Below, piece after piece: positions 1 to 58,901 of a stretch of 58,901 nt of DNA. The translations under genes were made by a program, and so were the position numbers. Below the pieces are notes generated by a model, which was given only the letters and a program-made list of their open reading frames with translations, made no database searches and was not told where the DNA came from. Each line of letters opens with the position of its first letter. The stretch's first letter is position 1. The DNA is taken from assembly GCA_022539475.1 (NCBI GenBank), contig VCMS01000333.1, forward strand, positions 1-58,901, given 5' to 3'. The stretch comes from Gracilaria domingensis (taxonomy: Eukaryota; Rhodophyta; Florideophyceae; Gracilariales; Gracilariaceae).

Positions 1-42
1 TGATGTTGTAACCAGACACCGAGATTCATGGCCCCAAGGAAT

Positions 43-1191
43 TCACCGCTTCTCGAACTCGTCGCTATCGGAGCTCACGAGGTTCATATACTCTCGACGA
101 GGTGGGGGTGGGGCAGACTTGGTCGAAGAAGGTTCGGCATTACCGGAAGTTTTAGGGGTTTTCGTCAGTTCAATATCAGGTTTCGCGTGAATGCCGACAT
201 GGAACCCTGCCGCATGACGCATATCCTGTATCGGTTTCCATAGCAACTCCGAAAACTTCTGAAATCGAGCAGGCAACTCACCGGAGTCAGAACCAGATAC
301 GGTATCCATCCGTATCTCCGAAAACTCTATCCAGTTCCTCATCTGATCAGCCCGTAAGCTATAGAGGCTATCGTGGGTGCATATGGTTTCGAGGTCTGTC
401 AAAAACTCCTTAGCCAGTATTCGCAGGTTTGTATCGCATTCATCACTCAAGGTCTCCACCGATCCACTAGTACTGCTCTGTGGCACATCCTTTGTGTTGA
501 ATCGAGTACTCTGGCTTGGCGGGGCATAACCAGACTCCCGTGTCTCTAGCGCTGTATACTTCAACGTCTGCATATTCATGTAAATGTATGGTTTCACCAT
601 GTGCTGAACGTTCGTGTATCCAAGATGAGCCGCAAAACAACTCCATGCCCATACGACCTCACTGATAGCGAATCCCAGTCGATCACAGTTGTCTTTGGAG
701 AACGACGTAAAAGTGGGTATGTACACAGATGGTGCATGGTTCACTTTTCGTTTCTTTTTCGGTTGTTTCTTCTTCATCATTCGGATGTTGTCGTTCTCTC
801 CCATTATGTGGCCGAGGTATGATAAGTATATAACGACCTCAAATGGGTTCACAGCTGTTGGTGGGATGAACACTGTCGTCTTCAGAACCTGCTTTCTCCT
901 GGTCATGAAATAACCAACCAGGCATCGCACCGGTAGGTATATACCCATATCCATAGAGAGAAGGAAAAAATCGCGCAGTCTCTGGTCCTCATCCCCGTCC
1001 TTCTTGTCAAGAAGCTTCGTTACAAGATATCGTTGTTCCACAGGTTTGTTATTCACAACACTCTTTCGCAGCTGTTGCAGTGTCAAGTTCTGGAGGTTCT
1101 TGGAGTTAGTGGCCTCCTCAAACATCTTCCTTGCCTCCGGAATATCCTTATAGTTCTCGGCGCAGAACTCTATTAACCCTCTAAACCCCAC
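43..1191 (-). CDS. Nuclear protein with weak p300/CBP (KAT11-like) acetyltransferase resemblance
   Basis: This is an open frame of about 382 codons. It has no ATG at its 5' edge: it opens just after an in-frame stop at 1204-1206, and the first internal ATG is near 1125. The true start, or an upstream exon, is therefore unresolved. A lysine-rich stretch near residues 140-150 contains PKKKRKV, identical to the SV40 nuclear localisation signal. After it, 'VYIPTFTSF', a hydrophobic helix and 'HLGYTNVQHMVKP' follow the order and spacing of the p300/CBP HAT core (VYISYLDS, a helix, then GYTTGHIWACPP). The C-terminus is Ser/Asp-rich. The gene is divergent from the ParB/dioxygenase gene across a palindromic promoter region. 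Coding status is likely; the HAT relationship is a by-eye inference, and a catalytic role is not claimed. Confidence 0.5.
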   Translation of the reverse strand: MGFRGLIEFCAENYKDIPEARKMFEEATNSKNLQNLTLQQLRKSVVNNKPVEQRYLVTKLLDKKDGDEDQRLRDFFLLSMDMGIYLPVRCLVGYFMTRRKQVLKTTVFIPPTAVNPFEVVIYLSYLGHIMGENDNIRMMKKKQPKKKRKVNHAPSVYIPTFTSFSKDNCDRLGFAISEVVWAWSCFAAHLGYTNVQHMVKPYIYMNMQTLKYTALETRESGYAPPSQSTRFNTKDVPQSSTSGSVETLSDECDTNLRILAKEFLTDLETICTHDSLYSLRADQMRNWIEFSEIRMDTVSGSDSGELPARFQKFSELLWKPIQDMRHAAGFHVGIHAKPDIELTKTPKTSGNAEPSSTKSAPPPPRREYMNLVSSDSDEFEKR

Positions 1192-1355
1192 GTCCCTTGG
1201 CGATCAGGGCCTCCATCGCTGTTTGCCAAAGCATCGCGAAGAACCAAGAAAAGTCTGACATATGCATGGAACGCCGGAGGCGGAGCACTCATGTCGATAG
1301 GATGTATCTCCTCTCCAACATCGGTGGAATCCATCGCTTCAGCGCAAACAACGGA

Positions 1356-1450
1356 GGCGAGCCTTTAAATGGCGACTTACGCTGGGCACCCCCGCTTTCG
1401 GCAGCTCCTCCCAGCGCACTGCCAGTCTCGTCCGTGTCCGTGTCCGCTCG
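1356..1450 (-). promoter_or_regulatory. Leftward arm of inverted duplicated promoter
   Basis: This segment is the near-perfect inverse of about 2710-2808. Each arm has a TATA-like TTTAAA (about 1362-1368 here) facing its own gene, with the same Cys/Gly-rich upstream sequence. It probably drives the leftward gene that ends at 43. Confidence 0.55.
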
Positions 1451-1596
1451 GAGCGATAGCGTCGCGTGTCGGAGCGATAGCGTCGCGTGTCGGCCACGTC
1501 GCGATTCGGAGCTATTGCAACGGTCCCGTATTGTGCTAAAAGTCGCGGATCAAGTGGATGTGAAGCGCTAGTTTTCTCTAGTTTGATATATGTGTA

Positions 1597-2524
1597 CGGC
1601 GTGTGCAGCGAAATCACTGCCGGAAGTGCCGGGAGGAGTGTTTTGGGAGGTCTCCGGAAGGCGCCGGAATGTGACCAGAACGTGCCCGCGGGCGGGGGGG
1701 TCCGGTCGTGTTAGGGTAGGTACCCTAACACGACCGGACCCCCCCGCCCGCGGGCATAAAATCGCACATCTTTCAAAAAATCGTCCAAAATGTGCCCGCG
1801 GGCGCGGGGGTCCAGTCGTGTTAGGGTAGCTACCCTAACACGACCGACCCCCCCCCCCCCCGCCCGCGGGCACGTTTTGGACGATTTTTTGACACGCTCT
1901 GGAGACCTCCCAAAACACTCCTCCCGGCACTTCCTGTACCCACTGCGTCACCTCAGTGCACCATCCGGGAAATTAGGGAGTGTCTGGAGGGTGGAGAAGA
2001 CGGGATGGTCACCTCAGTGCACCATCCCGGAAATTAGGGAGTGTCTGGAGGGTGAAGATGACGGGATGGTGCACTAAGGTGACGCAGTGGGTACAGGAAG
2101 TGCCGGGAAAAGTGTTTTGGGAGGTCTCCGGAGGGTGCCAGAATGTGGCCAGAACGTGCCCGCGGGCGGGGGGGGGTCGGCCGTGTTAGGGTAGGTACCC
2201 TCACACGACCGGCCCCCCCCCGCCCGCGGGCACGTTTTGGGCGATTTTTTGAAAAATGTGCGATTTTATGCCCGCGGGCGGGGGGGTCCGGTCGTGTTAG
2301 GGTACCTACACTAACACGGCCGACCCCCCCGCCCGCGGGCACGTTTTGGACGATTTTTTGAAAAATGTGCGATTTTATGCCCGCGGGCGGGGGGGTCCGG
2401 TCGTGTTAGGGTACCTACCCTAACACGACCGACCCCCCCCGCCCGCAGGCACGTTCTGGCCACATTCCGGTGCCTTCCCGGGACCTCGCAAAACACGCCG
2501 CCGCGCAGTGATTTCGCTGCACCC
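1597..2524. repeat. Nested palindromic block with five GC-rich hairpin units
   Basis: The outer arms (about 1597-1700 and 2450-2524) are inverted copies of each other. Inside are five palindromic units at 1684-1755, 1794-1871, 2158-2231, 2270-2340 and 2379-2450. Each is bounded by GCCCGCGGGC (or a one-base variant) followed by a G- or C-run, with a centre like GTGTTAGGGTA-GGTACCCTAACAC. They are separated by a spacer with short A/T runs. The middle (1911-2130) holds a second inverted repeat and a 61-bp direct repeat starting at 1949 and 2010. No coding potential is seen. It could be a foldback element or a replication or recombination hot spot. Confidence 0.8.
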
Positions 2525-2709
2525 GGCCGCCGGTACGTTGACGCCGCTGTCCACGTGTATTTGCGGGAGTAGGCTGTACATGGAAGTGAATGAGTGTACT
2601 CTTGACTACTATGCAAAGCATCTGAAGAGCATGATTAGAGAACGCGACCATTGCTCGCGTGAGTCATCATTGCGCGAACTCCACGACTCTAAAGCGTACA
2701 ATCAGTGTG

Positions 2710-2808
2710 CGAGCGGCCACGGACAGGACACGGACGAGACTGGCAGTGCGCTGGGAGGAGCTGCCGAAAGCGGGGGTGCCCAGCGTAAGTCGCCATTTAA
2801 AAGGCTCG
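2710..2808 (+). promoter_or_regulatory. Rightward arm of inverted duplicated promoter
   Basis: This is the inverse copy of 1356-1450, with a TATA-like TTTAAA at about 2797. It lies about 80 bp before the ATG at 2879 and is the probable core promoter of the ParB/dioxygenase gene. Confidence 0.55.
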
Positions 2809-2878
2809 CATCCGTTCTTGTATCGTCCAGAGCGAGCGTATTGTTGATATACACCTTTCACTGCAATAGCTGTTCAAG

Positions 2879-5800
2879 ATGAAGCCAACTCGTGTTCGAA
2901 AGCGTACGCAAAGCGTGACTCCTCGCACTCGGCGGAGCACTCGATTATTGCAAGGTGGAATGCGGCTTTCTCTGCAGATGGATATTGAGGATGAAGGAAA
3001 GGTGATAGTCGGGGAAGTGTTCTACGCCGCGAGTTGCACGGGAAGCAATTTGACCCAGGTCTTGTGGTGGTTCATAATATTCTCATCAGTCAAAGCGGTC
3101 AGACGTTCTACCCTTACCGGGCGGAGGGCCTGGATCTTCCACAATATATCCAGGATCTCCGGACGGCCGCTCCTTGGGATGAGAAAATGATGGAACCGGT
3201 GGCAGCCAGCATTCCGGCGTCGAAGCGAGGAACGGTGAGCGCTATGAGTGAGGTGATGACGCCGACAAGCCGCACGGAGCCAATTCGAAGTTCATCAACA
3301 CCGAGAGGTAGCGCATCAGTAGCACCTCCGCGGGCAGGTCCGTCGTCTTTTACGAAGCGGTCTATGGAGACGAGAGCATCCCCAGCTACGAAGCGGACAG
3401 GTCAAACAAAGTCTACCTTCGCTGCGAAGCCCACTGCGTCGAAAAGGGCTTCTCCTGCGATGAATCAGACCGTCGACACAAGGGGATCTTCTCCGTCGAA
3501 ACAGACGGTTCAGCAGGGGACGGCTGTGCAAGAGGAGGAAGATGAGATCATGAAAGGTACCCTTCCAGACGCGGATGCGCAATCCGCGCAAGGAGCTGGT
3601 CCATCTGTACCCCAAACTGCACCAGAAACTGAGGAGCAGCAGGACGATGACGTTGTGCTTCTGTCCGCAAGAATGGCACGTTCAAGTGTTTCTGGCGAGC
3701 GGTCTGGAACACAAGGGACACCTACTCGGAGCAAGACGTACAGACGAATTCGTCAGAAGGTACCAAAGGTGAACCTCAATCAGTACCGGATGGTTGCTGT
3801 TACTGTTGACATCACTCTGGTGGACACTCCGCCCAATTTACTCCGTGGAGTAAGTAAACGCCACGTTGAAGCCCTTGTGAAGAGTATGGAGGAGCGGGGG
3901 ATATTGCAGTCGATGGGTTCTCCAGTGGTGGCCTTACAAGATGCTACTACGGGAGAGAGGGATACTGACAAGGGACGCCTAACGAAGAAGTGCTTCATTG
4001 TAGATGGTTTTGCATCGTCTGAAAGCTATACAATATTTAGCAGCGACTGGTACACCGAAGTGGAACCGATTAGCCAAGTTTTGGCGTTGCAACCTGCTGA
4101 TACGAAGAGATGGGAGGCCCATTGGGATGAAGGAATTGTTATGTGTTGCTTCGTACCTCAATGAGTCGACGAGTACCATGCGAAGGATGATGTTTGCAGA
4201 CAAGATACACTCTATAGTTAGTGTGGTCGCCATTCTAATTGAAGATGTTGAAGGGGTGACGCCGGCAGACGTGGATCCTGCAGAAGTGACAGAAGTGTTG
4301 AAGGAGAGCCAACTGATTGGGACTGTGCAAGAGCGTCAGTACCTGAGATATGCCAATTTCGCCCTGCAACTCATGTCTCGTGAGGGAATGCTGGCCCATT
4401 TCGAGGATATATGTGAGACTGTGAGTGACATAGGTCTCACACATCTGTCCCATACTCCGCTATATGTTTTGGATGCCGAGGAGTTTTCCTTCATTCTTGA
4501 TTGTCTTCAGATGTTTCTATTGAAGGGCAAGTCGACGAAGACGAAGCAATGGAAAAGCTTTGAGGAGGTTCGAGGTTTCTTTTATGATAGAGCAGTGTCT
4601 CTGTTCCGCGCGGCTAGAGCAGTGAGGAATGAACTGAACGAGGAAGAGTCCATGGAAGTGTTCCTGAAACGAGAAGTCAGTCTTTCTGCTCCATCGAATG
4701 AAGATGACCTTGAAGACCCAGACAACAACGCAGCTGTGTATCAGTTCCTTTTGGGACAAGTTGTGAACTTCAACACATTGCCGCGTGTTCGGAGCAGGAC
4801 GAACTCAGTTAGAACTGCCACGACTTCCGTTCAGAATCGATTGCGGACGATGCTCAAGGTAATTCCGCCCCCGCACCAGTGAAGCAGTCCGTGACGAAGA
4901 GGAGGACTCCCGCTGCTGCTGCTGCAACATCTGCCAGTGAAGAAGGGGAGCCGCGAAGAAGTGCACGAGAACGGGCGCAGGTGAGTTATAGGGAAATTGA
5001 GCACGGGCGAAATCGAGGTGCCATAGAAGTTCTGGATAGCTCTGAAGAAGAACAGCGGGCTCCGCCGAAGAAGAAACGGAGAAAGACTTTCACATAACAG
5101 ATGAGATCTACTCTGAACAGCATGACACCGGATGACCTGATGTCTCAACTAAATGAACATGTGCTGAGAGGAAGGTCGATGAAGGTTCAGTTCGTGGCAT
5201 TGGGAGAGGGAGCGAATGCAGAGAACGCAGGCAGTTCTGCATTTGTGGATGACGAAGAGCTTCTTTCTGTGACCGTTCCACGGGTTGTCACCGTCGAGAA
5301 AGATGCTGCGCCAGACGATCAGCAAGAGACAGGTGGGGGGTCATTTGATGACGAGTTACCTACAGCTCTTCCGGAATCTGAGGAGCACGGACTTGTTCGA
5401 GGTGACCCATATGTTGGCCCACCGAACCCATCATGGTGCGGGTATGCCAGGCTGAGACCGCAGGAATGGCAAGGGAAGAACGTAATTGAGCACAAGGACC
5501 CCTGGCTCAGAGTCATTCACTTGCCGAAGGGACATAGGTCGGAGCTGCTAAGTGTCTCGAATCTCAGAGATGTACACCATCTTGTCTTTTGGCACGCTGC
5601 AAGGGCTGAACATCGCCTACGGGCGGAGACATTTGGTATGCAGTATCCTCGTACTCGACCGATAGGTATGGATGATGAAGAGGTGCTGTGGGTTGCTGCG
5701 AAGGAGCATGACGAATTTGGGCAAATGTTCTTCGCCCGAATGCAAGCTGAGCTAAGGCAGAATGTATTGCGTGCTTGATGGTTTTGCGACGGATAATGGT

Positions 5801-6772
5801 GTCCCTAAATGGGAGGAGTTGGAAGAAGTTCGGGAGTTCGGAGATGTGTCGGGGAAGTTGGTGGACTTCTTCGAGAATGAGTATGGAGCGATGCCGGATA
5901 TACGGAAAGGAGAGGAACAGAAGTCGTTTGTTCAAATAATCAACGATGATGAAGGATGAAAGGACGGTAGCGATGGACCATTTGAGGGGAGAGTGATGTC
6001 GACACGTTGGGGTACGGTGGAGAAGCCGGAGGATAATGAGGAGCTCAGGTGGGTTGTAAGGTCGCGTGCTTTACTTGATGTTCGAATGGGTACAATTACT
6101 GCGGCTTTGGGACTATGGGACAATGAAAGGGAAGCTGTGAAGATGTACACTCCGAAAACTGGTGGTCGATTTCTGGGGACGACGAGAAAGTGTAAGCGCC
6201 AGACGCTGCACACCGACTTCAGTGGTCTGGTTACGAAGGAAACAATGAATACTGGCAACCCCGGATACTTTGTAATGGCCTCTGGGAAAGAGGGCTTTCC
6301 TCTCTGGGTGAGCGCTGGAAGCCATCAACTGGTGGGGATGAACAACCAACAGTTGCGAGTGATGTCGGAGGTGTATCCAGCGAAGAAGATAATCATCCCA
6401 CCGTACTCTGTATTCGTGGGCCGTGGGGATGTGACACATGCTGGAGCAAGTGGGAAGGACAAGGTGGATAGGCCGGAGTCTATGGATTTGCTGGTTAGAT
6501 ACCACATGTACATGGTACCAGAGGGCTACGCACTACCTGATGCTGTTCATCGGGTGCGGGATTTCCGACCCACGTTTGTCAATGGTGACGAGAAGGAGGA
6601 GGCGGAGGATGAACTGTTGTCCGATAAGGAGGGAGGGGCGGTTGACATGGACGAAGACCAAATGGTCGTGGAGATTGGTGTGGAAGCGGACGCTGGTAGA
6701 ACCGAAATGCTCGAGAGTAGTAGTGATGACTATTTGCCAATAATGAGGCTGCGAGCGCCTCGAAGTGGATGA
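2879..6772 (+). pseudogene. Broken ParB-like / 2OG-Fe(II) dioxygenase-like gene
   Basis: One long gene seems to be split over six open segments. Breaks are: a frame change near 3030 (a 32- or 44-nt GT-AG intron would also fit the phase), a frame change near 4012 in GGTTTTGCAT, a frame change near 4870, a stop at 5095, a frame change near 5762 and a stop at 5957. The first half has a ParB/sulfiredoxin-type domain: a segment around 'LVKSMEERGILQ', then 'FIVDG' in one frame continuing as 'HRLKAIQYL' in the next, which together match the G-x-H-R core of ParB. The last segment (5993-6772) has a double-stranded beta-helix dioxygenase pattern: HTD (iron ligands), 'LWVSAGSH', 'GRGDVTHAG' (distal His) and 'RYHMY' (possible 2-oxoglutarate Arg). 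A SIM-like 'IEVLDSSEEE' lies near 5030. Targets are unknown. I call it a pseudogene; assembly errors or recoding are the alternatives. Confidence 0.6.
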
Positions 6773-7036
6773 GAATGAGATGATTAGTAAATTATGTGTG
6801 TCTTGCGAGTATTAAGAGTAGTATACTATTACAAGGCTATACATATGAACATAGAAAAGGTGCGGCAGGCTGGTAATTGAACAAATGTCAAACGTCTTTG
6901 GTCCAGTTGCGTCTAATTGCAACATGCCAAATGCTCGGTATCGTTAACATCATTGGTGGCACCAGTCAATTCGCAATTGAACATGTAGCGTCCTAATATT
7001 TCTGAAACTGCACTTAAGGTTGCTTTTAAGAGAAGT

Positions 7037-7929
7037 ATGAAACTGAGAAGTCTATACAGTTCCTGTCTATGCAGTACTTGTGGCAGTATGGTGACTGTAT
7101 CAGGAAAAATGGCAGAGGAACAGAGAGACTTGGCGGAAATTTTACCAAATACCTTGTCTAAGTTCATATATGCCAATGGTTACGGTATATTAAGTTCCGT
7201 TGATGGAACGTTGAGAAGAGAAGGAGAGTCAATTCCAGAAGAAGTTGTGAAGTGTATGAAGTTCATTGACGAACGTGTTGGTTTCGGACTTGTCACAGGG
7301 GGTGATGTGGGCGACGTGGAGGGGAAAATGGAAGGACTCGGAGACTATAAGTTTGGTGTCTCGGCGAATCATGGAGCTTTCCTGCGTTTCTCTGACGAGA
7401 GGGAATTAAGGGTGCATTCAATGATCACACCCTTGACCACACTGTTGACGGACTACTGTTCCTGGCAAGGGATTTGAATAGGAGGCATGGTATTGTGAAT
7501 GATGATGACAAGGGGTTCGTGGAGACCAGAAGTGATAGTGGCCTTCCCAATTTCGTGTACAACAAACTGTGGCAGTGGAAAGAAGAAGTGGATTCTGCTA
7601 TTGGGGACCTGTTGCAGAAGATGGATGCGTTTGTTATCTATCCCGGCGATAAAGGTTGCGAAATTGTGGACAAGCGATACACAAAAGGAAGCGGAGGAGA
7701 AAATCTTGTGGATAATGAACCGAGATTTATTGATACGGATGACGTCGTGACGTTCGGAAGTGCTTTGAGCGCCGGGCCTTTGAATGAGGTAGGCGTGTAC
7801 GGCGTTCACGTCAAAGAAGATTGTATCCCGGGTGGAGTACACAACCCTGTTCAAAAGCGTGGAGGATGTACATTCGACAATTATGTTGGTGGCTCTGTTG
7901 TACGGCTACGAGGAAAAGCAGCACGATAA
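7037..7929 (+). pseudogene. HAD-family (IIB/Cof-like) phosphatase paralogue A, decayed
   Basis: HAD hydrolases use a nucleophilic Asp in DxDGT. Here motif I reads 'LSSVDGTL', so the first Asp is Ser. Motif II reads 'TGGD' where the paralogue at 8001-8950 has 'AGRD'. A -1 frame change near 7408 separates the N-terminal and C-terminal halves. The frames join well there, giving an arm that ends in 'SDSGLPNFVYN', which matches the paralogue 'KDSGLPNFTYN'. A degenerate motif IV, 'TFGSALSAGPLNE', follows. The C-terminal tail differs from the paralogue. Both the altered nucleophile and the frameshift suggest loss of phosphatase activity. The substrate is unknown. Confidence 0.6.
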
Positions 7930-8000
7930 AAACCACCATGAATCATAGAAGGGTATTGAGATATATACGACACTTTTATTACTGAGATCTCATATCATAG

Positions 8001-8950
8001 CTAAGTATTACAGGCATCGTAGCACTGGAAACAAATTCCAAGAGCATTTCTGAACCATTGACACTTGCATTTTCTGTACCCGTACAGTTCTGCCACCCTT
8101 CTGATGGTCTCATGCACGTCCTCCACGCCATCAACAAGATATGTTACCGCTGCTGGATGGTCTTCTCCCTACACATGAACTGCCAGGGTTGCCATTTCAT
8201 ATAGAGGGCCATCATTGGAAGCATTCCCGAAAGCAACGATTAAATATGTGTCGAACTGGGGGTCGTTTCAACCAAGGCTAGCGCCCCACTATTTTTCGTG
8301 AAACGAATGTCCCCTATGTCACAGTTTTCATCTTGAGGGTACGCAACCAGGTTCGGAAAGGATGTCAACACTTTTGAAATACCGGAGTTAACTTCTGTTT
8401 TCCACTTCGACAGTCCATTGTACGTGAAGTTAGGGAGTCCACTGTCTTTTCTAGTGCTCACCACTGCTTGTTGACGCTCTTCGTGAAGTCCGTGCGATTC
8501 ATTTAAGGAGAGTGCAAGTCTCTCAAGTTCGGCTGCACATCTTTCGTAGCCTTCCCTGTCAAGGTCCTGATCAATTTCGGTACCATTGGATAATCTCACC
8601 CGTGCGCCTTGGTTTCCAGAGATGCCAAAAGTGTAGCCACCCAGGTGCTCCATGAAATTCTCGGCATCCTCTATATCTCGCCCAGCAGCAATTCCGAAAC
8701 CAACGAGTGCGTTGATGTACTTCATGCATTTGACTGTTTCGGCAGGAATGTTCTCCCCAGCTCTTTTCAGAGTACCGTCAACATCACTAATCACGGCGTA
8801 GCCATTTTCGAATATTTCGTTAGCCAGCTGCTGAGGAGTTACTTCTTGGGCTCTAACTTCTGAGTTATACATGTTTTGAAAGCTTTCGAAAGGGTTCGTT
8901 TTGCAAATGAGTGTGGGTATACGAATGAGAAGGATGTGATTGATGTTCAC
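8001..8950 (-). pseudogene. HAD-family (IIB/Cof-like) phosphatase paralogue B, C-terminus broken
   Basis: This gene is convergent with paralogue A. The N-terminal half is open and has a good HAD motif I ('ISDVDGTL') and motif II ('AAGRD'); the likely start is the ATG near 8872 rather than 8950. The first frame ends at 8240. Shifting one base near 8255 recovers 'VAFGNASNDGPLYEMA', a motif IV relative with the first Asp changed to Asn. It is followed by 'LAVHV', an in-frame TAG, and then 'VTYLVDGVEDVHETI', as expected for the HAD C-terminus, ending at 8001-8003. One frameshift and one stop therefore break it, with the catalytic half preserved. A truncated protein could still be made. Confidence 0.6.
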
Positions 8951-9498
8951 AAGGTGTTTCGTAGTATAAAAAGAGTCTAAGAACGACTATATACGGGTAT
9001 TGTAGTACTGTTTTAAAACTTTACTACGACGAGAAGCTTTTGCATCGATTTGCAGTAAAGAAAGGATGATTTAGTCATGAATTATATGTACGGGTTCAAG
9101 TGGGTAAAGAAAACTATGAATATCTTCAACATGAGCTTAGAAATCAAGATCAGTAAAACAACCTCCATTAAGGGTTGAAACCCATAAAAGGTTTACCTTA
9201 CTTTATACGGGTGCCCCAAGTATTGCAAAGCCTTAGTTCTTCAGAAATACCACAATTTTGTACTTGTTTCGTTACTACTATCGTGCACTTTAATGATATG
9301 GAATGACCATTTTCTATCTAGCAAAATCTTAGCGAAGTATTAGTGATAAGGGATGTAGGATTTAAAGGGGCATATTTGAACCACAGAAGGACGAACAATA
9401 TAAGTAATGTAATAAAAACAGGTCATTTCGATAAAGTAACTTTTATGTTTAACTATCTCTAAAAGGTTTACAACAGCGAAAAGTCATGTGTTCTAACC
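8951..9498. other. AT-rich intergenic region
   Basis: I see no gene, RNA or clear repeat here. It separates the HAD paralogue B from the 3' end of the ketopantoate-reductase-like gene. Confidence 0.5.
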
Positions 9499-10401
9499 TC
9501 AAAGCTGGGGGAATGGGGAGGGGGATAACTTTTCCTTAACAACGTTGACGTAGTTTGTATGAAAAGGAGCGGGGTCACCGCCTACAATGTTTCTTTCTTG
9601 GCGGAAAAAGTCGTAGAAGTACGCGTTCCTAAACTGAAAGTCGGAGAAAGAAGTAGGGAAGCCAACGAGAGTTTTCCCATATGCAAGAAGTCGCCCAACG
9701 GTCTCTTCCAGGTTGAAAGTAGTACCTGTCTTAAGCGAAACTATCTTCAACAGCTCTTTCATTATTGTGAGCACAACCGTACTGCACTCCGTAGCGACTA
9801 CGTCCATAGGAATGAAACCTCTTGAGGCCCCGACGATGTTGAACGCTGATAGCCACACGAGCTTCTCATAATAGCTTACGAGAAATGTGTCTTCGTCGAC
9901 AACCCCGCAAGTGAGACCCATAGACCTAAACCTGTCTGCAACGTTGGAGGCCCACTTTCCTGTTGCGACAGTGACACCATCCGGACTTTGAGGAGTGACA
10001 CCATCCTGCGGAGCTGCGTTTCTTGAGGGGACACCAACGTATAGGACAACTTTTGAACATGTGTCCACACCGAGCTTCGAAACCAATGGTATGATGTCTC
10101 CATTCTGGAAGAAAACGAGATTCTCTCTGAGCGAATAAGGGCAAGCCTGAATTACGGTCTCCAGGGTGTTCGTTCTTCCACAAACTAGTATCGGTACATC
10201 AGAAAGATGAGAGGTAGCAGCCATGCTGCAGAATTCGTGTGCGGAAATGACCGTATCTTCTTCGTTCGCCAGCATGGTACCTATACGCCCCCTTCCAACA
10301 ATAACGGCCCGAGTCCTTCGGGCGGGAGATGAGGCCTGAGGGACGTCAGAGTATCTGGGACTCGGAGGCGGAGTGGGAGGCATGTCGGACTGGGAGTTCA
10401 T
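9499..10401 (-). CDS. Ketopantoate-reductase-like (ApbA/PanE) oxidoreductase
   Basis: From the ATG at 10401 this encodes 300 residues, the usual size for 2-dehydropantoate 2-reductase family proteins. The frame stays open for 67 more codons upstream, but that part is Ser/Pro-rich and promoter-like, so I prefer 10401. A Pro/Ser-rich leader (about 30 residues) precedes a Rossmann nucleotide-binding motif, 'VIVGRGRIGTML', lacking the canonical third Gly position. The C-terminal half has 'YYEKLVWLSAFNIVGA', resembling the family helix that carries the catalytic Lys and Asn, and 'ETVGRLLAYG'. The family reduces ketopantoate or related 2-oxo acids with NADPH. The exact substrate here is an inference. 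The frame is intact. Confidence 0.6.
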   Translation of the reverse strand: MNSQSDMPPTPPPSPRYSDVPQASSPARRTRAVIVGRGRIGTMLANEEDTVISAHEFCSMAATSHLSDVPILVCGRTNTLETVIQACPYSLRENLVFFQNGDIIPLVSKLGVDTCSKVVLYVGVPSRNAAPQDGVTPQSPDGVTVATGKWASNVADRFRSMGLTCGVVDEDTFLVSYYEKLVWLSAFNIVGASRGFIPMDVVATECSTVVLTIMKELLKIVSLKTGTTFNLEETVGRLLAYGKTLVGFPTSFSDFQFRNAYFYDFFRQERNIVGGDPAPFHTNYVNVVKEKLSPSPFPQL

Positions 10402-10798
10402 TGCAAGTGTTCGAATGTTTTTGTGTGACGATAGAAATGGAAGATGGGGCGGAGAACTGCTGGGGTAAAGAGTGATACTTAAGTAAAAACGGTTGGGAAG
10501 CGCAGAACGGGAACATGGTTCACTTTGTGAAAGTGAGCGAAATGTATGATATGTGATTGTACTGAATGAATGATAGGGCTTGTATGAGACGACAAGCCAC
10601 AAAGTGTGATGATGTTTTATGAAAGGTAGGTTGAAGAGTAGAAAGTGTGCAATGAATGAAACTGATTTCGAACCTGAGTTGTAAAGTAGTTGTAAAGTAC
10701 GAGTTACGGGGAGCTTGAATACAGGATGAAAGGAGCCATTTTGGCTTCATAAATGACGTGAACGGGTTCTATAGCTTCACTTGGATTGCCATAATTAA

Positions 10799-11119
10799 AA
10801 GGATGGAGTTGGATTGCGCCCGAATACGTCTATAAAGGTCGTAGAAGCACTTATGAAGGAAGGGGTTGTAGACATGTTATTGTTGATGACGGTGGAGCCA
10901 GGGTTTGGAGGACAGGCGTTTATGGGGGGTGTTCTTGATAAGGTGCGACATGCAAGGGAGTTGTACCCAAGAATAGGGATACAGGTGGATGGGGGTATTG
11001 GACTGAGTACTGTGAAAGCAGTAGTGAAGGCCGGTGCAAACATTTCAGTTGCAGGATCTGCCATCTTTGGCTCGAGTAACCCAGCTCATGTCATAGCTGG
11101 TTTTCGAAAGGTTGGTTAG
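10799..11119 (+). pseudogene. 5'-truncated ribulose-phosphate 3-epimerase fragment
   Basis: About 106 codons match the C-terminal half of ribulose-5-phosphate 3-epimerase. They read 'GVGLRPNTS', 'MTVEPGFGGQAFM' (the phosphate-loop region with the family signature), 'QVDGGIGLSTV' and 'GANISVAGSAIFG'. The enzyme interconverts ribulose- and xylulose-5-phosphate and is normally about 220-230 residues. An in-frame TAA at 10796 stands directly before the homology, and the missing half would have to overlap the oxidoreductase gene on the other strand. A distant 5' exon is unlikely. I read it as a captured or truncated fragment; the remaining half has no internal break. Confidence 0.7.
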
Positions 11120-11184
11120 AGATAGTAGCATAAATTTATTGTTTATTACATTGTAACCTTTACGTGTTACCACGACTATATTCT

Positions 11185-11515
11185 CCGTCTCCATTGGAGA
11201 TGTATTTCTCTTGTATCACAACCGGGAAAGGATGTGAGAGAACATAAATATATCCCCAGTGGACGCTGAGAGGGAGGATGAACTACTCTACGTGCTACCA
11301 TTGTTACCCATCCGGTGTCGAGTGGTGACATATTCTTTTTTTGTCACAACCCACAAAGGATGTGACGGAAGAAGAACATGCCCCCAGTCGAGACAGAGGG
11401 TGAGCAACTCTAAGTACAATCACTAGTCCCTAGCTTGCCTCCACTGGCAATATCTTCCTGTTTTGCTATAACCATCGAGTGGGGTTATGGTGGAAGAGAA
11501 AAATATCGCCGGTCG
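11185..11515. repeat. Three spaced long imperfect hairpins
   Basis: Three units of about 70 bp recur at roughly 130-bp spacing (about 11195-11260, 11325-11390 and 11450-11515). Each has an inner inverted repeat (for example TGTCACAA...TGTGAC) and outer arms of the type ATATTCTT...AAGAACAT. No coding potential is seen. Confidence 0.55.
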
Positions 11516-11752
11516 TAGCGAGGTGGGTGGGGACTATGTGAAGAGGGGACAGAGAGATGGCGCTTAAATAGTGGAAGGTGCGGAGGTGTACAGTAGATGT
11601 TTTGGCGGGAAATGGGATGAGGGAAACAGGGACAATCATGGTGCTGGATATAGCCCGTGTGGTTGGACAGTGGGGGTGGACAGCACAGTTTAGCTCGATT
11701 GCACTGTATCGCAGCGGAAACTTCGATCCAACTACTACTTCTTTTTCTGAAG

Positions 11753-12682
11753 ATGTCGAACGGATACGTGAAGGATGAGGAGCTGTTGGCGCTGTTGGAG
11801 GGGGAGGAGGTACCGCTGACGCCGTCACCAAAGCGGGAAGAGGACGTGATTACGGCGGCTGGTCGGATGTCGCAGAAGAAGGAAGTGGCTGATGAAGGAA
11901 AGAAGTGTGAGGCGAGGAGAGGGGATGGTGATGAGGTGGAGAAGGGGGTAGAATTGGAGGTGGAAGGGGTCGCTATGGAGAGAAGGGGTGCGGTGCATCT
12001 GAGTCAGTTAGCGGTTGGAAACCAGATAGAGAGTGGGGGCGGAGAGGGTGACAGGGAGATGCGGTTTGTGGGGGAGATGAAGGCGAGGGTGGGGATGTTG
12101 GGGTTGGTGATGAAGGAGCAACTGGACGATGGAATTGTGGAGATTGTAACGGAAACGGGCGGTGTGGTGCTGAGTGGGGGTGGTAGTGGTGTTTCGGTTG
12201 AGGCGATTTCGAGCCTGCGGAATTCGTTGTCGGTATTGGGAGTGGAGATGAGAAATCATGTGTATGGGATAGTGGAGTGTGCGGGAAGAGAGATTGGAGA
12301 GTTGCGGGAGGAGAATAGGGTTCTGAACGAGAGGTTGGACGTGCTGGAGAAGGAGGTGAAGGAGCTGTGCAAGAGGCAAAGATTGGTGGAAGAGGAGACG
12401 GTGAAAGGAGGTGTGGAGGGAAAGACGGAGAAGGGAAGTGTGGGAAGGGTGGCGGTGCAGAAAGGGTCTCCTGTGACACCGAAGACAAAGGGTGGTGGGG
12501 TTGGGGATGGGAAGAGCCGTCTGAAGAAGAGGCGTGAGGAGATGAAGAAGGTGGTGGAGGAGGTGCCGCGGGAGGGAGTGGGAGCTCCGGTGGTGACTGG
12601 GTTTAGGAGTGCGGCGGAGGTAGCGCGGACTGCGAAGGGGATTCTGAGGGGACAGGAGGAGAGAAGGATGGGAGGGATTTGA
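11753..12682 (+). CDS. Coiled-coil protein, function unknown
   Basis: This is an intact frame of 309 residues from the ATG at 11753; the frame extends 32 codons upstream without a better start. The N-terminus is acidic ('DEELLALLEGEE'). The middle (about residues 150-245) has leucine heptads with an E/R/K-rich helix around 'ENRVLNERLDVLEKEVKEL', a likely coiled coil. The tail is Lys/Gly-rich and basic, so nucleic-acid binding is possible. I recognise no catalytic domain. Codon use is strongly G-rich, unlike the neighbours. A partial gene at the right edge of the window (58356) is similar in style but not clearly homologous. Confidence 0.5.
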   Translation: MSNGYVKDEELLALLEGEEVPLTPSPKREEDVITAAGRMSQKKEVADEGKKCEARRGDGDEVEKGVELEVEGVAMERRGAVHLSQLAVGNQIESGGGEGDREMRFVGEMKARVGMLGLVMKEQLDDGIVEIVTETGGVVLSGGGSGVSVEAISSLRNSLSVLGVEMRNHVYGIVECAGREIGELREENRVLNERLDVLEKEVKELCKRQRLVEEETVKGGVEGKTEKGSVGRVAVQKGSPVTPKTKGGGVGDGKSRLKKRREEMKKVVEEVPREGVGAPVVTGFRSAAEVARTAKGILRGQEERRMGGI

Positions 12683-13150
12683 AGCCGTTTTGGGGCGAGG
12701 CGGGTATACGAGAAGGAGGAGGGTTGTCCACCTGACTTCTACAAAATGACGTTTGCGGAGACGGAGAGAGAGGATGGGAACGCGTGATGGGCGAGAAATG
12801 GGTAAATAGCGGGGGTGGTGTGGACTGGGAAGAAGTGATGGGATGATTGAGGTGGGATGAGTTGCGATTAGCATTGCAACATGGGAGAAAATAGAAACGC
12901 AAACTAGCACGAGTGCAGTTTTGAGAGAGGGTCGCGGAAAAGAGTGAATGGGGTGGTGCGGCGAAGTAGAACCTCTACAAAAACTAGGGGACCCAAGAAC
13001 TAAACTGCGCGAAATGGAATTTAATATTCCAAAATTTCTTAATTTATTGAGTGCCAGCCTCTGCTACCCCCTCGCGCGCCCCAAATAGCCGCAAAACTAG
13101 CTTAGTTTCCAAAGCGAACAGACTATATTCCACTTTGCGGAACACAAACG
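12683..13150. other. Intergenic region
   Basis: No gene or repeat is seen between the coiled-coil gene and the first 490-bp direct repeat. Confidence 0.4.
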
Positions 13151-13640
13151 CATCCAAAGTGCCGTTCCGGATTCTATATTACTTTGTTTTGTAGAGCAAA
13201 GTGCAGTAGCAACTCAAAACAATTTTTTAACATGGAGCACATGGTACGTACCATGTGCTACGTACCGCGTCTACATGGGGTATACCAGCTTAGTCTTTTG
13301 ATCACATTTCAGCGTACAGAGCTGAGTCGCAGAAAAACCTGGCTTTCTTCCACCGTTCAATTGTTTTCAACGCAAACCTGTTTGGGGATGACATAACCCA
13401 CTTTTGGTTCTCAACTGCAGAGAGCCCCAGCATTTTCTTTGATATCCTACCAGATCGAGACTGTATAATGCATCTTTCCTCGCTTCTGCAGAATCTTACA
13501 TGCGACCCTTTCCAGCCTGTCGCACCAGACCGCTGAGAACTCCTTCTGTTTCAGTGTTATAACGCTTGCAGTGCTTCAAATGACATATACAATAGATCGA
13601 TTTGGCTCAACACACAACGTTTCATAGTTCGAGGTTGAAC
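13151..13640 (+). repeat. 490-bp direct repeat, copy 1
   Basis: This segment recurs at 16142-16631 (offset 2991 bp) and appears identical throughout by eye; similarity fades over the next 40 bp. It contains a perfect 24-bp palindrome at 13236-13259 (AGCACATGGTAC and its complement). It lacks TG...CA ends, and I find no tRNA primer-binding site next to it, so an LTR is not proven. Confidence 0.85.
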
Positions 13641-16141
13641 GAGTAGCCGCGCGCGTCGGCTACTTGGGCCAGTAAAGAATTCATCCAGGTCTTCATCAAA
13701 ACTCTCAGGTTGTTTGCGCTGCGTTTGCTGCATGGGCGGCTGGAAGATGATTCTATTTTTAATTGCGCAGCAGTGCTAGAAGGTACTAGCAGCGCTCCAG
13801 GGAACCAGCCCTACACCTCAGAAATGGTTGCGTTACATTGGGGCATGTGTGTTCACTAGTTATGTGTTTCAAAACTGGTACTCTTACATCTGAACCCTAT
13901 CTCGGCTATAGATCATTAAAACCAACTCAATGAATGTCACCAGCTAGTAGATTTGTAAAAATGGATCTCACCGCTATGACGGAGAGATAAAAGCTGGAGC
14001 TTATAAGCAGTCCGGTGTGATACTTTGAAATTTTTTCTCCAACATCTTTTGCCGCAGTACAATTGCTGGCACACTAAGGCGCTCAATTATCGTGCTTCGA
14101 CATAGGGGTTCTTCCTTCGCGCCGTATTCATACTTTTATTAAAATTTGCTCTCGAATTGAATGAAGGATTGGCATGAAAGGTTAACGAAAAAGTTGCGAA
14201 TATTTCTCATATGTTGAACATCATTTGAACAGCCTTTCATGCTCTCAGCCATGCCATTCTCCTAACCGCGCCATTGAAACCGCCAGATTGTGAGCATGAG
14301 GGAAAGAAAATATGAAAGTTTAAGAGGCCCAATGTGGCATGGTGCAAGGCTGGAACCCAGGTTTAAAGCCGGGATCCACGAGATGCGGCTCTCACTTACA
14401 ATTTTCAACCTCAAGTATGAGTCTGGTGTAGTGCGCAACACGACTTGTAGCGAACAAACAGGACGCAGCAAACTGCAAACATAAAAACAGACGCCGAGGC
14501 ATATCCATGCATCGCGTGCTTGTTGGAACGACAGTAGTTCTGAGGTCAACCAGACACAGATCTTCACAACCTCAAATGCAAGAAATGTACTTCTTGCTCT
14601 TCTGCACGAAAGACTAGAATCAACTGATACAACACATAGGATGGCTTACAAGGAAGCGAGGACATCAACCAATGTTACTATCAGAGATTGTGTCGAGCCC
14701 AGTTCTTCCACTACATTGTTGAGGCCACAAAGAGATTAACCCTGACTTCAATCGCTTCGATTCGCGTGATTGACAAGAACACCAATAGGCTCAGAACCAT
14801 GGCAACGGAAGAAGCGCACAGTGGCGCACCGGCGGAGATTGGCTGCGTAAAACCTGAACTCAGATCACCAGCTTGCTCTTCCTTTCGGAGAAGGAGGGAC
14901 TGGCGTTCATGATCAATTTAATCTCTTCGAACTCGAAAGAATACCACTCATGCGCTGAGAGGTCTTTGCCAAAAGTGTTGTGATACGGCATTTTCATTAC
15001 GAGTATTATACGGATAGGTTGCGCAAGTTTGTGACGCAGAACGATACTGTCATGCACCACGGTGCAATTGGAGAAATGTATTACTAATTATATAATTAAA
15101 TGATTGAATTTATTTATTATTTGCTTAATTATTAATGTATTAAATTAATAAAAGGATTTCATCTTTTCTAATACTACAGTACGTCAACTGATTTAGTACT
15201 GCTATTAACATATCTATATAGTAATGGTATATTGCAGCCAGCAGCTCTTTCTAGGGACCCGATGGTCCTCATTAAAAGTTGTACAAGGTTGAAACACGGC
15301 AAGAAAGTCGGCTGAAAACGAACATCCAGAGGTACTGGCACAACACGTTGGCGAAAAGTACCTTTCGTAGAACTCATGCAGGTTGTCTGCAAGCATTAGA
15401 GCAGCGAAGAAGAGCTGTTTGCGAAGTTCAAAATGCCAAAATGGGCATTGGAGATGTTTCGGGGAAGAAGAGGCTCACGTCCAGTGTGGTCAGTGGCGTC
15501 TGTGAACCCTAACCAACAGCCAGTACTACGTTTGACGGCATTAAGTACCACCCAAGCCCACTTCCTTGCAGCGTTCCAAGACTGGGACTACTTCGATTCG
15601 TTCTTGATTCCACTATTTCAAGATCTCCTCGATCTTTAACGAGGAATGGCACGATGCTGTGCAAATGGTGTATCCAGAAAGCTCTATGTAATGGTGCTTT
15701 CAGTTGTGGTGGCTTGGTCGGGCGCTTCAGACCTGCTGGATTTTGTGCTCCACAACGAGCTCACGCCGCGCGGAAGGAGTATCACACAGCCAAGCCGAGG
15801 TGCGAGGCACGGAATGGATCTGGCTGGTTCCACCCTTTGGATACATTGTCCAGAAAAATGCACAAAAGTTTTCTTTGATCTATGTCATCGAGATCTGATT
15901 CACGACGAAATACTGCACCCGAGAAATGTGAGGGATATGGAATGAACATGGGCCGAACTGGATAGGGCGCTGAAGATACAACGAGCGGTTCAGCCGCACA
16001 TATGGTGAGGAAAACGCGAGTGATGAGAAAGCCAATAGTGCAAATCTGTTCTTCGACAGAAGCATATGAGCACCATGCGATTATATGCACCAACGGGGTT
16101 TATGTTCGGTAAGACATCTCATTGCACTGTGCGAGGGAGCC
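13641..16141. other. Region between direct repeats
   Basis: These 2.5 kb hold only short open frames. I recognise no reverse transcriptase, integrase or transposase. An AT-rich low-complexity stretch lies at about 15070-15165. It could be the body of a non-autonomous element or unrelated duplicated DNA. Confidence 0.4.
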
Positions 16142-16631
16142 CATCCAAAGTGCCGTTCCGGATTCTATATTACTTTGTTTTGTAGAGCAAAGTGCAGTAG
16201 CAACTCAAAACAATTTTTTAACATGGAGCACATGGTACGTACCATGTGCTACGTACCGCGTCTACATGGGGTATACCAGCTTAGTCTTTTGATCACATTT
16301 CAGCGTACAGAGCTGAGTCGCAGAAAAACCTGGCTTTCTTCCACCGTTCAATTGTTTTCAACGCAAACCTGTTTGGGGATGACATAACCCACTTTTGGTT
16401 CTCAACTGCAGAGAGCCCCAGCATTTTCTTTGATATCCTACCAGATCGAGACTGTATAATGCATCTTTCCTCGCTTCTGCAGAATCTTACATGCGACCCT
16501 TTCCAGCCTGTCGCACCAGACCGCTGAGAACTCCTTCTGTTTCAGTGTTATAACGCTTGCAGTGCTTCAAATGACATATACAATAGATCGATTTGGCTCA
16601 ACACACAACGTTTCATAGTTCGAGGTTGAAC
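16142..16631 (+). repeat. 490-bp direct repeat, copy 2
   Basis: This is the second copy of the repeat at 13151-13640, with the same 24-bp palindrome at 16227-16250. Sequence identity points to a recent duplication or to gene conversion. Confidence 0.85.
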
Positions 16632-16669
16632 CAGTTTCCGTGCGCGTCGGCTATATGGGCACGTGGTGG

Positions 16670-18957
16670 GATGGGAAGAAAGAGGGAGGGCAATGAGGTT
16701 GAGGGGGGCGTCCCTGTGGATCTGGTGAAACAGCACAGCAATTGTGACTTTTTGCATTCGGCGCAACGTGCAGTAAACGTTGCGGAGTCGGAACAGAGAT
16801 GGGATCGCGCCCCACGTGCGTTCGACGGTGCGTGGGAAAGGCGGAATGCGTTGGGTGAAATACTTACTAAATATTAAAAGGTGTTTTGGTAAGCGACAAG
16901 GATCTTGCAAGAGACAATACGTTTTTGCTTACTTTATCAAAGGGTTGCTTTTCTGAAAGGAGGTGGGCACGCTTACGCTGGGCTCAATTTTCTTTGACCA
17001 ACCAGGTATAGACCACTAGGCCGCCCCATCTATACTCAGTTCCTAGACGAGACCGTTCGGAAACTAATACTATATTTAAACTATCCTGTATTATCCACGT
17101 AGTCAATATGTATTACTTGGAAAAGTCCTGATTTGTATTTTAGTATCAGAAAATTTTTGCTGCTCAAATCCGTTTAAAGTTGTAACCGATAAATTTCTTT
17201 TTCCATGAGAACAAAATCTTATTTTTGTTTGAAACTGTGTATCCTAATCTATTTACGTTTCGTTTCAGAACGTTCTTTACAAATATTTGTTTTCTATTTG
17301 CTTTTATTCCCATATTGTACAAAAACGAAAAGAAACCGTTATTTCGATAAACAACTTGGTACATATAATTCAGGAGGCCTCTGAGTACATAGAAAGTAAT
17401 AGCTGCATGTCCGGAGATATTTCCCGTCCGGTTAAATCCCTATTGCGCATATGGAAGCCGTCGAATTTCAGGTGGTTGAGTCTTCGGATTTCGCCATTCG
17501 AAACTGGGGATAATGCGAATTTGAAGTAGTTGCTTGAGACAAAGCTCTGAACATGTTCAGATTGACAGATATACATCGTTACTTACAAAATCTCAGTACA
17601 CTCCAAAAATTACTTGACCGCCTGATGTCGTCTCCGGTTTGGATTGGATATCCGAAAAATAAATGAGAATTAGAGCTCCAGAAGAATATTTGAATAGGAT
17701 GAGATTACAATGACGATAAAGAAAACAACTATTTTGTTTCAAATAGTGGATATTCTCCAGATGTCCAACAGATGATTTTCAAAACATCGTATTGGATGCA
17801 CGCATAAAATGTTCTCGAAGTACTTAAGTGGCGTAAACGTTTACTCCCAGGCAGTATCAGATTCTGTGAAACCCGAAATATGTATTTTCGCACTACCCTA
17901 AATATCTGAAAGATGCATTAGGGTCTATAAGTGGCACATGTGGAAAAGCTTTTTTAAGTGCCTCTATGAGGCCTCTCCAATCCCCATATTGTGCGCATAG
18001 AAAGAATGCAGTGCATATCTCATGTAAATCTATGTGGCTCACTGCGATTCTTATTTTCTTTAAAAATGAACACAAAAGTTTAATTATAGGGCTTCTCAAT
18101 CGATGCAAAAGAAGAAAAGAATGTTCTTGCTCCCGAAACGCAACTAAAATCGTGAAAATTGAAGTTACCTTTATGACTTCATTCTTTCTTCTTCGAAGAA
18201 AAAGTTATGTAACTAGAGATAGTAATGACATTCTCCTTATCAACCCCGACTTCAGCCGATATAATACGAAGATATCCCGCATGTCTTCAGCCTCTATACA
18301 ACACATTCTGTATACATCTACTACGTTACAATCTTAGACGAACAGCGAATGAAAACTGTCAAATATAAATTGTAATAAGAGCAGCTAATCTGGAAGATAC
18401 GAATAGAATCTACGAACTGGATTTGAAAACGATTCATGATGAGAACTCAGAAGCGAAAATTGGGACCATATTCGAAGTGTAAATGCACATAGAAAGAAGA
18501 TACGGAAACATATTTTTATTGAAAAGTAATGCAATTGAATCTCATGAATTGAAAATACTAAGAAAACTTTGTCTGATGGATGTGTCTTCCATGCACCGGA
18601 GAAAACCACGTCGGGAATGAAGTGCATTCGCTGTCCCAAGCCAAAGAACTGTTGATATCACTCCGATATACGTATGATAAGCTAGAAACGGAGAAGATAT
18701 TCTGCTCCAATTCCTCACATATAGCCCATTGTGGAATCAGATTGGTCTCTCAACCCAGAAAAGGGGTATTACTATTCAGAGACTTTAACTGTGCCAACGA
18801 TATTTCAAAGCAAGAAATAATTTTCGTCACATAAAATGTTTACAATCAACACATTATTGAAGAACCCGTCTTCACTGTTTTCTAAAGTATTGTTTATGAA
18901 ATTATAGTTGAAGCTCTGAAAAACTCTTTCCGCTTAAAAGATATGAATGTACCAGTG
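16670..18957. other. AT-rich region without recognised genes
   Basis: Only short open frames occur here, on both strands, with no recognised motifs. I see no RNA gene or strong repeat. Confidence 0.45.
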
Positions 18958-19704
18958 TTACTGAAGGATTACGCTCTCACTGTGATCATATACATTATTC
19001 ATTCTTTTTGGGTTAAACATGGCCAGCTTTTTAAGGTACTGGTGTAATGGAGATTCTATTTCAAAAGGAACGGATATATTAGAAGGATGTTGATTCTTTT
19101 TAAGTTGCACATTTTCGCATCCAAGGTGATCAAGAAGCGTATCCAGATCTTTTTCTATGGATTCCGTATTTATAATATAGTGAGGCCGTAGGGATAAAGA
19201 CCCGCGAAACGGATACGATATATCTTCAGGATCCTTCGTTTTAGTTGCTAGTTCTTTGTACTTCTTTTGCACAGTTTTAGTATACTTGGACGAAACTGCG
19301 TATGATTTATGATTATTTTGTAGTTCATACTTCACCCTAGACAACAATCTTTCACTTGCACTACGCGTCGACGTAATGTAAAGAATTTTTTTACATCCGT
19401 TAATGAGGTTTAGAACATCCCCGTCTTGGAGCTCAACGTGGCCCAGATAGGCGACGAATGGGGAGTAGAGCTTTTCAATTTTTCTTTGTAGACTAATGTG
19501 ATACCCTTGTTGAGAGAGACAATTCCGCAACGTTCGTGTGATTGTAGAGCTTCCAGTTCTATGTCTCTTGTCGTAGAAAACACAGAAGTTGCTTTTATAT
19601 ATGAAGAAGGTGTAAAGAAAGTAGGTAGCTGAACCTACAATTAGTAATAATGCTGCGAAAATAACAGGAAGAATTGAACCCTTTCTCATATCTCCTTTCA
19701 TCAA
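18958..19704 (-). CDS. Type II membrane sulfotransferase-like protein
   Basis: The frame encodes 248 residues. Starts at residue 1, 2 or 6 are all possible. One hydrophobic segment (about residues 11-35) after a short basic N-terminus predicts a Golgi type II membrane topology. 'YDKRHRTGSSTI' resembles the 5'-phosphosulfate-binding loop, which has a basic residue before G-S-T/S in a P-loop-like turn. 'TSTRSASERLLSRVKYE' resembles the 3'-phosphate-binding Arg/Ser element of PAPS-dependent carbohydrate sulfotransferases. The protein is shorter than typical members (300 residues or more), so a distal part may be missing. It lies alone in AT-rich DNA. Its acceptor would be a glycan if the assignment is right. 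Confidence 0.5.
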   Translation of the reverse strand: MMKGDMRKGSILPVIFAALLLIVGSATYFLYTFFIYKSNFCVFYDKRHRTGSSTITRTLRNCLSQQGYHISLQRKIEKLYSPFVAYLGHVELQDGDVLNLINGCKKILYITSTRSASERLLSRVKYELQNNHKSYAVSSKYTKTVQKKYKELATKTKDPEDISYPFRGSLSLRPHYIINTESIEKDLDTLLDHLGCENVQLKKNQHPSNISVPFEIESPLHQYLKKLAMFNPKRMNNVYDHSESVILQ

Positions 19705-21474
19705 TACAATATTACTGTTGTTAGTTGCTTCTCCGCACTAAACCTTTGTCATGACACAGATGCTTATAATCATTTCTTTTGAAGAACTATGCGTAAGCAA
19801 TTCCTTGCATAATTCTAATTTAGTTCTTTGCTGAATTAGAACAAGAATAGTTTATGCATCATTCTTCAATTTAAACGACATTCTTAATTCTTACATATTT
19901 TAGACATTCTGAAGTACGTATTGTTGCTTTCTAGATTGCCTTGGTTGTCTATAAAACGCATTACACAGAGCATTTTCGGGGAACACCGTTGTTTTCAATA
20001 TATACTTCTTCGAAAGGTATTTAACAAATGTTAGTTAAAATAATGATAGAGAGCGTAAGGACCTACTGGACGGCCACCTTGTTTCAAAACGTCTGACCGT
20101 TTACTTATATTTAATTGATTCCGGATATACGACGCATATGAATTTGCCTGCAGAGAGGGGAAATGGAGACCTAATGACTCTCTTTATATTTTGAGATTGT
20201 CTTCCTTACCCAGATTTTGGTCTCCGCCTTCCCTATGAAGCGGAATTGGGCGCTCTAAGAGAAGTCTTAGCGAAGAGCGTCACCGATTCTGACGTTGGCG
20301 GGCGAAATGGGATCCAGGTTGGTAGCCTAGGGCAACAGTTTTGCCGTTAATTTAAAGGTGCGCTGATTCTCGGCCATTGCGACGTACGCTAGTTGCATTA
20401 GCCCGGCACAAACTCGTGCAATCAAATTGAAATCGATGATCACAAGACTTTAATTCTTGCCCAGTTAATTTTCATTAAACCAAGTCGTGCGTCACTTGGT
20501 CTTCATTTCATCAAAATTCACCGTAATTCTAATAAATGCAATTGCTCTGAAAAGATTTCATTCATTGAGAATGATTTGATCATCTAAATAAAAGCGCTAA
20601 ACTACGGAAAAGTAAATGAATATCCAATGAACGAGCGTTTAGCTTTGGTAGATGAGCGATAATAGACTACAGGATTGCATTCAAGAAAGCACGACGGCAC
20701 GGTATGTTTTCGAAACTCCACGTTTGTGCCCTTGAAATCCAGATCGAAATCTAATCATTGAAGGAATAATTATTATCAAAATTGACGTCACAATGTACTC
20801 CACTTGGAAGCGAAGAGAGAAGGGCTCACATACATGAAATTGCTTCAAACTCGATTCTTGTTTGTTCTTTATCCAAATCAATATTTACTTTGCAGTAATA
20901 CTTGTACCATCTTTAGAAAGCGTATTATTCTGAACCTGAGGAGTGTTACTGGCACAGTTTGCAATATTCTCAAATGACTCTCAATTTTTTTTAAATAAAT
21001 TCCAAAACAAAGCTCTGGCCTTTCCTAAAAGCAAGCCTTCAAGGACACCTATCTAGAAACTGAGTTTCTTCTCTAGATATTTCTGTACAAGTTAACTCAC
21101 CTGTTTAAACCATGATGCCGAATCCACTTGAGAAGCTGTTCCTTTATCTGCCACCGCCTTTCTGTTCATCATAAAGGGGGGCCCATCCCCGAACAAGAAA
21201 GGCATGATATCGTATGGAAACGACATGAAAAAGTCCATAGAGAGACGAGATAGGCTTAGTTACATCTTGTTGTATGCGTTTCGATTTTGCACTCTTCTTG
21301 CTTTGGAATGTATTCAAGGAGGCAATCGTGTTCCCTCTCTGTAGTGCTGTGAGAGGTGGTGCTCCGATGGGTGCATAGTAGTAGTTTTATTATTTACTGT
21401 GCACAGGGTGCACATCAAGGACCTACAACGTGTCGGGCTTTGCCAGCTGTCGGGTGGCTCTCCCAGAGAGGTGA
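19705..21474. other. Non-coding, AT-rich stretch
   Basis: No open frame with recognisable similarity is seen. I see no repeat or RNA gene here. Confidence 0.45.
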
Positions 21475-21905
21475 ATTGATGTCCGGATGATATCTCCTAG
21501 ATAACCCATATTGGAATTATGAAACCTGAAGATGTCCATTTGATCTCCTTAAGATGTCCATATGATATACGTAAATGATGCTCAGATGATGCATGACGTT
21601 TATCCAAATGATAGCCGCCTGATACGCATATGATGTACGAAGAGATTTCCATTGGATTTTGTGATGTCCAAATGATGTACCCTAGATTTCAGGACATCCA
21701 TTGGACATATCTTCGTGCATCATATGAATATCTTTGGAACAGTTTTTGTACATCCAAAGGGCATGTAAAGGGCATCAATTAGGTGCATCCAACGGAGTAC
21801 CATGGCCTATCATTCGGATATCCTGGATGCTTAGAAGATATTCAACTGATATCGCATAGATGTCCAAATTTTCATCTAAAGGACATCTATTGCGCATCAA
21901 TTTAT
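21475..21905. repeat. Degenerate GATGTCC / GGACATC array
   Basis: Short degenerate units around GATGTCCATATGAT are scattered every 10-25 bp in the left half. The right half is dominated by the inverse form (GGACATC, CATCCAAAGGGCAT). The array as a whole is therefore inverted about a centre near 21680-21700. It has no coding potential. Confidence 0.6.
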
Positions 21906-23626
21906 CTCACAGGGCCTCCGGGACCCTCCCTATAGGTAGATAGTTTATATTATTTTGGGCAGGTGGCTTCTGCTCGTGTTAGGTGGACGTAAGGATCCAT
22001 TGCGCGGCGGAGCTCACAGTTGTGGATATCGTACTCCGGCAGCCGACTATCTTATCGTCTGGTTTCTCGAAGCGTCTTCCTCCCGTCACTACCGATGGGC
22101 CGCGCCCATCTCGTGGCAAGGTTTTTGCTTTCGTTGCGTGCTCCTGTTCCTTAGCTTGGGAGCTGCGTAATTTATTCCCAAACCCGGGCATCGGACGTTG
22201 TCCCAGTCAACGCTGTACTACATTTTCCGTTAAAGTACAACGCTCCTTCTCTGCGCTGAGCATTCTTATTGACTAGCGGCGCCATTCTGAAATCTGGATT
22301 CTATTCTCCAATTTTTCTTCTCTGATATAAAGGAGGGGAACATGAGAAATTTATATCTTTTGCGTGGGAAGCTAATTTGTAGCACATTTTACATAATCAT
22401 GTACTTTTATGGCTTACGTATCCCATAAGTTTAGATGATCTGGTGCAGTTGGTAGTGGAGAAGATCGGGAAGACGCTGACCTTTTTCAGACGGCCATTTG
22501 CACGTGTGACTTGTACACCAACTTATAGTTTTCTGAGGTGTACAATATTCGTATCAAGAGAGGAATTGAAAATTTTAATGTCACGAGAACAGGATACAAC
22601 ACCATTCATGATAGAATTCGAAGCCTGGCTTTGCTGTTTGGGGGTGATGTTAAACACGGTGAGAAGAGGGTCCAGCATGATACTGATCCTCTTGTTCAGG
22701 TTTCCTTCAACTCCAACCCATCTTGGTCAACAGTTATGAAAACCAGTATTTTTCCAGAGTCTTTTCTCATATGCTCCCACCCTCTGCCGGGTTTTAAAGC
22801 AGACGTTTCTACTTCAAGAAAGATTTGAAGGCATCATCAGATTAATTTCCAGAAACGGGTTCTCCAGCACGCATGCTCTCTTCCGTCATGCAGTTGAAAA
22901 TTTAAGATGAGTCAAGGAAAAATTTTGTTCTTGTTTTCGAGCAATGAGCTTGGACAAATTATTTCGAGCTTGCCATTTTCTTCCACTTCACTGGCGCTTC
23001 GCCACCTCTCCTCCCCTGTGAGCCCTGGTTATAGGCTGTGTTAGCCCAAAATAATTCCTAAATGTGACCGCCTTGCCTGCTATATTCTCAAAATGTGACC
23101 CGTATGTTGCCACCTGGGACTGCAGCAATTTTTCCAATTTATTTTTTCTCCCCATATGAGACCGAATATGGTTCCGCCCGTTCTCCCGAGCGGTATTCGA
23201 TTTCCGGGTGACATCTCGGTGGAACGGTGGCCCCAATGGAGGCCACTACTGTCGGCATGCCCTGCATTGGGCTCTCAAATGAAGCACGCTGTTGTCCACG
23301 CTGGATCAGCATTTCCGTGTTTGCTCTGCTTTTTCGTGGCATTCCTCTTTTGCTTCTTTCTTCAGCTCCTCGCCTTCTGGGTTACCATCATGCTTCCCTG
23401 ACGGAGCTGTGTCCAGTTCGATATCTGGCAATTCCTTGACATGTCGCGTGTGCAGCCGACCCAATCCATCTCCAACAAGAGCTTGTATAGAAAGGTTCGT
23501 CTATCATCACAACGTAATCGCCTCGCATAAACCGCCATCTGACCCGTTTTATCAGAATGACATTCCGGGTGAACTATATGGCACCTGAAACAGTCGTTAT
23601 AGCGATGCGCAACTCTTCTGACGCAG
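21906..23626. other. Region with possible gene debris
   Basis: Several short frames look protein-like but cannot be named. On the plus strand at 22538-22828 one contains 'YNTIHDRIRSLALLFGGDVKH'-type sequence. On the minus strand at about 23300-23510 one reads 'GRLHTRHVKELPDIELDTA' followed by a Lys/Glu-rich tail. Both lack clear starts. They may be remnants of host genes like those that follow. Confidence 0.25.
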
Positions 23627-23980
23627 TGCTGCAGAAGAACCCAGAGCAGGCTTTCCGTGGAGAACCACTTTCGTAGCCCCATTCCTGTTCTGGTTTGGCA
23701 TTACGTTCTTGCTCTTTGGTTTGCTTCATTTTCGTGATGTGGATCGAGGAACTTCCATAGCCTTCATGATGGTTGGCTCCATTGCATTTCTTCCCGGTGT
23801 CTACGTAACATATAATTTCATACAAACATTGCGTGGAGCTCGTGGTTTTCATCTATCACAATGTAAGTTTTATTCCAAATGCACTCAGTTCTTTCTTGTC
23901 TTTCATCCTTTTTGTTGACATACTTTGTTTCCTTTTCATGCTGTTGATCAGTTGCTCACTGGGATGAATACAGATGGTGA
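23627..23980 (+). CDS. TMEM230-like membrane protein, 5' part uncertain, one intron
   Basis: From about 23627 the frame reads through two hydrophobic helices: 'VAPFLFWFGITFLLFGLL', a short loop with 'RDVDRGTS', then 'VGSIAFLPGVYVTYN' and 'GARGFH'. This follows TMEM230 (DUF872), including its FLPG-Y and a following R-G-(Y/F) motif. A GT-AG intron fits at 23863-23951 (GTAAGT donor, TGATCAG acceptor). Splicing gives a short hydrophilic C-terminus and a stop at 23978-23980. Just upstream is an in-frame TGA (23619), and a possible acceptor ends at 23626, so an upstream exon should carry the N-terminus; I could not find it. TMEM230 proteins act in endomembrane and vesicle traffic. Confidence 0.6.
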
Positions 23981-24345
23981 CAAACAGCGATACATACATG
24001 CGTATCCCACGGTCAATATATCTTGCTTATTGTTTCAAATATGTATGCAGCATATGAGCATTTCGCGGTCTCTGCACAACCCGTATCTTTTTATGATTCC
24101 ACTTATGTCATCTCCATCATTCCATAAATGCGTCTCGAAAAGATGACGTGCGACACGCATTGTTCATAGCCGCTCTCCTTTCTGTTGCCGGAAAGCACCG
24201 AACATTCGTACACGTTTATATATTCGTTAGTCCTATGCCCATGTCAGTAAAAGCACCTCAACCCAGCCACCCGTGTACAATCTCCTCATTCCACCCAACA
24301 AGTTATAAAACACAAAAAAGACAACCGGAAAAGTCAAACTACACA

Positions 24346-25215
24346 CTACGACGATGTCTTTACATGGGGCGAGGACTGAGACAGAAACTTTCCAACAGTC
24401 CCTTGCGCGGCATCAATCCCAGGTCTTAGTCGTTCATACACCAAAAAACTAACCGCAGTCGACGGAGCAATCTTGAAAAGGTTCGGCAGCAACACCCAAA
24501 AATACCCTGCCATCCCATCTGGTTCGCTATTTCCTTCCACGCACTGAAGAACGTTGTAGATTCTGAACCTGATCTCGCGTCAAATCCTGCAACCTGCATT
24601 CGTCTTTGGCACCTATCGATTGGATACGTTGCTATCTGGCTGGTCATATTTGTTAGAATTCCGGCCACAACCAACCCGCCTGGAGTTGGCGAGTTTGTCG
24701 TGTCGCTATTGCGCCTTGTCAGAATCGGTAACAAGCATGTTTCATATACAGCGAGCTTGACGCCCGTAAAAGCGATGCTTCCGACCAGAGCTGGGAACAA
24801 ACCGCGATAAGCGCTTCGTACGCCTTTCATGCGCATCGCTTCATTGATTCCATGAAACGGACCGCGGTATGGCTCAAAGCCCTGTCCTTGCATTGCCAGC
24901 CATGCACGCATGAAATGGAATGGGTACGTAGCTGTTTGACTCACCATGCCTGCTACCCCTCCTGCGAATAGCGCAACCAAGGTACGGTTATTACCTCTAC
25001 TCATTGCACCGGATGAAGAGTTTTCATTAGACCCTGAGCTGGTGCAGAAATGTAGGTTGCAACTTCAGAAGAAGTAGCCAGCCGCGTAACCCAAGCAGTT
25101 TGAATTATAATGCTCGGCACTATGCGCAAGATATTGGCTCCATTCTGTCTGAACAGAGCCCGTCTGATGCTGGAATCCTCCGCGATCATATGTCGCATGC
25201 TAGCAATCCATCCGG
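24346..25215 (-). pseudogene. Mitochondrial carrier (SLC25) pseudogene
   Basis: Three carrier repeats are recognisable in different frames. The second half of repeat 1 has 'EDSSIRRALFRQNGANILR' (family G-N-x-A-N-x-x-R). A frame change near 25010-25050 leads to repeat 2, with 'FAGGVAGMVSQTATYPFH' (the P-x-[DE] signature as PFH) and 'AYRGLFPALVG'. Repeat 3 starts with 'IATYPIDRCQRRMQ' (P-x-D-x-x-x-x-R) and, after another frame change near 24530, ends with 'LLPNLFKIAPSTAVSFLVYE'. The first half of repeat 1 is absent, and RAD9-like sequence begins directly at its edge. Such carriers move metabolites across the inner mitochondrial membrane. This copy cannot make a full protein without recoding. 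Confidence 0.7.
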
Positions 25216-25921
25216 CAGCGAACTGAACTCGCTCGGCTGCGTGAAGTCGATGCTGATGGGGGTGTCGAATGGATGGCAACAGTCGAGCGCAGTGCGCAGA
25301 GAGCGGCAGGGAATGGTGAGCGCGGCTGGTGCGACGGAAAGTTGTACTGCTCGAGCTCGGACGATGAGACGGCCATCTCGGTGTGCAGAATGACGTGCGA
25401 CGGGTCGTTGTCGACGAAGGAGGTAAGCTTGATTGACTCGGTGGTGGACACGAGCGTAACCTCGTGCAGCTTGACCTGAAAGTTTAAGAGAATATCCAGA
25501 AAAAGGCGTGGACTGCAGCGCAAGCTGTAGGAAGGGTGCTGCGGCGACCTAGTGCTGATGCGACCGTTGACTAGCAGCAGGCGGAGCTGCTTGCACACGT
25601 CGGAGCACGCGTGCACGACGAAGTAGAGCGAGTTGGCGGCGGAGCGGAAGCTCAGCGAGGGAGCGCAGCAGCAGCAGGAGCGGCGGCAGCAGCACACGCG
25701 CAGGCGGCTCGTACGGCGGCGTGCACTGCAGCAGGTTGTCCCGCTAGAGAAAGGCGGAGCACGCCTCGAAGCACTTTAAGGCGGTCTGCGACCCGTTGAT
25801 TTGGCGCATCATGAGCGCTGACGGTGTTGACCAGCGGCGCGAACTCGCCCAGCTTGACAGGGTCGTTGATGATACGCAGAAGTGCGCCCATACACGCCTC
25901 CCCCAAGACGTGTAGATCCAT
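25200..25921 (-). pseudogene. RAD9-like checkpoint-clamp pseudogene
   Basis: RAD9 is a PCNA-fold subunit of the 9-1-1 DNA-damage clamp. In order, in at least three frames, I see 'VLGEACMGALLRI' (first helix), 'QINGSQTALKCFEACSAF' (matching the RAD9 strand and helix with 'TVNSSRSAYACF'), and 'YSLRCSPRLFLDIL' with 'LHEVTLV' and 'HTEMAVSSSELEQ' (second PCNA-like half). After another frame change come 'LRTALDCCHPFDTPISIDF' and 'PDGLLAC'. Order and spacing fit RAD9, but the C-terminal tail is missing and carrier sequence follows at once. DNA here is much more GC-rich than the flanks. No intact protein is possible. Confidence 0.6.
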
Positions 25922-26310
25922 GCGGCAGGCGAAGAGCCCCCACAGAAGCGCACCCATGGCGCTTTATACTTGGCGACGCCAAAATTGGCCCCAAACGGCT
26001 GACAGTCGGCAATCCTGTCTGCCGCGGCGTGGCGCAGAGCAGCTTGCGCGCAATGCTAGCGCACTGGTGGTGCGTGGCAGCAGCCCTATACTTCGCCGCT
26101 GAGCGGAGAGGTGCACATCGCAAACCCGGACGACAAGCACTTGCATGCCTCATTGCGCTCACAGCCGTGCGGTCTCGCCGCCGAGATCCATCTGCCACCC
26201 GCCGTCAGGTCGTACTCGGGTTCACTCTACGCGCTGCTGTTTTGCGGTGTGCTGCTGGTAGCGTACGCCGCCGCCGAAGAGGTCGTCTTCGCGCACGACT
26301 CCGACTGGGG
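25922..26310. other. GC-rich flank of the first large element
   Basis: This GC-rich DNA abuts the left end of element copy 1. A plus-strand frame from 26111 with a hydrophobic segment runs up to the junction near 26310 and may be a cut-off host gene. I do not recognise it. Confidence 0.3.
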
Positions 26311-26339
26311 TTGTAGCGTCTATAATATATATGTTTAGG

Positions 26340-26960
26340 TTTCACACCATTTAGGTAGAGGTTGATTAAGAGCAAACAGAGCAAGCATTTATGGAGGCGC
26401 GTGGATTTGGAGATTTTTGGATTTTTAATTGCGGCCGGATTTTTTGTTTTGGAGGATTTTGTGGATTTAGGGCATTTAGAGATTTTTTAAATTCATGAGC
26501 ATGGCGGGATTCATGAGATATAGAGATTTTGCGGATTTAGCGGATTTTTGGATTTTAAAAATTAAGCGCATTTAGCAGATACAGCGCATTCATGGATTTA
26601 GCAGGTATAGCGGCTATAGGAAATTTATAGATTTAGCAGATTCATGGAATTAAGCGTTTTAGCGGATTTACGAGCTTTAGAAAATATAGAGATTAACAGG
26701 ATTTGCAGATGTACGCGTTTTACGAATTTACATGCTTTAGAAAATTAAGGAATCTAGAAGATATAGCAGATCTACGGATTTAATGGATTAAATGGCTATA
26801 GGGAATTTTTAAAATATAGAGATGTACGTGATTCAATGGAGAGAGCGGATTTAGAGATTTATTTGTGTAGGAAAGTTTAAGGATTAGTGCGATTTAGCTA
26901 GTGTAGGTATTTTAGAGATATATGAGGTGTAGGAATTTATAGCGAAAACGATTATTTACG
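26340..26960 (+). repeat. Degenerate GATTTAG-type array at left end, copy 1
   Basis: A/T-rich DNA here is built from variants of GGATTTTTGG, GATTTAGCGG and ATTTAGAGATT. The first third is nearly the same as 42501-42750, and later units drift. It forms the subterminal zone of the element. Confidence 0.7.
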
Positions 26961-27118
26961 GTTTGCAGGAATGTTTCCCGCAAACGGTACTGCGCGCACA
27001 TCGTGACACGATGCGATGCGCAATGTGGCATGCGTGTGGAACGTGTACACAAGGTACAGGTCAACCAGCTATGACAGTGAGACACGTTTGCCAGGACCCG
27101 GAGAGCGGATGTGGATTG

Positions 27119-27155
27119 CAGGAATGATTGGTGCGATTGCAGGAATGATTCCTGC
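27119..27155. promoter_or_regulatory. Palindrome GCAGGAATGATTCCTGC with neighbouring half site
   Basis: A perfect-arm palindrome lies at 27139-27155 and a degraded copy at 27119-27135. The same pair occurs at 43084-43121 in copy 2. It stands upstream of the recombinase gene. Confidence 0.65.
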
Positions 27156-27285
27156 GATCGGGTTCGAAAGCCGGAAATCCTTCCTGCAGTTGTCGTTGTG
27201 ACGTGGACACGGCACAGACGTGGACTCTTTGGACCGGTTGTTGTACGTGGTCCTGTCGCACACGTATTAGAAAATGGTATTAAGT

Positions 27286-27600
27286 AGCGCCAGTGGGCAG
27301 TGGGAGAGCAAGCAAAATTCGCTGCTGCAGCGCAGTCGGTACTGGCCATGCCGATTACGCTGCAGCAACGGGGGTTGCCGGTTCGATGCTCCACATGCAC
27401 GGCATGCTGCATGCACTGGCCATGCACGCTGCACGTCGTGCATTGTGGGGATTTCGTGCCGCACGATGATGGGGTGGCTTTTAGCCACCCCAACGTTTTT
27501 GTTGGGCTGGTCATTTTTTTTTTGTAGCTGAGAGAACAGAGAGCTACTGTGACTAGCACAAGAAGTTGTGCTAGTCAAAAGTAGCTTCGATTCCCTCAGC
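27286..27600. other. Cluster of conserved hairpins, copy 1
   Basis: Hairpins follow one another: a GC-rich 'TGCATGC' palindromic zone, GGGGTGGCT/AGCCACCCC (27471-27491), CCCAAC/GTTGGG (27489-27506), and GACTAGCACAA/TTGTGCTAGTC (27551-27576) with outer arms AGCTACT/AGTAGCT. All recur at 43250-43560 with arm changes that keep pairing. The function, RNA or DNA, is unknown. Confidence 0.6.
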
Positions 27601-29216
27601 CCAAATGGGAAGTAATTGCCATTTGCAGCTTGGGACAAAAGGTTCGATGACTAATTAGCCGGAAGTTAGGATCCGCGGTTTTGTTTCCAGTTGCAAATAG
27701 CAAGTAAGGGAACGCCAACCGGAACCGGGTCGCGACGGAGAAAGAGCCAACCTGCAGCATGAAAATGACTTAGCTGTATACTAACCAGAACCGGGCCAGG
27801 ACCGGTCCGGGAGCGGTCGTGGTCCAGAAGAATTCGGGACAGTTCGCTGTGACATGTGTGATGTCACGCACGCATATGTGCAGAAAAGGCGTAGAAATAA
27901 TGAAGAAAATAGGTGAGAGGCATGTAAGCGTGAAGTGGATAGTGCAGCCGGGTGTGACAACTTATCAGTAAGAGAGAAAAGAAAGGAGATATAATTAACG
28001 TGGATGTGTCTGTCGCCTCGACTACGTAATGCAGCAGGGGCCACACATTTTTGTGGCTCATTGTGAATGGGTATATAAAGCGTGTTGTATGACAAGTTTA
28101 GATGGGTGCAGCTAACGACAAGGCGTAAGCGCCAACCAACGCATTCAGCAGGATCACATTCCAAGGTCGTCCAGGACACCCTTCGCCGATATAGTACAGT
28201 TGTAGTCGTACAGACAGCTCTGCATGACAGTGGATGGTGGTGGAGATAACCCTGTTGCGGGAGAGGGCCTCAGATTGACAAGAGCACACAGCTTTGTCGT
28301 CCACAATTTAGTCGATAAAGATATGAGATAACTTTCGGCTGCAGTTTACTATTAACTGCCCGCAGTGATGAATGCAGTGAAGCACTATCACAATTCAAGT
28401 GGTTTGTGGCCAGAAACTCCGAGATAGTAGGGCTCGTAATGTACAGACAGTTCTGTATGACCTTCTGCTGTGCCGTTGCGTGAGTCGGTGGTGATGATAA
28501 TTTTCCTCATTTGGGGGAGAGAGGCTAAGATTCAGATGTAGAAAACGCTTTCTATGCCGCGTTTCAGTTGCAGAAGAAGAAATTGGACATACCCTGGGCT
28601 GCAGTGGGCTACATTCAATGCGATTTGTGCAAGGGACAGAACCGAGAATAGATGCGTCAGAGCGAGAGAAGAGGACCAACTCTGCTGGGAGAGTACTGCA
28701 TTAAAGCCACCAATAACTGTACGCCGGCTGCACGGGATGGAATTGGACGGGTAGTGCTTGTTCATGGTCCATTGTTTCAACAGAATCAAGGGCGGCGGCC
28801 TTCGAGGGCTGCTTTGAACTCAATTCCGGATCGTACTTCGCTATATTGTTTTAAATTCCGTATGCTGTCGATATGTAGCGACCGTAATGCTGATTGATTA
28901 TGGTTGAGGACAAGCGGTAAGACGGTCAATACAGGACCTTTGCGGGCAACTAAGCTGCATATACAAGTTCATAATACCATGACCCGGTGTAAGTTTGTTG
29001 TTCATGTTGGGAGCCAGGCGATGTGACTTGCGAACCGTTCGGGGAGGTGCGCAGCAGGGCGACTCGGTGGTGTGCTTATAAGAGAAGACAGAGTGGTCGA
29101 AAAAATGCGGGAGTTCAGTGAGAGCCATAACACAGCAAGTGTTTGTTTCTTGCAAGTACCTTCGAGTTTGTCTGCAAGTCTACAGCTGAATACTCTTGTG
29201 ATTCGTACTATCCACC
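27600..29216 (+). other. Upstream region of recombinase gene, copy 1
   Basis: The region is homologous to 43560-45203. It includes a TATATAAA at about 28073-28080, a CTGTACGCCGGCTGCA motif near 28716, and the TATA box at 29076. No gene is recognised. Confidence 0.5.
29076..29082 (+). promoter_or_regulatory. TATA box of recombinase gene, copy 1
   Basis: TTATAAG in the context GTGCTTATAAGAG lies 141 bp before the ATG. Copy 2 has the same motif at exactly the same distance. Confidence 0.7.
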
Positions 29217-31844
29217 ATGAGCGATTTCATTTTCCAGTGCATGCTTGGCAATGAAAAGGAGGATACTGGTGCACGTCTAGCCAGTAGCCTAACTGCGAGT
29301 AATAGCAATGGGGAGAAGTCAGCAGTGTTCGTGAACGGCCAGACTGGTGGTAAGAAACCGGTGCAGGCAAAGCTACTTGGCATTGAGCCGAAAGTGAACA
29401 AGAATCAGGCTGAGGAGGTAAACCCCGCAAATGGTCCTGTTCAGAGACGTGGACTACTGTCGACGAAAGCAGTGACCGCTTTGAAGCCGATCCAGGTGAA
29501 GGTTCATCGTCTCGAAGAAGAGATTGTCGACAAAGAAATTGTCGGTGACGGCATTGAGACTCCAACCAGTAAAGAGGGCGAACGCTTTGACGAAGTCGTC
29601 GCGTATAAGGAAACGCTTCCTGCCCGAAGTGACGGAAAAGGACACAAGCAACAAGCCGGAGGTATTACTGGGATATGTATTCCACCATCGAACACTGCAA
29701 TTGAAACGGAAGGAGTTTACGAGCTTACGCAGAAGCAGGGCAGGAAGAACATTCGTACCATATCCGGTGACGGAATTGAAGAGAATACTTCTCGCGATGT
29801 GGGTCCTAAATTCCCCGACTTTGCAGGTCTTGTGGATGAAGACTTTGATAATGTCATAGCTGTTGAAGCGGAGGATCCGAGAAATGCCGAGAAAAGTTCT
29901 CAAGAGGATAAGCGTCTTACGTGCTCATCCAGCAGCATCATTGATCTTATAGAAGACGATATCAACCCAGCAAGGAATGCGGCATGTGCCAAGGTTGTTC
30001 GCAAGCTCACGATGAGCGACGGTTCCCAAGAAGACAAGGATATCGAAGACGTCGTCATCCCTATAGATTTGGAAAAGTTTATGAGGGAGCAGGAATCTGA
30101 AATTGGTGCCATGAATGAAGACGGTGTTGTTGGTCGAGCCGAGATATTCGGTGGAAGAGCGCGGCGTGTTGCTTCGAGTACGGCCCAGAAGAGAGGTGGA
30201 GCAAACCCTCGACTGGGGAGGAGGAAGAGAAGGAGGCAGGCAAGGGATTATGAGGAAGATATTTCGAATGTAGAGATCAGTCCCAAGCAGCTTTGGAAGA
30301 ACATGGTGCAAGAGACTCTTGGAAGGAGCCCAGACCATTTCCGTAGCAAGAACGCCATGTTGAGGGATCTGGATATACGGGTCAGAAAAGGAAGCATTGG
30401 CTATCCTGGGCTGAAGATTTCCGTTGAGAACTGCAGAGACTTGGAAGATGTGTACATGTTGCGGTTCAAGACGAAAGAGCTGCTGCACACAAGAGGTTCT
30501 GGGAGTTTTTCCGTCTTCAGGTCGATTGTTGGCCAGTTCGTGAGGTGGGCGATCGCTAGTGGGAAGCTCCGCTTGTTCGACGGATGGAAACCTCTCGCAG
30601 TGTTCAGTTTGTTGAAGGAGGAACATCTGGTCAGATGCTTTGTGAACTATTTTATCCGAATCGCTTCGTTCAACACAATTGCGAGCAAGTGCAATGTGTT
30701 GAGAATTATGTGCCAGTACGCCGCTGTGCGCATGACGAACCTCGAAGAACGCAACCAGATTGCACGGGTGGAGATGTATCTCGGAACCGCTTTCAACTCA
30801 GCGAAAGGAGGAGCGAGGGAGAACACCCGGAAGCTGCAGAGCGCGGAAGAACGTATCAAGAACCAAACGATTGTCTCGCGCAAGCAGATCGAGAAGGGCG
30901 TAAATGTCGCGCGAGCGCAGTTGAATGGCATGATCGAGTCGTTCTCTGCGACGGTATGCAAACTGTCACGAAAGGCGGCAGTGAAGGAAATGATGGCAAC
31001 CAAAGGTCTGCTTGACAAGTGGTGCATCAATTTTCTGGCGCTGATCGCGCTAACAGGTGGTGGACAGAGGCCTCAGGCTTATGCGAGGCTCCAATGTCCG
31101 AGCGAGTTCACTCTGGAAGAATGCATCGATGATGAGTTGAAGAATCCGAAAGGTTTGTTCGAGATGAAGACGTTCCGGGAAAAGACTGCGCGGGCGCTCG
31201 ACGTTCCGAACATCAATTTCCCGCGGTTGATTATGCCCTACGTGGCTTTCCATGTTGATCTCGTTCGTCCGATGATACTAAGGAGGAGGAAGTTGCCTTT
31301 GACCATTTCGTTCAAGAAAAACAGGCCGTTGTTGTTGCATTCCTGAACTGGTGTATTGCTGAAATCGTCGCATATTTCTCGAACCATCAAAACGTTTATG
31401 ACGAGTGTACACCCCTCGCTCACCTCGGTTACGGCCATGACTCTGCGAACGAGTTTCGCCACAGCCATGTTGCATGATTATCGGCGTGGGAAGTTTACGA
31501 AGGATGGGCAGGAAATGAACGAGGATAAGTTTTTAGGCTTGGTAGCCAAGCAGATGAACACGTCTGTTGAGCAGCTGCGCGGTACTTACATGGCGTCTCG
31601 CAGCAGTGACTTCAAGGAGGTTACGGCCATTATGACGAAGCACTTCTGCATGATTTTGGGCGAGGATTCGGATGACGAGGATGGAAGTGGGGGAAGCGAT
31701 AGTGAGAATGATCTGAGTGACAGCCAGCGTGGGACGGAGAGAGGGAGTGTGGAGGACGAGAGCAGTGACGACGAAGAGGAAGAAGAAATAGGCACTGGAG
31801 TGCGGTTATTTGACGACGAGGAGGAATCTGAAGACGAAGAATGA
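29217..31844 (+). pseudogene. Tyrosine recombinase, copy 1, with one nonsense codon
   Basis: This frame would encode 875 residues and aligns along its whole length with the intact 886-residue copy 2 protein. A single TGA at 31344-31346 (codon 710) stands where copy 2 has CGA (Arg), a C-to-T change. Everything after it stays in frame to 31844. The stop removes the catalytic 'TLRTSFATAML' Arg and the 'GTYMAS' Tyr, so the truncated 709-residue product would be inactive as a recombinase but would keep the N-terminal half and box I ('TGGGQRPQ'). A SIM-like 'SSSSIIDLIEDD' lies near residue 240. The tail is acidic and Ser/Glu-rich. It could act as a dominant inhibitor, which is speculative. Confidence 0.85.
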
Positions 31845-33046
31845 AACATATAGAAAGTAGAAATGGAGGGCGGAAAGCCGAACTATTGACAGAGAATGTT
31901 CAAGTGGCGGTGGTAGCTGCCGAGTTGAGAAAAATTGTTGAAATGAGTTAAGTAAAGTATGCGGCAAAAGTGGACCGAGCAACTCTGATTAGGCTAATCT
32001 CATCTTCGCGAGAACATGAAGAGCTTGGTTATACAACGATCCGATTCTTCTGTTACGGTCCCCAGGAAGTGAGCTCCCTTCCGGTACCATTACCGATTCC
32101 TGCTGACAAGAAGGAGATGAATCCCTGCCGACGAGAGAGAGATGAATTCCGAAATGGGAGAACATTGCCGCCGTGGAGGAAAGTCGGAGGGCGACATAGG
32201 GTTTGAGACGCGCTGAGTCCGGAGGGGAGTAAACCGTTGAGAAAGCCGATGCGTTCGTGGCACATTGGCGCAGTGGGTTGGGTAAGCGATATGGGTAAAC
32301 GCTATGCTACCGTTTGAGGTCCATGGGTAGTTTGTGGAGGTGTAGGCGCGAAAAATGGTGGGCGTGGTGGTGCGAATGGTTGCGGAGTTATTGCGGCTGC
32401 TGGTCGGGGTGTGAATGATAGTGGTGGTAGACTGGGTGCGTTAAGAGCGGTTGTGGATTGGTGCCTTTTGCCTAAGTTTGAGGGTTGGTTTTGGTTGCCC
32501 AGAATATTTGGAAGCGTATAGCTTGGGAAGAGTGAGATAAGGAAGAGAATGCTCGATGAAGAAATCGGAAGTGGAGTGGGTCTGTTCGCAGATGAGTTGG
32601 AAGAAAGTAACGAAGAGTAGTGGTTAAGAGTGCTGAAAGCGGTGATTAAGAGTAGTGATTATGGATAGCGCCTCCGACATGTAAGACGCAAGAATAGAGT
32701 AGGGGAACATCGAGATCGTAGTGAAGAGTTAACATGTACAATGTTACATGAAGCATTGAACCATAACGCAGCAGGATGATGTATCGGCAACGGCAGCTGC
32801 AGCCATTATAATTACGAGCAATGATCCCTAGAAGTATGGCGTTCCGAACTCTGCATGGGTGCCTGAGAAGAGGAACCCAAGAGTGTTCCCGCAATTGGCC
32901 ATATGTAGGTTCGTGGCGCCGTACATATATTTCCATATGGAAGTTCCGTGGGGGAATTCGGGAACGAGAAGGACATGGAGAGCGATTTTGTGTGTAAGAA
33001 GGGTAGGAGAGTGGAAAAGAAGAACGTGTTTACCAGTAGTATATAC
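31845..33046. other. Region between convergent genes, copy 1
   Basis: This 1.2-kb stretch separates the 3' ends of the recombinase and protease genes. Part near 32225-32320 matches 48080-48175 of copy 2 (GTAAACCG, AAGCGATAT). No gene is recognised. Confidence 0.5.
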
Positions 33047-36019
33047 CTAACTGGATGTGGTGGACTTCAATTGTGCAAAGATGTCCTGTGCCCTCTTCAT
33101 GCAGAGCTCCCATTCGCGTGTCAGTTGTTTGTCCCTATTTTCCCTGGCCAGAACGCTACCCTCGGCAACCATTGCGGAAAGAATATCGGCTGACTGGGAT
33201 GAACTTGGCAGCGGTTGACGAGTGTGAAATTTAGAGGAAAATGCGAGATTGGGAGAACTGTGATGATCGTTACCGTTCGGAATATCAGTGCTTACAACTT
33301 TCGAGTTATCGGATTGAAAATCTTGGTACCTCTGGACAACGATTGGGGTTAGTTCACTGAGGTACACGTCCATTTTGGAAGGATCATTGGATCGGGCGAT
33401 ACTTTCAGTAATGTTCGGGGCGCCTAGGATACGGTCGATGATACCAGTCCTTGCCGCTGGTGGGGGAGGTCGCGTATCCAACCGGAACAAGCCATTGAGA
33501 ACCCCGATGAGAGCCTGGCGGACCGGCGGTGTCGGATCCGAAAGGAGAGCAGTTGGAGCCTTTGGAGGTGGTAGCGAGGCTTGAGAAGATTGCGGTGGAG
33601 CTTTGGCGTGTGTCGAGTGAAGCGGGGCGACAATGTTGAGCTCAGGAGTTGCATAGGGAGTGTTTTGGGAAGAGCTTTTGACATCCCTCTTCTTCCTTGG
33701 GGGTGAAGGCATGAAATCATCTTCGTCACTATCGTCATTGTCATGCCGTTGGGATAGCGATTGGTTTTGGGCAGCCGGTACAAGAGCAGGTGGTTGAGAT
33801 AAGGAAGTGGGGGATATACGCGCATTGGCAGGCTTAGCTGGAGAATTCGGTTTAGATTCCGTTTGTTGCGGCGGAGGGTGGGAGTCGTGAACTAGAGGCG
33901 GAGTGGAAAGCCGGCTTCCGATCGCACTTGAAGAACTGCTGATTGATTGCTGTTCCGAAGGCCAAAAAAAGGTACGAGCTGAAGCGGGTTTCGATGGATT
34001 TGCGCGATACATGGTCTTGTAGGCCCGCAGTCGTTGATGAATAGAGCTTGTGTATTTCGGGAAGGGATAAGATTGAAAGCACTCCTGAAGATATCGGTGC
34101 ACGGCGTCCGGAGACAAAGTCAAAAAGGGCCTCACGTCTCGAGAGACAAGAGAGGCGTGGTAGGTGACATAAAAGCCACATTCCAGACCGGTCTGGAGCG
34201 GTTCTGGTTTCCCTATCCAGTGAACGGGGAGAAAGTTTTGAATATCATCTGCGCTTATGTCACCACCGCCTGGATATACCAATGAAAGGTACTTCATGAT
34301 GTTCTGTTCCATGCCTTTGTGTAGACTTTGTTTGGGTCCTAAACTGTCCAACCAAAAAATTGCTGCATTGGAATCGGTTTTAATGTTTGCGGGGAGACTG
34401 GCATTTTTGGGGGAGGATGGGTTCTTCTCTAGAAACCGAAGCAATTTCGGGAGACCGCAGATGATAGCGAGAGACCAGTGATTATTTCCGCATAACAGGA
34501 GCAGCGTGATCGAGGTGTGCCAAACTTTGTTGTGGGGATTGTGGTTGCTCTTGGAATATCTCTCAACTTTCTGAATGAGCTGGGTTTTGGCGTTCTTGCC
34601 AATCCTTTTGAAGGGTTTATCGAACCATCCGGTAAGGTAAGCGGAGTCCAACACGTAGACGTCAGAGAGAGTAGTGGACGACCAGTTGTTAAGATAGTAC
34701 AACGTAAACATAACGCAGTCTTCAGTTGCCATGGAGAGTCGCTCGATACGATTTGCGTCGCTGTTCCACAAAGTGAAAGTCACTTGCAGAACACCACCGT
34801 GCAACATGGCGGCTACTTCGGAGTACTTTGAACTTTCGTACTTCGTGATTGCGTCGATTACTAGCTCTGCGAGATCAAAAGATCGAGCTTCTTGTCCTCG
34901 CTTCTTCATTTCATCTAGTTTCAGGCGTACTAAAGAGATCACCTCCAGTTTATCCTCGCCAATATCAAGAGCAGTGGCGTTAGAACCAGTACCGTTGCAT
35001 TCCTTCTTCGCTTTCTCCACGCTTTCCTTCACCTTATTTTCGAGCTCTTCGACCAGCTTCATCGTCCCCATTTGCTTCCAAGTAATGAACGATTCCCATC
35101 CAGGGGGAGCGTCAGTGAAAGTGGTAGCGTCATTGTTGCGGTTCTTTCTCTTCCGGCCACGCTTCTTACCATCCACTTCGTGTCCCGTTGAGTCCGAAAA
35201 TACACAAGTGAACGGAAACCCTCCGCGCCGTCGTGTAACCCACAACAACACTGTGTTCTTAATCTTTTCGACGGTCCAATTTCGAACAGTGTTCAACGAA
35301 CTTTTGTTGAATCTCACCGGACCAGTGGCCTCGAGGTAGTAGAGGTCATCGAGGACATCCGCTTTGAGAAGGTGTTCAGCCCCTGTCATATAACCCTTCT
35401 TCGTAGGGTCCGAAGGGCTCTCATCAATGAAAGCAATGGCGAATTTGTTTCGGCCTTTCGCATCCTTCTGAAGTTCCGCATAAGTGTCCAAGAGCTTGTT
35501 CTGCGTCATGGCTGACAGCTTTTTCTTCCCTATTTCGCGAATTCTCATCGTCTCCTGCCAAACCCAATACCTCTTCAGCCGGCCAAACAAGCCGACTTGT
35601 TGGATAATGTCGTAAGGAACTGGTCGAGGGTTGGTTGTCTCAACATGGAACGCCAACAAAGGCTCGTGAGTTATGAGATTGAGTTTCGTGTCAAACTCCT
35701 TGAGATCCCGAACATCTATTTCCTGATACGGGAGAAACAGGATATGTTTCGTTTGAGCGGCTAATAGGAGACGATGTCCTCCGCTCACCACCATAAGTTT
35801 ACCGCACAGGATTCCAAGAGTTCCGCGAATGACAAGGAGAGGTTGACTCGTCTGGTAGGCCGACGGTGGCCCCATTTCTTCGGATAGAATTTGAAGATAG
35901 GTCACGGAGGAGTAGCGGCCAACGATAGGGCCTAGAAAGAGATCTATGCTGGCGAAGAAAATGGGGCCACAACGCGCTTCTAGTATGCGGTCGTGGACTT
36001 TGGAAGAAAACGAAGTCAT
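33047..36019 (-). CDS. Ulp1-like C48 cysteine protease, copy 1
   Basis: The frame encodes 990 residues and starts at the ATG that aligns with copy 2. Ulp1/SENP proteases process SUMO or related ubiquitin-like proteins. The catalytic set is visible: His514 in 'CGNNHWSLA', Asp558 in 'FWLDSLGPKQ', Gln609 and Cys614 in 'LQTGLECGFYV'. The order H-D-Q-C and the Q-x-x-x-E-C-G spacing fit C48. A conserved 500-residue N-terminal half follows no family I know. A Lys/Arg stretch near 285-294 ('KKRGRKRKNR') is a likely NLS, and a Ser/Pro-rich linker and short C-terminal helical region follow the protease domain. The gene is intact and convergent with the recombinase. Its substrate may be SUMO on the recombinase or on host chromatin. 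Confidence 0.8.
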   Translation of the reverse strand: MTSFSSKVHDRILEARCGPIFFASIDLFLGPIVGRYSSVTYLQILSEEMGPPSAYQTSQPLLVIRGTLGILCGKLMVVSGGHRLLLAAQTKHILFLPYQEIDVRDLKEFDTKLNLITHEPLLAFHVETTNPRPVPYDIIQQVGLFGRLKRYWVWQETMRIREIGKKKLSAMTQNKLLDTYAELQKDAKGRNKFAIAFIDESPSDPTKKGYMTGAEHLLKADVLDDLYYLEATGPVRFNKSSLNTVRNWTVEKIKNTVLLWVTRRRGGFPFTCVFSDSTGHEVDGKKRGRKRKNRNNDATTFTDAPPGWESFITWKQMGTMKLVEELENKVKESVEKAKKECNGTGSNATALDIGEDKLEVISLVRLKLDEMKKRGQEARSFDLAELVIDAITKYESSKYSEVAAMLHGGVLQVTFTLWNSDANRIERLSMATEDCVMFTLYYLNNWSSTTLSDVYVLDSAYLTGWFDKPFKRIGKNAKTQLIQKVERYSKSNHNPHNKVWHTSITLLLLCGNNHWSLAIICGLPKLLRFLEKNPSSPKNASLPANIKTDSNAAIFWLDSLGPKQSLHKGMEQNIMKYLSLVYPGGGDISADDIQNFLPVHWIGKPEPLQTGLECGFYVTYHASLVSRDVRPFLTLSPDAVHRYLQECFQSYPFPKYTSSIHQRLRAYKTMYRANPSKPASARTFFWPSEQQSISSSSSAIGSRLSTPPLVHDSHPPPQQTESKPNSPAKPANARISPTSLSQPPALVPAAQNQSLSQRHDNDDSDEDDFMPSPPRKKRDVKSSSQNTPYATPELNIVAPLHSTHAKAPPQSSQASLPPPKAPTALLSDPTPPVRQALIGVLNGLFRLDTRPPPPAARTGIIDRILGAPNITESIARSNDPSKMDVYLSELTPIVVQRYQDFQSDNSKVVSTDIPNGNDHHSSPNLAFSSKFHTRQPLPSSSQSADILSAMVAEGSVLARENRDKQLTREWELCMKRAQDIFAQLKSTTSS

Positions 36020-36299
36020 GATGCGGGAGCGAGATAGGTTGGAGACGTTATCGCGAATAACACGATAGGAAACAGCGGTGCGTGATTCTTAGACCGAATG
36101 AGATGCGAAGGTGCGTACAAGTTATATGTGCGAACGCCGAAACAACGCGAGTATTATGTGTAGCTGATATGTGATACCTGACGCGGTGCAGATATTGGGT
36201 GTGTCGGTGAAAGAGAGCATGAGAAGAGAATGGGCGGAAGGACAGGAGAGGTGGCATAGGAAGCATGGCAACGATAGAGAGTTATGGAGCTCTCGCCGC

Positions 36300-36780
36300 C
36301 CCGCATTGCAGGAAAGATTCCTGTATTTCGAAATATAAACATGTGATTGGTTGAAATGCAGGAATGTTTCCTGTAATTCGGTCGTGCGGCGGAGTGAAGG
36401 CGGTTGAGTTGAGGAGACCGTGCATGACAGTACTACAGAGTGGAGATACAGCAGTGCACACGTGAGCAGTGCGTACATGTGTACTGACCATGCATTGTGG
36501 CATGAAAGTAGATGCCGTGATGGGGGTCATAATTTCGAAATAAACATCCAAATAAATGCCACCCAGTGCGCTGGCGGAGTTGGCGTGCGATAGAGAGGCA
36601 GCGGCGGAGGAGCTGTACTTATAGGCATCGTACAAGTAGTGCACGTGAGTGGCCACCTGTACTCTCTGTACTCTCTTGCGGTGTAAGTATGGCACTTGGA
36701 GATATATGCATAATTACAGCCGACAGTGTCAAAAGTGTAGTGTATTGCAGGAAAGATTCCTGCAGGAAAGATTCCTGCAT
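36300..36780. promoter_or_regulatory. Palindromic 17-bp sites upstream of protease gene
   Basis: Copies of GCAGGAAAGATTCCTG[CT] or GCAGGAATGTTTCCTGT lie at 36308, 36358, 36747 and 36762; the last two overlap by two bases. They stand 0.3-0.75 kb upstream of the protease start on its 5' side. Confidence 0.65.
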
Positions 36781-37720
36781 TTCGAGGAACATTCGTCACC
36801 CAAAGCGCCTCTGATGAGAAACTAAACGCGGATGTGCTAGAGCTCCTGTGCGGTAGGGAACTATGCGATTCAGAAAGCATGTAGGCAGCGTAAGCGTTGA
36901 TAGAGTTGTATTGTTGATTGAATGTTGTGTAGTACGCTAGAAAGCAATGGCTGTATTGTGATTCTTATACGCTGAATATCACATGATGTGATCAGCAAAT
37001 ACCGTCACAATATGACGGGGATCTCCGCTGAGAGAGAAAGCTTATGTATGAGAAGGAGAGACATGTACTGCACAAGAGTGCATGAATAAGAAACTTAGTT
37101 TCTGTGGCGGTGGGCGCCGTCCTCTGTTTTGCAAGAAACATATAGTACATCATTAAACAAGTTATGTTTGTCTGTGTCTCTTTATGGGTGTAACAGGCTA
37201 ATTCCGGCGTGCTACAGAACGTTTCTCTTGAAAGAAGCGTTCTCTCGCTAGGAAGGCCAAAAGTTATGTTTAATGATGTACTGAGGCTTATGTATATGTT
37301 CCTGACTACTTAATGTCTGAGAAATATATGCGCAAGCCAGACTGCTTCCTGTAAGACTCCGCTGTGGAGCGGCGAATTCAGGAGTCAGTGACATGTATGC
37401 TGTTTGCAGTTGCCGGCCTGACGTATTGCCTACCGTCGATTGTAACAGGCTTCGATGTGTACCGAGAAACTAGCGAGGAAGGTTTTATCTATCTCTTCGA
37501 TGATGGATCTAACAGCTTCATGCTGGCGTGGTACAGCATGGCTACGTTGAGTGAAGCATTGTCCCAGTAGGAAGGTAGAAACAGTTTCAGGCCGATTTGT
37601 ACTCAGCGTCCTTAATAGGTAGAACTTGTCGTTCAGGAAGAGTGGGCAAAAACGTCAGTCACGACAAGGTTCTCATAGGGCATCTGAGACGAAAATAGGA
37701 CGAGCTTCTTTTACCTGTTT
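36781..37720. other. Divergent intergenic region, copy 1
   Basis: No gene is recognised. It includes the small inverted-repeat element listed at 37146-37281. Confidence 0.45.
37146..37281. mobile_element. Short inverted-repeat (MITE-like) element
   Basis: GTACATCATTAAAC at 37146 and its exact inverse at 37268-37281 bound about 136 bp that hold an inner hairpin (GAACGTTTCTC...GAAGCGTTC). It is absent from the matching part of copy 2, so it may be a later insertion. Confidence 0.5.
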
Positions 37721-38190
37721 GCAGGAAAGATTCCTGCATTTAGTATATCCTGAATAGCTCGCTCAGGATGTGAGGAACATGTGACGACGAGGCGTGTAGG
37801 AGTGCAGAAGTAATCCTCGCATTTGGCCCGTTTGCCGGAATGATTCCTGCATTCAATATTTCCTGAAGAGCTCACCGGAGCGTGAGCCGGATGTCAGAAT
37901 GCAGGAATCATTCCTGCAGAGCGGTTGTGATTAAAACATATGGTGAATTACAGATCATGCACGCTAAGTATATCCTGAATAGCTCGCTCAGGATGGGACG
38001 AACGGGTGACGACGAGGCTTGTAGGAGTGCCAATGTAATCCTTTCACTTGACCCGTTTGCAGGAATGATTCCTGCATTCAATATTTCCTGAAGAGCTCAC
38101 TGCCGCGTGAGCTGTGTGTCAGAATGCAGGAATCATTCCTGCAGAGCGGTTGTGATGAAGACATATGGTGATTTACAGATCATGCACACT
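37721..38190 (+). repeat. 225-bp tandem duplication carrying palindromic sites
   Basis: Two units start at 37744 and 37969 (TATATCCTGAATAGCTC). Each carries two 17-bp palindromes (37834 and 37901; 38059 and 38126), and another site at 37721 precedes them. The arrangement multiplies the site upstream of the unknown-protein gene. Confidence 0.7.
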
Positions 38191-38325
38191 GACACGTGCA
38201 GTGTAAGCCAGGGGGTGTGATTCGGGCTATAAGACGCGAAGCCGTCGGTTCCCCGGGCTACGCGAGCATCTCGCTTAGAGAGGGCAGTGCGATTTATTAA
38301 GAAATATTTTCTTCAAAAAAGGGAG
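38190..38325 (+). promoter_or_regulatory. TATA-hairpin module 1
   Basis: A CAGTGTAAGCCAGGGGG box is followed by TATAAG at 38228. An A/T-rich stem (ATTTATTA...) starts 64 bp downstream at about 38292. A palindromic site follows at 38373. Confidence 0.55.
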
Positions 38326-38499
38326 CCGGGCCCCAAAAACGTGGCACTGCACGGTGTACAGGGGGTCAGAATGCAGGAATCTTTCCTGCACAGCGGGCGG
38401 GCGCCAAAAACGTGGCACTGTATCTCACGGTGTGCAGGGTGTCGGAATGCAGGAATCTTTCCTGCTCAGCGTTCGGGCTGAATTACAGATCGAGTAAGC

Positions 38500-38631
38500 T
38501 GACACACGCAGTGTAAGCCAGGGGGGGAGATTGGGGCTATAAAAGGCGAAACCGTCGCTTCCCAAGCCTGCACGAGCATCTCGCTTCTGGAGGGCAGTGA
38601 GTTTTATTAAAGAGTATTTCCCGTAATAAAA
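38500..38631 (+). promoter_or_regulatory. TATA-hairpin module 2
   Basis: This is a near copy of module 1: CAGTGTAAGCCAGGGGG, TATAAAA at 38538, and a hairpin TTTTATTA/TAATAAAA at 38602-38631, 64 bp from the TATA. It is the closest core promoter to the unknown-protein gene in copy 1. Confidence 0.6.
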
Positions 38632-38740
38632 TGGGGTCGCCCGCAAAAGTTTGGGAAACTTTTTGAGTGCCCGATGTGTTTGGACGCCACCTCCCAATCT
38701 ACATGGGGCTTTGTATTTCGACACCGTCGGAGCTGCACCA

Positions 38741-39105
38741 CTCTGTGAGGCACCCCTGCTGTTTGAGATCGTCGCGAAGCTAGCGCTCGTTGTAACCGCC
38801 GCCACTGCCACACCCTCGAAGCGCCACCACTCTGTGAGGCCAGAACCACCGCTGTTTGAGATCGTCGCGAAGCTGGCGCTCGCTGTCACCGCCGCCACCG
38901 CCACACCGTCGGAACCATCACTCTGTGAGGCCAGAACCACCGCTGTTTGAGATCGTCGCGAAGCTGGCGCTCGCTGTCACCGCAGCCACCGCTACACCGT
39001 CCGAGCGCCACCACTCTGTGAGGCCAGAACGACCGCTGTGTGAGATCGACGCGAAGCTAGCGCTCGCTGTAACCGCCGCCACCGCCCGAGAGAAGGACGC
39101 AACGG
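38741..39105 (+). repeat. About 91-bp tandem repeat, four units
   Basis: Units begin with CTCTGTGAGG at 38741, 38830, 38921 and 39014 and hold GAGATCGTCGCGAAGCT and ACCGCCGCCACCGCCAC. The DNA is very GC-rich. Copy 2 has no counterpart. Confidence 0.75.
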
Positions 39106-39283
39106 CCCAACCCTGGACGCAGGAGCAAGGCTCGCTGTGACTGACGCCACTACTCTGAGGGAAGGGCTCAACGGCTCAACCGCACCACTCTGGACGCAGG
39201 AACAAGGCCCGCGGAGACTGATGCCAACGAGCTCAGAGAACGACGCAACCGTACCACCCTGGACGCAGACGCAAGGCCTGCGG

Positions 39284-39420
39284 CCTAGGAGAACGACGCA
39301 AGGGCACGAACTTGGTCGTAGAAGCGAGGCCAAGGGCCTAGGAGAACGACGCAAGGGCACGAACTTGGACGCAGAAGCGAGGCCAACGGCCTAGGAGAAC
39401 GACGCAAAGGCAGCGGCGTT
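39284..39420 (+). repeat. 53-bp tandem repeat, about 2.5 units
   Basis: Units begin with CCTAGGAGAACGACGCA at 39284, 39337 and 39390. They lie just upstream of the unknown-protein gene in copy 1. Confidence 0.75.
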
Positions 39421-39669
39421 GGAGATCGTGTGACGCCAGCAGTTGTCGACATCGACTTCGAAGTACCATCTGTGGCACGGACGGTCGCGCCATTGGAGAC
39501 AGACACGACGCAACAACCTGTGGAGACCGACGCAAGGCCGAGCGACACCATCACGACCGGACCTGATAGGGACCACACCGGGAAGCGAGAACGGCGCTCC
39601 CATCTAGTTGTCACATCAGCGCTATCTGGAACCAACGCTCCCACAGTTTGTGACGCAGGCCATCGAGAA

Positions 39670-41694
39670 ATGGAAGGGTCAACGAAGAAAAGGATCGGAA
39701 ATTTTATGGGAACTGTTGGAAGACCACTACAAGTGCTGGTAGAGCGAAGTGTGGCAGAGGGATTCGCAGGGTTCTGTTCAGGAACCTCGAAATGTGTTGC
39801 TTGGAAAGCCGCGTATGATGGCCTCATTGAAGGATTCGGATTTGGAATCGCAGCGCATGGTATAACTCCAAGTGAGTTCTCATCTATCTATGGTCATCTG
39901 AAGGGAACGGATGATGATGGAGATGTACGCACAGGACTACGTTCGCAACATGTACCAACAACACTGAATGAAGTATATCGTGGTCCAAAGAATTCAGCGT
40001 GTCTAGTACGACTTGCCGAAAGACCGAAAGCAAATGAAACTCTGGAATCACTGATTGTGGCGCATCAGTATGTGATAAGCACAGTTCTGGAAAGAGGAAT
40101 TGTCGAGGAGGCTCACGGCAGAGATTGTTCGGAGATGAAGCTTTCTGAACATCCGCTTGTACTGACAACCGTATCATGTCGCTTCAAGATAGAGATCCCC
40201 AAGCTCACTGGAATGCAGGACTTTCTTCGTGTGTTGGATGAGACTTTGGAAACGGTAGATGTCGGAATGGAACGCAGTTTACTGCTGTCCAAGAAGCGAA
40301 GTTTTCCGTCCCACGGATTTCCGATATGGCAAAGTGGATGGTCCCGGAATGTGCGGGAATCTTGCGAACGAAAAGTATGTGGGTCTTTCATCGTGTATAC
40401 CTTGCTACCGACACCTACGGGGGGGTTCTTGGCTGCCGCAATGGGGAAGGTTGGTGTATACGTGACGGTGACCGAGCAAGTTATACACGGATTCTCCAGT
40501 AAGAGAGGGCAGCGTGGTCTTTACTACGAATATGTTCCGCCTTTGAATCCAATGGAACCGTCGCAGTGCAGGACATATTACATGACTATTGGCACCAGTA
40601 TAGTGGTACCGAGCACGTTTGCTGTTCGCTTCGGTGCCCATGAACGGCATGGAGTGCAAGTGTTTGGATATCTCGTAGAATCGAGAGGAACCCTTTCGAA
40701 GCGGATGTGCTTCTTGCGGAGGGAGGATTTGGAGCTATATGAGGAAATCGACGAGTACGAGGAACCTATGGAAGTTATCGAGGAACTGGATGAGGGGCGT
40801 GCATTTGAAACAGTAGATTGGTCTGTATTTTCACAGAGATTTGAGGGTGGGAGGGATGGCGTTGTGGGAACCATACTCTCCACGTTGGATGTGAACCTCA
40901 CCACGCCGGCTCGGAAACGTCTTGTTGAAAAGATGTACAAAGCACTTCCCCCTGGGAAGAACGTGAAGGATATGTACGCCGTGAATCCTGTGTTGCGATT
41001 AGTGCACTTTGATGAGAGCGTCATGTACCGAGACGACACTGACGCACCGGAGCAGCGAATGTGGATCGGGGATGGGGAGGAATGGATGGTGGATGACGTG
41101 CCGTACAGGTATATCGAACGTATGCTGAAAGGCAAAATAAGTTTCCCGTTCTCCCTCGGCAGAATTCATGATGCTGTAAGAAAGAAGATGGACACGCATC
41201 GAAAGGCAGGCAAGGGGATTAAAATGTCTGACGGTTTGGAAAGCGTTGAGAACGGATCTGAGAGCGAACGGTCTGTGGGAGACGGATCTGATGGAAATAC
41301 CTCGGAAGATGAAGTTATATTGGAGGAGTGTAGTGGATCGGAGAAAGATGGAGGCGAGGACGGTTATAGTGATGGTGAAGGAGCTACTGGAGAGGATGTC
41401 AATGGTGGTGAAGCGGAAGCTAATGCTAGTGCAGCGGGAGCTAATACTGTTGAAGGGGAGGACAAGTTGGGAGAAAATGCTGGTGAAGAAGAGGAGAATG
41501 GTAGTGAAGGAGAAGTCATTGGTGGTGAAGGGGGTGACAGGTCGGAAGATAATGCTAATGATGAAGAAGAGAACGCTAGTAGAGAAGGAGAAGGTACTGA
41601 TGGGGAAGACGGTGAGGGGGATGGAGCTGGTGAAGGAGGTGAGGGGGAAGGAGATTCTGGTGAAGGAGAAAACGTTTCTGGTGAAGGAGAATAA
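39670..41694 (+). CDS. Element protein of unknown function (ORF3), copy 1
   Basis: The frame encodes 674 residues from the ATG at 39670, which aligns with the start of copy 2. It runs 80 codons further upstream, but that part overlaps tandem-repeat DNA and has no match in copy 2. Conserved blocks shared with copy 2 include 'PLQVLVER', 'WKAAYDGLIEGFGFGIAAH', 'ITPSEFSSIY', 'RNVRESCERKVCGSFIVYTL', 'VVPSTFAVRFGAHE' and 'EEWMVDDVPYRYIE'. I recognise no domain. The last 130 residues are a highly acidic Gly/Glu/Ser tail that is repeat-rich at DNA level and is not conserved in sequence. It may be a DNA- or chromatin-binding partner of the recombinase, which is a guess. Confidence 0.75.
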   Translation: MEGSTKKRIGNFMGTVGRPLQVLVERSVAEGFAGFCSGTSKCVAWKAAYDGLIEGFGFGIAAHGITPSEFSSIYGHLKGTDDDGDVRTGLRSQHVPTTLNEVYRGPKNSACLVRLAERPKANETLESLIVAHQYVISTVLERGIVEEAHGRDCSEMKLSEHPLVLTTVSCRFKIEIPKLTGMQDFLRVLDETLETVDVGMERSLLLSKKRSFPSHGFPIWQSGWSRNVRESCERKVCGSFIVYTLLPTPTGGFLAAAMGKVGVYVTVTEQVIHGFSSKRGQRGLYYEYVPPLNPMEPSQCRTYYMTIGTSIVVPSTFAVRFGAHERHGVQVFGYLVESRGTLSKRMCFLRREDLELYEEIDEYEEPMEVIEELDEGRAFETVDWSVFSQRFEGGRDGVVGTILSTLDVNLTTPARKRLVEKMYKALPPGKNVKDMYAVNPVLRLVHFDESVMYRDDTDAPEQRMWIGDGEEWMVDDVPYRYIERMLKGKISFPFSLGRIHDAVRKKMDTHRKAGKGIKMSDGLESVENGSESERSVGDGSDGNTSEDEVILEECSGSEKDGGEDGYSDGEGATGEDVNGGEAEANASAAGANTVEGEDKLGENAGEEEENGSEGEVIGGEGGDRSEDNANDEEENASREGEGTDGEDGEGDGAGEGGEGEGDSGEGENVSGEGE

Positions 41695-42053
41695 AATGCA
41701 GGTGGTTGAAAATGTTCATAAGTGGTTGCAAGCACGTTATGGAGGCAGGAAATTTTAACGTTTCTAAAATAGTTTTAAGGGACCTGAGTTTCATGAACCA
41801 TAGAAACGAACGGCCGTAGAGAACAGAAAATTATGAGACGCTTTCAGTAAAAAATCTTCCCAGAGTGAACCATATTTGCGTAAGGCGTAGTAGCAATGAG
41901 AATACGACTGGGATGTAGTTGGTTCACCCTCTTAGTTCAGATAAGTATACAGGCCGTAGTCCGGATAGTCTTATGTGCGCGAACTATACAAGCAGAGAAT
42001 CGAAAAGACAGAGATATCTCATTCATAGAAACCACTCCACTGAACGAACGAAA

Positions 42054-42440
42054 ATGAACGTTGAAGGTGAGGTTGTGAATAATAGATGGACGGTTGGAAA
42101 GAAATTGTACTATTCGGATAAAGCCACAGTATATGAAGCTAGTGACGCACTTAATCCCGGAAGCCAGTCTGTGATTAAGTTCGCCGTTGCTTACGGTACG
42201 GATGAAGATGGACAAGAGCATGTTTCCGGAAAACTGTTTGATTCTTTCGAGATTCTAAGGGATATAAAACTGGGGGATGTCAGCCTACGAGTTCCGCAAG
42301 TGTATGAAACAGGAGTTCATTCAACCATTAGGTATGTGGTTATGCAACAATTACATGCCACATTGTATGAGCATTTGTATTGGTCAAACAACCATCTTCC
42401 TACAACAACCATTCTAAAAGTTGCGTTCCAAGTATTAGGG
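42054..42440 (+). pseudogene. Protein kinase N-lobe, cut by element copy 2
   Basis: From the ATG at 42054 about 129 residues fit a CK1/VRK-type kinase N-lobe. They include 'RWTVGKKLYYSDKATVYEA' (glycine-loop region, lacking the usual glycines), 'SVIKFAV' (VAIK-like Lys), 'FDSFEILRDI' (helix C Glu) and 'RYVVMQQLHATL' (hinge). The frame ends in 'AFQVL', just before the catalytic loop, where G-rich DNA and then the left end of copy 2 begin. The C-lobe is not found nearby. The position, directly after ORF3, matches the kinase remnant of copy 2 at 56955-58098, so this is probably an element gene. Confidence 0.6.
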
Positions 42441-42471
42441 GGGGATTTTTAGGGGGGGAATTAGGGGTGGG
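42436..42471 (+). other. G-rich junction before copy 2
   Basis: Runs of seven G separated by ATTTTTA, then AATTAGGGGTGGG, lead directly into the shared left end. Copy 1 is also preceded by GGGG. It may be part of the target or filler added on insertion. Confidence 0.5.
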
Positions 42472-42500
42472 TTGTAGCGTCTATAATATATATGTTTAGG

Positions 42501-43045
42501 TTTCACACCATTTAGGTAGAGGTTGATTAAGAGCAAACAGAGCAAGCATTTATGGAGGGGCGTGGATTTGGGGATTTTTGGATTTTTAATTGCGGCGGGA
42601 TTTTTTGTTTTGGAGGATTTTGTGGATTTAGGGCATTTAGAGATTTTTTAAATTGATGAGCATGGCGGGATTCATGAGATATAGAGATTTTGCGTTTTTA
42701 GCAGATTTTTGGATTTTAAAAATTAAGCGCATTTAGCAGATACAGCGCATTCATGGATTTAGTAGTTATAGAGAGTATAGAGAATTTAGAGATTTAGGAG
42801 ATTCATCAGATTAAGCGTTTTAGATGATTTAGAAGGTTTAGAAAATATAGGGATTCACTGGATACACAGATGTACGGTTTTTACTAATTTACAAGCTTTA
42901 GCAAATTAAAGAATTTTGGAAAATTATCAGATCTACGGATTTAACGGATTAAGCGGTTATAGGGAATTTTTAAAATATAGGGATGTATGTGATTTAATAA
43001 GATAGAGCCGATTTTGGGATTTATTTGTTTAGGACAATTTAAGGA
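42501..43045 (+). repeat. Degenerate GATTTAG-type array at left end, copy 2
   Basis: This is the counterpart of 26340-26960. The first 250 bp are nearly the same; later units differ by many small changes and the array is shorter. Confidence 0.7.
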
Positions 43046-43083
43046 TTACACGTTGGTCAAGTACCAGAGAGCGGATGTGGATT

Positions 43084-43121
43084 GCAGGAATGGTTCGTGA
43101 GATTGCAGGAATGATTCCTGC
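43084..43121. promoter_or_regulatory. Palindromic site and half site, copy 2
   Basis: GCAGGAATGATTCCTGC at 43105-43121 and a degraded copy at 43084-43100 match the pair in copy 1. Confidence 0.65.
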
Positions 43122-43249
43122 GATCGGGTTCGAAACTCGGAAATCCTTCCTGCAGTTGTGGGTGTGACGTGGACACGGCACAGACGTTGACTTTTTGGAC
43201 TGGGTGTTGTACGTGGTACTGTCACACACGTATTAGAAAATGGTATTAA

Positions 43250-43560
43250 GTAGCGCCAGTGGGCATTGGGTGAGCAAGCAAAATTCGCTGCTGCAGCGCA
43301 GTCGGTACTGGCCATGCCGATTACGCTGCAGCAACGGGGGTTGCGGGTTCGATCCTCCACATGCACGGCATGCTGCATGCACTGGCCATGCACGCTGCAC
43401 GTCGTGCAATGTGGGGGTTTCGTGCCGCACAATGATGGAGTGGCTTTTGCCACTCCAACGTTTTTGTTGGGCTGATCATTTTTGCAGGAGCTGGGGGAAC
43501 AGATAGGTACTGTGGCTAGCACAACATGTTGTGCTAGTCAGAAGCAGCTTCCATTCCCTC
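43250..43560. other. Cluster of conserved hairpins, copy 2
   Basis: The hairpins match 27286-27600. GGAGTGGC (43437-43444) pairs with GCCACTCC (43449-43456); relative to copy 1 one G-C pair has become A-T on both sides. CCAACG...GTTGG and GCTAGCACAAC...GTTGTGCTAG follow. Confidence 0.6.
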
Positions 43561-43633
43561 AGCCCAAATGGAAAGTACTTGTCATTTTGCAGCGCGGGAC
43601 AGAAGGTGCGGTGATTAACTGTTCGAAGCCAAT

Positions 43634-43706
43634 CCCATACATGCCATTTGCAACAGAAAACGAACCCTGCGCGGGTTCGTTTTCTGTTGCAAATGGCATG
43701 TATGGG
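43634..43706. repeat. Perfect 34-bp inverted repeat with 5-nt loop
   Basis: CCCATACATGCCATTTGCAA begins the left arm (43634-43667), and the right arm (43673-43706) is its exact complement. Copy 1 keeps only a decayed right-arm version near 27680-27713. Confidence 0.85.
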
Positions 43707-45062
43707 AACGCCTACTAGATGGAGACGGAGAAAGACTTGGCCTGAAACGTTAAGATGAGTAAGTTCCATACCTACTGCAACGGGGCCAAAGCCGGTCCGG
43801 GAGCGGTCGTGGTCCAGAAACACTTAGGACATTCGGGACAGTTCGTTGTGACAAGTGTGATGTCACGCACGCAGATGTGCAGAGAAGACGTAGAAATAAA
43901 GGAAGAAAATATAGTGCAAGGCATGTAAGCGTGAGGTGGATAATGCAGCCAGTGTGACAACTTATCACAGCCACGAAGAAGATAGGAGATATATAATCAA
44001 CATCGAAATGTTTGTGCTATCGGTTACGTAAAGAACCAAGAGCCACAGATTTGTGTGGCTCGTGACGTAACCGAGACGCAAGCCAAGGCGTGTAACGAAG
44101 TGAGTTGCTCGCACTCTTGCCACGTAGTGGAGTCAGTGTTCCGCACATTCAGCAGGGTATCTCAATCGTGGCGGCTGTTGAGCAGACCAGACTTCCGAGG
44201 AATATGTCATTTCTCCTGTATCGACCGGCCTGAGAAGCGTTGCCATGATATATCAATCTTGAGGCCCTCTCCCGCAAAAGGGAGATCTCCATCACCCTCC
44301 TGCGACGCAACATTCATACAGAACTGTCTGTATGATTTTTGCGTAGCAGGATGGTGATGGAGTATGCCACCGACAATACTATAACTGAGGATGAAAGTAC
44401 GGCTCGTAGTATGCGGAGAGGTCTGTATGACAGTGTATCACTTCAGGCAGCGGGACGGATCCCGATCTTGTTGGGTATATGCTAAGGTGCAGATGAGAGA
44501 AACGCTTCTGTAGGCCATAACTTGGGCGACGGAAAATAACTGAAGCATTCCTCGGCTGCCGCTAGCTATACACAGTGAGATATGAGATTTGTGTAAGTGG
44601 TTGTGGAACTAGAATTTGTGGAGGAACTGTTCCGTAGCTCTGTCATCACGAATTATGGTTGCAGTGAGCTTCAAACTAGCCAGCAGCGATTGTACGCCGG
44701 CTGCATCGAATCGAAAGAACGCATCATGTTTGATGAAGCTCCAACTTACGGGGAGATTCAGGTCGGACGCGTTGGGCACTGTGGCCACCAACAACTGTAC
44801 GCCGGCTGCACCGAATCGAATAGACGGGTAATTCTTTTATGGTCCAATGTATCAGCAGCCGACCGTGATGGTCATTGATTGTGGTTGAGAAAAAGCGGTA
44901 AGACTGTTAATACACGGCGTTTGAGGGCAATGGAGTCGTATACACACAATTTGATAATATCATCACCCGGTGTAATTTTGAAGCTCATATTCGGAGCGAG
45001 GCGATGTGACTTGGAAATCGTTCGGGGTGGTGAAGAGGACGGTGACATGGGGTGTGGTGTGC
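43707..45062 (+). other. Upstream region of recombinase gene, copy 2
   Basis: The region is homologous to 27714-29075. The motif TTGTACGCCGGCTGCA (CTGTACGCC... in the second) occurs twice, at about 44688 and 44790, against once in copy 1. No gene is recognised. Confidence 0.5.
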
Positions 45063-45069
45063 TTATAAG
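45063..45069 (+). promoter_or_regulatory. TATA box of recombinase gene, copy 2
   Basis: TTATAAG lies in GTGCTTATAAGAG, 141 bp before the ATG at 45204, exactly as in copy 1. Confidence 0.7.
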
Positions 45070-45203
45070 AGGAGGTAGAGTGGTCCAGAAAATGGCGGAG
45101 TTCAGTCAGAGCCAAACGACAACAAGTCTCTTTTTCCTACTGGAACCCTCGACTTCGTGTTAGAGTGTACAGCTGAATACTACTGTGATTCTTAGTATCC
45201 ATC

Positions 45204-47864
45204 ATGAGCGATTTCATTTTCCAGTGCATGCTTGGCAATGATGAGGCGGATAGTGGGGCGCGTTTCCCCACCCGTAGTCCGACTGCGAGTTCGAGCAAGT
45301 GGCAAAAGTCAGCCGTACTTGTGAAGGGGCAAGTTGGTAATAAGAAGCCTGTGCACGCCAAGGTACTAGGCGCCGGCGAAGAGACCCTGAACAAGGAACT
45401 TGAGGAGGTAGAGATGACGTCCACGAAGGGTGCAGTTCAGAAGGTTGTAGTTCCAGTGACCAAGGCGGTTTCCGCCAAGAGGCCGATTCAGGTGAAGGTT
45501 CATCGTCGCGAAGAAGAAGTTGTCGATAACGAAATTATCGGGGACGGCATTGAGACTCCAAAAAGCAAAGGAGCTGATGAATCTGAAGACGTCTTGCCGG
45601 AAAAGGAATCGTTTCATGCCCGCCAAGACGGAAAAGGACGGAAGCAACGAGCCCTACGGACTTGTGGGATATCTATTCCACCACCGAATGGAATAGTTGA
45701 AGCAGATGATGAAGATTGCGTGTTAACGCAGAATGGTGGGAGCAAGAACAGTCCTATCGGCACCGGAAGCGGAGAGGACGAGAATGGTTCTCGCAATGTA
45801 GCCTCTCGCTTTCCTGACTTCGCTGGTCTTGTGGACGAAGACTTTGCTGATGTTATTGCCGGTAACGAAGAGGAAGCGAAGAAGGTGCAGAATGGGTTTC
45901 ACGCAGGGAGGCGTCCTTCCTCGTCATCAAGTAGCAGCATTATTGACTTGATCGGAGACGAAGCCAACCCTGGAAGGAGCGCGGCATGTGCTAATGTAGT
46001 TCGCAATCTCACCATGATGAAAGACGGTAACGCCGATTCGCAAGAAGTCGATGGTTCGGAAGACGTTGTCATCCCTATAGACTTGGAAAAGTTTATGAGG
46101 GAGCAAGAATCGGAAATAGGTGCGATGCATGACGATGGCGTTGTTGGTCGAGCGGAGATATTCGGGGGAAGAGCGCGAGGTGGTGCTCCGTGTGAATCCA
46201 GTTATGGACAGAAGAGAGGAGGAGCGGACTCTCGACTAGGCAGGAGGAAGAGACGGAAGCAGGAAAGGAGAGACGTGAATGAGACTTCGAATGTGGACAC
46301 CAGCCCCAAGCAGCTTTGGAAGAGCATGGTGCAAGAAACTCTGGGAAGAAGCCCTGATTATTTCCGTAGCAAGAATGCTATGCTGCGAGACTTGGACATC
46401 CGTGTTAGGAAGGGAAGCATTGGCTATCCCGGCTTGAAGATTTCCGTTGCAAACTGCCCAGACCTGGAAGAAGTGTACATGCTGCGATTTAAGACGAAGG
46501 AGCTTCTTCACACCAGGGGGTCTGGGAGTTTCTCAGTGTTCAGGTCGATTGTGGGTCAGTTCGTCAGGTGGGCGATTGCAAGTGGCAAGCTTCCGTTGTT
46601 CGATGGATGGAAGCGTCTCGCACTGTTTCGCTTGCTGAAGGAGGAACACCTTGTTAGGTGTTTTGTGAACTACTTCATTCGAATCGCCTCGTTTAACACG
46701 ATTGCAAGCAAGTGCAATGTGTTGAGAATCATGTGCCAGTACGCATCCGTGCGCATGGCGGACATGGAAGATCGTAACCAGATTGCCCGTGTTGAGATGT
46801 ACCTCGGAACTGCTTTCAACGCAGCGAAGGGAGGAGCGAGGGAGAGCACTCGGAAGCTGCAGAGTGCCGAAGAACGTATCAAGAACCAAACTATCGTGTC
46901 GCGGAAGCAGATTGAGAAGGGCGTTAATGTAGCCCGATCGCAGCTGAATGGCATGATCGAATCGTTTTCCGCAACGGCATGCAAACTGTCACGACGGGCC
47001 GCGGTGAAGGAAATGATGCAAACCAAAGGTTTGCTTGACAAATGGTGCATAAACTTCCTAGCCCTCATCGCGCTCACGGGTGGGGGGCAAAGGCCCCAGG
47101 CTTACGCGAGGCTGCAATGCCCGAGCGATTTTACGCTCGATGAATGTATCGACGAAGAATTGAGAAACCCGAAAGGACTGTTCGAGATGAAGACGTTCCG
47201 GGAAAAGACCGCGCGGGCGCTCGACGTTCCGAACATCAATTTTCCGAGGTTGATAATGCCCTACGTTGCTTTCCATGTTGATCTCGTTCGTCCGATGATA
47301 CTAAGGAGGAGGAAGCTGCCTTTGACCACTTCGTTTAAGAGAAACAGACCGTTGTTGTTGCATTCCCGAACTGGTGTATTGTTGAAATCGTCGCATATTT
47401 CCCGAACCATCAAAACGTTTATGACGAGTGTACACTCTTCGCTCACCTCCGTTACGGCCATGACTCTGCGAACCAGTTTCGCCACAGCAATGCTACATGA
47501 TTATCGGCGTGGGAAGTTTACGAAGGATGGGCAGGAGATGAACGAAGATAAGTTTTTAGGCTTGGTGGCCAAGCAGATGAACACTTCAGTTGAGCAGCTA
47601 CGCGGTACGTACATGGCCTCTCGTAGCAGTGACTTTAAGGAGGTTACTGCCATTATGACGAAGCACTTTTGCATGATTATGGGCGAGGACTCGGGTGACG
47701 AAGACGACGGGGCTAGTGAAAGCGACGATGAACTGAGTGATAGCCAACACGGAACGGAGAAAGATAGTGTCGAGGACGAAAGCAGTGATGAGGACGTGGA
47801 GGATGAAATCGGAACCGGTGTGGGCTTATTTGAGGACGAAGAGGAATCTCAGGATGAGGATTGA
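45204..47864 (+). CDS. Tyrosine recombinase (Crypton-like), copy 2
   Basis: The frame encodes 886 residues. Tyrosine recombinases cut and rejoin DNA through a covalent 3'-phosphotyrosine. The C-terminal catalytic domain shows Arg630 in 'LTGGGQRPQAYARL' (box I), a possible Lys663 in 'EMKTFREKTARA', Arg756 in 'AMTLRTSFATAML' (box II, with the usual His position changed) and nucleophile Tyr803 in 'QLRGTYMAS'. An N-terminal SAM-like core-binding domain probably spans about 370-520. Residues 1-350 are charged and probably disordered. 'SSSSSIIDLIGDE' (241-253) is a textbook-like SUMO-interaction motif, and basic stretches (346-356) suggest an NLS. The C-terminal 60 residues are acidic. This is the only intact recombinase in the window and so the likely source of mobility. 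Confidence 0.85.
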   Translation: MSDFIFQCMLGNDEADSGARFPTRSPTASSSKWQKSAVLVKGQVGNKKPVHAKVLGAGEETLNKELEEVEMTSTKGAVQKVVVPVTKAVSAKRPIQVKVHRREEEVVDNEIIGDGIETPKSKGADESEDVLPEKESFHARQDGKGRKQRALRTCGISIPPPNGIVEADDEDCVLTQNGGSKNSPIGTGSGEDENGSRNVASRFPDFAGLVDEDFADVIAGNEEEAKKVQNGFHAGRRPSSSSSSSIIDLIGDEANPGRSAACANVVRNLTMMKDGNADSQEVDGSEDVVIPIDLEKFMREQESEIGAMHDDGVVGRAEIFGGRARGGAPCESSYGQKRGGADSRLGRRKRRKQERRDVNETSNVDTSPKQLWKSMVQETLGRSPDYFRSKNAMLRDLDIRVRKGSIGYPGLKISVANCPDLEEVYMLRFKTKELLHTRGSGSFSVFRSIVGQFVRWAIASGKLPLFDGWKRLALFRLLKEEHLVRCFVNYFIRIASFNTIASKCNVLRIMCQYASVRMADMEDRNQIARVEMYLGTAFNAAKGGARESTRKLQSAEERIKNQTIVSRKQIEKGVNVARSQLNGMIESFSATACKLSRRAAVKEMMQTKGLLDKWCINFLALIALTGGGQRPQAYARLQCPSDFTLDECIDEELRNPKGLFEMKTFREKTARALDVPNINFPRLIMPYVAFHVDLVRPMILRRRKLPLTTSFKRNRPLLLHSRTGVLLKSSHISRTIKTFMTSVHSSLTSVTAMTLRTSFATAMLHDYRRGKFTKDGQEMNEDKFLGLVAKQMNTSVEQLRGTYMASRSSDFKEVTAIMTKHFCMIMGEDSGDEDDGASESDDELSDSQHGTEKDSVEDESSDEDVEDEIGTGVGLFEDEEESQDED

Positions 47865-48112
47865 AATGAATCGAGGGTGGAGACGAAGGAGAAAGAAATC
47901 GTGTGAGAGAGAAAATATTGTGGTGAACAATGAAGATTCCGGCCGCAGAATCATACAGTGGTCGCGTTCATGTTAGGTGAGAAAAGTAAATCCCGAGCCA
48001 TGCCAATTCAGAAAAGAATGATCAATTGTCTGTGTCAGCTGCCGAGTTATAAGATAAAGTTGAGTGCAATCGTCTTTCAAAGAGAGTAAACCGGTGAGAA
48101 AGCCGAGCAGTT
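47865..48112. other. 3' flank of recombinase gene, copy 2
   Basis: No gene is seen. It leads into the 194-bp tandem repeat. Confidence 0.4.
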
Positions 48113-48690
48113 CCAAGAACACTGGCGAACTGCGCTGGCTAAGCGATATAGCTAACCGATATGCAAGTGTTTGTGGTCTGTAGGCAGTTGGTGAAGGATT
48201 GGATCATAATATTGAGCCAGTCCTAGCAGACCTTCGTTGTTTTCCTTCGGCGGAGGTGGTTCAAAGTAGAGTAACTCCTCCTCGTAGTGTACCTGACAGC
48301 GAAACCCCAAGAACACTGGCGAACTGCGTTGGCTAAGCGATATAGCTAACCGATATGCAAGTATTTGTGGTCTGTAGGCAGTTGGTGAAGGATTGGTTCA
48401 TAATATCGAGCCAGTCCTAGCAGACCTTCGTTTTTTTCCTTCGGCGGAGGTGGTTCAAAGTAGAGTAACTCCTCCTCGTAGTGTACCTGACAGCGAAACC
48501 CCAAGAACACTGGCAAACTGCGTTGGCTAAGCGATATAGCTAACCAATATGCAAGTGTTTGTGGCTGGTAGGCAGATGGTGAAGTAGAGGTTCATAATAT
48601 CGAGCAGACCTTCGTTGTTTTCCTTCGACGCAGCTGGTTCAATGTAGAGGAACGCTTCCCCCTGACAGCGAAACCCGTTCTCGTACGTAT
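48113..48690. repeat. 194-bp tandem repeat, three units
   Basis: Units start with CCAAGAACACTGGC at 48113, 48307 and 48501. The first two are nearly the same; the third has small deletions. Copy 1 has one diverged unit near 32260. Confidence 0.8.
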
Positions 48691-49564
48691 AGGTTATTGT
48701 GCAAGACCGTGTCGAGCGATAGTGGATCGAGGCGAATGCTTGCCCGATCGAAACGAGGCCAAGCATTGAGGCGAGGTCCGCAATATCGCTTGGCTCGGTG
48801 CTGTGTAACAAGCTGCTTGTAGGAAAGGACTTATGTCCAATGGATTCGGTACAAGTTCGATACTGAGAGCGACAAGGACATGAAACGGTCATGTTCTCGT
48901 AGTCGAGTATGAAAACCTACCACTTTTGCGAATATAATTTTCAGCTTATTGCTCTCACCTTTCTAGAGCAATATCCAGATCTGGTGCATGGACCCGTAGC
49001 AATAACTACAATATTGGTTGTGGTCCTGTCCGACAAAATATCATATTGTATGATACATAGACTCACTTGTGCCATGGCGTCACCCCTCCCTGATCCTCGA
49101 TTGAAATAGTGAAAGGGATCGAGACCATCTTTTGATGCTTTCAAAAACTCCCATTAATATCAAAGTTGACCAAAACAAGTTCGTTTAGGTAGCACAAGTA
49201 GAGCTCGAGGCAATGAGGTAGAACAAACATTTTTTGCTTTTGTTGAATTCAATTTTGGGATTTAGAGACGAGCTGTGGCTGTACAATGATCAGGTTCTTC
49301 TGTCTGATCCTTCCCACTATGTTGTCCAGAATGTGAAGTATGCCAAGTAGCTGCGCTTCTCCATAACGATCGGCGTTCTCGAAAGAACCATCGCTATTTC
49401 GTAATTCACTTCCGTTGAATAATATATGCGTTCTACAGCAAACCTGGTGAGCCAAGTCGTATGCAACTGTTTAGGAGAAGGGGTAATATGCTTGGTGTTA
49501 GCAAATCATAGACAGCATTATGTTGGTCTGCTCCGCACCATCTCCCTAATCTTCTGTGCTATGT
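48691..49564. other. Region between convergent genes, copy 2
   Basis: Only short frames occur here, with no recognised product or repeat. Confidence 0.45.
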
Positions 49565-52500
49565 TTACCCTTGTTTCTGGCACTTCATCATGGACAACAG
49601 ATCTCTCGCTCGCGCCATGCAACGTTCCCACTCTTCCCGAAGATGCTTATCCTTGTGTTGTTTGGCGAGAGAGATACCTTCCACCACTATATCCGGCATG
49701 GCAACAGAAGTGGGCACAACTGCTGTCGGTGAACCGCGTTGACGTACCAAAGAAGGGCCCGCCACAGGGCCCGGAACCGCAGTGGACAATGTGGGCTTCG
49801 TTGTGTTGAAGGCTACAATCTGAAGTTCACGATACCTTTTGACGGCCATTGGGGTGAGCAAGGTGAGATAGGATTCCATATTTGCGGGGTCTCTAGATTC
49901 GCGGATAGCTTTGTTAATTTCACTCGTATCCAACACAGCTCGAATGACATCACTCTTAGCAGGTGAGGGGGAAGCTCCCATATCCAGCGACAATAGTCCA
50001 TTGAGAACACCAATGAGGGCCTTGCGCACCGGCAAGGAAGGGTCCGGTACTGCACGAAGTGGCAATGAGATCTTGTTCTGTGACGAAATTGGTGGAACGA
50101 TTTGCATTGGCGGTTTCAAGGTGTTCACCGGTATTACGGTTTGTGAAAAATCCATTTGCGAGGGTGCGTTTGGAAGTTGTGTGATCTGCAGATCCCGTTT
50201 AAGCTTCTTATGAGATGGGTGCGGCATGAAATCATCGTTGTCATTCCCAACAAATGGTATGTCGCACCGGGAAGGTTGTGAGGACGGTGGTGTAAAAGCT
50301 GGCACGGATGGCGGGGCTTCGGCAGGATCACAATTCTTTTTCTCATCAGACCGAAAAGCACCGAGGTTGGTACACTTGTTCGCAGGTTCACTCTTCTCAT
50401 TCTGGCCATAAGGAGCCGCTGGCACGTTTGGAGTCGTCTCGGTACTTTCACGGTTCGTTTTCTGTGCAGATACAGACGGTCCTTCAATTGCAAGGCGAGA
50501 AGAATCGTGCGCGTTTGATGATGACGTAGTAGAGCGCTTTGGCACTGGTGGTATGGGCCAGTGAAACGTTCGTGCTGGAGCGGCATCGGTCGGGTTAGCC
50601 CGGTACATGGTCTTGAAGGCGCGAAGTCTTTGGTGGATATCATTTGTGTACTTGCGGAATGTGTAGTCTCCGTAGCAGCCTTCGAGATAGCGTTGAGCGG
50701 CATTTGGGGAAAACGAAAGAAATGGAGCTGTGTCACGGCACACCAGAGAGGCGTGATAGGTGACATAGAACCCGCATTCAACATTTGTCTGCAACGGTTT
50801 GCGAATCGTGTCAAAAGACAAACGCTCTTTGAGAGCCTGAGCCGTTAGCTCTCGCTTTCCAGGGTAGCAAGCGCAGAGGAATTCGATAAGGTTCTGCGCC
50901 ATACTCTGATGCAGAGATTGCTTTGGACCCATGCTGTCCAGCCAATAGAGCCTCGCTTTTGTAGCATTCGCATTATCTTGTGAGGAAACGTTGCGAATTG
51001 GAGAAGAACTTTGGTTTTCTAGCTCGTTGAACAGGGTTGGAAGGGAACATACAACTGCTAATGACCAGTGATTGTTTCCACAAATGGGGAGCATGGTGAT
51101 CTGAGTTTCCCACACAGCGTCATGAGGGTTGACAGTGTTTCTTTTATATCTTCCGACCTTGTCTCGCAGTTGCTCTTTATTACTCTTCGCCAAGGTATGG
51201 TACGGTTTCTCAAACCATCCAGATAAGTACGCAGAATCCAAGATATATATGTCATTCATAGTCTGTGTGGACCAATTGTTGAGGAAGTACAACGTAAAAA
51301 CAACTGCCTCGTCAGTAGCCATTGAAAGTTTCTCGATACGACTCGAGTCTTCATTCCATAAGGTAAAGGTCTTTTGTAACACGCTGCCGTTCAGAATCGT
51401 AGCGACGTCCGAGTACTTGCTAGTGTCCAGTTTGACCACCGCTCGTGTCACTAGATCCGCAAGATCAAATAATTTGGGGGCCTTACCACGCTTGCTCTTC
51501 TCTTTGAGCTCTTCTCGCACGAGCGAAAGCACTTCCAGCTTGTCTTCGCCGACATCCAATGCAATTGTTCCCGGTCCACTGTTCTTTACGGCTTCCTTCT
51601 TGATTCGATCCACTTCCTCTTTGACCTTACCCTCCAGTTGGTCTACGAGCGTCATCGTCCCGATCTGTTCCCAATTCAGATAATCTTCCCATCCTGGAGG
51701 GGGATCCTTGAGTCGTGGTGATTCATTCTCGCTTCGCCTCCTCTTTCGTCCCCGCTTCTTCCCATCTGTCTCATTGCCAGCTGTGTCCGAAAACACGCAC
51801 GTGAATGGGAAGCCACTCTTTCTTCGTGAAACCCATAGTGCCACTGTGTTCTTGATTTTTTGCACTGACCAGTTGCGCACGGTGTTCAACGAACTCTTGT
51901 TGAACCTCGTTGGGCCGGTTGCCTCCAGATAGCACAGGTCCTCTAACACATCAGCTTTCAACAACCGTTCTGCTCCGGTCATGTACCCCTTTTTCGTCGG
52001 GTCTGCCGGGCTGTCTTCAATAAAACCGATGGCAAATTTATGCCGACCTTCCGCGTCTTCTCTGAGGTCTGCATACGTGGCAAGCAACTTGTTCTGCGTC
52101 ATGGCAGACATCTTCATCTTCTTCCCCGACTCGAGAATACGCTGCTGCTCTTGCCACACCCAGTACTCCTTGAGCCGGCCGAACAATCCCACCTGTTGCA
52201 TGATATCATACGGTGCCGGGCGAGGGTTCGTAGTCTTCACATGGTAAGCCAAAATTGGCTCATGGATTGCCATATGTAGATTGTTGCCGAACTCTTCCAG
52301 GTCTCGTACATCGATTACCTGGTAGGGTAGGAAATGTAAGTGCTTGACGAGTGAGGCCAAAAGCAGTCGGTGCCCTTCGCTAACGACCATCAATTTCCCG
52401 TACATCGTCTTCTGTACTCCTCTGATCACGAGAAGAGGCTGGCTCATTTGATAGCTTGCGGGTGCTCCCATTTCTTGTGAAAGAAGTTGAAGATAAGCCA

Positions 52501-52621
52501 TGGACGAATAGCGGCCGATAATAGGGCCGACGAAAAGGTCAATACTGGCCAAATAGATAGGGCTACATCGCGCTTCGATAATGCGGTCATAGACCTTCTT
52601 CGAAAATCTCTGATGCGGCAT
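49565..52621 (-). CDS. Ulp1-like C48 cysteine protease, copy 2
   Basis: From the ATG at 52621, which aligns with the copy 1 start, this encodes 1018 residues; 73 upstream codons are open but unrelated to copy 1. Catalytic residues are His518 in 'CGNNHWSLAV', Asp562 in 'YWLDSMGPKQ', Gln611 and Cys616 in 'LQTNVECGFYV', the last close to the Ulp1 Q-x-N-x-D-C-G signature. The N-terminal half is the better conserved part between copies ('EARCSPIYLASIDLFVGPI', 'PYDIMQQVGLFGRL', 'KKGYMTGAE', 'NKSSLNTVRNW'). It carries a basic 'KKRGRKRRR' likely NLS at 288-296. The C-terminal third is Ser/Pro-rich and variable. The intact frame in both copies suggests selection on the protease function. Confidence 0.8.
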   Translation of the reverse strand: MPHQRFSKKVYDRIIEARCSPIYLASIDLFVGPIIGRYSSMAYLQLLSQEMGAPASYQMSQPLLVIRGVQKTMYGKLMVVSEGHRLLLASLVKHLHFLPYQVIDVRDLEEFGNNLHMAIHEPILAYHVKTTNPRPAPYDIMQQVGLFGRLKEYWVWQEQQRILESGKKMKMSAMTQNKLLATYADLREDAEGRHKFAIGFIEDSPADPTKKGYMTGAERLLKADVLEDLCYLEATGPTRFNKSSLNTVRNWSVQKIKNTVALWVSRRKSGFPFTCVFSDTAGNETDGKKRGRKRRRSENESPRLKDPPPGWEDYLNWEQIGTMTLVDQLEGKVKEEVDRIKKEAVKNSGPGTIALDVGEDKLEVLSLVREELKEKSKRGKAPKLFDLADLVTRAVVKLDTSKYSDVATILNGSVLQKTFTLWNEDSSRIEKLSMATDEAVVFTLYFLNNWSTQTMNDIYILDSAYLSGWFEKPYHTLAKSNKEQLRDKVGRYKRNTVNPHDAVWETQITMLPICGNNHWSLAVVCSLPTLFNELENQSSSPIRNVSSQDNANATKARLYWLDSMGPKQSLHQSMAQNLIEFLCACYPGKRELTAQALKERLSFDTIRKPLQTNVECGFYVTYHASLVCRDTAPFLSFSPNAAQRYLEGCYGDYTFRKYTNDIHQRLRAFKTMYRANPTDAAPARTFHWPIPPVPKRSTTSSSNAHDSSRLAIEGPSVSAQKTNRESTETTPNVPAAPYGQNEKSEPANKCTNLGAFRSDEKKNCDPAEAPPSVPAFTPPSSQPSRCDIPFVGNDNDDFMPHPSHKKLKRDLQITQLPNAPSQMDFSQTVIPVNTLKPPMQIVPPISSQNKISLPLRAVPDPSLPVRKALIGVLNGLLSLDMGASPSPAKSDVIRAVLDTSEINKAIRESRDPANMESYLTLLTPMAVKRYRELQIVAFNTTKPTLSTAVPGPVAGPSLVRQRGSPTAVVPTSVAMPDIVVEGISLAKQHKDKHLREEWERCMARARDLLSMMKCQKQG

Positions 52622-52993
52622 GACGCGTAAGCATCGGTATTCTTCAATGTTGTGTTGAACTCGTGGTACGCGGAGAGGGCTAGGGATGAGGTTGTTGCGC
52701 AATAAAGAAGCGTGAGGTAGGATAGGATTTGTGTGAGGATACGGCACGCGCACCTGCGAGCGGCATGAAGAGCGCATGGGAGATCGAGAGGTAAGCGACG
52801 ACGGTTGAAAATGTGTGTAAAAAGCAGCGGCATTTCCCAAAAAACTTTTTCAAAAAAACGAAACGGAGGGAAGTATACCTCACATACAGCCATATTTCAG
52901 CGGTGCTGGCTTTATGTGCCAACATTGCAACACGTCATGCGATCATCCTTACAGTGCAGCACTTGTCCATGGTTTGGTTTGGTAAACAGAAGT

Positions 52994-53010
52994 GCAGGAA
53001 TGTCTCCTGC
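52994..53010. promoter_or_regulatory. Palindromic site GCAGGAATGTCTCCTGC
   Basis: The site lies about 0.37 kb upstream of the protease start, like the sites at 36308-36374 in copy 1. One arm base is changed. Confidence 0.55.
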
Positions 53011-53235
53011 AATCGTGCGGTGCTTTGATATGATGAGGGCATTTATTTCAATTTTTTCAGTGTAAAAAACGAGGGTGAGCCCCTTAACGGAGATGGCGAC
53101 GGAGCGACGGGAGAGAACGCGACTCTCAATGTATAGCCAAAATCACAGCTGATACACGTAGAACAGCGACAAATGTGTACATGCGATAAACGTGTACTCC
53201 TGTACAAAAAGACACGTGTGGTCTGTCTTACGCTG

Positions 53236-53330
53236 TATATAAAGCGATTCTCGGGCAGCGCACGGCCGAGCTGGGCAACTCCCTTAAATGCTGCTGGGGC
53301 GTTTTTTTCAAACTGTTACGTACAAAAAAC
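53236..53330 (+). promoter_or_regulatory. TATA-hairpin module 3
   Basis: TATATAAA lies at 53236. A GTTTTTT...AAAAAAC stem starts about 65 bp further on and ends at 53330. Confidence 0.55.
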
Positions 53331-53419
53331 TGTGGTCCGGCCACAGGAACAAATCGCACTCGTGACGTGATTGCGAACAAACGCAAGCATTGCTGCCAAC
53401 CGGCTGCTGAAAACCGATG

Positions 53420-53526
53420 AAGCTGATGACAGTGTAAGCGCGGCTCAGAATGCAGGAAAGATTCCTGCAAACCGATGAAGCTGATGACAGTGTAAGCGAA
53501 GCTCAGAATGCAGGAAAGATTCCTGC
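53420..53526. repeat. Tandem unit with palindromic sites and GTGTAAGC box
   Basis: Two units of about 58 bp each hold GATGACAGTGTAAGC and then GCAGGAAAGATTCCTGC (53452 and 53510). A third, degraded box (GACATTGTAAGG) follows at about 53547. Confidence 0.7.
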
Positions 53527-53595
53527 AAACCGATGAAGATGACTGACATTGTAAGGTGCATTCGCAGTACACAGAGAACACGTGTGCTTCTAGTC

Positions 53596-53695
53596 TATAT
53601 AACGTGGGTCACGGGCAACATGGAGGTGTGCTGGCGAACTCCGTCGACGGCTCATGGGCCACTATGTAGCAAAGATTATGTCCAAAAACTGGGGT
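53596..53695 (+). promoter_or_regulatory. TATA module 4
   Basis: TATATAA at 53596 is followed by GGGCAACATGGAGG. The hairpin at +65 is weak here. It is the closest core promoter to ORF3 of copy 2 (ATG at 53908). Confidence 0.45.
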
Positions 53696-53907
53696 AAGGC
53701 TGCATGAATATTTCGGTGAAGCTCGTACGGTTCAGTGGGCAGTGCTCAACGTCAGCTTCGCTCCGCGTTTGCCGTTGTCACCATCGGCGTTCATTATCAG
53801 CAAGTTGGCGTTGCTAGATACTTGTTATCTCGTCCTGTAGGCTCCAGGTGCATCGACGCTTCGGTCGTGAGCAGTGAGAAGTGGTGTGACTGTGAAAACG
53901 TGTTCCA

Positions 53908-55863
53908 ATGGAGGAGAAGAAATCCTCGAAGAGTAGATTGCGGAGCTTTTGTGGTACACCGCAGAAACCACTGCAAGTTCTCGTTGATCGAAACGTAGCA
54001 GAAGAGTTTGCTGGATTCGACACGGCAAGTACGTTGTGTGTGGGATGGAAAGCCGCGTTCAACATGTTAATGTACGAATTCGGATTTGGAACGGTTGCTC
54101 ACAACATAACGCCAAGTGAGTATTCTGCCGTCTACGCAGATTTGGAAATGGAGGAGAAACACGGGGACGTGCGGACTGGTTTGCGTGCACGACATGTTCC
54201 TGTGGAGATGGATGTGGCGTACAGGGGCCCGAGGACGGAACCGTACCTTGTACGATTGGGGAAGAGGAAGGATGAAAATGAAACTCTGGAATCTTTAGTT
54301 GTTGCGCATCAATTCTTGCTAAGCTGTGTTCTGGAAAGAGGAATTGTTGAAGATGTTCATGGAGAGCAATGGGCTAAGGTAGAACTATCGAAACATCCGC
54401 TCGTGATGACAAGTGCTGTATGCCGGTTTAAGATACGCATTCCGCCCCTCAGTGGAATGGTAGATTACGTTCGCGTTCTAGACCAGGACTTATTCTCAGT
54501 TGATGTTGGAACGGAACGGAGTCTTCTGCTTGCGAAGAAGCAAAGCTTCCCCCTGCGTGGACTGCCAGTTTGGAAGAGCGAATGGTCACGGAACGTGCGA
54601 GAGTCATGCGAACGAAAAGTATGCGGTTCATTTATCGTGTACACTTTGTTACCTACTGCAAGTGGCGGTTTTGTCTCAAATAATATGGATAAAGTTGGAA
54701 TCTATGTCACAATCACTGAGGAGGTGGTTCGAGGCAGCACTGGAGGAAAGGGAGAACGCGGACTGTACTACGAGTATGTCGGTCCCCTGAATGCAATGGA
54801 ACCGAGAGAGTGTAGGACGCTGTTCATGACGATTGGTAGTAGCATTGTAGTACCAAGCACTTTTGCTGTAAGGTTTGGCGCTCATGAAGAGCATGCTGTC
54901 CAAGTCTTTGGTTACTTGCTGCGAGCTCGGAGAACTGACGGGAAACGAATGAGCTACATGAAAAGAGAAGATCTCGAGTTGTACGATGACCTGGAGGAGT
55001 ACGGAGCCCCAATGGAGCTTGTTGAGAATCTACATGATGTGCGCGGACTGGAAACTGTAGACTGGAACTCATTCGGAAGGGCCTATCCTAAGGGAAGAGA
55101 AGGCGTGGTGGGCACTATACCAAGTGTACTCGATGTTGAAATGACAACGTCGTTCCGGAAAAGACTGATCGAAACAGTGCACAAAGCGGTACCATCATGC
55201 ATGAATATAAGTGAAATTTACAAGGCCAATCCTGTGAGTAAGTTAGTGAAGTACGACGAGAACGTGAGGTACCGAGATGACAGGGACGCGTATGAGCGAC
55301 GGCTGTGGCTTGGGGACGGAGATGAATGGATGTTTGATGGCGTTCCTTACAAATATATCGAAAGTAGTCTGCAAATGAAGTTGATATTCCCCTTCGACCT
55401 GACGGATATACAGGAGGCCGTGCAACAGCAGATTGCAATGACTATAATAGAGGAAGCTGAAGGAAGTGATGGCAGTGAAAGGGACGAAGCCGCTGAATCA
55501 GAATCTGCTGTATCTGAGTCAGAAAATGAAAGCGCTGGACAGAAAGGTGAAGAAAAAGGAACTGAGATGGCATGCAAAAATAACGAAGATTCCCACGACG
55601 GATCTTGTAAGGATCATCCGTCTGAAAAGGAGGAAGAAAAGAAGGGAGAAAATAGAATTGTTGGTGATGTGCATGAAAGTAAACGCGAAGAAGGCGCGCC
55701 CAGGGGCCCTGTAACAGATGATGGTAGTGTGCACAAAGCAGACATGGAGGCCGCCGCTAATGAGAAAATTATAGGTGAAGACGACGAGGATAGTGAGAAG
55801 GAGGGTGAAGTGAAAGGGGAGAGTAAGCCTGAGCTTGGGAATAAATCGAAGACGTCGAAGTAG
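53908..55863 (+). CDS. Element protein of unknown function (ORF3), copy 2
   Basis: The frame encodes 651 residues and aligns with copy 1 from its first residues ('PLQVLVDRNVAEEFAGF') to about residue 520 ('DEWMFDGVPYKYIE'). The best-kept blocks are 'SEWSRNVRESCERKVCGSF', 'IVVPSTFAVRFGAHEEHA' and 'GVVGTIPSVLDVEMTT'. The C-terminal 130 residues are again acidic (Glu/Ser/Lys) but differ in sequence, so only the charge seems to matter. I see no known domain, signal peptide or membrane segment. Two diverged yet open copies argue for function in the element cycle. Confidence 0.75.
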   Translation: MEEKKSSKSRLRSFCGTPQKPLQVLVDRNVAEEFAGFDTASTLCVGWKAAFNMLMYEFGFGTVAHNITPSEYSAVYADLEMEEKHGDVRTGLRARHVPVEMDVAYRGPRTEPYLVRLGKRKDENETLESLVVAHQFLLSCVLERGIVEDVHGEQWAKVELSKHPLVMTSAVCRFKIRIPPLSGMVDYVRVLDQDLFSVDVGTERSLLLAKKQSFPLRGLPVWKSEWSRNVRESCERKVCGSFIVYTLLPTASGGFVSNNMDKVGIYVTITEEVVRGSTGGKGERGLYYEYVGPLNAMEPRECRTLFMTIGSSIVVPSTFAVRFGAHEEHAVQVFGYLLRARRTDGKRMSYMKREDLELYDDLEEYGAPMELVENLHDVRGLETVDWNSFGRAYPKGREGVVGTIPSVLDVEMTTSFRKRLIETVHKAVPSCMNISEIYKANPVSKLVKYDENVRYRDDRDAYERRLWLGDGDEWMFDGVPYKYIESSLQMKLIFPFDLTDIQEAVQQQIAMTIIEEAEGSDGSERDEAAESESAVSESENESAGQKGEEKGTEMACKNNEDSHDGSCKDHPSEKEEEKKGENRIVGDVHESKREEGAPRGPVTDDGSVHKADMEAAANEKIIGEDDEDSEKEGEVKGESKPELGNKSKTSK

Positions 55864-56492
55864 AGGAGACGCATCGTAGCGCAATCATTTAGAGGTTGAG
55901 ACTCTTTCTACATGTGATATCGACTTCGTGACAGGAATGCATTGGGACGAATACTTTAACAAAGCGTTGAAGCGTAACCTTTCCAGGTGCTTTCTGTGGA
56001 GCAGTGGTGACCACATTTTATATCTCCGTCATAAAGAAGTTAGCATGTTGCACTCGTAAACCAATTACAATTAACGTACGCACCATTGGTAGATCGATAT
56101 GCGAAGTTCTCAGTTGGAAGTGGTTCTCCAAGCCGAAGTCTTTCGTCCATACGTATGAGATGGACACCACCAGACAAATGCCTTACGCAGGTAGGTTGTA
56201 GAGCTGCTTGAGCAAAAAAATATATATCATTGCGAAAAGGATAAGGAAAAACGGGAGAAAGAACATCTTGGTAACACATAATATCTAACATGGTCGTGAC
56301 TGCGATATTTACTAATTGTTCAATCCATGAACTGAGAGTGAACACGGTCGAAAAGAAAGTATCGGTCAAGTTATTTACAATCTACACATCTTCCAGGTTT
56401 GCACAGAAGGATTGTAGCATCCTTTCGTTGGCGGTCTTTAACAGCGTATCTTAGCATGCGCCGGTGGGCATATTGTAGCAGCCCATCGAAAT
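55864..56492. other. Intergenic, copy 2
   Basis: No gene or repeat is recognised between ORF3 and the next palindromic site. Confidence 0.4.
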
Positions 56493-56509
56493 GCAGGAAA
56501 GATTCCTGC
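56493..56509. promoter_or_regulatory. Palindromic site GCAGGAAAGATTCCTGC
   Basis: A perfect-arm site lies about 165 bp before TATA module 5. A GACAGTGTAAGCC box stands between them, near 56586. Confidence 0.65.
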
Positions 56510-56585
56510 AATATCGCCATCCCAGTGAGTGCGTAACCTCTGCCGCAAGGTATGGAAGTCATCAACCACGACGGTATAACCCATG

Positions 56586-56752
56586 ACAGTGTAAGCCTCC
56601 AGTGTAAGACGACGTCCATATGGGCCCCTGCGTGTCCTGTACTACGTGTAACATGGATATATAGGTAGCTCGCCGCGCTTGGAGCCTGATGCAAAACCAT
56701 CTCGGGTCACGGCCTCAGTGCCATTTATTTCAAGGATAAGAGTGAAATAAAT
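56586..56752 (+). promoter_or_regulatory. TATA-hairpin module 5
   Basis: A GACAGTGTAAGCC box is followed by TATATAG at 56658. The stem ATTTATTT/AAATAAAT lies at 56723-56752, 65 bp from the TATA. A shared 'CGCCGCGCTTGGAGC' lies between them. Confidence 0.6.
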
Positions 56753-56870
56753 CGCCTATCACGCTGCCATCGTTTTGTTGCAACACTTTTGGGTACCGTG
56801 GCCCATATTGAAGAGGTGCGGACGTGTACATCTGTACAGCTGGTACTACCTGTACGTCGTGTACGATGGG

Positions 56871-56965
56871 TATATAAAGGCTCCGCCGCGCTCGGAGCGG
56901 GATGCAAGTTCAACTAGGGTGAGGGCCTCGCTGCCATTTATTTGAAGGAAAGGCATGAAATAAAT
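56871..56965 (+). promoter_or_regulatory. TATA-hairpin module 6
   Basis: This is a duplicate of module 5, 213 bp downstream. TATATAAAG is at 56871 and the stem ATTTATTT/AAATAAAT at 56936-56965, again 65 bp from the TATA. The right arm overlaps the first kinase-like codons. Confidence 0.6.
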
Positions 56966-58098
56966 GGGTCATCGGGAAGTCGTCGTTTCCGGTATGCTTC
57001 GCCTTTGTTTCGGAAAGTGGCGCTTGCGCGCAAGAATGAATCAGGCGCATGTAGTATCTCTATCTTACGTGATCGCTATCGTCGCCATCATGCTCCGGGC
57101 ATCAGACGTCTCGGCACAAGGCTTATCGGTTTGAGGGGAGATCTTCTGCTCTCGTGGTCTCGGCTGTATTTCACATTGATTCAATGCAGCAACCACGTTT
57201 GTAATGACTTTGATACTGTGAAGACCGACTGGATAACTCAGGAACCTTGGCGTCGTTGCTACAGCATGTCGAAGTTTTCATCCTCTGCTTCTGAATGAAA
57301 GGGGCTTGCATCACACATTGTGCTGGTTGGAAGCAATGCACCACGAAATCATGCCACCTTCGGGACCTCTCCATCGCCGCGAATAATCAATCCTCGACCT
57401 ATACTCTAACACTGATCCGTTGCAGTGGTTTCTTTGCTATGATCGCTGCGTCACTGAACCGAATTGCATGTGTGCCGGAACAACCTGAGTTGTCACCCTC
57501 TACGCAATCCTATGTGCTCCGATGTACGTGTCTATACGCTGCAGCGATACCCCGATGGCGACGGCTGTGGAACTAACCACACGCCCTCGTGAGAACTACC
57601 GCTTCACAGCGCATGTGCCGTTTTTCGGGGTGAGACTTTCTCTTCGTGCTATGTTGGTGAACGGCGATCCCGGGTATGAGGCAGTAGATAGCTATGCCCA
57701 GAGCGTGTTGAGATCTCGAGAGGATGTTGACACGTAATTCGCTAAGCAGTTTAGAATGTTGCGGAACGGTGAACACGAGGTGTGTCTTCTGATAACTCAC
57801 ATGTGAATGGTATCGGCGATAGTGCCATCACTTGGTAATGATATGGGACCTGCATTCGAGCAATGCGCGAAACAACGAAATGCGAGATATGGTCCTCTGG
57901 GCCCTTGACGACAGTGGTGTGGACAGCTGTGACGAAATCATGGAACAAATACCGTGGGTATCTGAAATTGGTTTAAAGTTCGAGGAGCTGGGCAGGGAAC
58001 AGTCGTGGACATTCATAGTAATGGGACATGAGCGATGCCAACGGAGATATGGTACTCAGAAGCGCAGATATTATACCGAAGTACAACGTAATCGTTGA
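56955..58098 (+). pseudogene. Protein kinase pseudogene, copy 2
   Basis: Kinase landmarks appear in order but in changing frames. They are 'NKWVIGK' (like 'NRWTVGK' of the copy 1 kinase), 'FHIDSMQQ' (hinge, like 'RYVVMQQ'), 'TLASLLQHVEVF', 'CWLEAMHHEIM', then 'CHLRDLSIAANN' resembling the catalytic H-R-D-L-S-x-x-N, 'TLTLIRCSGFFAMI' in the DFG region, and 'RFTAHVPFFGVRLSLRAM' with 'AVDSYAQSVL' in the C-lobe. Several frameshifts and stops break it. It lies directly after ORF3, the same place as the kinase of copy 1. The family would be CK1/FunK1-like; I judge this from motifs alone. Confidence 0.5.
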
Positions 58099-58355
58099 TA
58101 CTTGTCATAATTGTATGTAAGCGGATGATACAGAACGGAAATAATTATGACAATGTTCAGGTACTATATTCTGAGTAAGGCGATAGAGAAGAAATACATC
58201 AATTAGGCTGTCGATTTAACAGGGCGTGAACCAAATCGGAAGCATGAAAAGACATAAAAACGGGATGGTTCTCAGGTTCAGTAAGAAAGGAAAGAAACGG
58301 CACCATTGCGCGTGGAGGAGGAGATACAAAGCAGTACAGACATACATCTGCAAGC

Positions 58356-58901
58356 ATGTCTGGGCGTCGTATAGTTCTTACCTTAGCAGGTCAGCGGTTT
58401 GTATCAAAAGAGTTACCAAGAGAAGAAAATGCTGGTGGCGACAGCGGTGAAGAAGGCGAACGTGCTTTCGTAGAAGGAGCGCCGGCTGTAGCCAGTACAT
58501 CAGTCGAAAGTGATGGAGGAAATGTAAAGGGGGTTGGAAGCGCAGAGGCACAAAGCGCCGGTGCTGAGAACGCGGGTGCTGGGAACCATGGTGCTATGAA
58601 CACAGGTGCGGGGAATGCGGGCAATGTGAGCGTGGAAGGTGCGGCATTAGGAGCTGCAAGTACGGGGGTTGAAAGTGGAGGGGCTGAAATGGCGGAAAAT
58701 GGGAATGAAGTGGAATCCCCGCAGAGCATAAATGAGAATGAAGAAGAGGAAGGGATTGAGGGGATTGAGGATGTGTTACAACGCTTGGTATATGCCGTGT
58801 GCAAAGCACGAGTAGAAACCAGTGTTCTTCAAGGAATGATGGAGGGCCATGCAAGGGGATTGAGGAGGTTGGAGAGCGCTATTAAAAAAGTACGAAAAAC
58901 A
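58356..58901 (+). CDS. Partial acidic protein running off the right edge
   Basis: From the ATG at 58356 the frame is open for 182 codons to the end of the window. After 'MSGRRIVLTLAGQRF' comes a long Gly/Ala/Glu-rich, repeat-like region (units like 'AGAENAGAGN'), then an amphipathic helical part ('DVLQRLVYAVCKARVETSV', 'RGLRRLESAIKKV') that may be a coiled coil. I recognise no family. The low-complexity part resembles in style the acidic tail of ORF3 in copy 1. It may be a fifth element gene or the gene next to the element. Confidence 0.45.
   Translation, partial: MSGRRIVLTLAGQRFVSKELPREENAGGDSGEEGERAFVEGAPAVASTSVESDGGNVKGVGSAEAQSAGAENAGAGNHGAMNTGAGNAGNVSVEGAALGAASTGVESGGAEMAENGNEVESPQSINENEEEEGIEGIEDVLQRLVYAVCKARVETSVLQGMMEGHARGLRRLESAIKKVRKT

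Follow-up and report, generated by a model that had tools for sequence, protein, structure and literature searches.

The genome of Gracilaria domingensis probably harbours mobile tyrosine recombinase (YR) DNA elements that live at telomeres, a reading that we hold with moderate confidence: fixed left ends, repeated integration at GGGG|(A)TT, erosion and healing would together give rise to head-to-tail arrays of right-truncated elements. The evidence comes from the window, a stretch of 58,901 bp that is a whole contig and contains no N bases, and from related loci of the same genome. The window has the following features.

23800..26307, no strand: host DNA flanking copy 1; ORFs of a mitochondrial carrier (24429-25064, minus) and a Rad9-like protein (25203-25775, minus), both from Pfam
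26308..26329, plus: left end of copy 1, exact motif GGGTTNTNNNNNCTATANTATA
26311..26910, plus: telomere-like left subterminal region of copy 1, degenerate GGATTTAG-type repeats
29217..31844, plus: tyrosine recombinase of copy 1, ORFs 29202-31346 and 31347-31844 with an in-frame TGA at 31344-31346
33047..36088, minus: C48/Ulp1-like protease of copy 1, Pfam PF02902, 21.9 bits (cut-off 20.7)
39673..41694, plus: P6, a novel conserved protein, copy 1; the ORF opens at 39322
42054..42440, plus: kinase-like ORF (label by eye only), truncated at the end of copy 1
42435..42467, plus: short telomere-like tract between broken copy 1 and copy 2, with 3 of the 4 TTAGGGG sites of the window within 33 bp
42469..42490, plus: left end of copy 2, exact motif
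45204..47864, plus: tyrosine recombinase of copy 2, intact, 886 aa from ATG, ORF 45189-47864
49565..52849, minus: C48/Ulp1-like protease of copy 2, ORF of 1094 aa, Pfam 22.4 bits (cut-off 20.7)
53908..55863, plus: P6 of copy 2, ORF 53896-55863
58356..58901, plus: ORF of P7, an uncharacterised protein, cut by the contig end
58854..58861, plus: AGGGGATT, the uninterrupted form of the element A/B join of contig C405, by comparison with that contig

Self-blastn of the window found two direct copies of one multi-gene element in the same orientation, starting at 26308 and 42469 with exactly matching left ends. The copies agree at 90% of DNA positions over 26308-26886 and 42469-43048, at 82% over 27082-28059 and 43048-44061, and at 79% over 28879-31846 and 44860-47866; further along, the figures are about 67% for the protease and 65% for P6. 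Self-blastn and the ORFs are in accord with the first-pass annotation, which described two diverged copies of the same orientation, with a common left end and the same gene order. Copy 1 is at least 16 kb long and stops at about 42438, within the kinase-like ORF. The left end of copy 2 follows directly after the tract at 42435-42467, and copy 2 extends past the contig end. The window total of four TTAGGGG sites is not above chance (4.44 expected), and their clustering alone is striking. The arrangement is unusual because left ends are intact while right sides are truncated; this pattern, the tract and the telomeric setting had no place in the first-pass annotation. The host flank at 25229-26304 has paralogues on nine other contigs (71-82%, some in pieces). 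Three of these nine were read at the junction position, where the sequence diverges, and all three lack GGGG.

The element start is fixed. The window holds exactly two occurrences of the left-end motif, with 0.08 expected at up to two mismatches. A search at up to one mismatch gave 32 matches, 17 of them exact, against 4 for the reversed control. Exact motifs at C195, C251:35191 and C184 lie upstream of a YR with opposite facing. Copy 1, copy 2 and C211:113688 share a common element start in different flanks. Every A-type left-end match (3 of 3) and every B-type match at 93% or more (6 of 6), the query included in each case, starts at query base 1. Over 1135 bp, C100 and C12 are identical to element B of C405 after rounding (100%), and the three copies lie in different flanks. 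In the 14 left junctions that were read, flanks differ and the start is fixed within each type. The flanks end in GGG at 13 of the 14, in GGGG at 11 and in a TAGGG-type sequence at 9, counts that treat the junctions as independent and take all retrieved DNA as background; if GGGG is part of the element, the target is informed only by the bases before it. A longer telomere-like tract stands just before the left end at 5 of the 14 junctions, and many junctions have a single telomere-like unit only.

Contig C405 shows one such left junction beside its uninterrupted form in the window. P7 of the window is near-identical in element A of C405 up to window position 58858, where element B, about 21 kb long, breaks in; B has its left end near C405:65834 and its presumed right end near C405:44850. 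The B1 position corresponds to a AGGGGATT already present in the uninterrupted A sequence, which together with the single-unit junctions implies that insertion at single internal sites would be possible too. The remainder of P7 of element A (window 58859-58901) had no exact 14-20-mer match among the loci examined, and B1 therefore provides no rejoined right flank. A true palindrome was also considered for C405 and rejected: its two B elements point towards one another with unsequenced DNA in between (N at 33113-33260 and 38901-39700), and element C starts beyond B1.

The right sides end at many points, and are followed by telomere repeats, by the next left end or by an assembly gap. A telomere-like tract separates a broken unit from the left end that follows it at 42435-42467 of the window, on C405 (from B to C), and on C455, C251 and C106. 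At C382, B is cut about 1.2 kb in and continues as AGGGGATT(T) repeats; at C2 the same repeats take over from a cut B-like element and extend for about 900 bp to an N gap. Exact matches to a 31-bp telomere pattern are confined to three places, C2, C9 and C382. The arrays of C2 and C382 were seen to adjoin an element stump directly; an unread interval of 2.8 kb separates the array of C9 from a recombinase match upstream of it, in the same orientation. The reversed control of the pattern search, with 25 matches versus 22, is uninformative, as reading this repeat backwards leaves it unchanged. From the form of the repeat and the stump caps, we infer that AGGGGATT(T) is the host telomere repeat. 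The subterminal region at 26311-26910 has 16 telomere 7-mers and none on the other strand; 200 shuffles of it gave a mean of 3.5 and a maximum of 14. Left of the element stands GGGG(A)TT, and the right side of B enters telomere-like repeats that hold the same letters. The presumed natural right end is based on two copies, C405 B1 and C251. Among the few readable right sides, neither a junction rejoined to the original target nor a target duplication was seen. Units point to the near contig end in 9 of 12 cases within 15 kb, 12 of 17 within 20 kb and 15 of 21 within 25 kb (38 units, excluding C13, C43, C57, C73, C184, C238, C262 and an odd protease match on C275), an orientation that is only suggestive.

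The gene set of the elements is a tyrosine recombinase first, followed by a C48/Ulp1-like protease, P6 and variable further genes. Nine complete loci of about six distinct lineages in the G. domingensis genome have YR (plus), protease (minus) and P6 (plus) in the same order and orientation, and seven further loci have consistent pairs. By our reading of the locus table, 16 of 18 protease clusters and 12 of 16 P6 clusters belong to a complete module or a consistent pair; the order is broken on C275, by one protease/YR pair. Counting loci with the same gene order was the check proposed with the first-pass annotation, and the nine complete modules uphold the linkage of YR, Ulp1 and P6 and reject a chance neighbourhood of genes. 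Near-identical copies of the element occur in different flanks. Element B and the element of C2 match at 93% of DNA at the left end and 98% in the right part, and at 94% (YR) and 59% (P6) of protein; the elements are, as judged from such comparisons, mosaic.

The tyrosine recombinase with a C-terminal R...R...Y was recognised correctly at first pass: R630, K668, R756 and Y803 are invariant in 11 aligned recombinases, of which some are near-identical and two partial. XerD models match three of nine recombinase members (best 3.2e-4). At E up to 1, Pfam listed no GCR1_C, DUF3504 or DUF3435 for nine YR domains, each trimmed to its conserved part of 445-463 aa. The dN/dS of 0.19-0.20 indicates that the YR is under purifying selection. 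Recombinase relatives elsewhere (P0010, P0011, P0013, P0014 and P0015; 8000 candidates scored) have 31-58% identity over 36-99% of the query. The C48 assignment of the protease also stands, by the narrow margin over the Pfam cut-off in both copies, and by eye the protease of copy 2 has what we take to be the H, D and C of the C48 triad. Near-identical copies of the latter protease are found at C211 and C405. The two P6 copies are 53% identical; P6 has no Pfam family, its best PDB match reaches only E 0.31, and 7999 scored candidates included no homologue beyond G. domingensis. In the protease and P6, synonymous sites are saturated and pN is 0.27-0.31. Both proteins probably support mobility, because their linkage is kept and they are under purifying selection.

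A kinase had been proposed as the fourth gene of the module, and this was rejected. The kinase-like ORF has no kinase match in Pfam (E up to 10, also with the whole ORF) or in PDB, and copy 2 has no such gene up to the contig end. Its 21 genome matches, itself included, contain three close relatives (C106, 66%; C382 twice, 52%), none beside a recombinase module, and the rest are at 22-34%. Both C106 and C382 bear B-type or B-like left ends. Pfam found no reverse transcriptase (RT) or DDE transposase in 27 of the 48 window ORFs of at least 150 aa or in another 8 ORFs from elements B and C, a scan outside which C405:54488-56453 inside B lies.

These data are consistent with a cycle in which the recombinase would insert the element, as a circle, at GGGG|(A)TT inside the telomere repeats of a chromosome end. 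The chromosome end might afterwards erode into the element, telomerase could heal the eroded stump, and the next element would integrate into the healed tract. Repetition of this cycle would lead to head-to-tail arrays of right-truncated elements.

The elements could instead be Crypton-like and insert at any short AGGGG(A)TT, a site common in G-rich subtelomeres, so that the telomere link would be a by-product of site choice and breakage. The AGGGGATT present in uninterrupted element A at the place of B and the single-unit junctions agree with this, but we regard it as unlikely, since longer tracts precede 5 of 14 left ends, GGGG is absent from the three flank paralogues read at the copy 1 junction, and 0 of the readable right sides rejoins its target. 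Passive carriage, in which homologous recombination of subtelomeres or break-induced replication multiplies the arrays and the recombinase is not needed, would account for mosaic elements such as B and C2 and for near-identical long copies on several contigs. Against this, the flanks of near-identical elements change precisely at the left end, a switch that would not be expected from exchange between shared flanks, and the YR is under purifying selection; we regard passive carriage as quite improbable.

Less probable again is an endogenous virus, in which case the elements would be what is left of a large DNA virus whose recombinase targets telomeres, as for the nimaviruses of shrimp. Insertion into telomere repeats, and possible concatemers, are described for nimavirus relatives that have a tyrosine recombinase (PMC10871703), but none of 65 pattern matches was confirmed as a viral contig encoding a recombinase relative, and the Pfam matches of the ORFs scanned included no capsid, polymerase or other viral family. 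Element B, at about 21 kb, is also far from the 278-401 kb of majaniviruses. That the head-to-tail joins are chimeric contigs is hardly credible: scaffold N gaps do occur where tails face or arrays end (C405, C2 and C9), but the succession of stump, telomere-like tract and same left-end base recurs on several contigs with different sequences, and the window has no N.

The first-pass annotation had seen a cargo-bearing relative of Cryptons, of which the large cargo-bearing YR element holds, given nine modules and near-identical copies in different flanks; strict Crypton membership is not supported, as Pfam listed no Crypton or Starship domain. Fungal Starships are also large, carry cargo and have a YR gene close to one of their ends; unlike them, the elements described here have no DUF3435 match listed, and their genes and target differ. 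HeT-A and TART arrays have the same orientation, lie at chromosome ends and are distally truncated. Proteins of non-LTR retrotransposons were not found in the ORFs scanned here, and telomere-like repeat caps are present. In Drosophila, HeT-A and TART are non-LTR retrotransposons that replace telomerase (PMC5537684). Terminons are giant Penelope-like retroelements at bdelloid rotifer telomeres, up to 40 kb long, described as multi-gene telomeric elements in head-to-tail arrays, where short stretches of telomere cut the copies off on one side (PMC6431247). Arrays of this type, truncated at short stretches of the presumed telomere repeat, are present here; Terminons use a reverse transcriptase and RNA, whereas the elements here have a tyrosine recombinase, and no Penelope-like RT was found in the ORFs scanned, which are part of all frames. 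TATE of trypanosomatids is likewise a YR element, a retrotransposon with RT and RNase H clustered in tandem at a fixed telomere-repeat position, GGG/TTA (PMC6681497), but its gene set differs and RT and RNase H were not found in our scanned ORFs. Majaniviruses, which are telomere-inserting endogenous nimaviruses, also tie a YR to telomere-repeat insertion, and reads bridging their telomere tracts suggest concatemers or episomes; their genomes, in contrast, span hundreds of kb and have viral genes (PMC10871703). A precedent for a YR with a C48 protease is in oomycete Cryptons: Cryptons, especially CryptonF-2_PS and some CryptonS, have a YR and no RT, some with an Ulp1-type peptidase (PMC3212892). 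In the ORFs scanned here no RT was found. The elements are larger, have further conserved genes and are telomere-associated, and neither GCR1_C nor DUF3504 was listed; as to the paired 4-6 bp terminal repeats of Cryptons, the left side has GGGG(A)TT, and these letters recur in the telomere-like repeats on the right of B.

We found no published description of such elements in the open-licence literature, outside which most subscription journals lie. The best-known arrays of mobile elements at chromosome ends consist of reverse-transcriptase elements, which are able to copy themselves onto an end. Terminons are one such case (PMC6431247). If our reading is true, a recombinase element with the same array structure would represent a second route, in which telomere repair is tied to DNA transposition. 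Tentatively, these elements might be a class of YR DNA transposons that renews itself, and perhaps the host ends, on freshly healed telomeres, as a DNA-transposon counterpart of HeT-A and Terminons; the diverged recombinase relatives elsewhere hint that the class possibly spread through red algae, and the telomere-like left ends may target or protect ends. The data also provide AGGGGATT(T) as a candidate telomere repeat for Gracilaria, and some of the gaps and contig ends in the assembly may be due to the elements. In this system the erosion of ends, their healing and re-insertion could be followed from sequence.

The first-pass annotation had placed two same-orientation element copies in the window, and comparison of the window (entire contig C333, 58,901 bp) with itself bore this out: copy 1 starts at 26308 and copy 2 at 42469, both in direct orientation. 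Each carries the annotated tyrosine recombinase (YR, + strand), C48/Ulp1-like protease (Ulp1, − strand) and novel conserved protein P6 (+ strand). The copy 1 recombinase contains one in-frame TGA, and the contig end cuts copy 2 within a further ORF, P7. Over 99% of its length the window recombinase matches FGB62_211g017 from Gracilaria domingensis at 100% identity, with FGB62_333g01 as a second match; this red alga is therefore the host. Ahead of copy 1 the window contains:

1347–2819: cluster of GC-rich repeats, nested inverted and tandem
8243–8986, − strand: HAD-like hydrolase ORF, host flank
13151–13669 and 16142–16660: direct repeats of 519 bp, 98.8% identical, possibly LTRs of a small retrotransposon
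25229–26304: sequence family with members on nine other contigs (71–82% identity), at whose edge copy 1 joins

YR, Ulp1 and P6 form a genuine module. Searching the genome (77.9 Mb, 680 contigs, other contigs being named C plus number) with the three proteins gave 53 recombinase, 31 protease and 24 P6 match rows. After omission of three overlapping recombinase rows at C405 and C454, the remaining 50 and all protease and P6 rows were used, and merging neighbouring rows left 37, 18 and 16 clusters, respectively. Counting loci with the same gene order in the host genome had been proposed as a check, and the order YR(+) Ulp1(−) P6(+) recurred complete at nine loci (C333 twice, C405 three times, and C211, C2, C100 and C454), with seven consistent gene pairs (C12, C66, C100, C184, C251, C275 and C301). 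Since the nine include near-identical sets (C333 copy 2, C211 and C405 A; both C405 B elements), they represent about six lineages. Exceptions were one C275 pair that breaks the gene order and C13, a single weak match; four of the 16 P6 clusters (C12, C310, C329 and C337) are unlinked. No protease adjoins 24 of the 37 recombinase clusters in module order, and therefore the module accounts for only part of the recombinase family.

In an alignment of 11 recombinases, R630, K668, R756 and Y803 (positions counted from the ATG of copy 2) occupy invariant columns. None of the Pfam integrase models matched the window recombinase copy; among nine members, Phage_int_M matched one (0.0096) and XerD three (best 3.2e-4). 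The C-terminal part aligned to a PDB chain with an LRHSFAT motif (E 0.0074), named RaiA by its depositors. Relatives in other assemblies show 31–58% identity, and no IMG/VR viral contig was confirmed as encoding one. The P6 homologues found came from G. domingensis alone; P6 matched no Pfam family, and its best PDB match has E 0.31.

The elements are of types A, B and C; the window copies are type A, and C405 carries two B elements, one called B1. The recombinase dN/dS was 0.19 (copy 1 vs copy 2) and 0.20 (B vs C2), and pN was 0.27–0.31 for the protease and P6, whose synonymous sites are saturated. These values indicate selection on the encoded proteins. The C2 element and C405 B share 93% DNA identity at the left end and 98% over most of the right part, with 94% protein identity in YR and 59% in P6; window copies 1 and 2 show a similar gradient, from 90% to 65%. 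The elements are mosaic, and have likely exchanged genes with each other.

Every close copy found retains an intact left end. Within each type, the A ends (window 26308, window 42469, C211:113688; n=3) and B ends (C405:65834, C405:12751, C100:42248, C12:560013, C382:71915, C2:619392; n=6) begin at the same base in different flanks. Although their flanks differ, C405 B1, C100 and C12 have a rounded identity of 100% over 1135 bp, implying that B-type elements moved recently. The motif shared by A and B, GGGTTNTNNNNNCTATANTATA, had 32 matches at one mismatch or fewer (17 exact) vs 4 for the reversed control, with 2 occurrences in the window vs 0.08 expected; the third type, C (left ends at C405, C192, C455 and C251), does not fit it. 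The left 600 bp contain 16 telomere 7-mers in A and 16 in B (means 3.2–4.2 and maxima 10–14 in 200 shuffles) and zero on the other strand; type C has 3 (mean 1.0, maximum 6), not a clear enrichment. At C195:160617, C251:35191 and C184:44214 a recombinase gene is preceded by an exact left-end motif that faces the other direction; these loci may belong to a related family whose layout differs. Motifs at C425:18011 and 18039, 28 bp apart and the second with 1 mismatch, may mark a B left end of which hardly anything is left, followed by another element.

The right sides stop at different points:

copy 1: in the kinase-like ORF (a label given by eye)
C405 A: in P7
C100: after the protease
C66: just past P6, with the next left-end motif 47 bp on
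C382: about 1.2 kb in
C2: in the right part

The natural right end of B likely lies near C405:44850, judging from two copies, this one and a 78%-identical copy on C251 that shares it; B would then be ~21 kb long. Within C179:157168–166495 a 313-bp piece resembling the B right part occurs at least seven times, at ~1.3 kb spacing, and the series ends beside a left-end-like motif with 1 mismatch.

At the 14 left junctions read, the flank ends in GGG at 13, GGGG at 11 and TAGGG-type sequence at 9. At five, a longer telomere-like tract precedes the left end:

window 42435–42467: three of the window's four TTAGGGG, a total no more than chance, the clustering being the point
C405: between B and C
C455
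C251
C106: kinase-like gene upstream

GGGG is absent at the copy 1 junction point in all three flank paralogues read (from the nine contigs, 71–82% identity); as these are paralogues and not alleles, this is only suggestive that the G-run came with the insertion event. At C2:597726–598589 a truncated element is followed by ~900 bp of clean AGGGGATT(T) repeats and then an N gap, and at C382:73150–73232 such repeats follow B cut ~1.2 kb from its left end. A similar array at C9:71953–72859 runs into an N gap, and a recombinase match oriented the same way lies 2.8 kb upstream of the array; the element stump was read directly at C2 and C382 alone. A 31-bp exact telomere pattern, which shorter tracts escape, had 22 matches in the assembly, only at C2, C9 and C382. 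Its reversed control (25 matches) carries no information, as reversal leaves the repeat unchanged. We infer that AGGGGATT(T) is the host telomere repeat, a candidate for Gracilaria; in the excerpt of a review, other repeats are given for red algae and Gracilaria is unmentioned (PMC7046594). C382 also has kinase-like genes at 60259 (+) and 90857 (−) and, besides the capped B left stump near 73.1 kb, a fragment of type C at 100% identity, adjoining an N stretch.

The elements had been called Crypton-like. The recombinase is a feature in common with Cryptons, some of which also carry a C48 peptidase (PMC3212892); however, Crypton domains are not among the families listed for these recombinases and terminal repeats are unproven here. 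The present combination of features was not found described in the papers searched. Terminons form arrays of this structure as well, but rely on reverse transcriptase (PMC6431247), and TATE elements (PMC6681497) and telomeric nimaviruses (PMC10871703) are precedents for a tie between tyrosine recombinases and telomere repeats.

What the elements show is a head-to-tail order with precise left ends, truncation on one side, and telomere-like tracts and caps. A live rival explanation is that they insert at single AGGGGATT sites: uninterrupted A sequence carries AGGGGATT (window 58854–58861) exactly at the position of B on C405. Ascertainment favours short tracts: a long telomere tract separating two elements would interrupt the assembly, so that mainly short ones are visible. 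In the mechanism we propose, a circular form of the element would recombine at GGGG|(A)TT in the terminal repeat, and erosion followed by telomerase healing may set up the next round of insertion.
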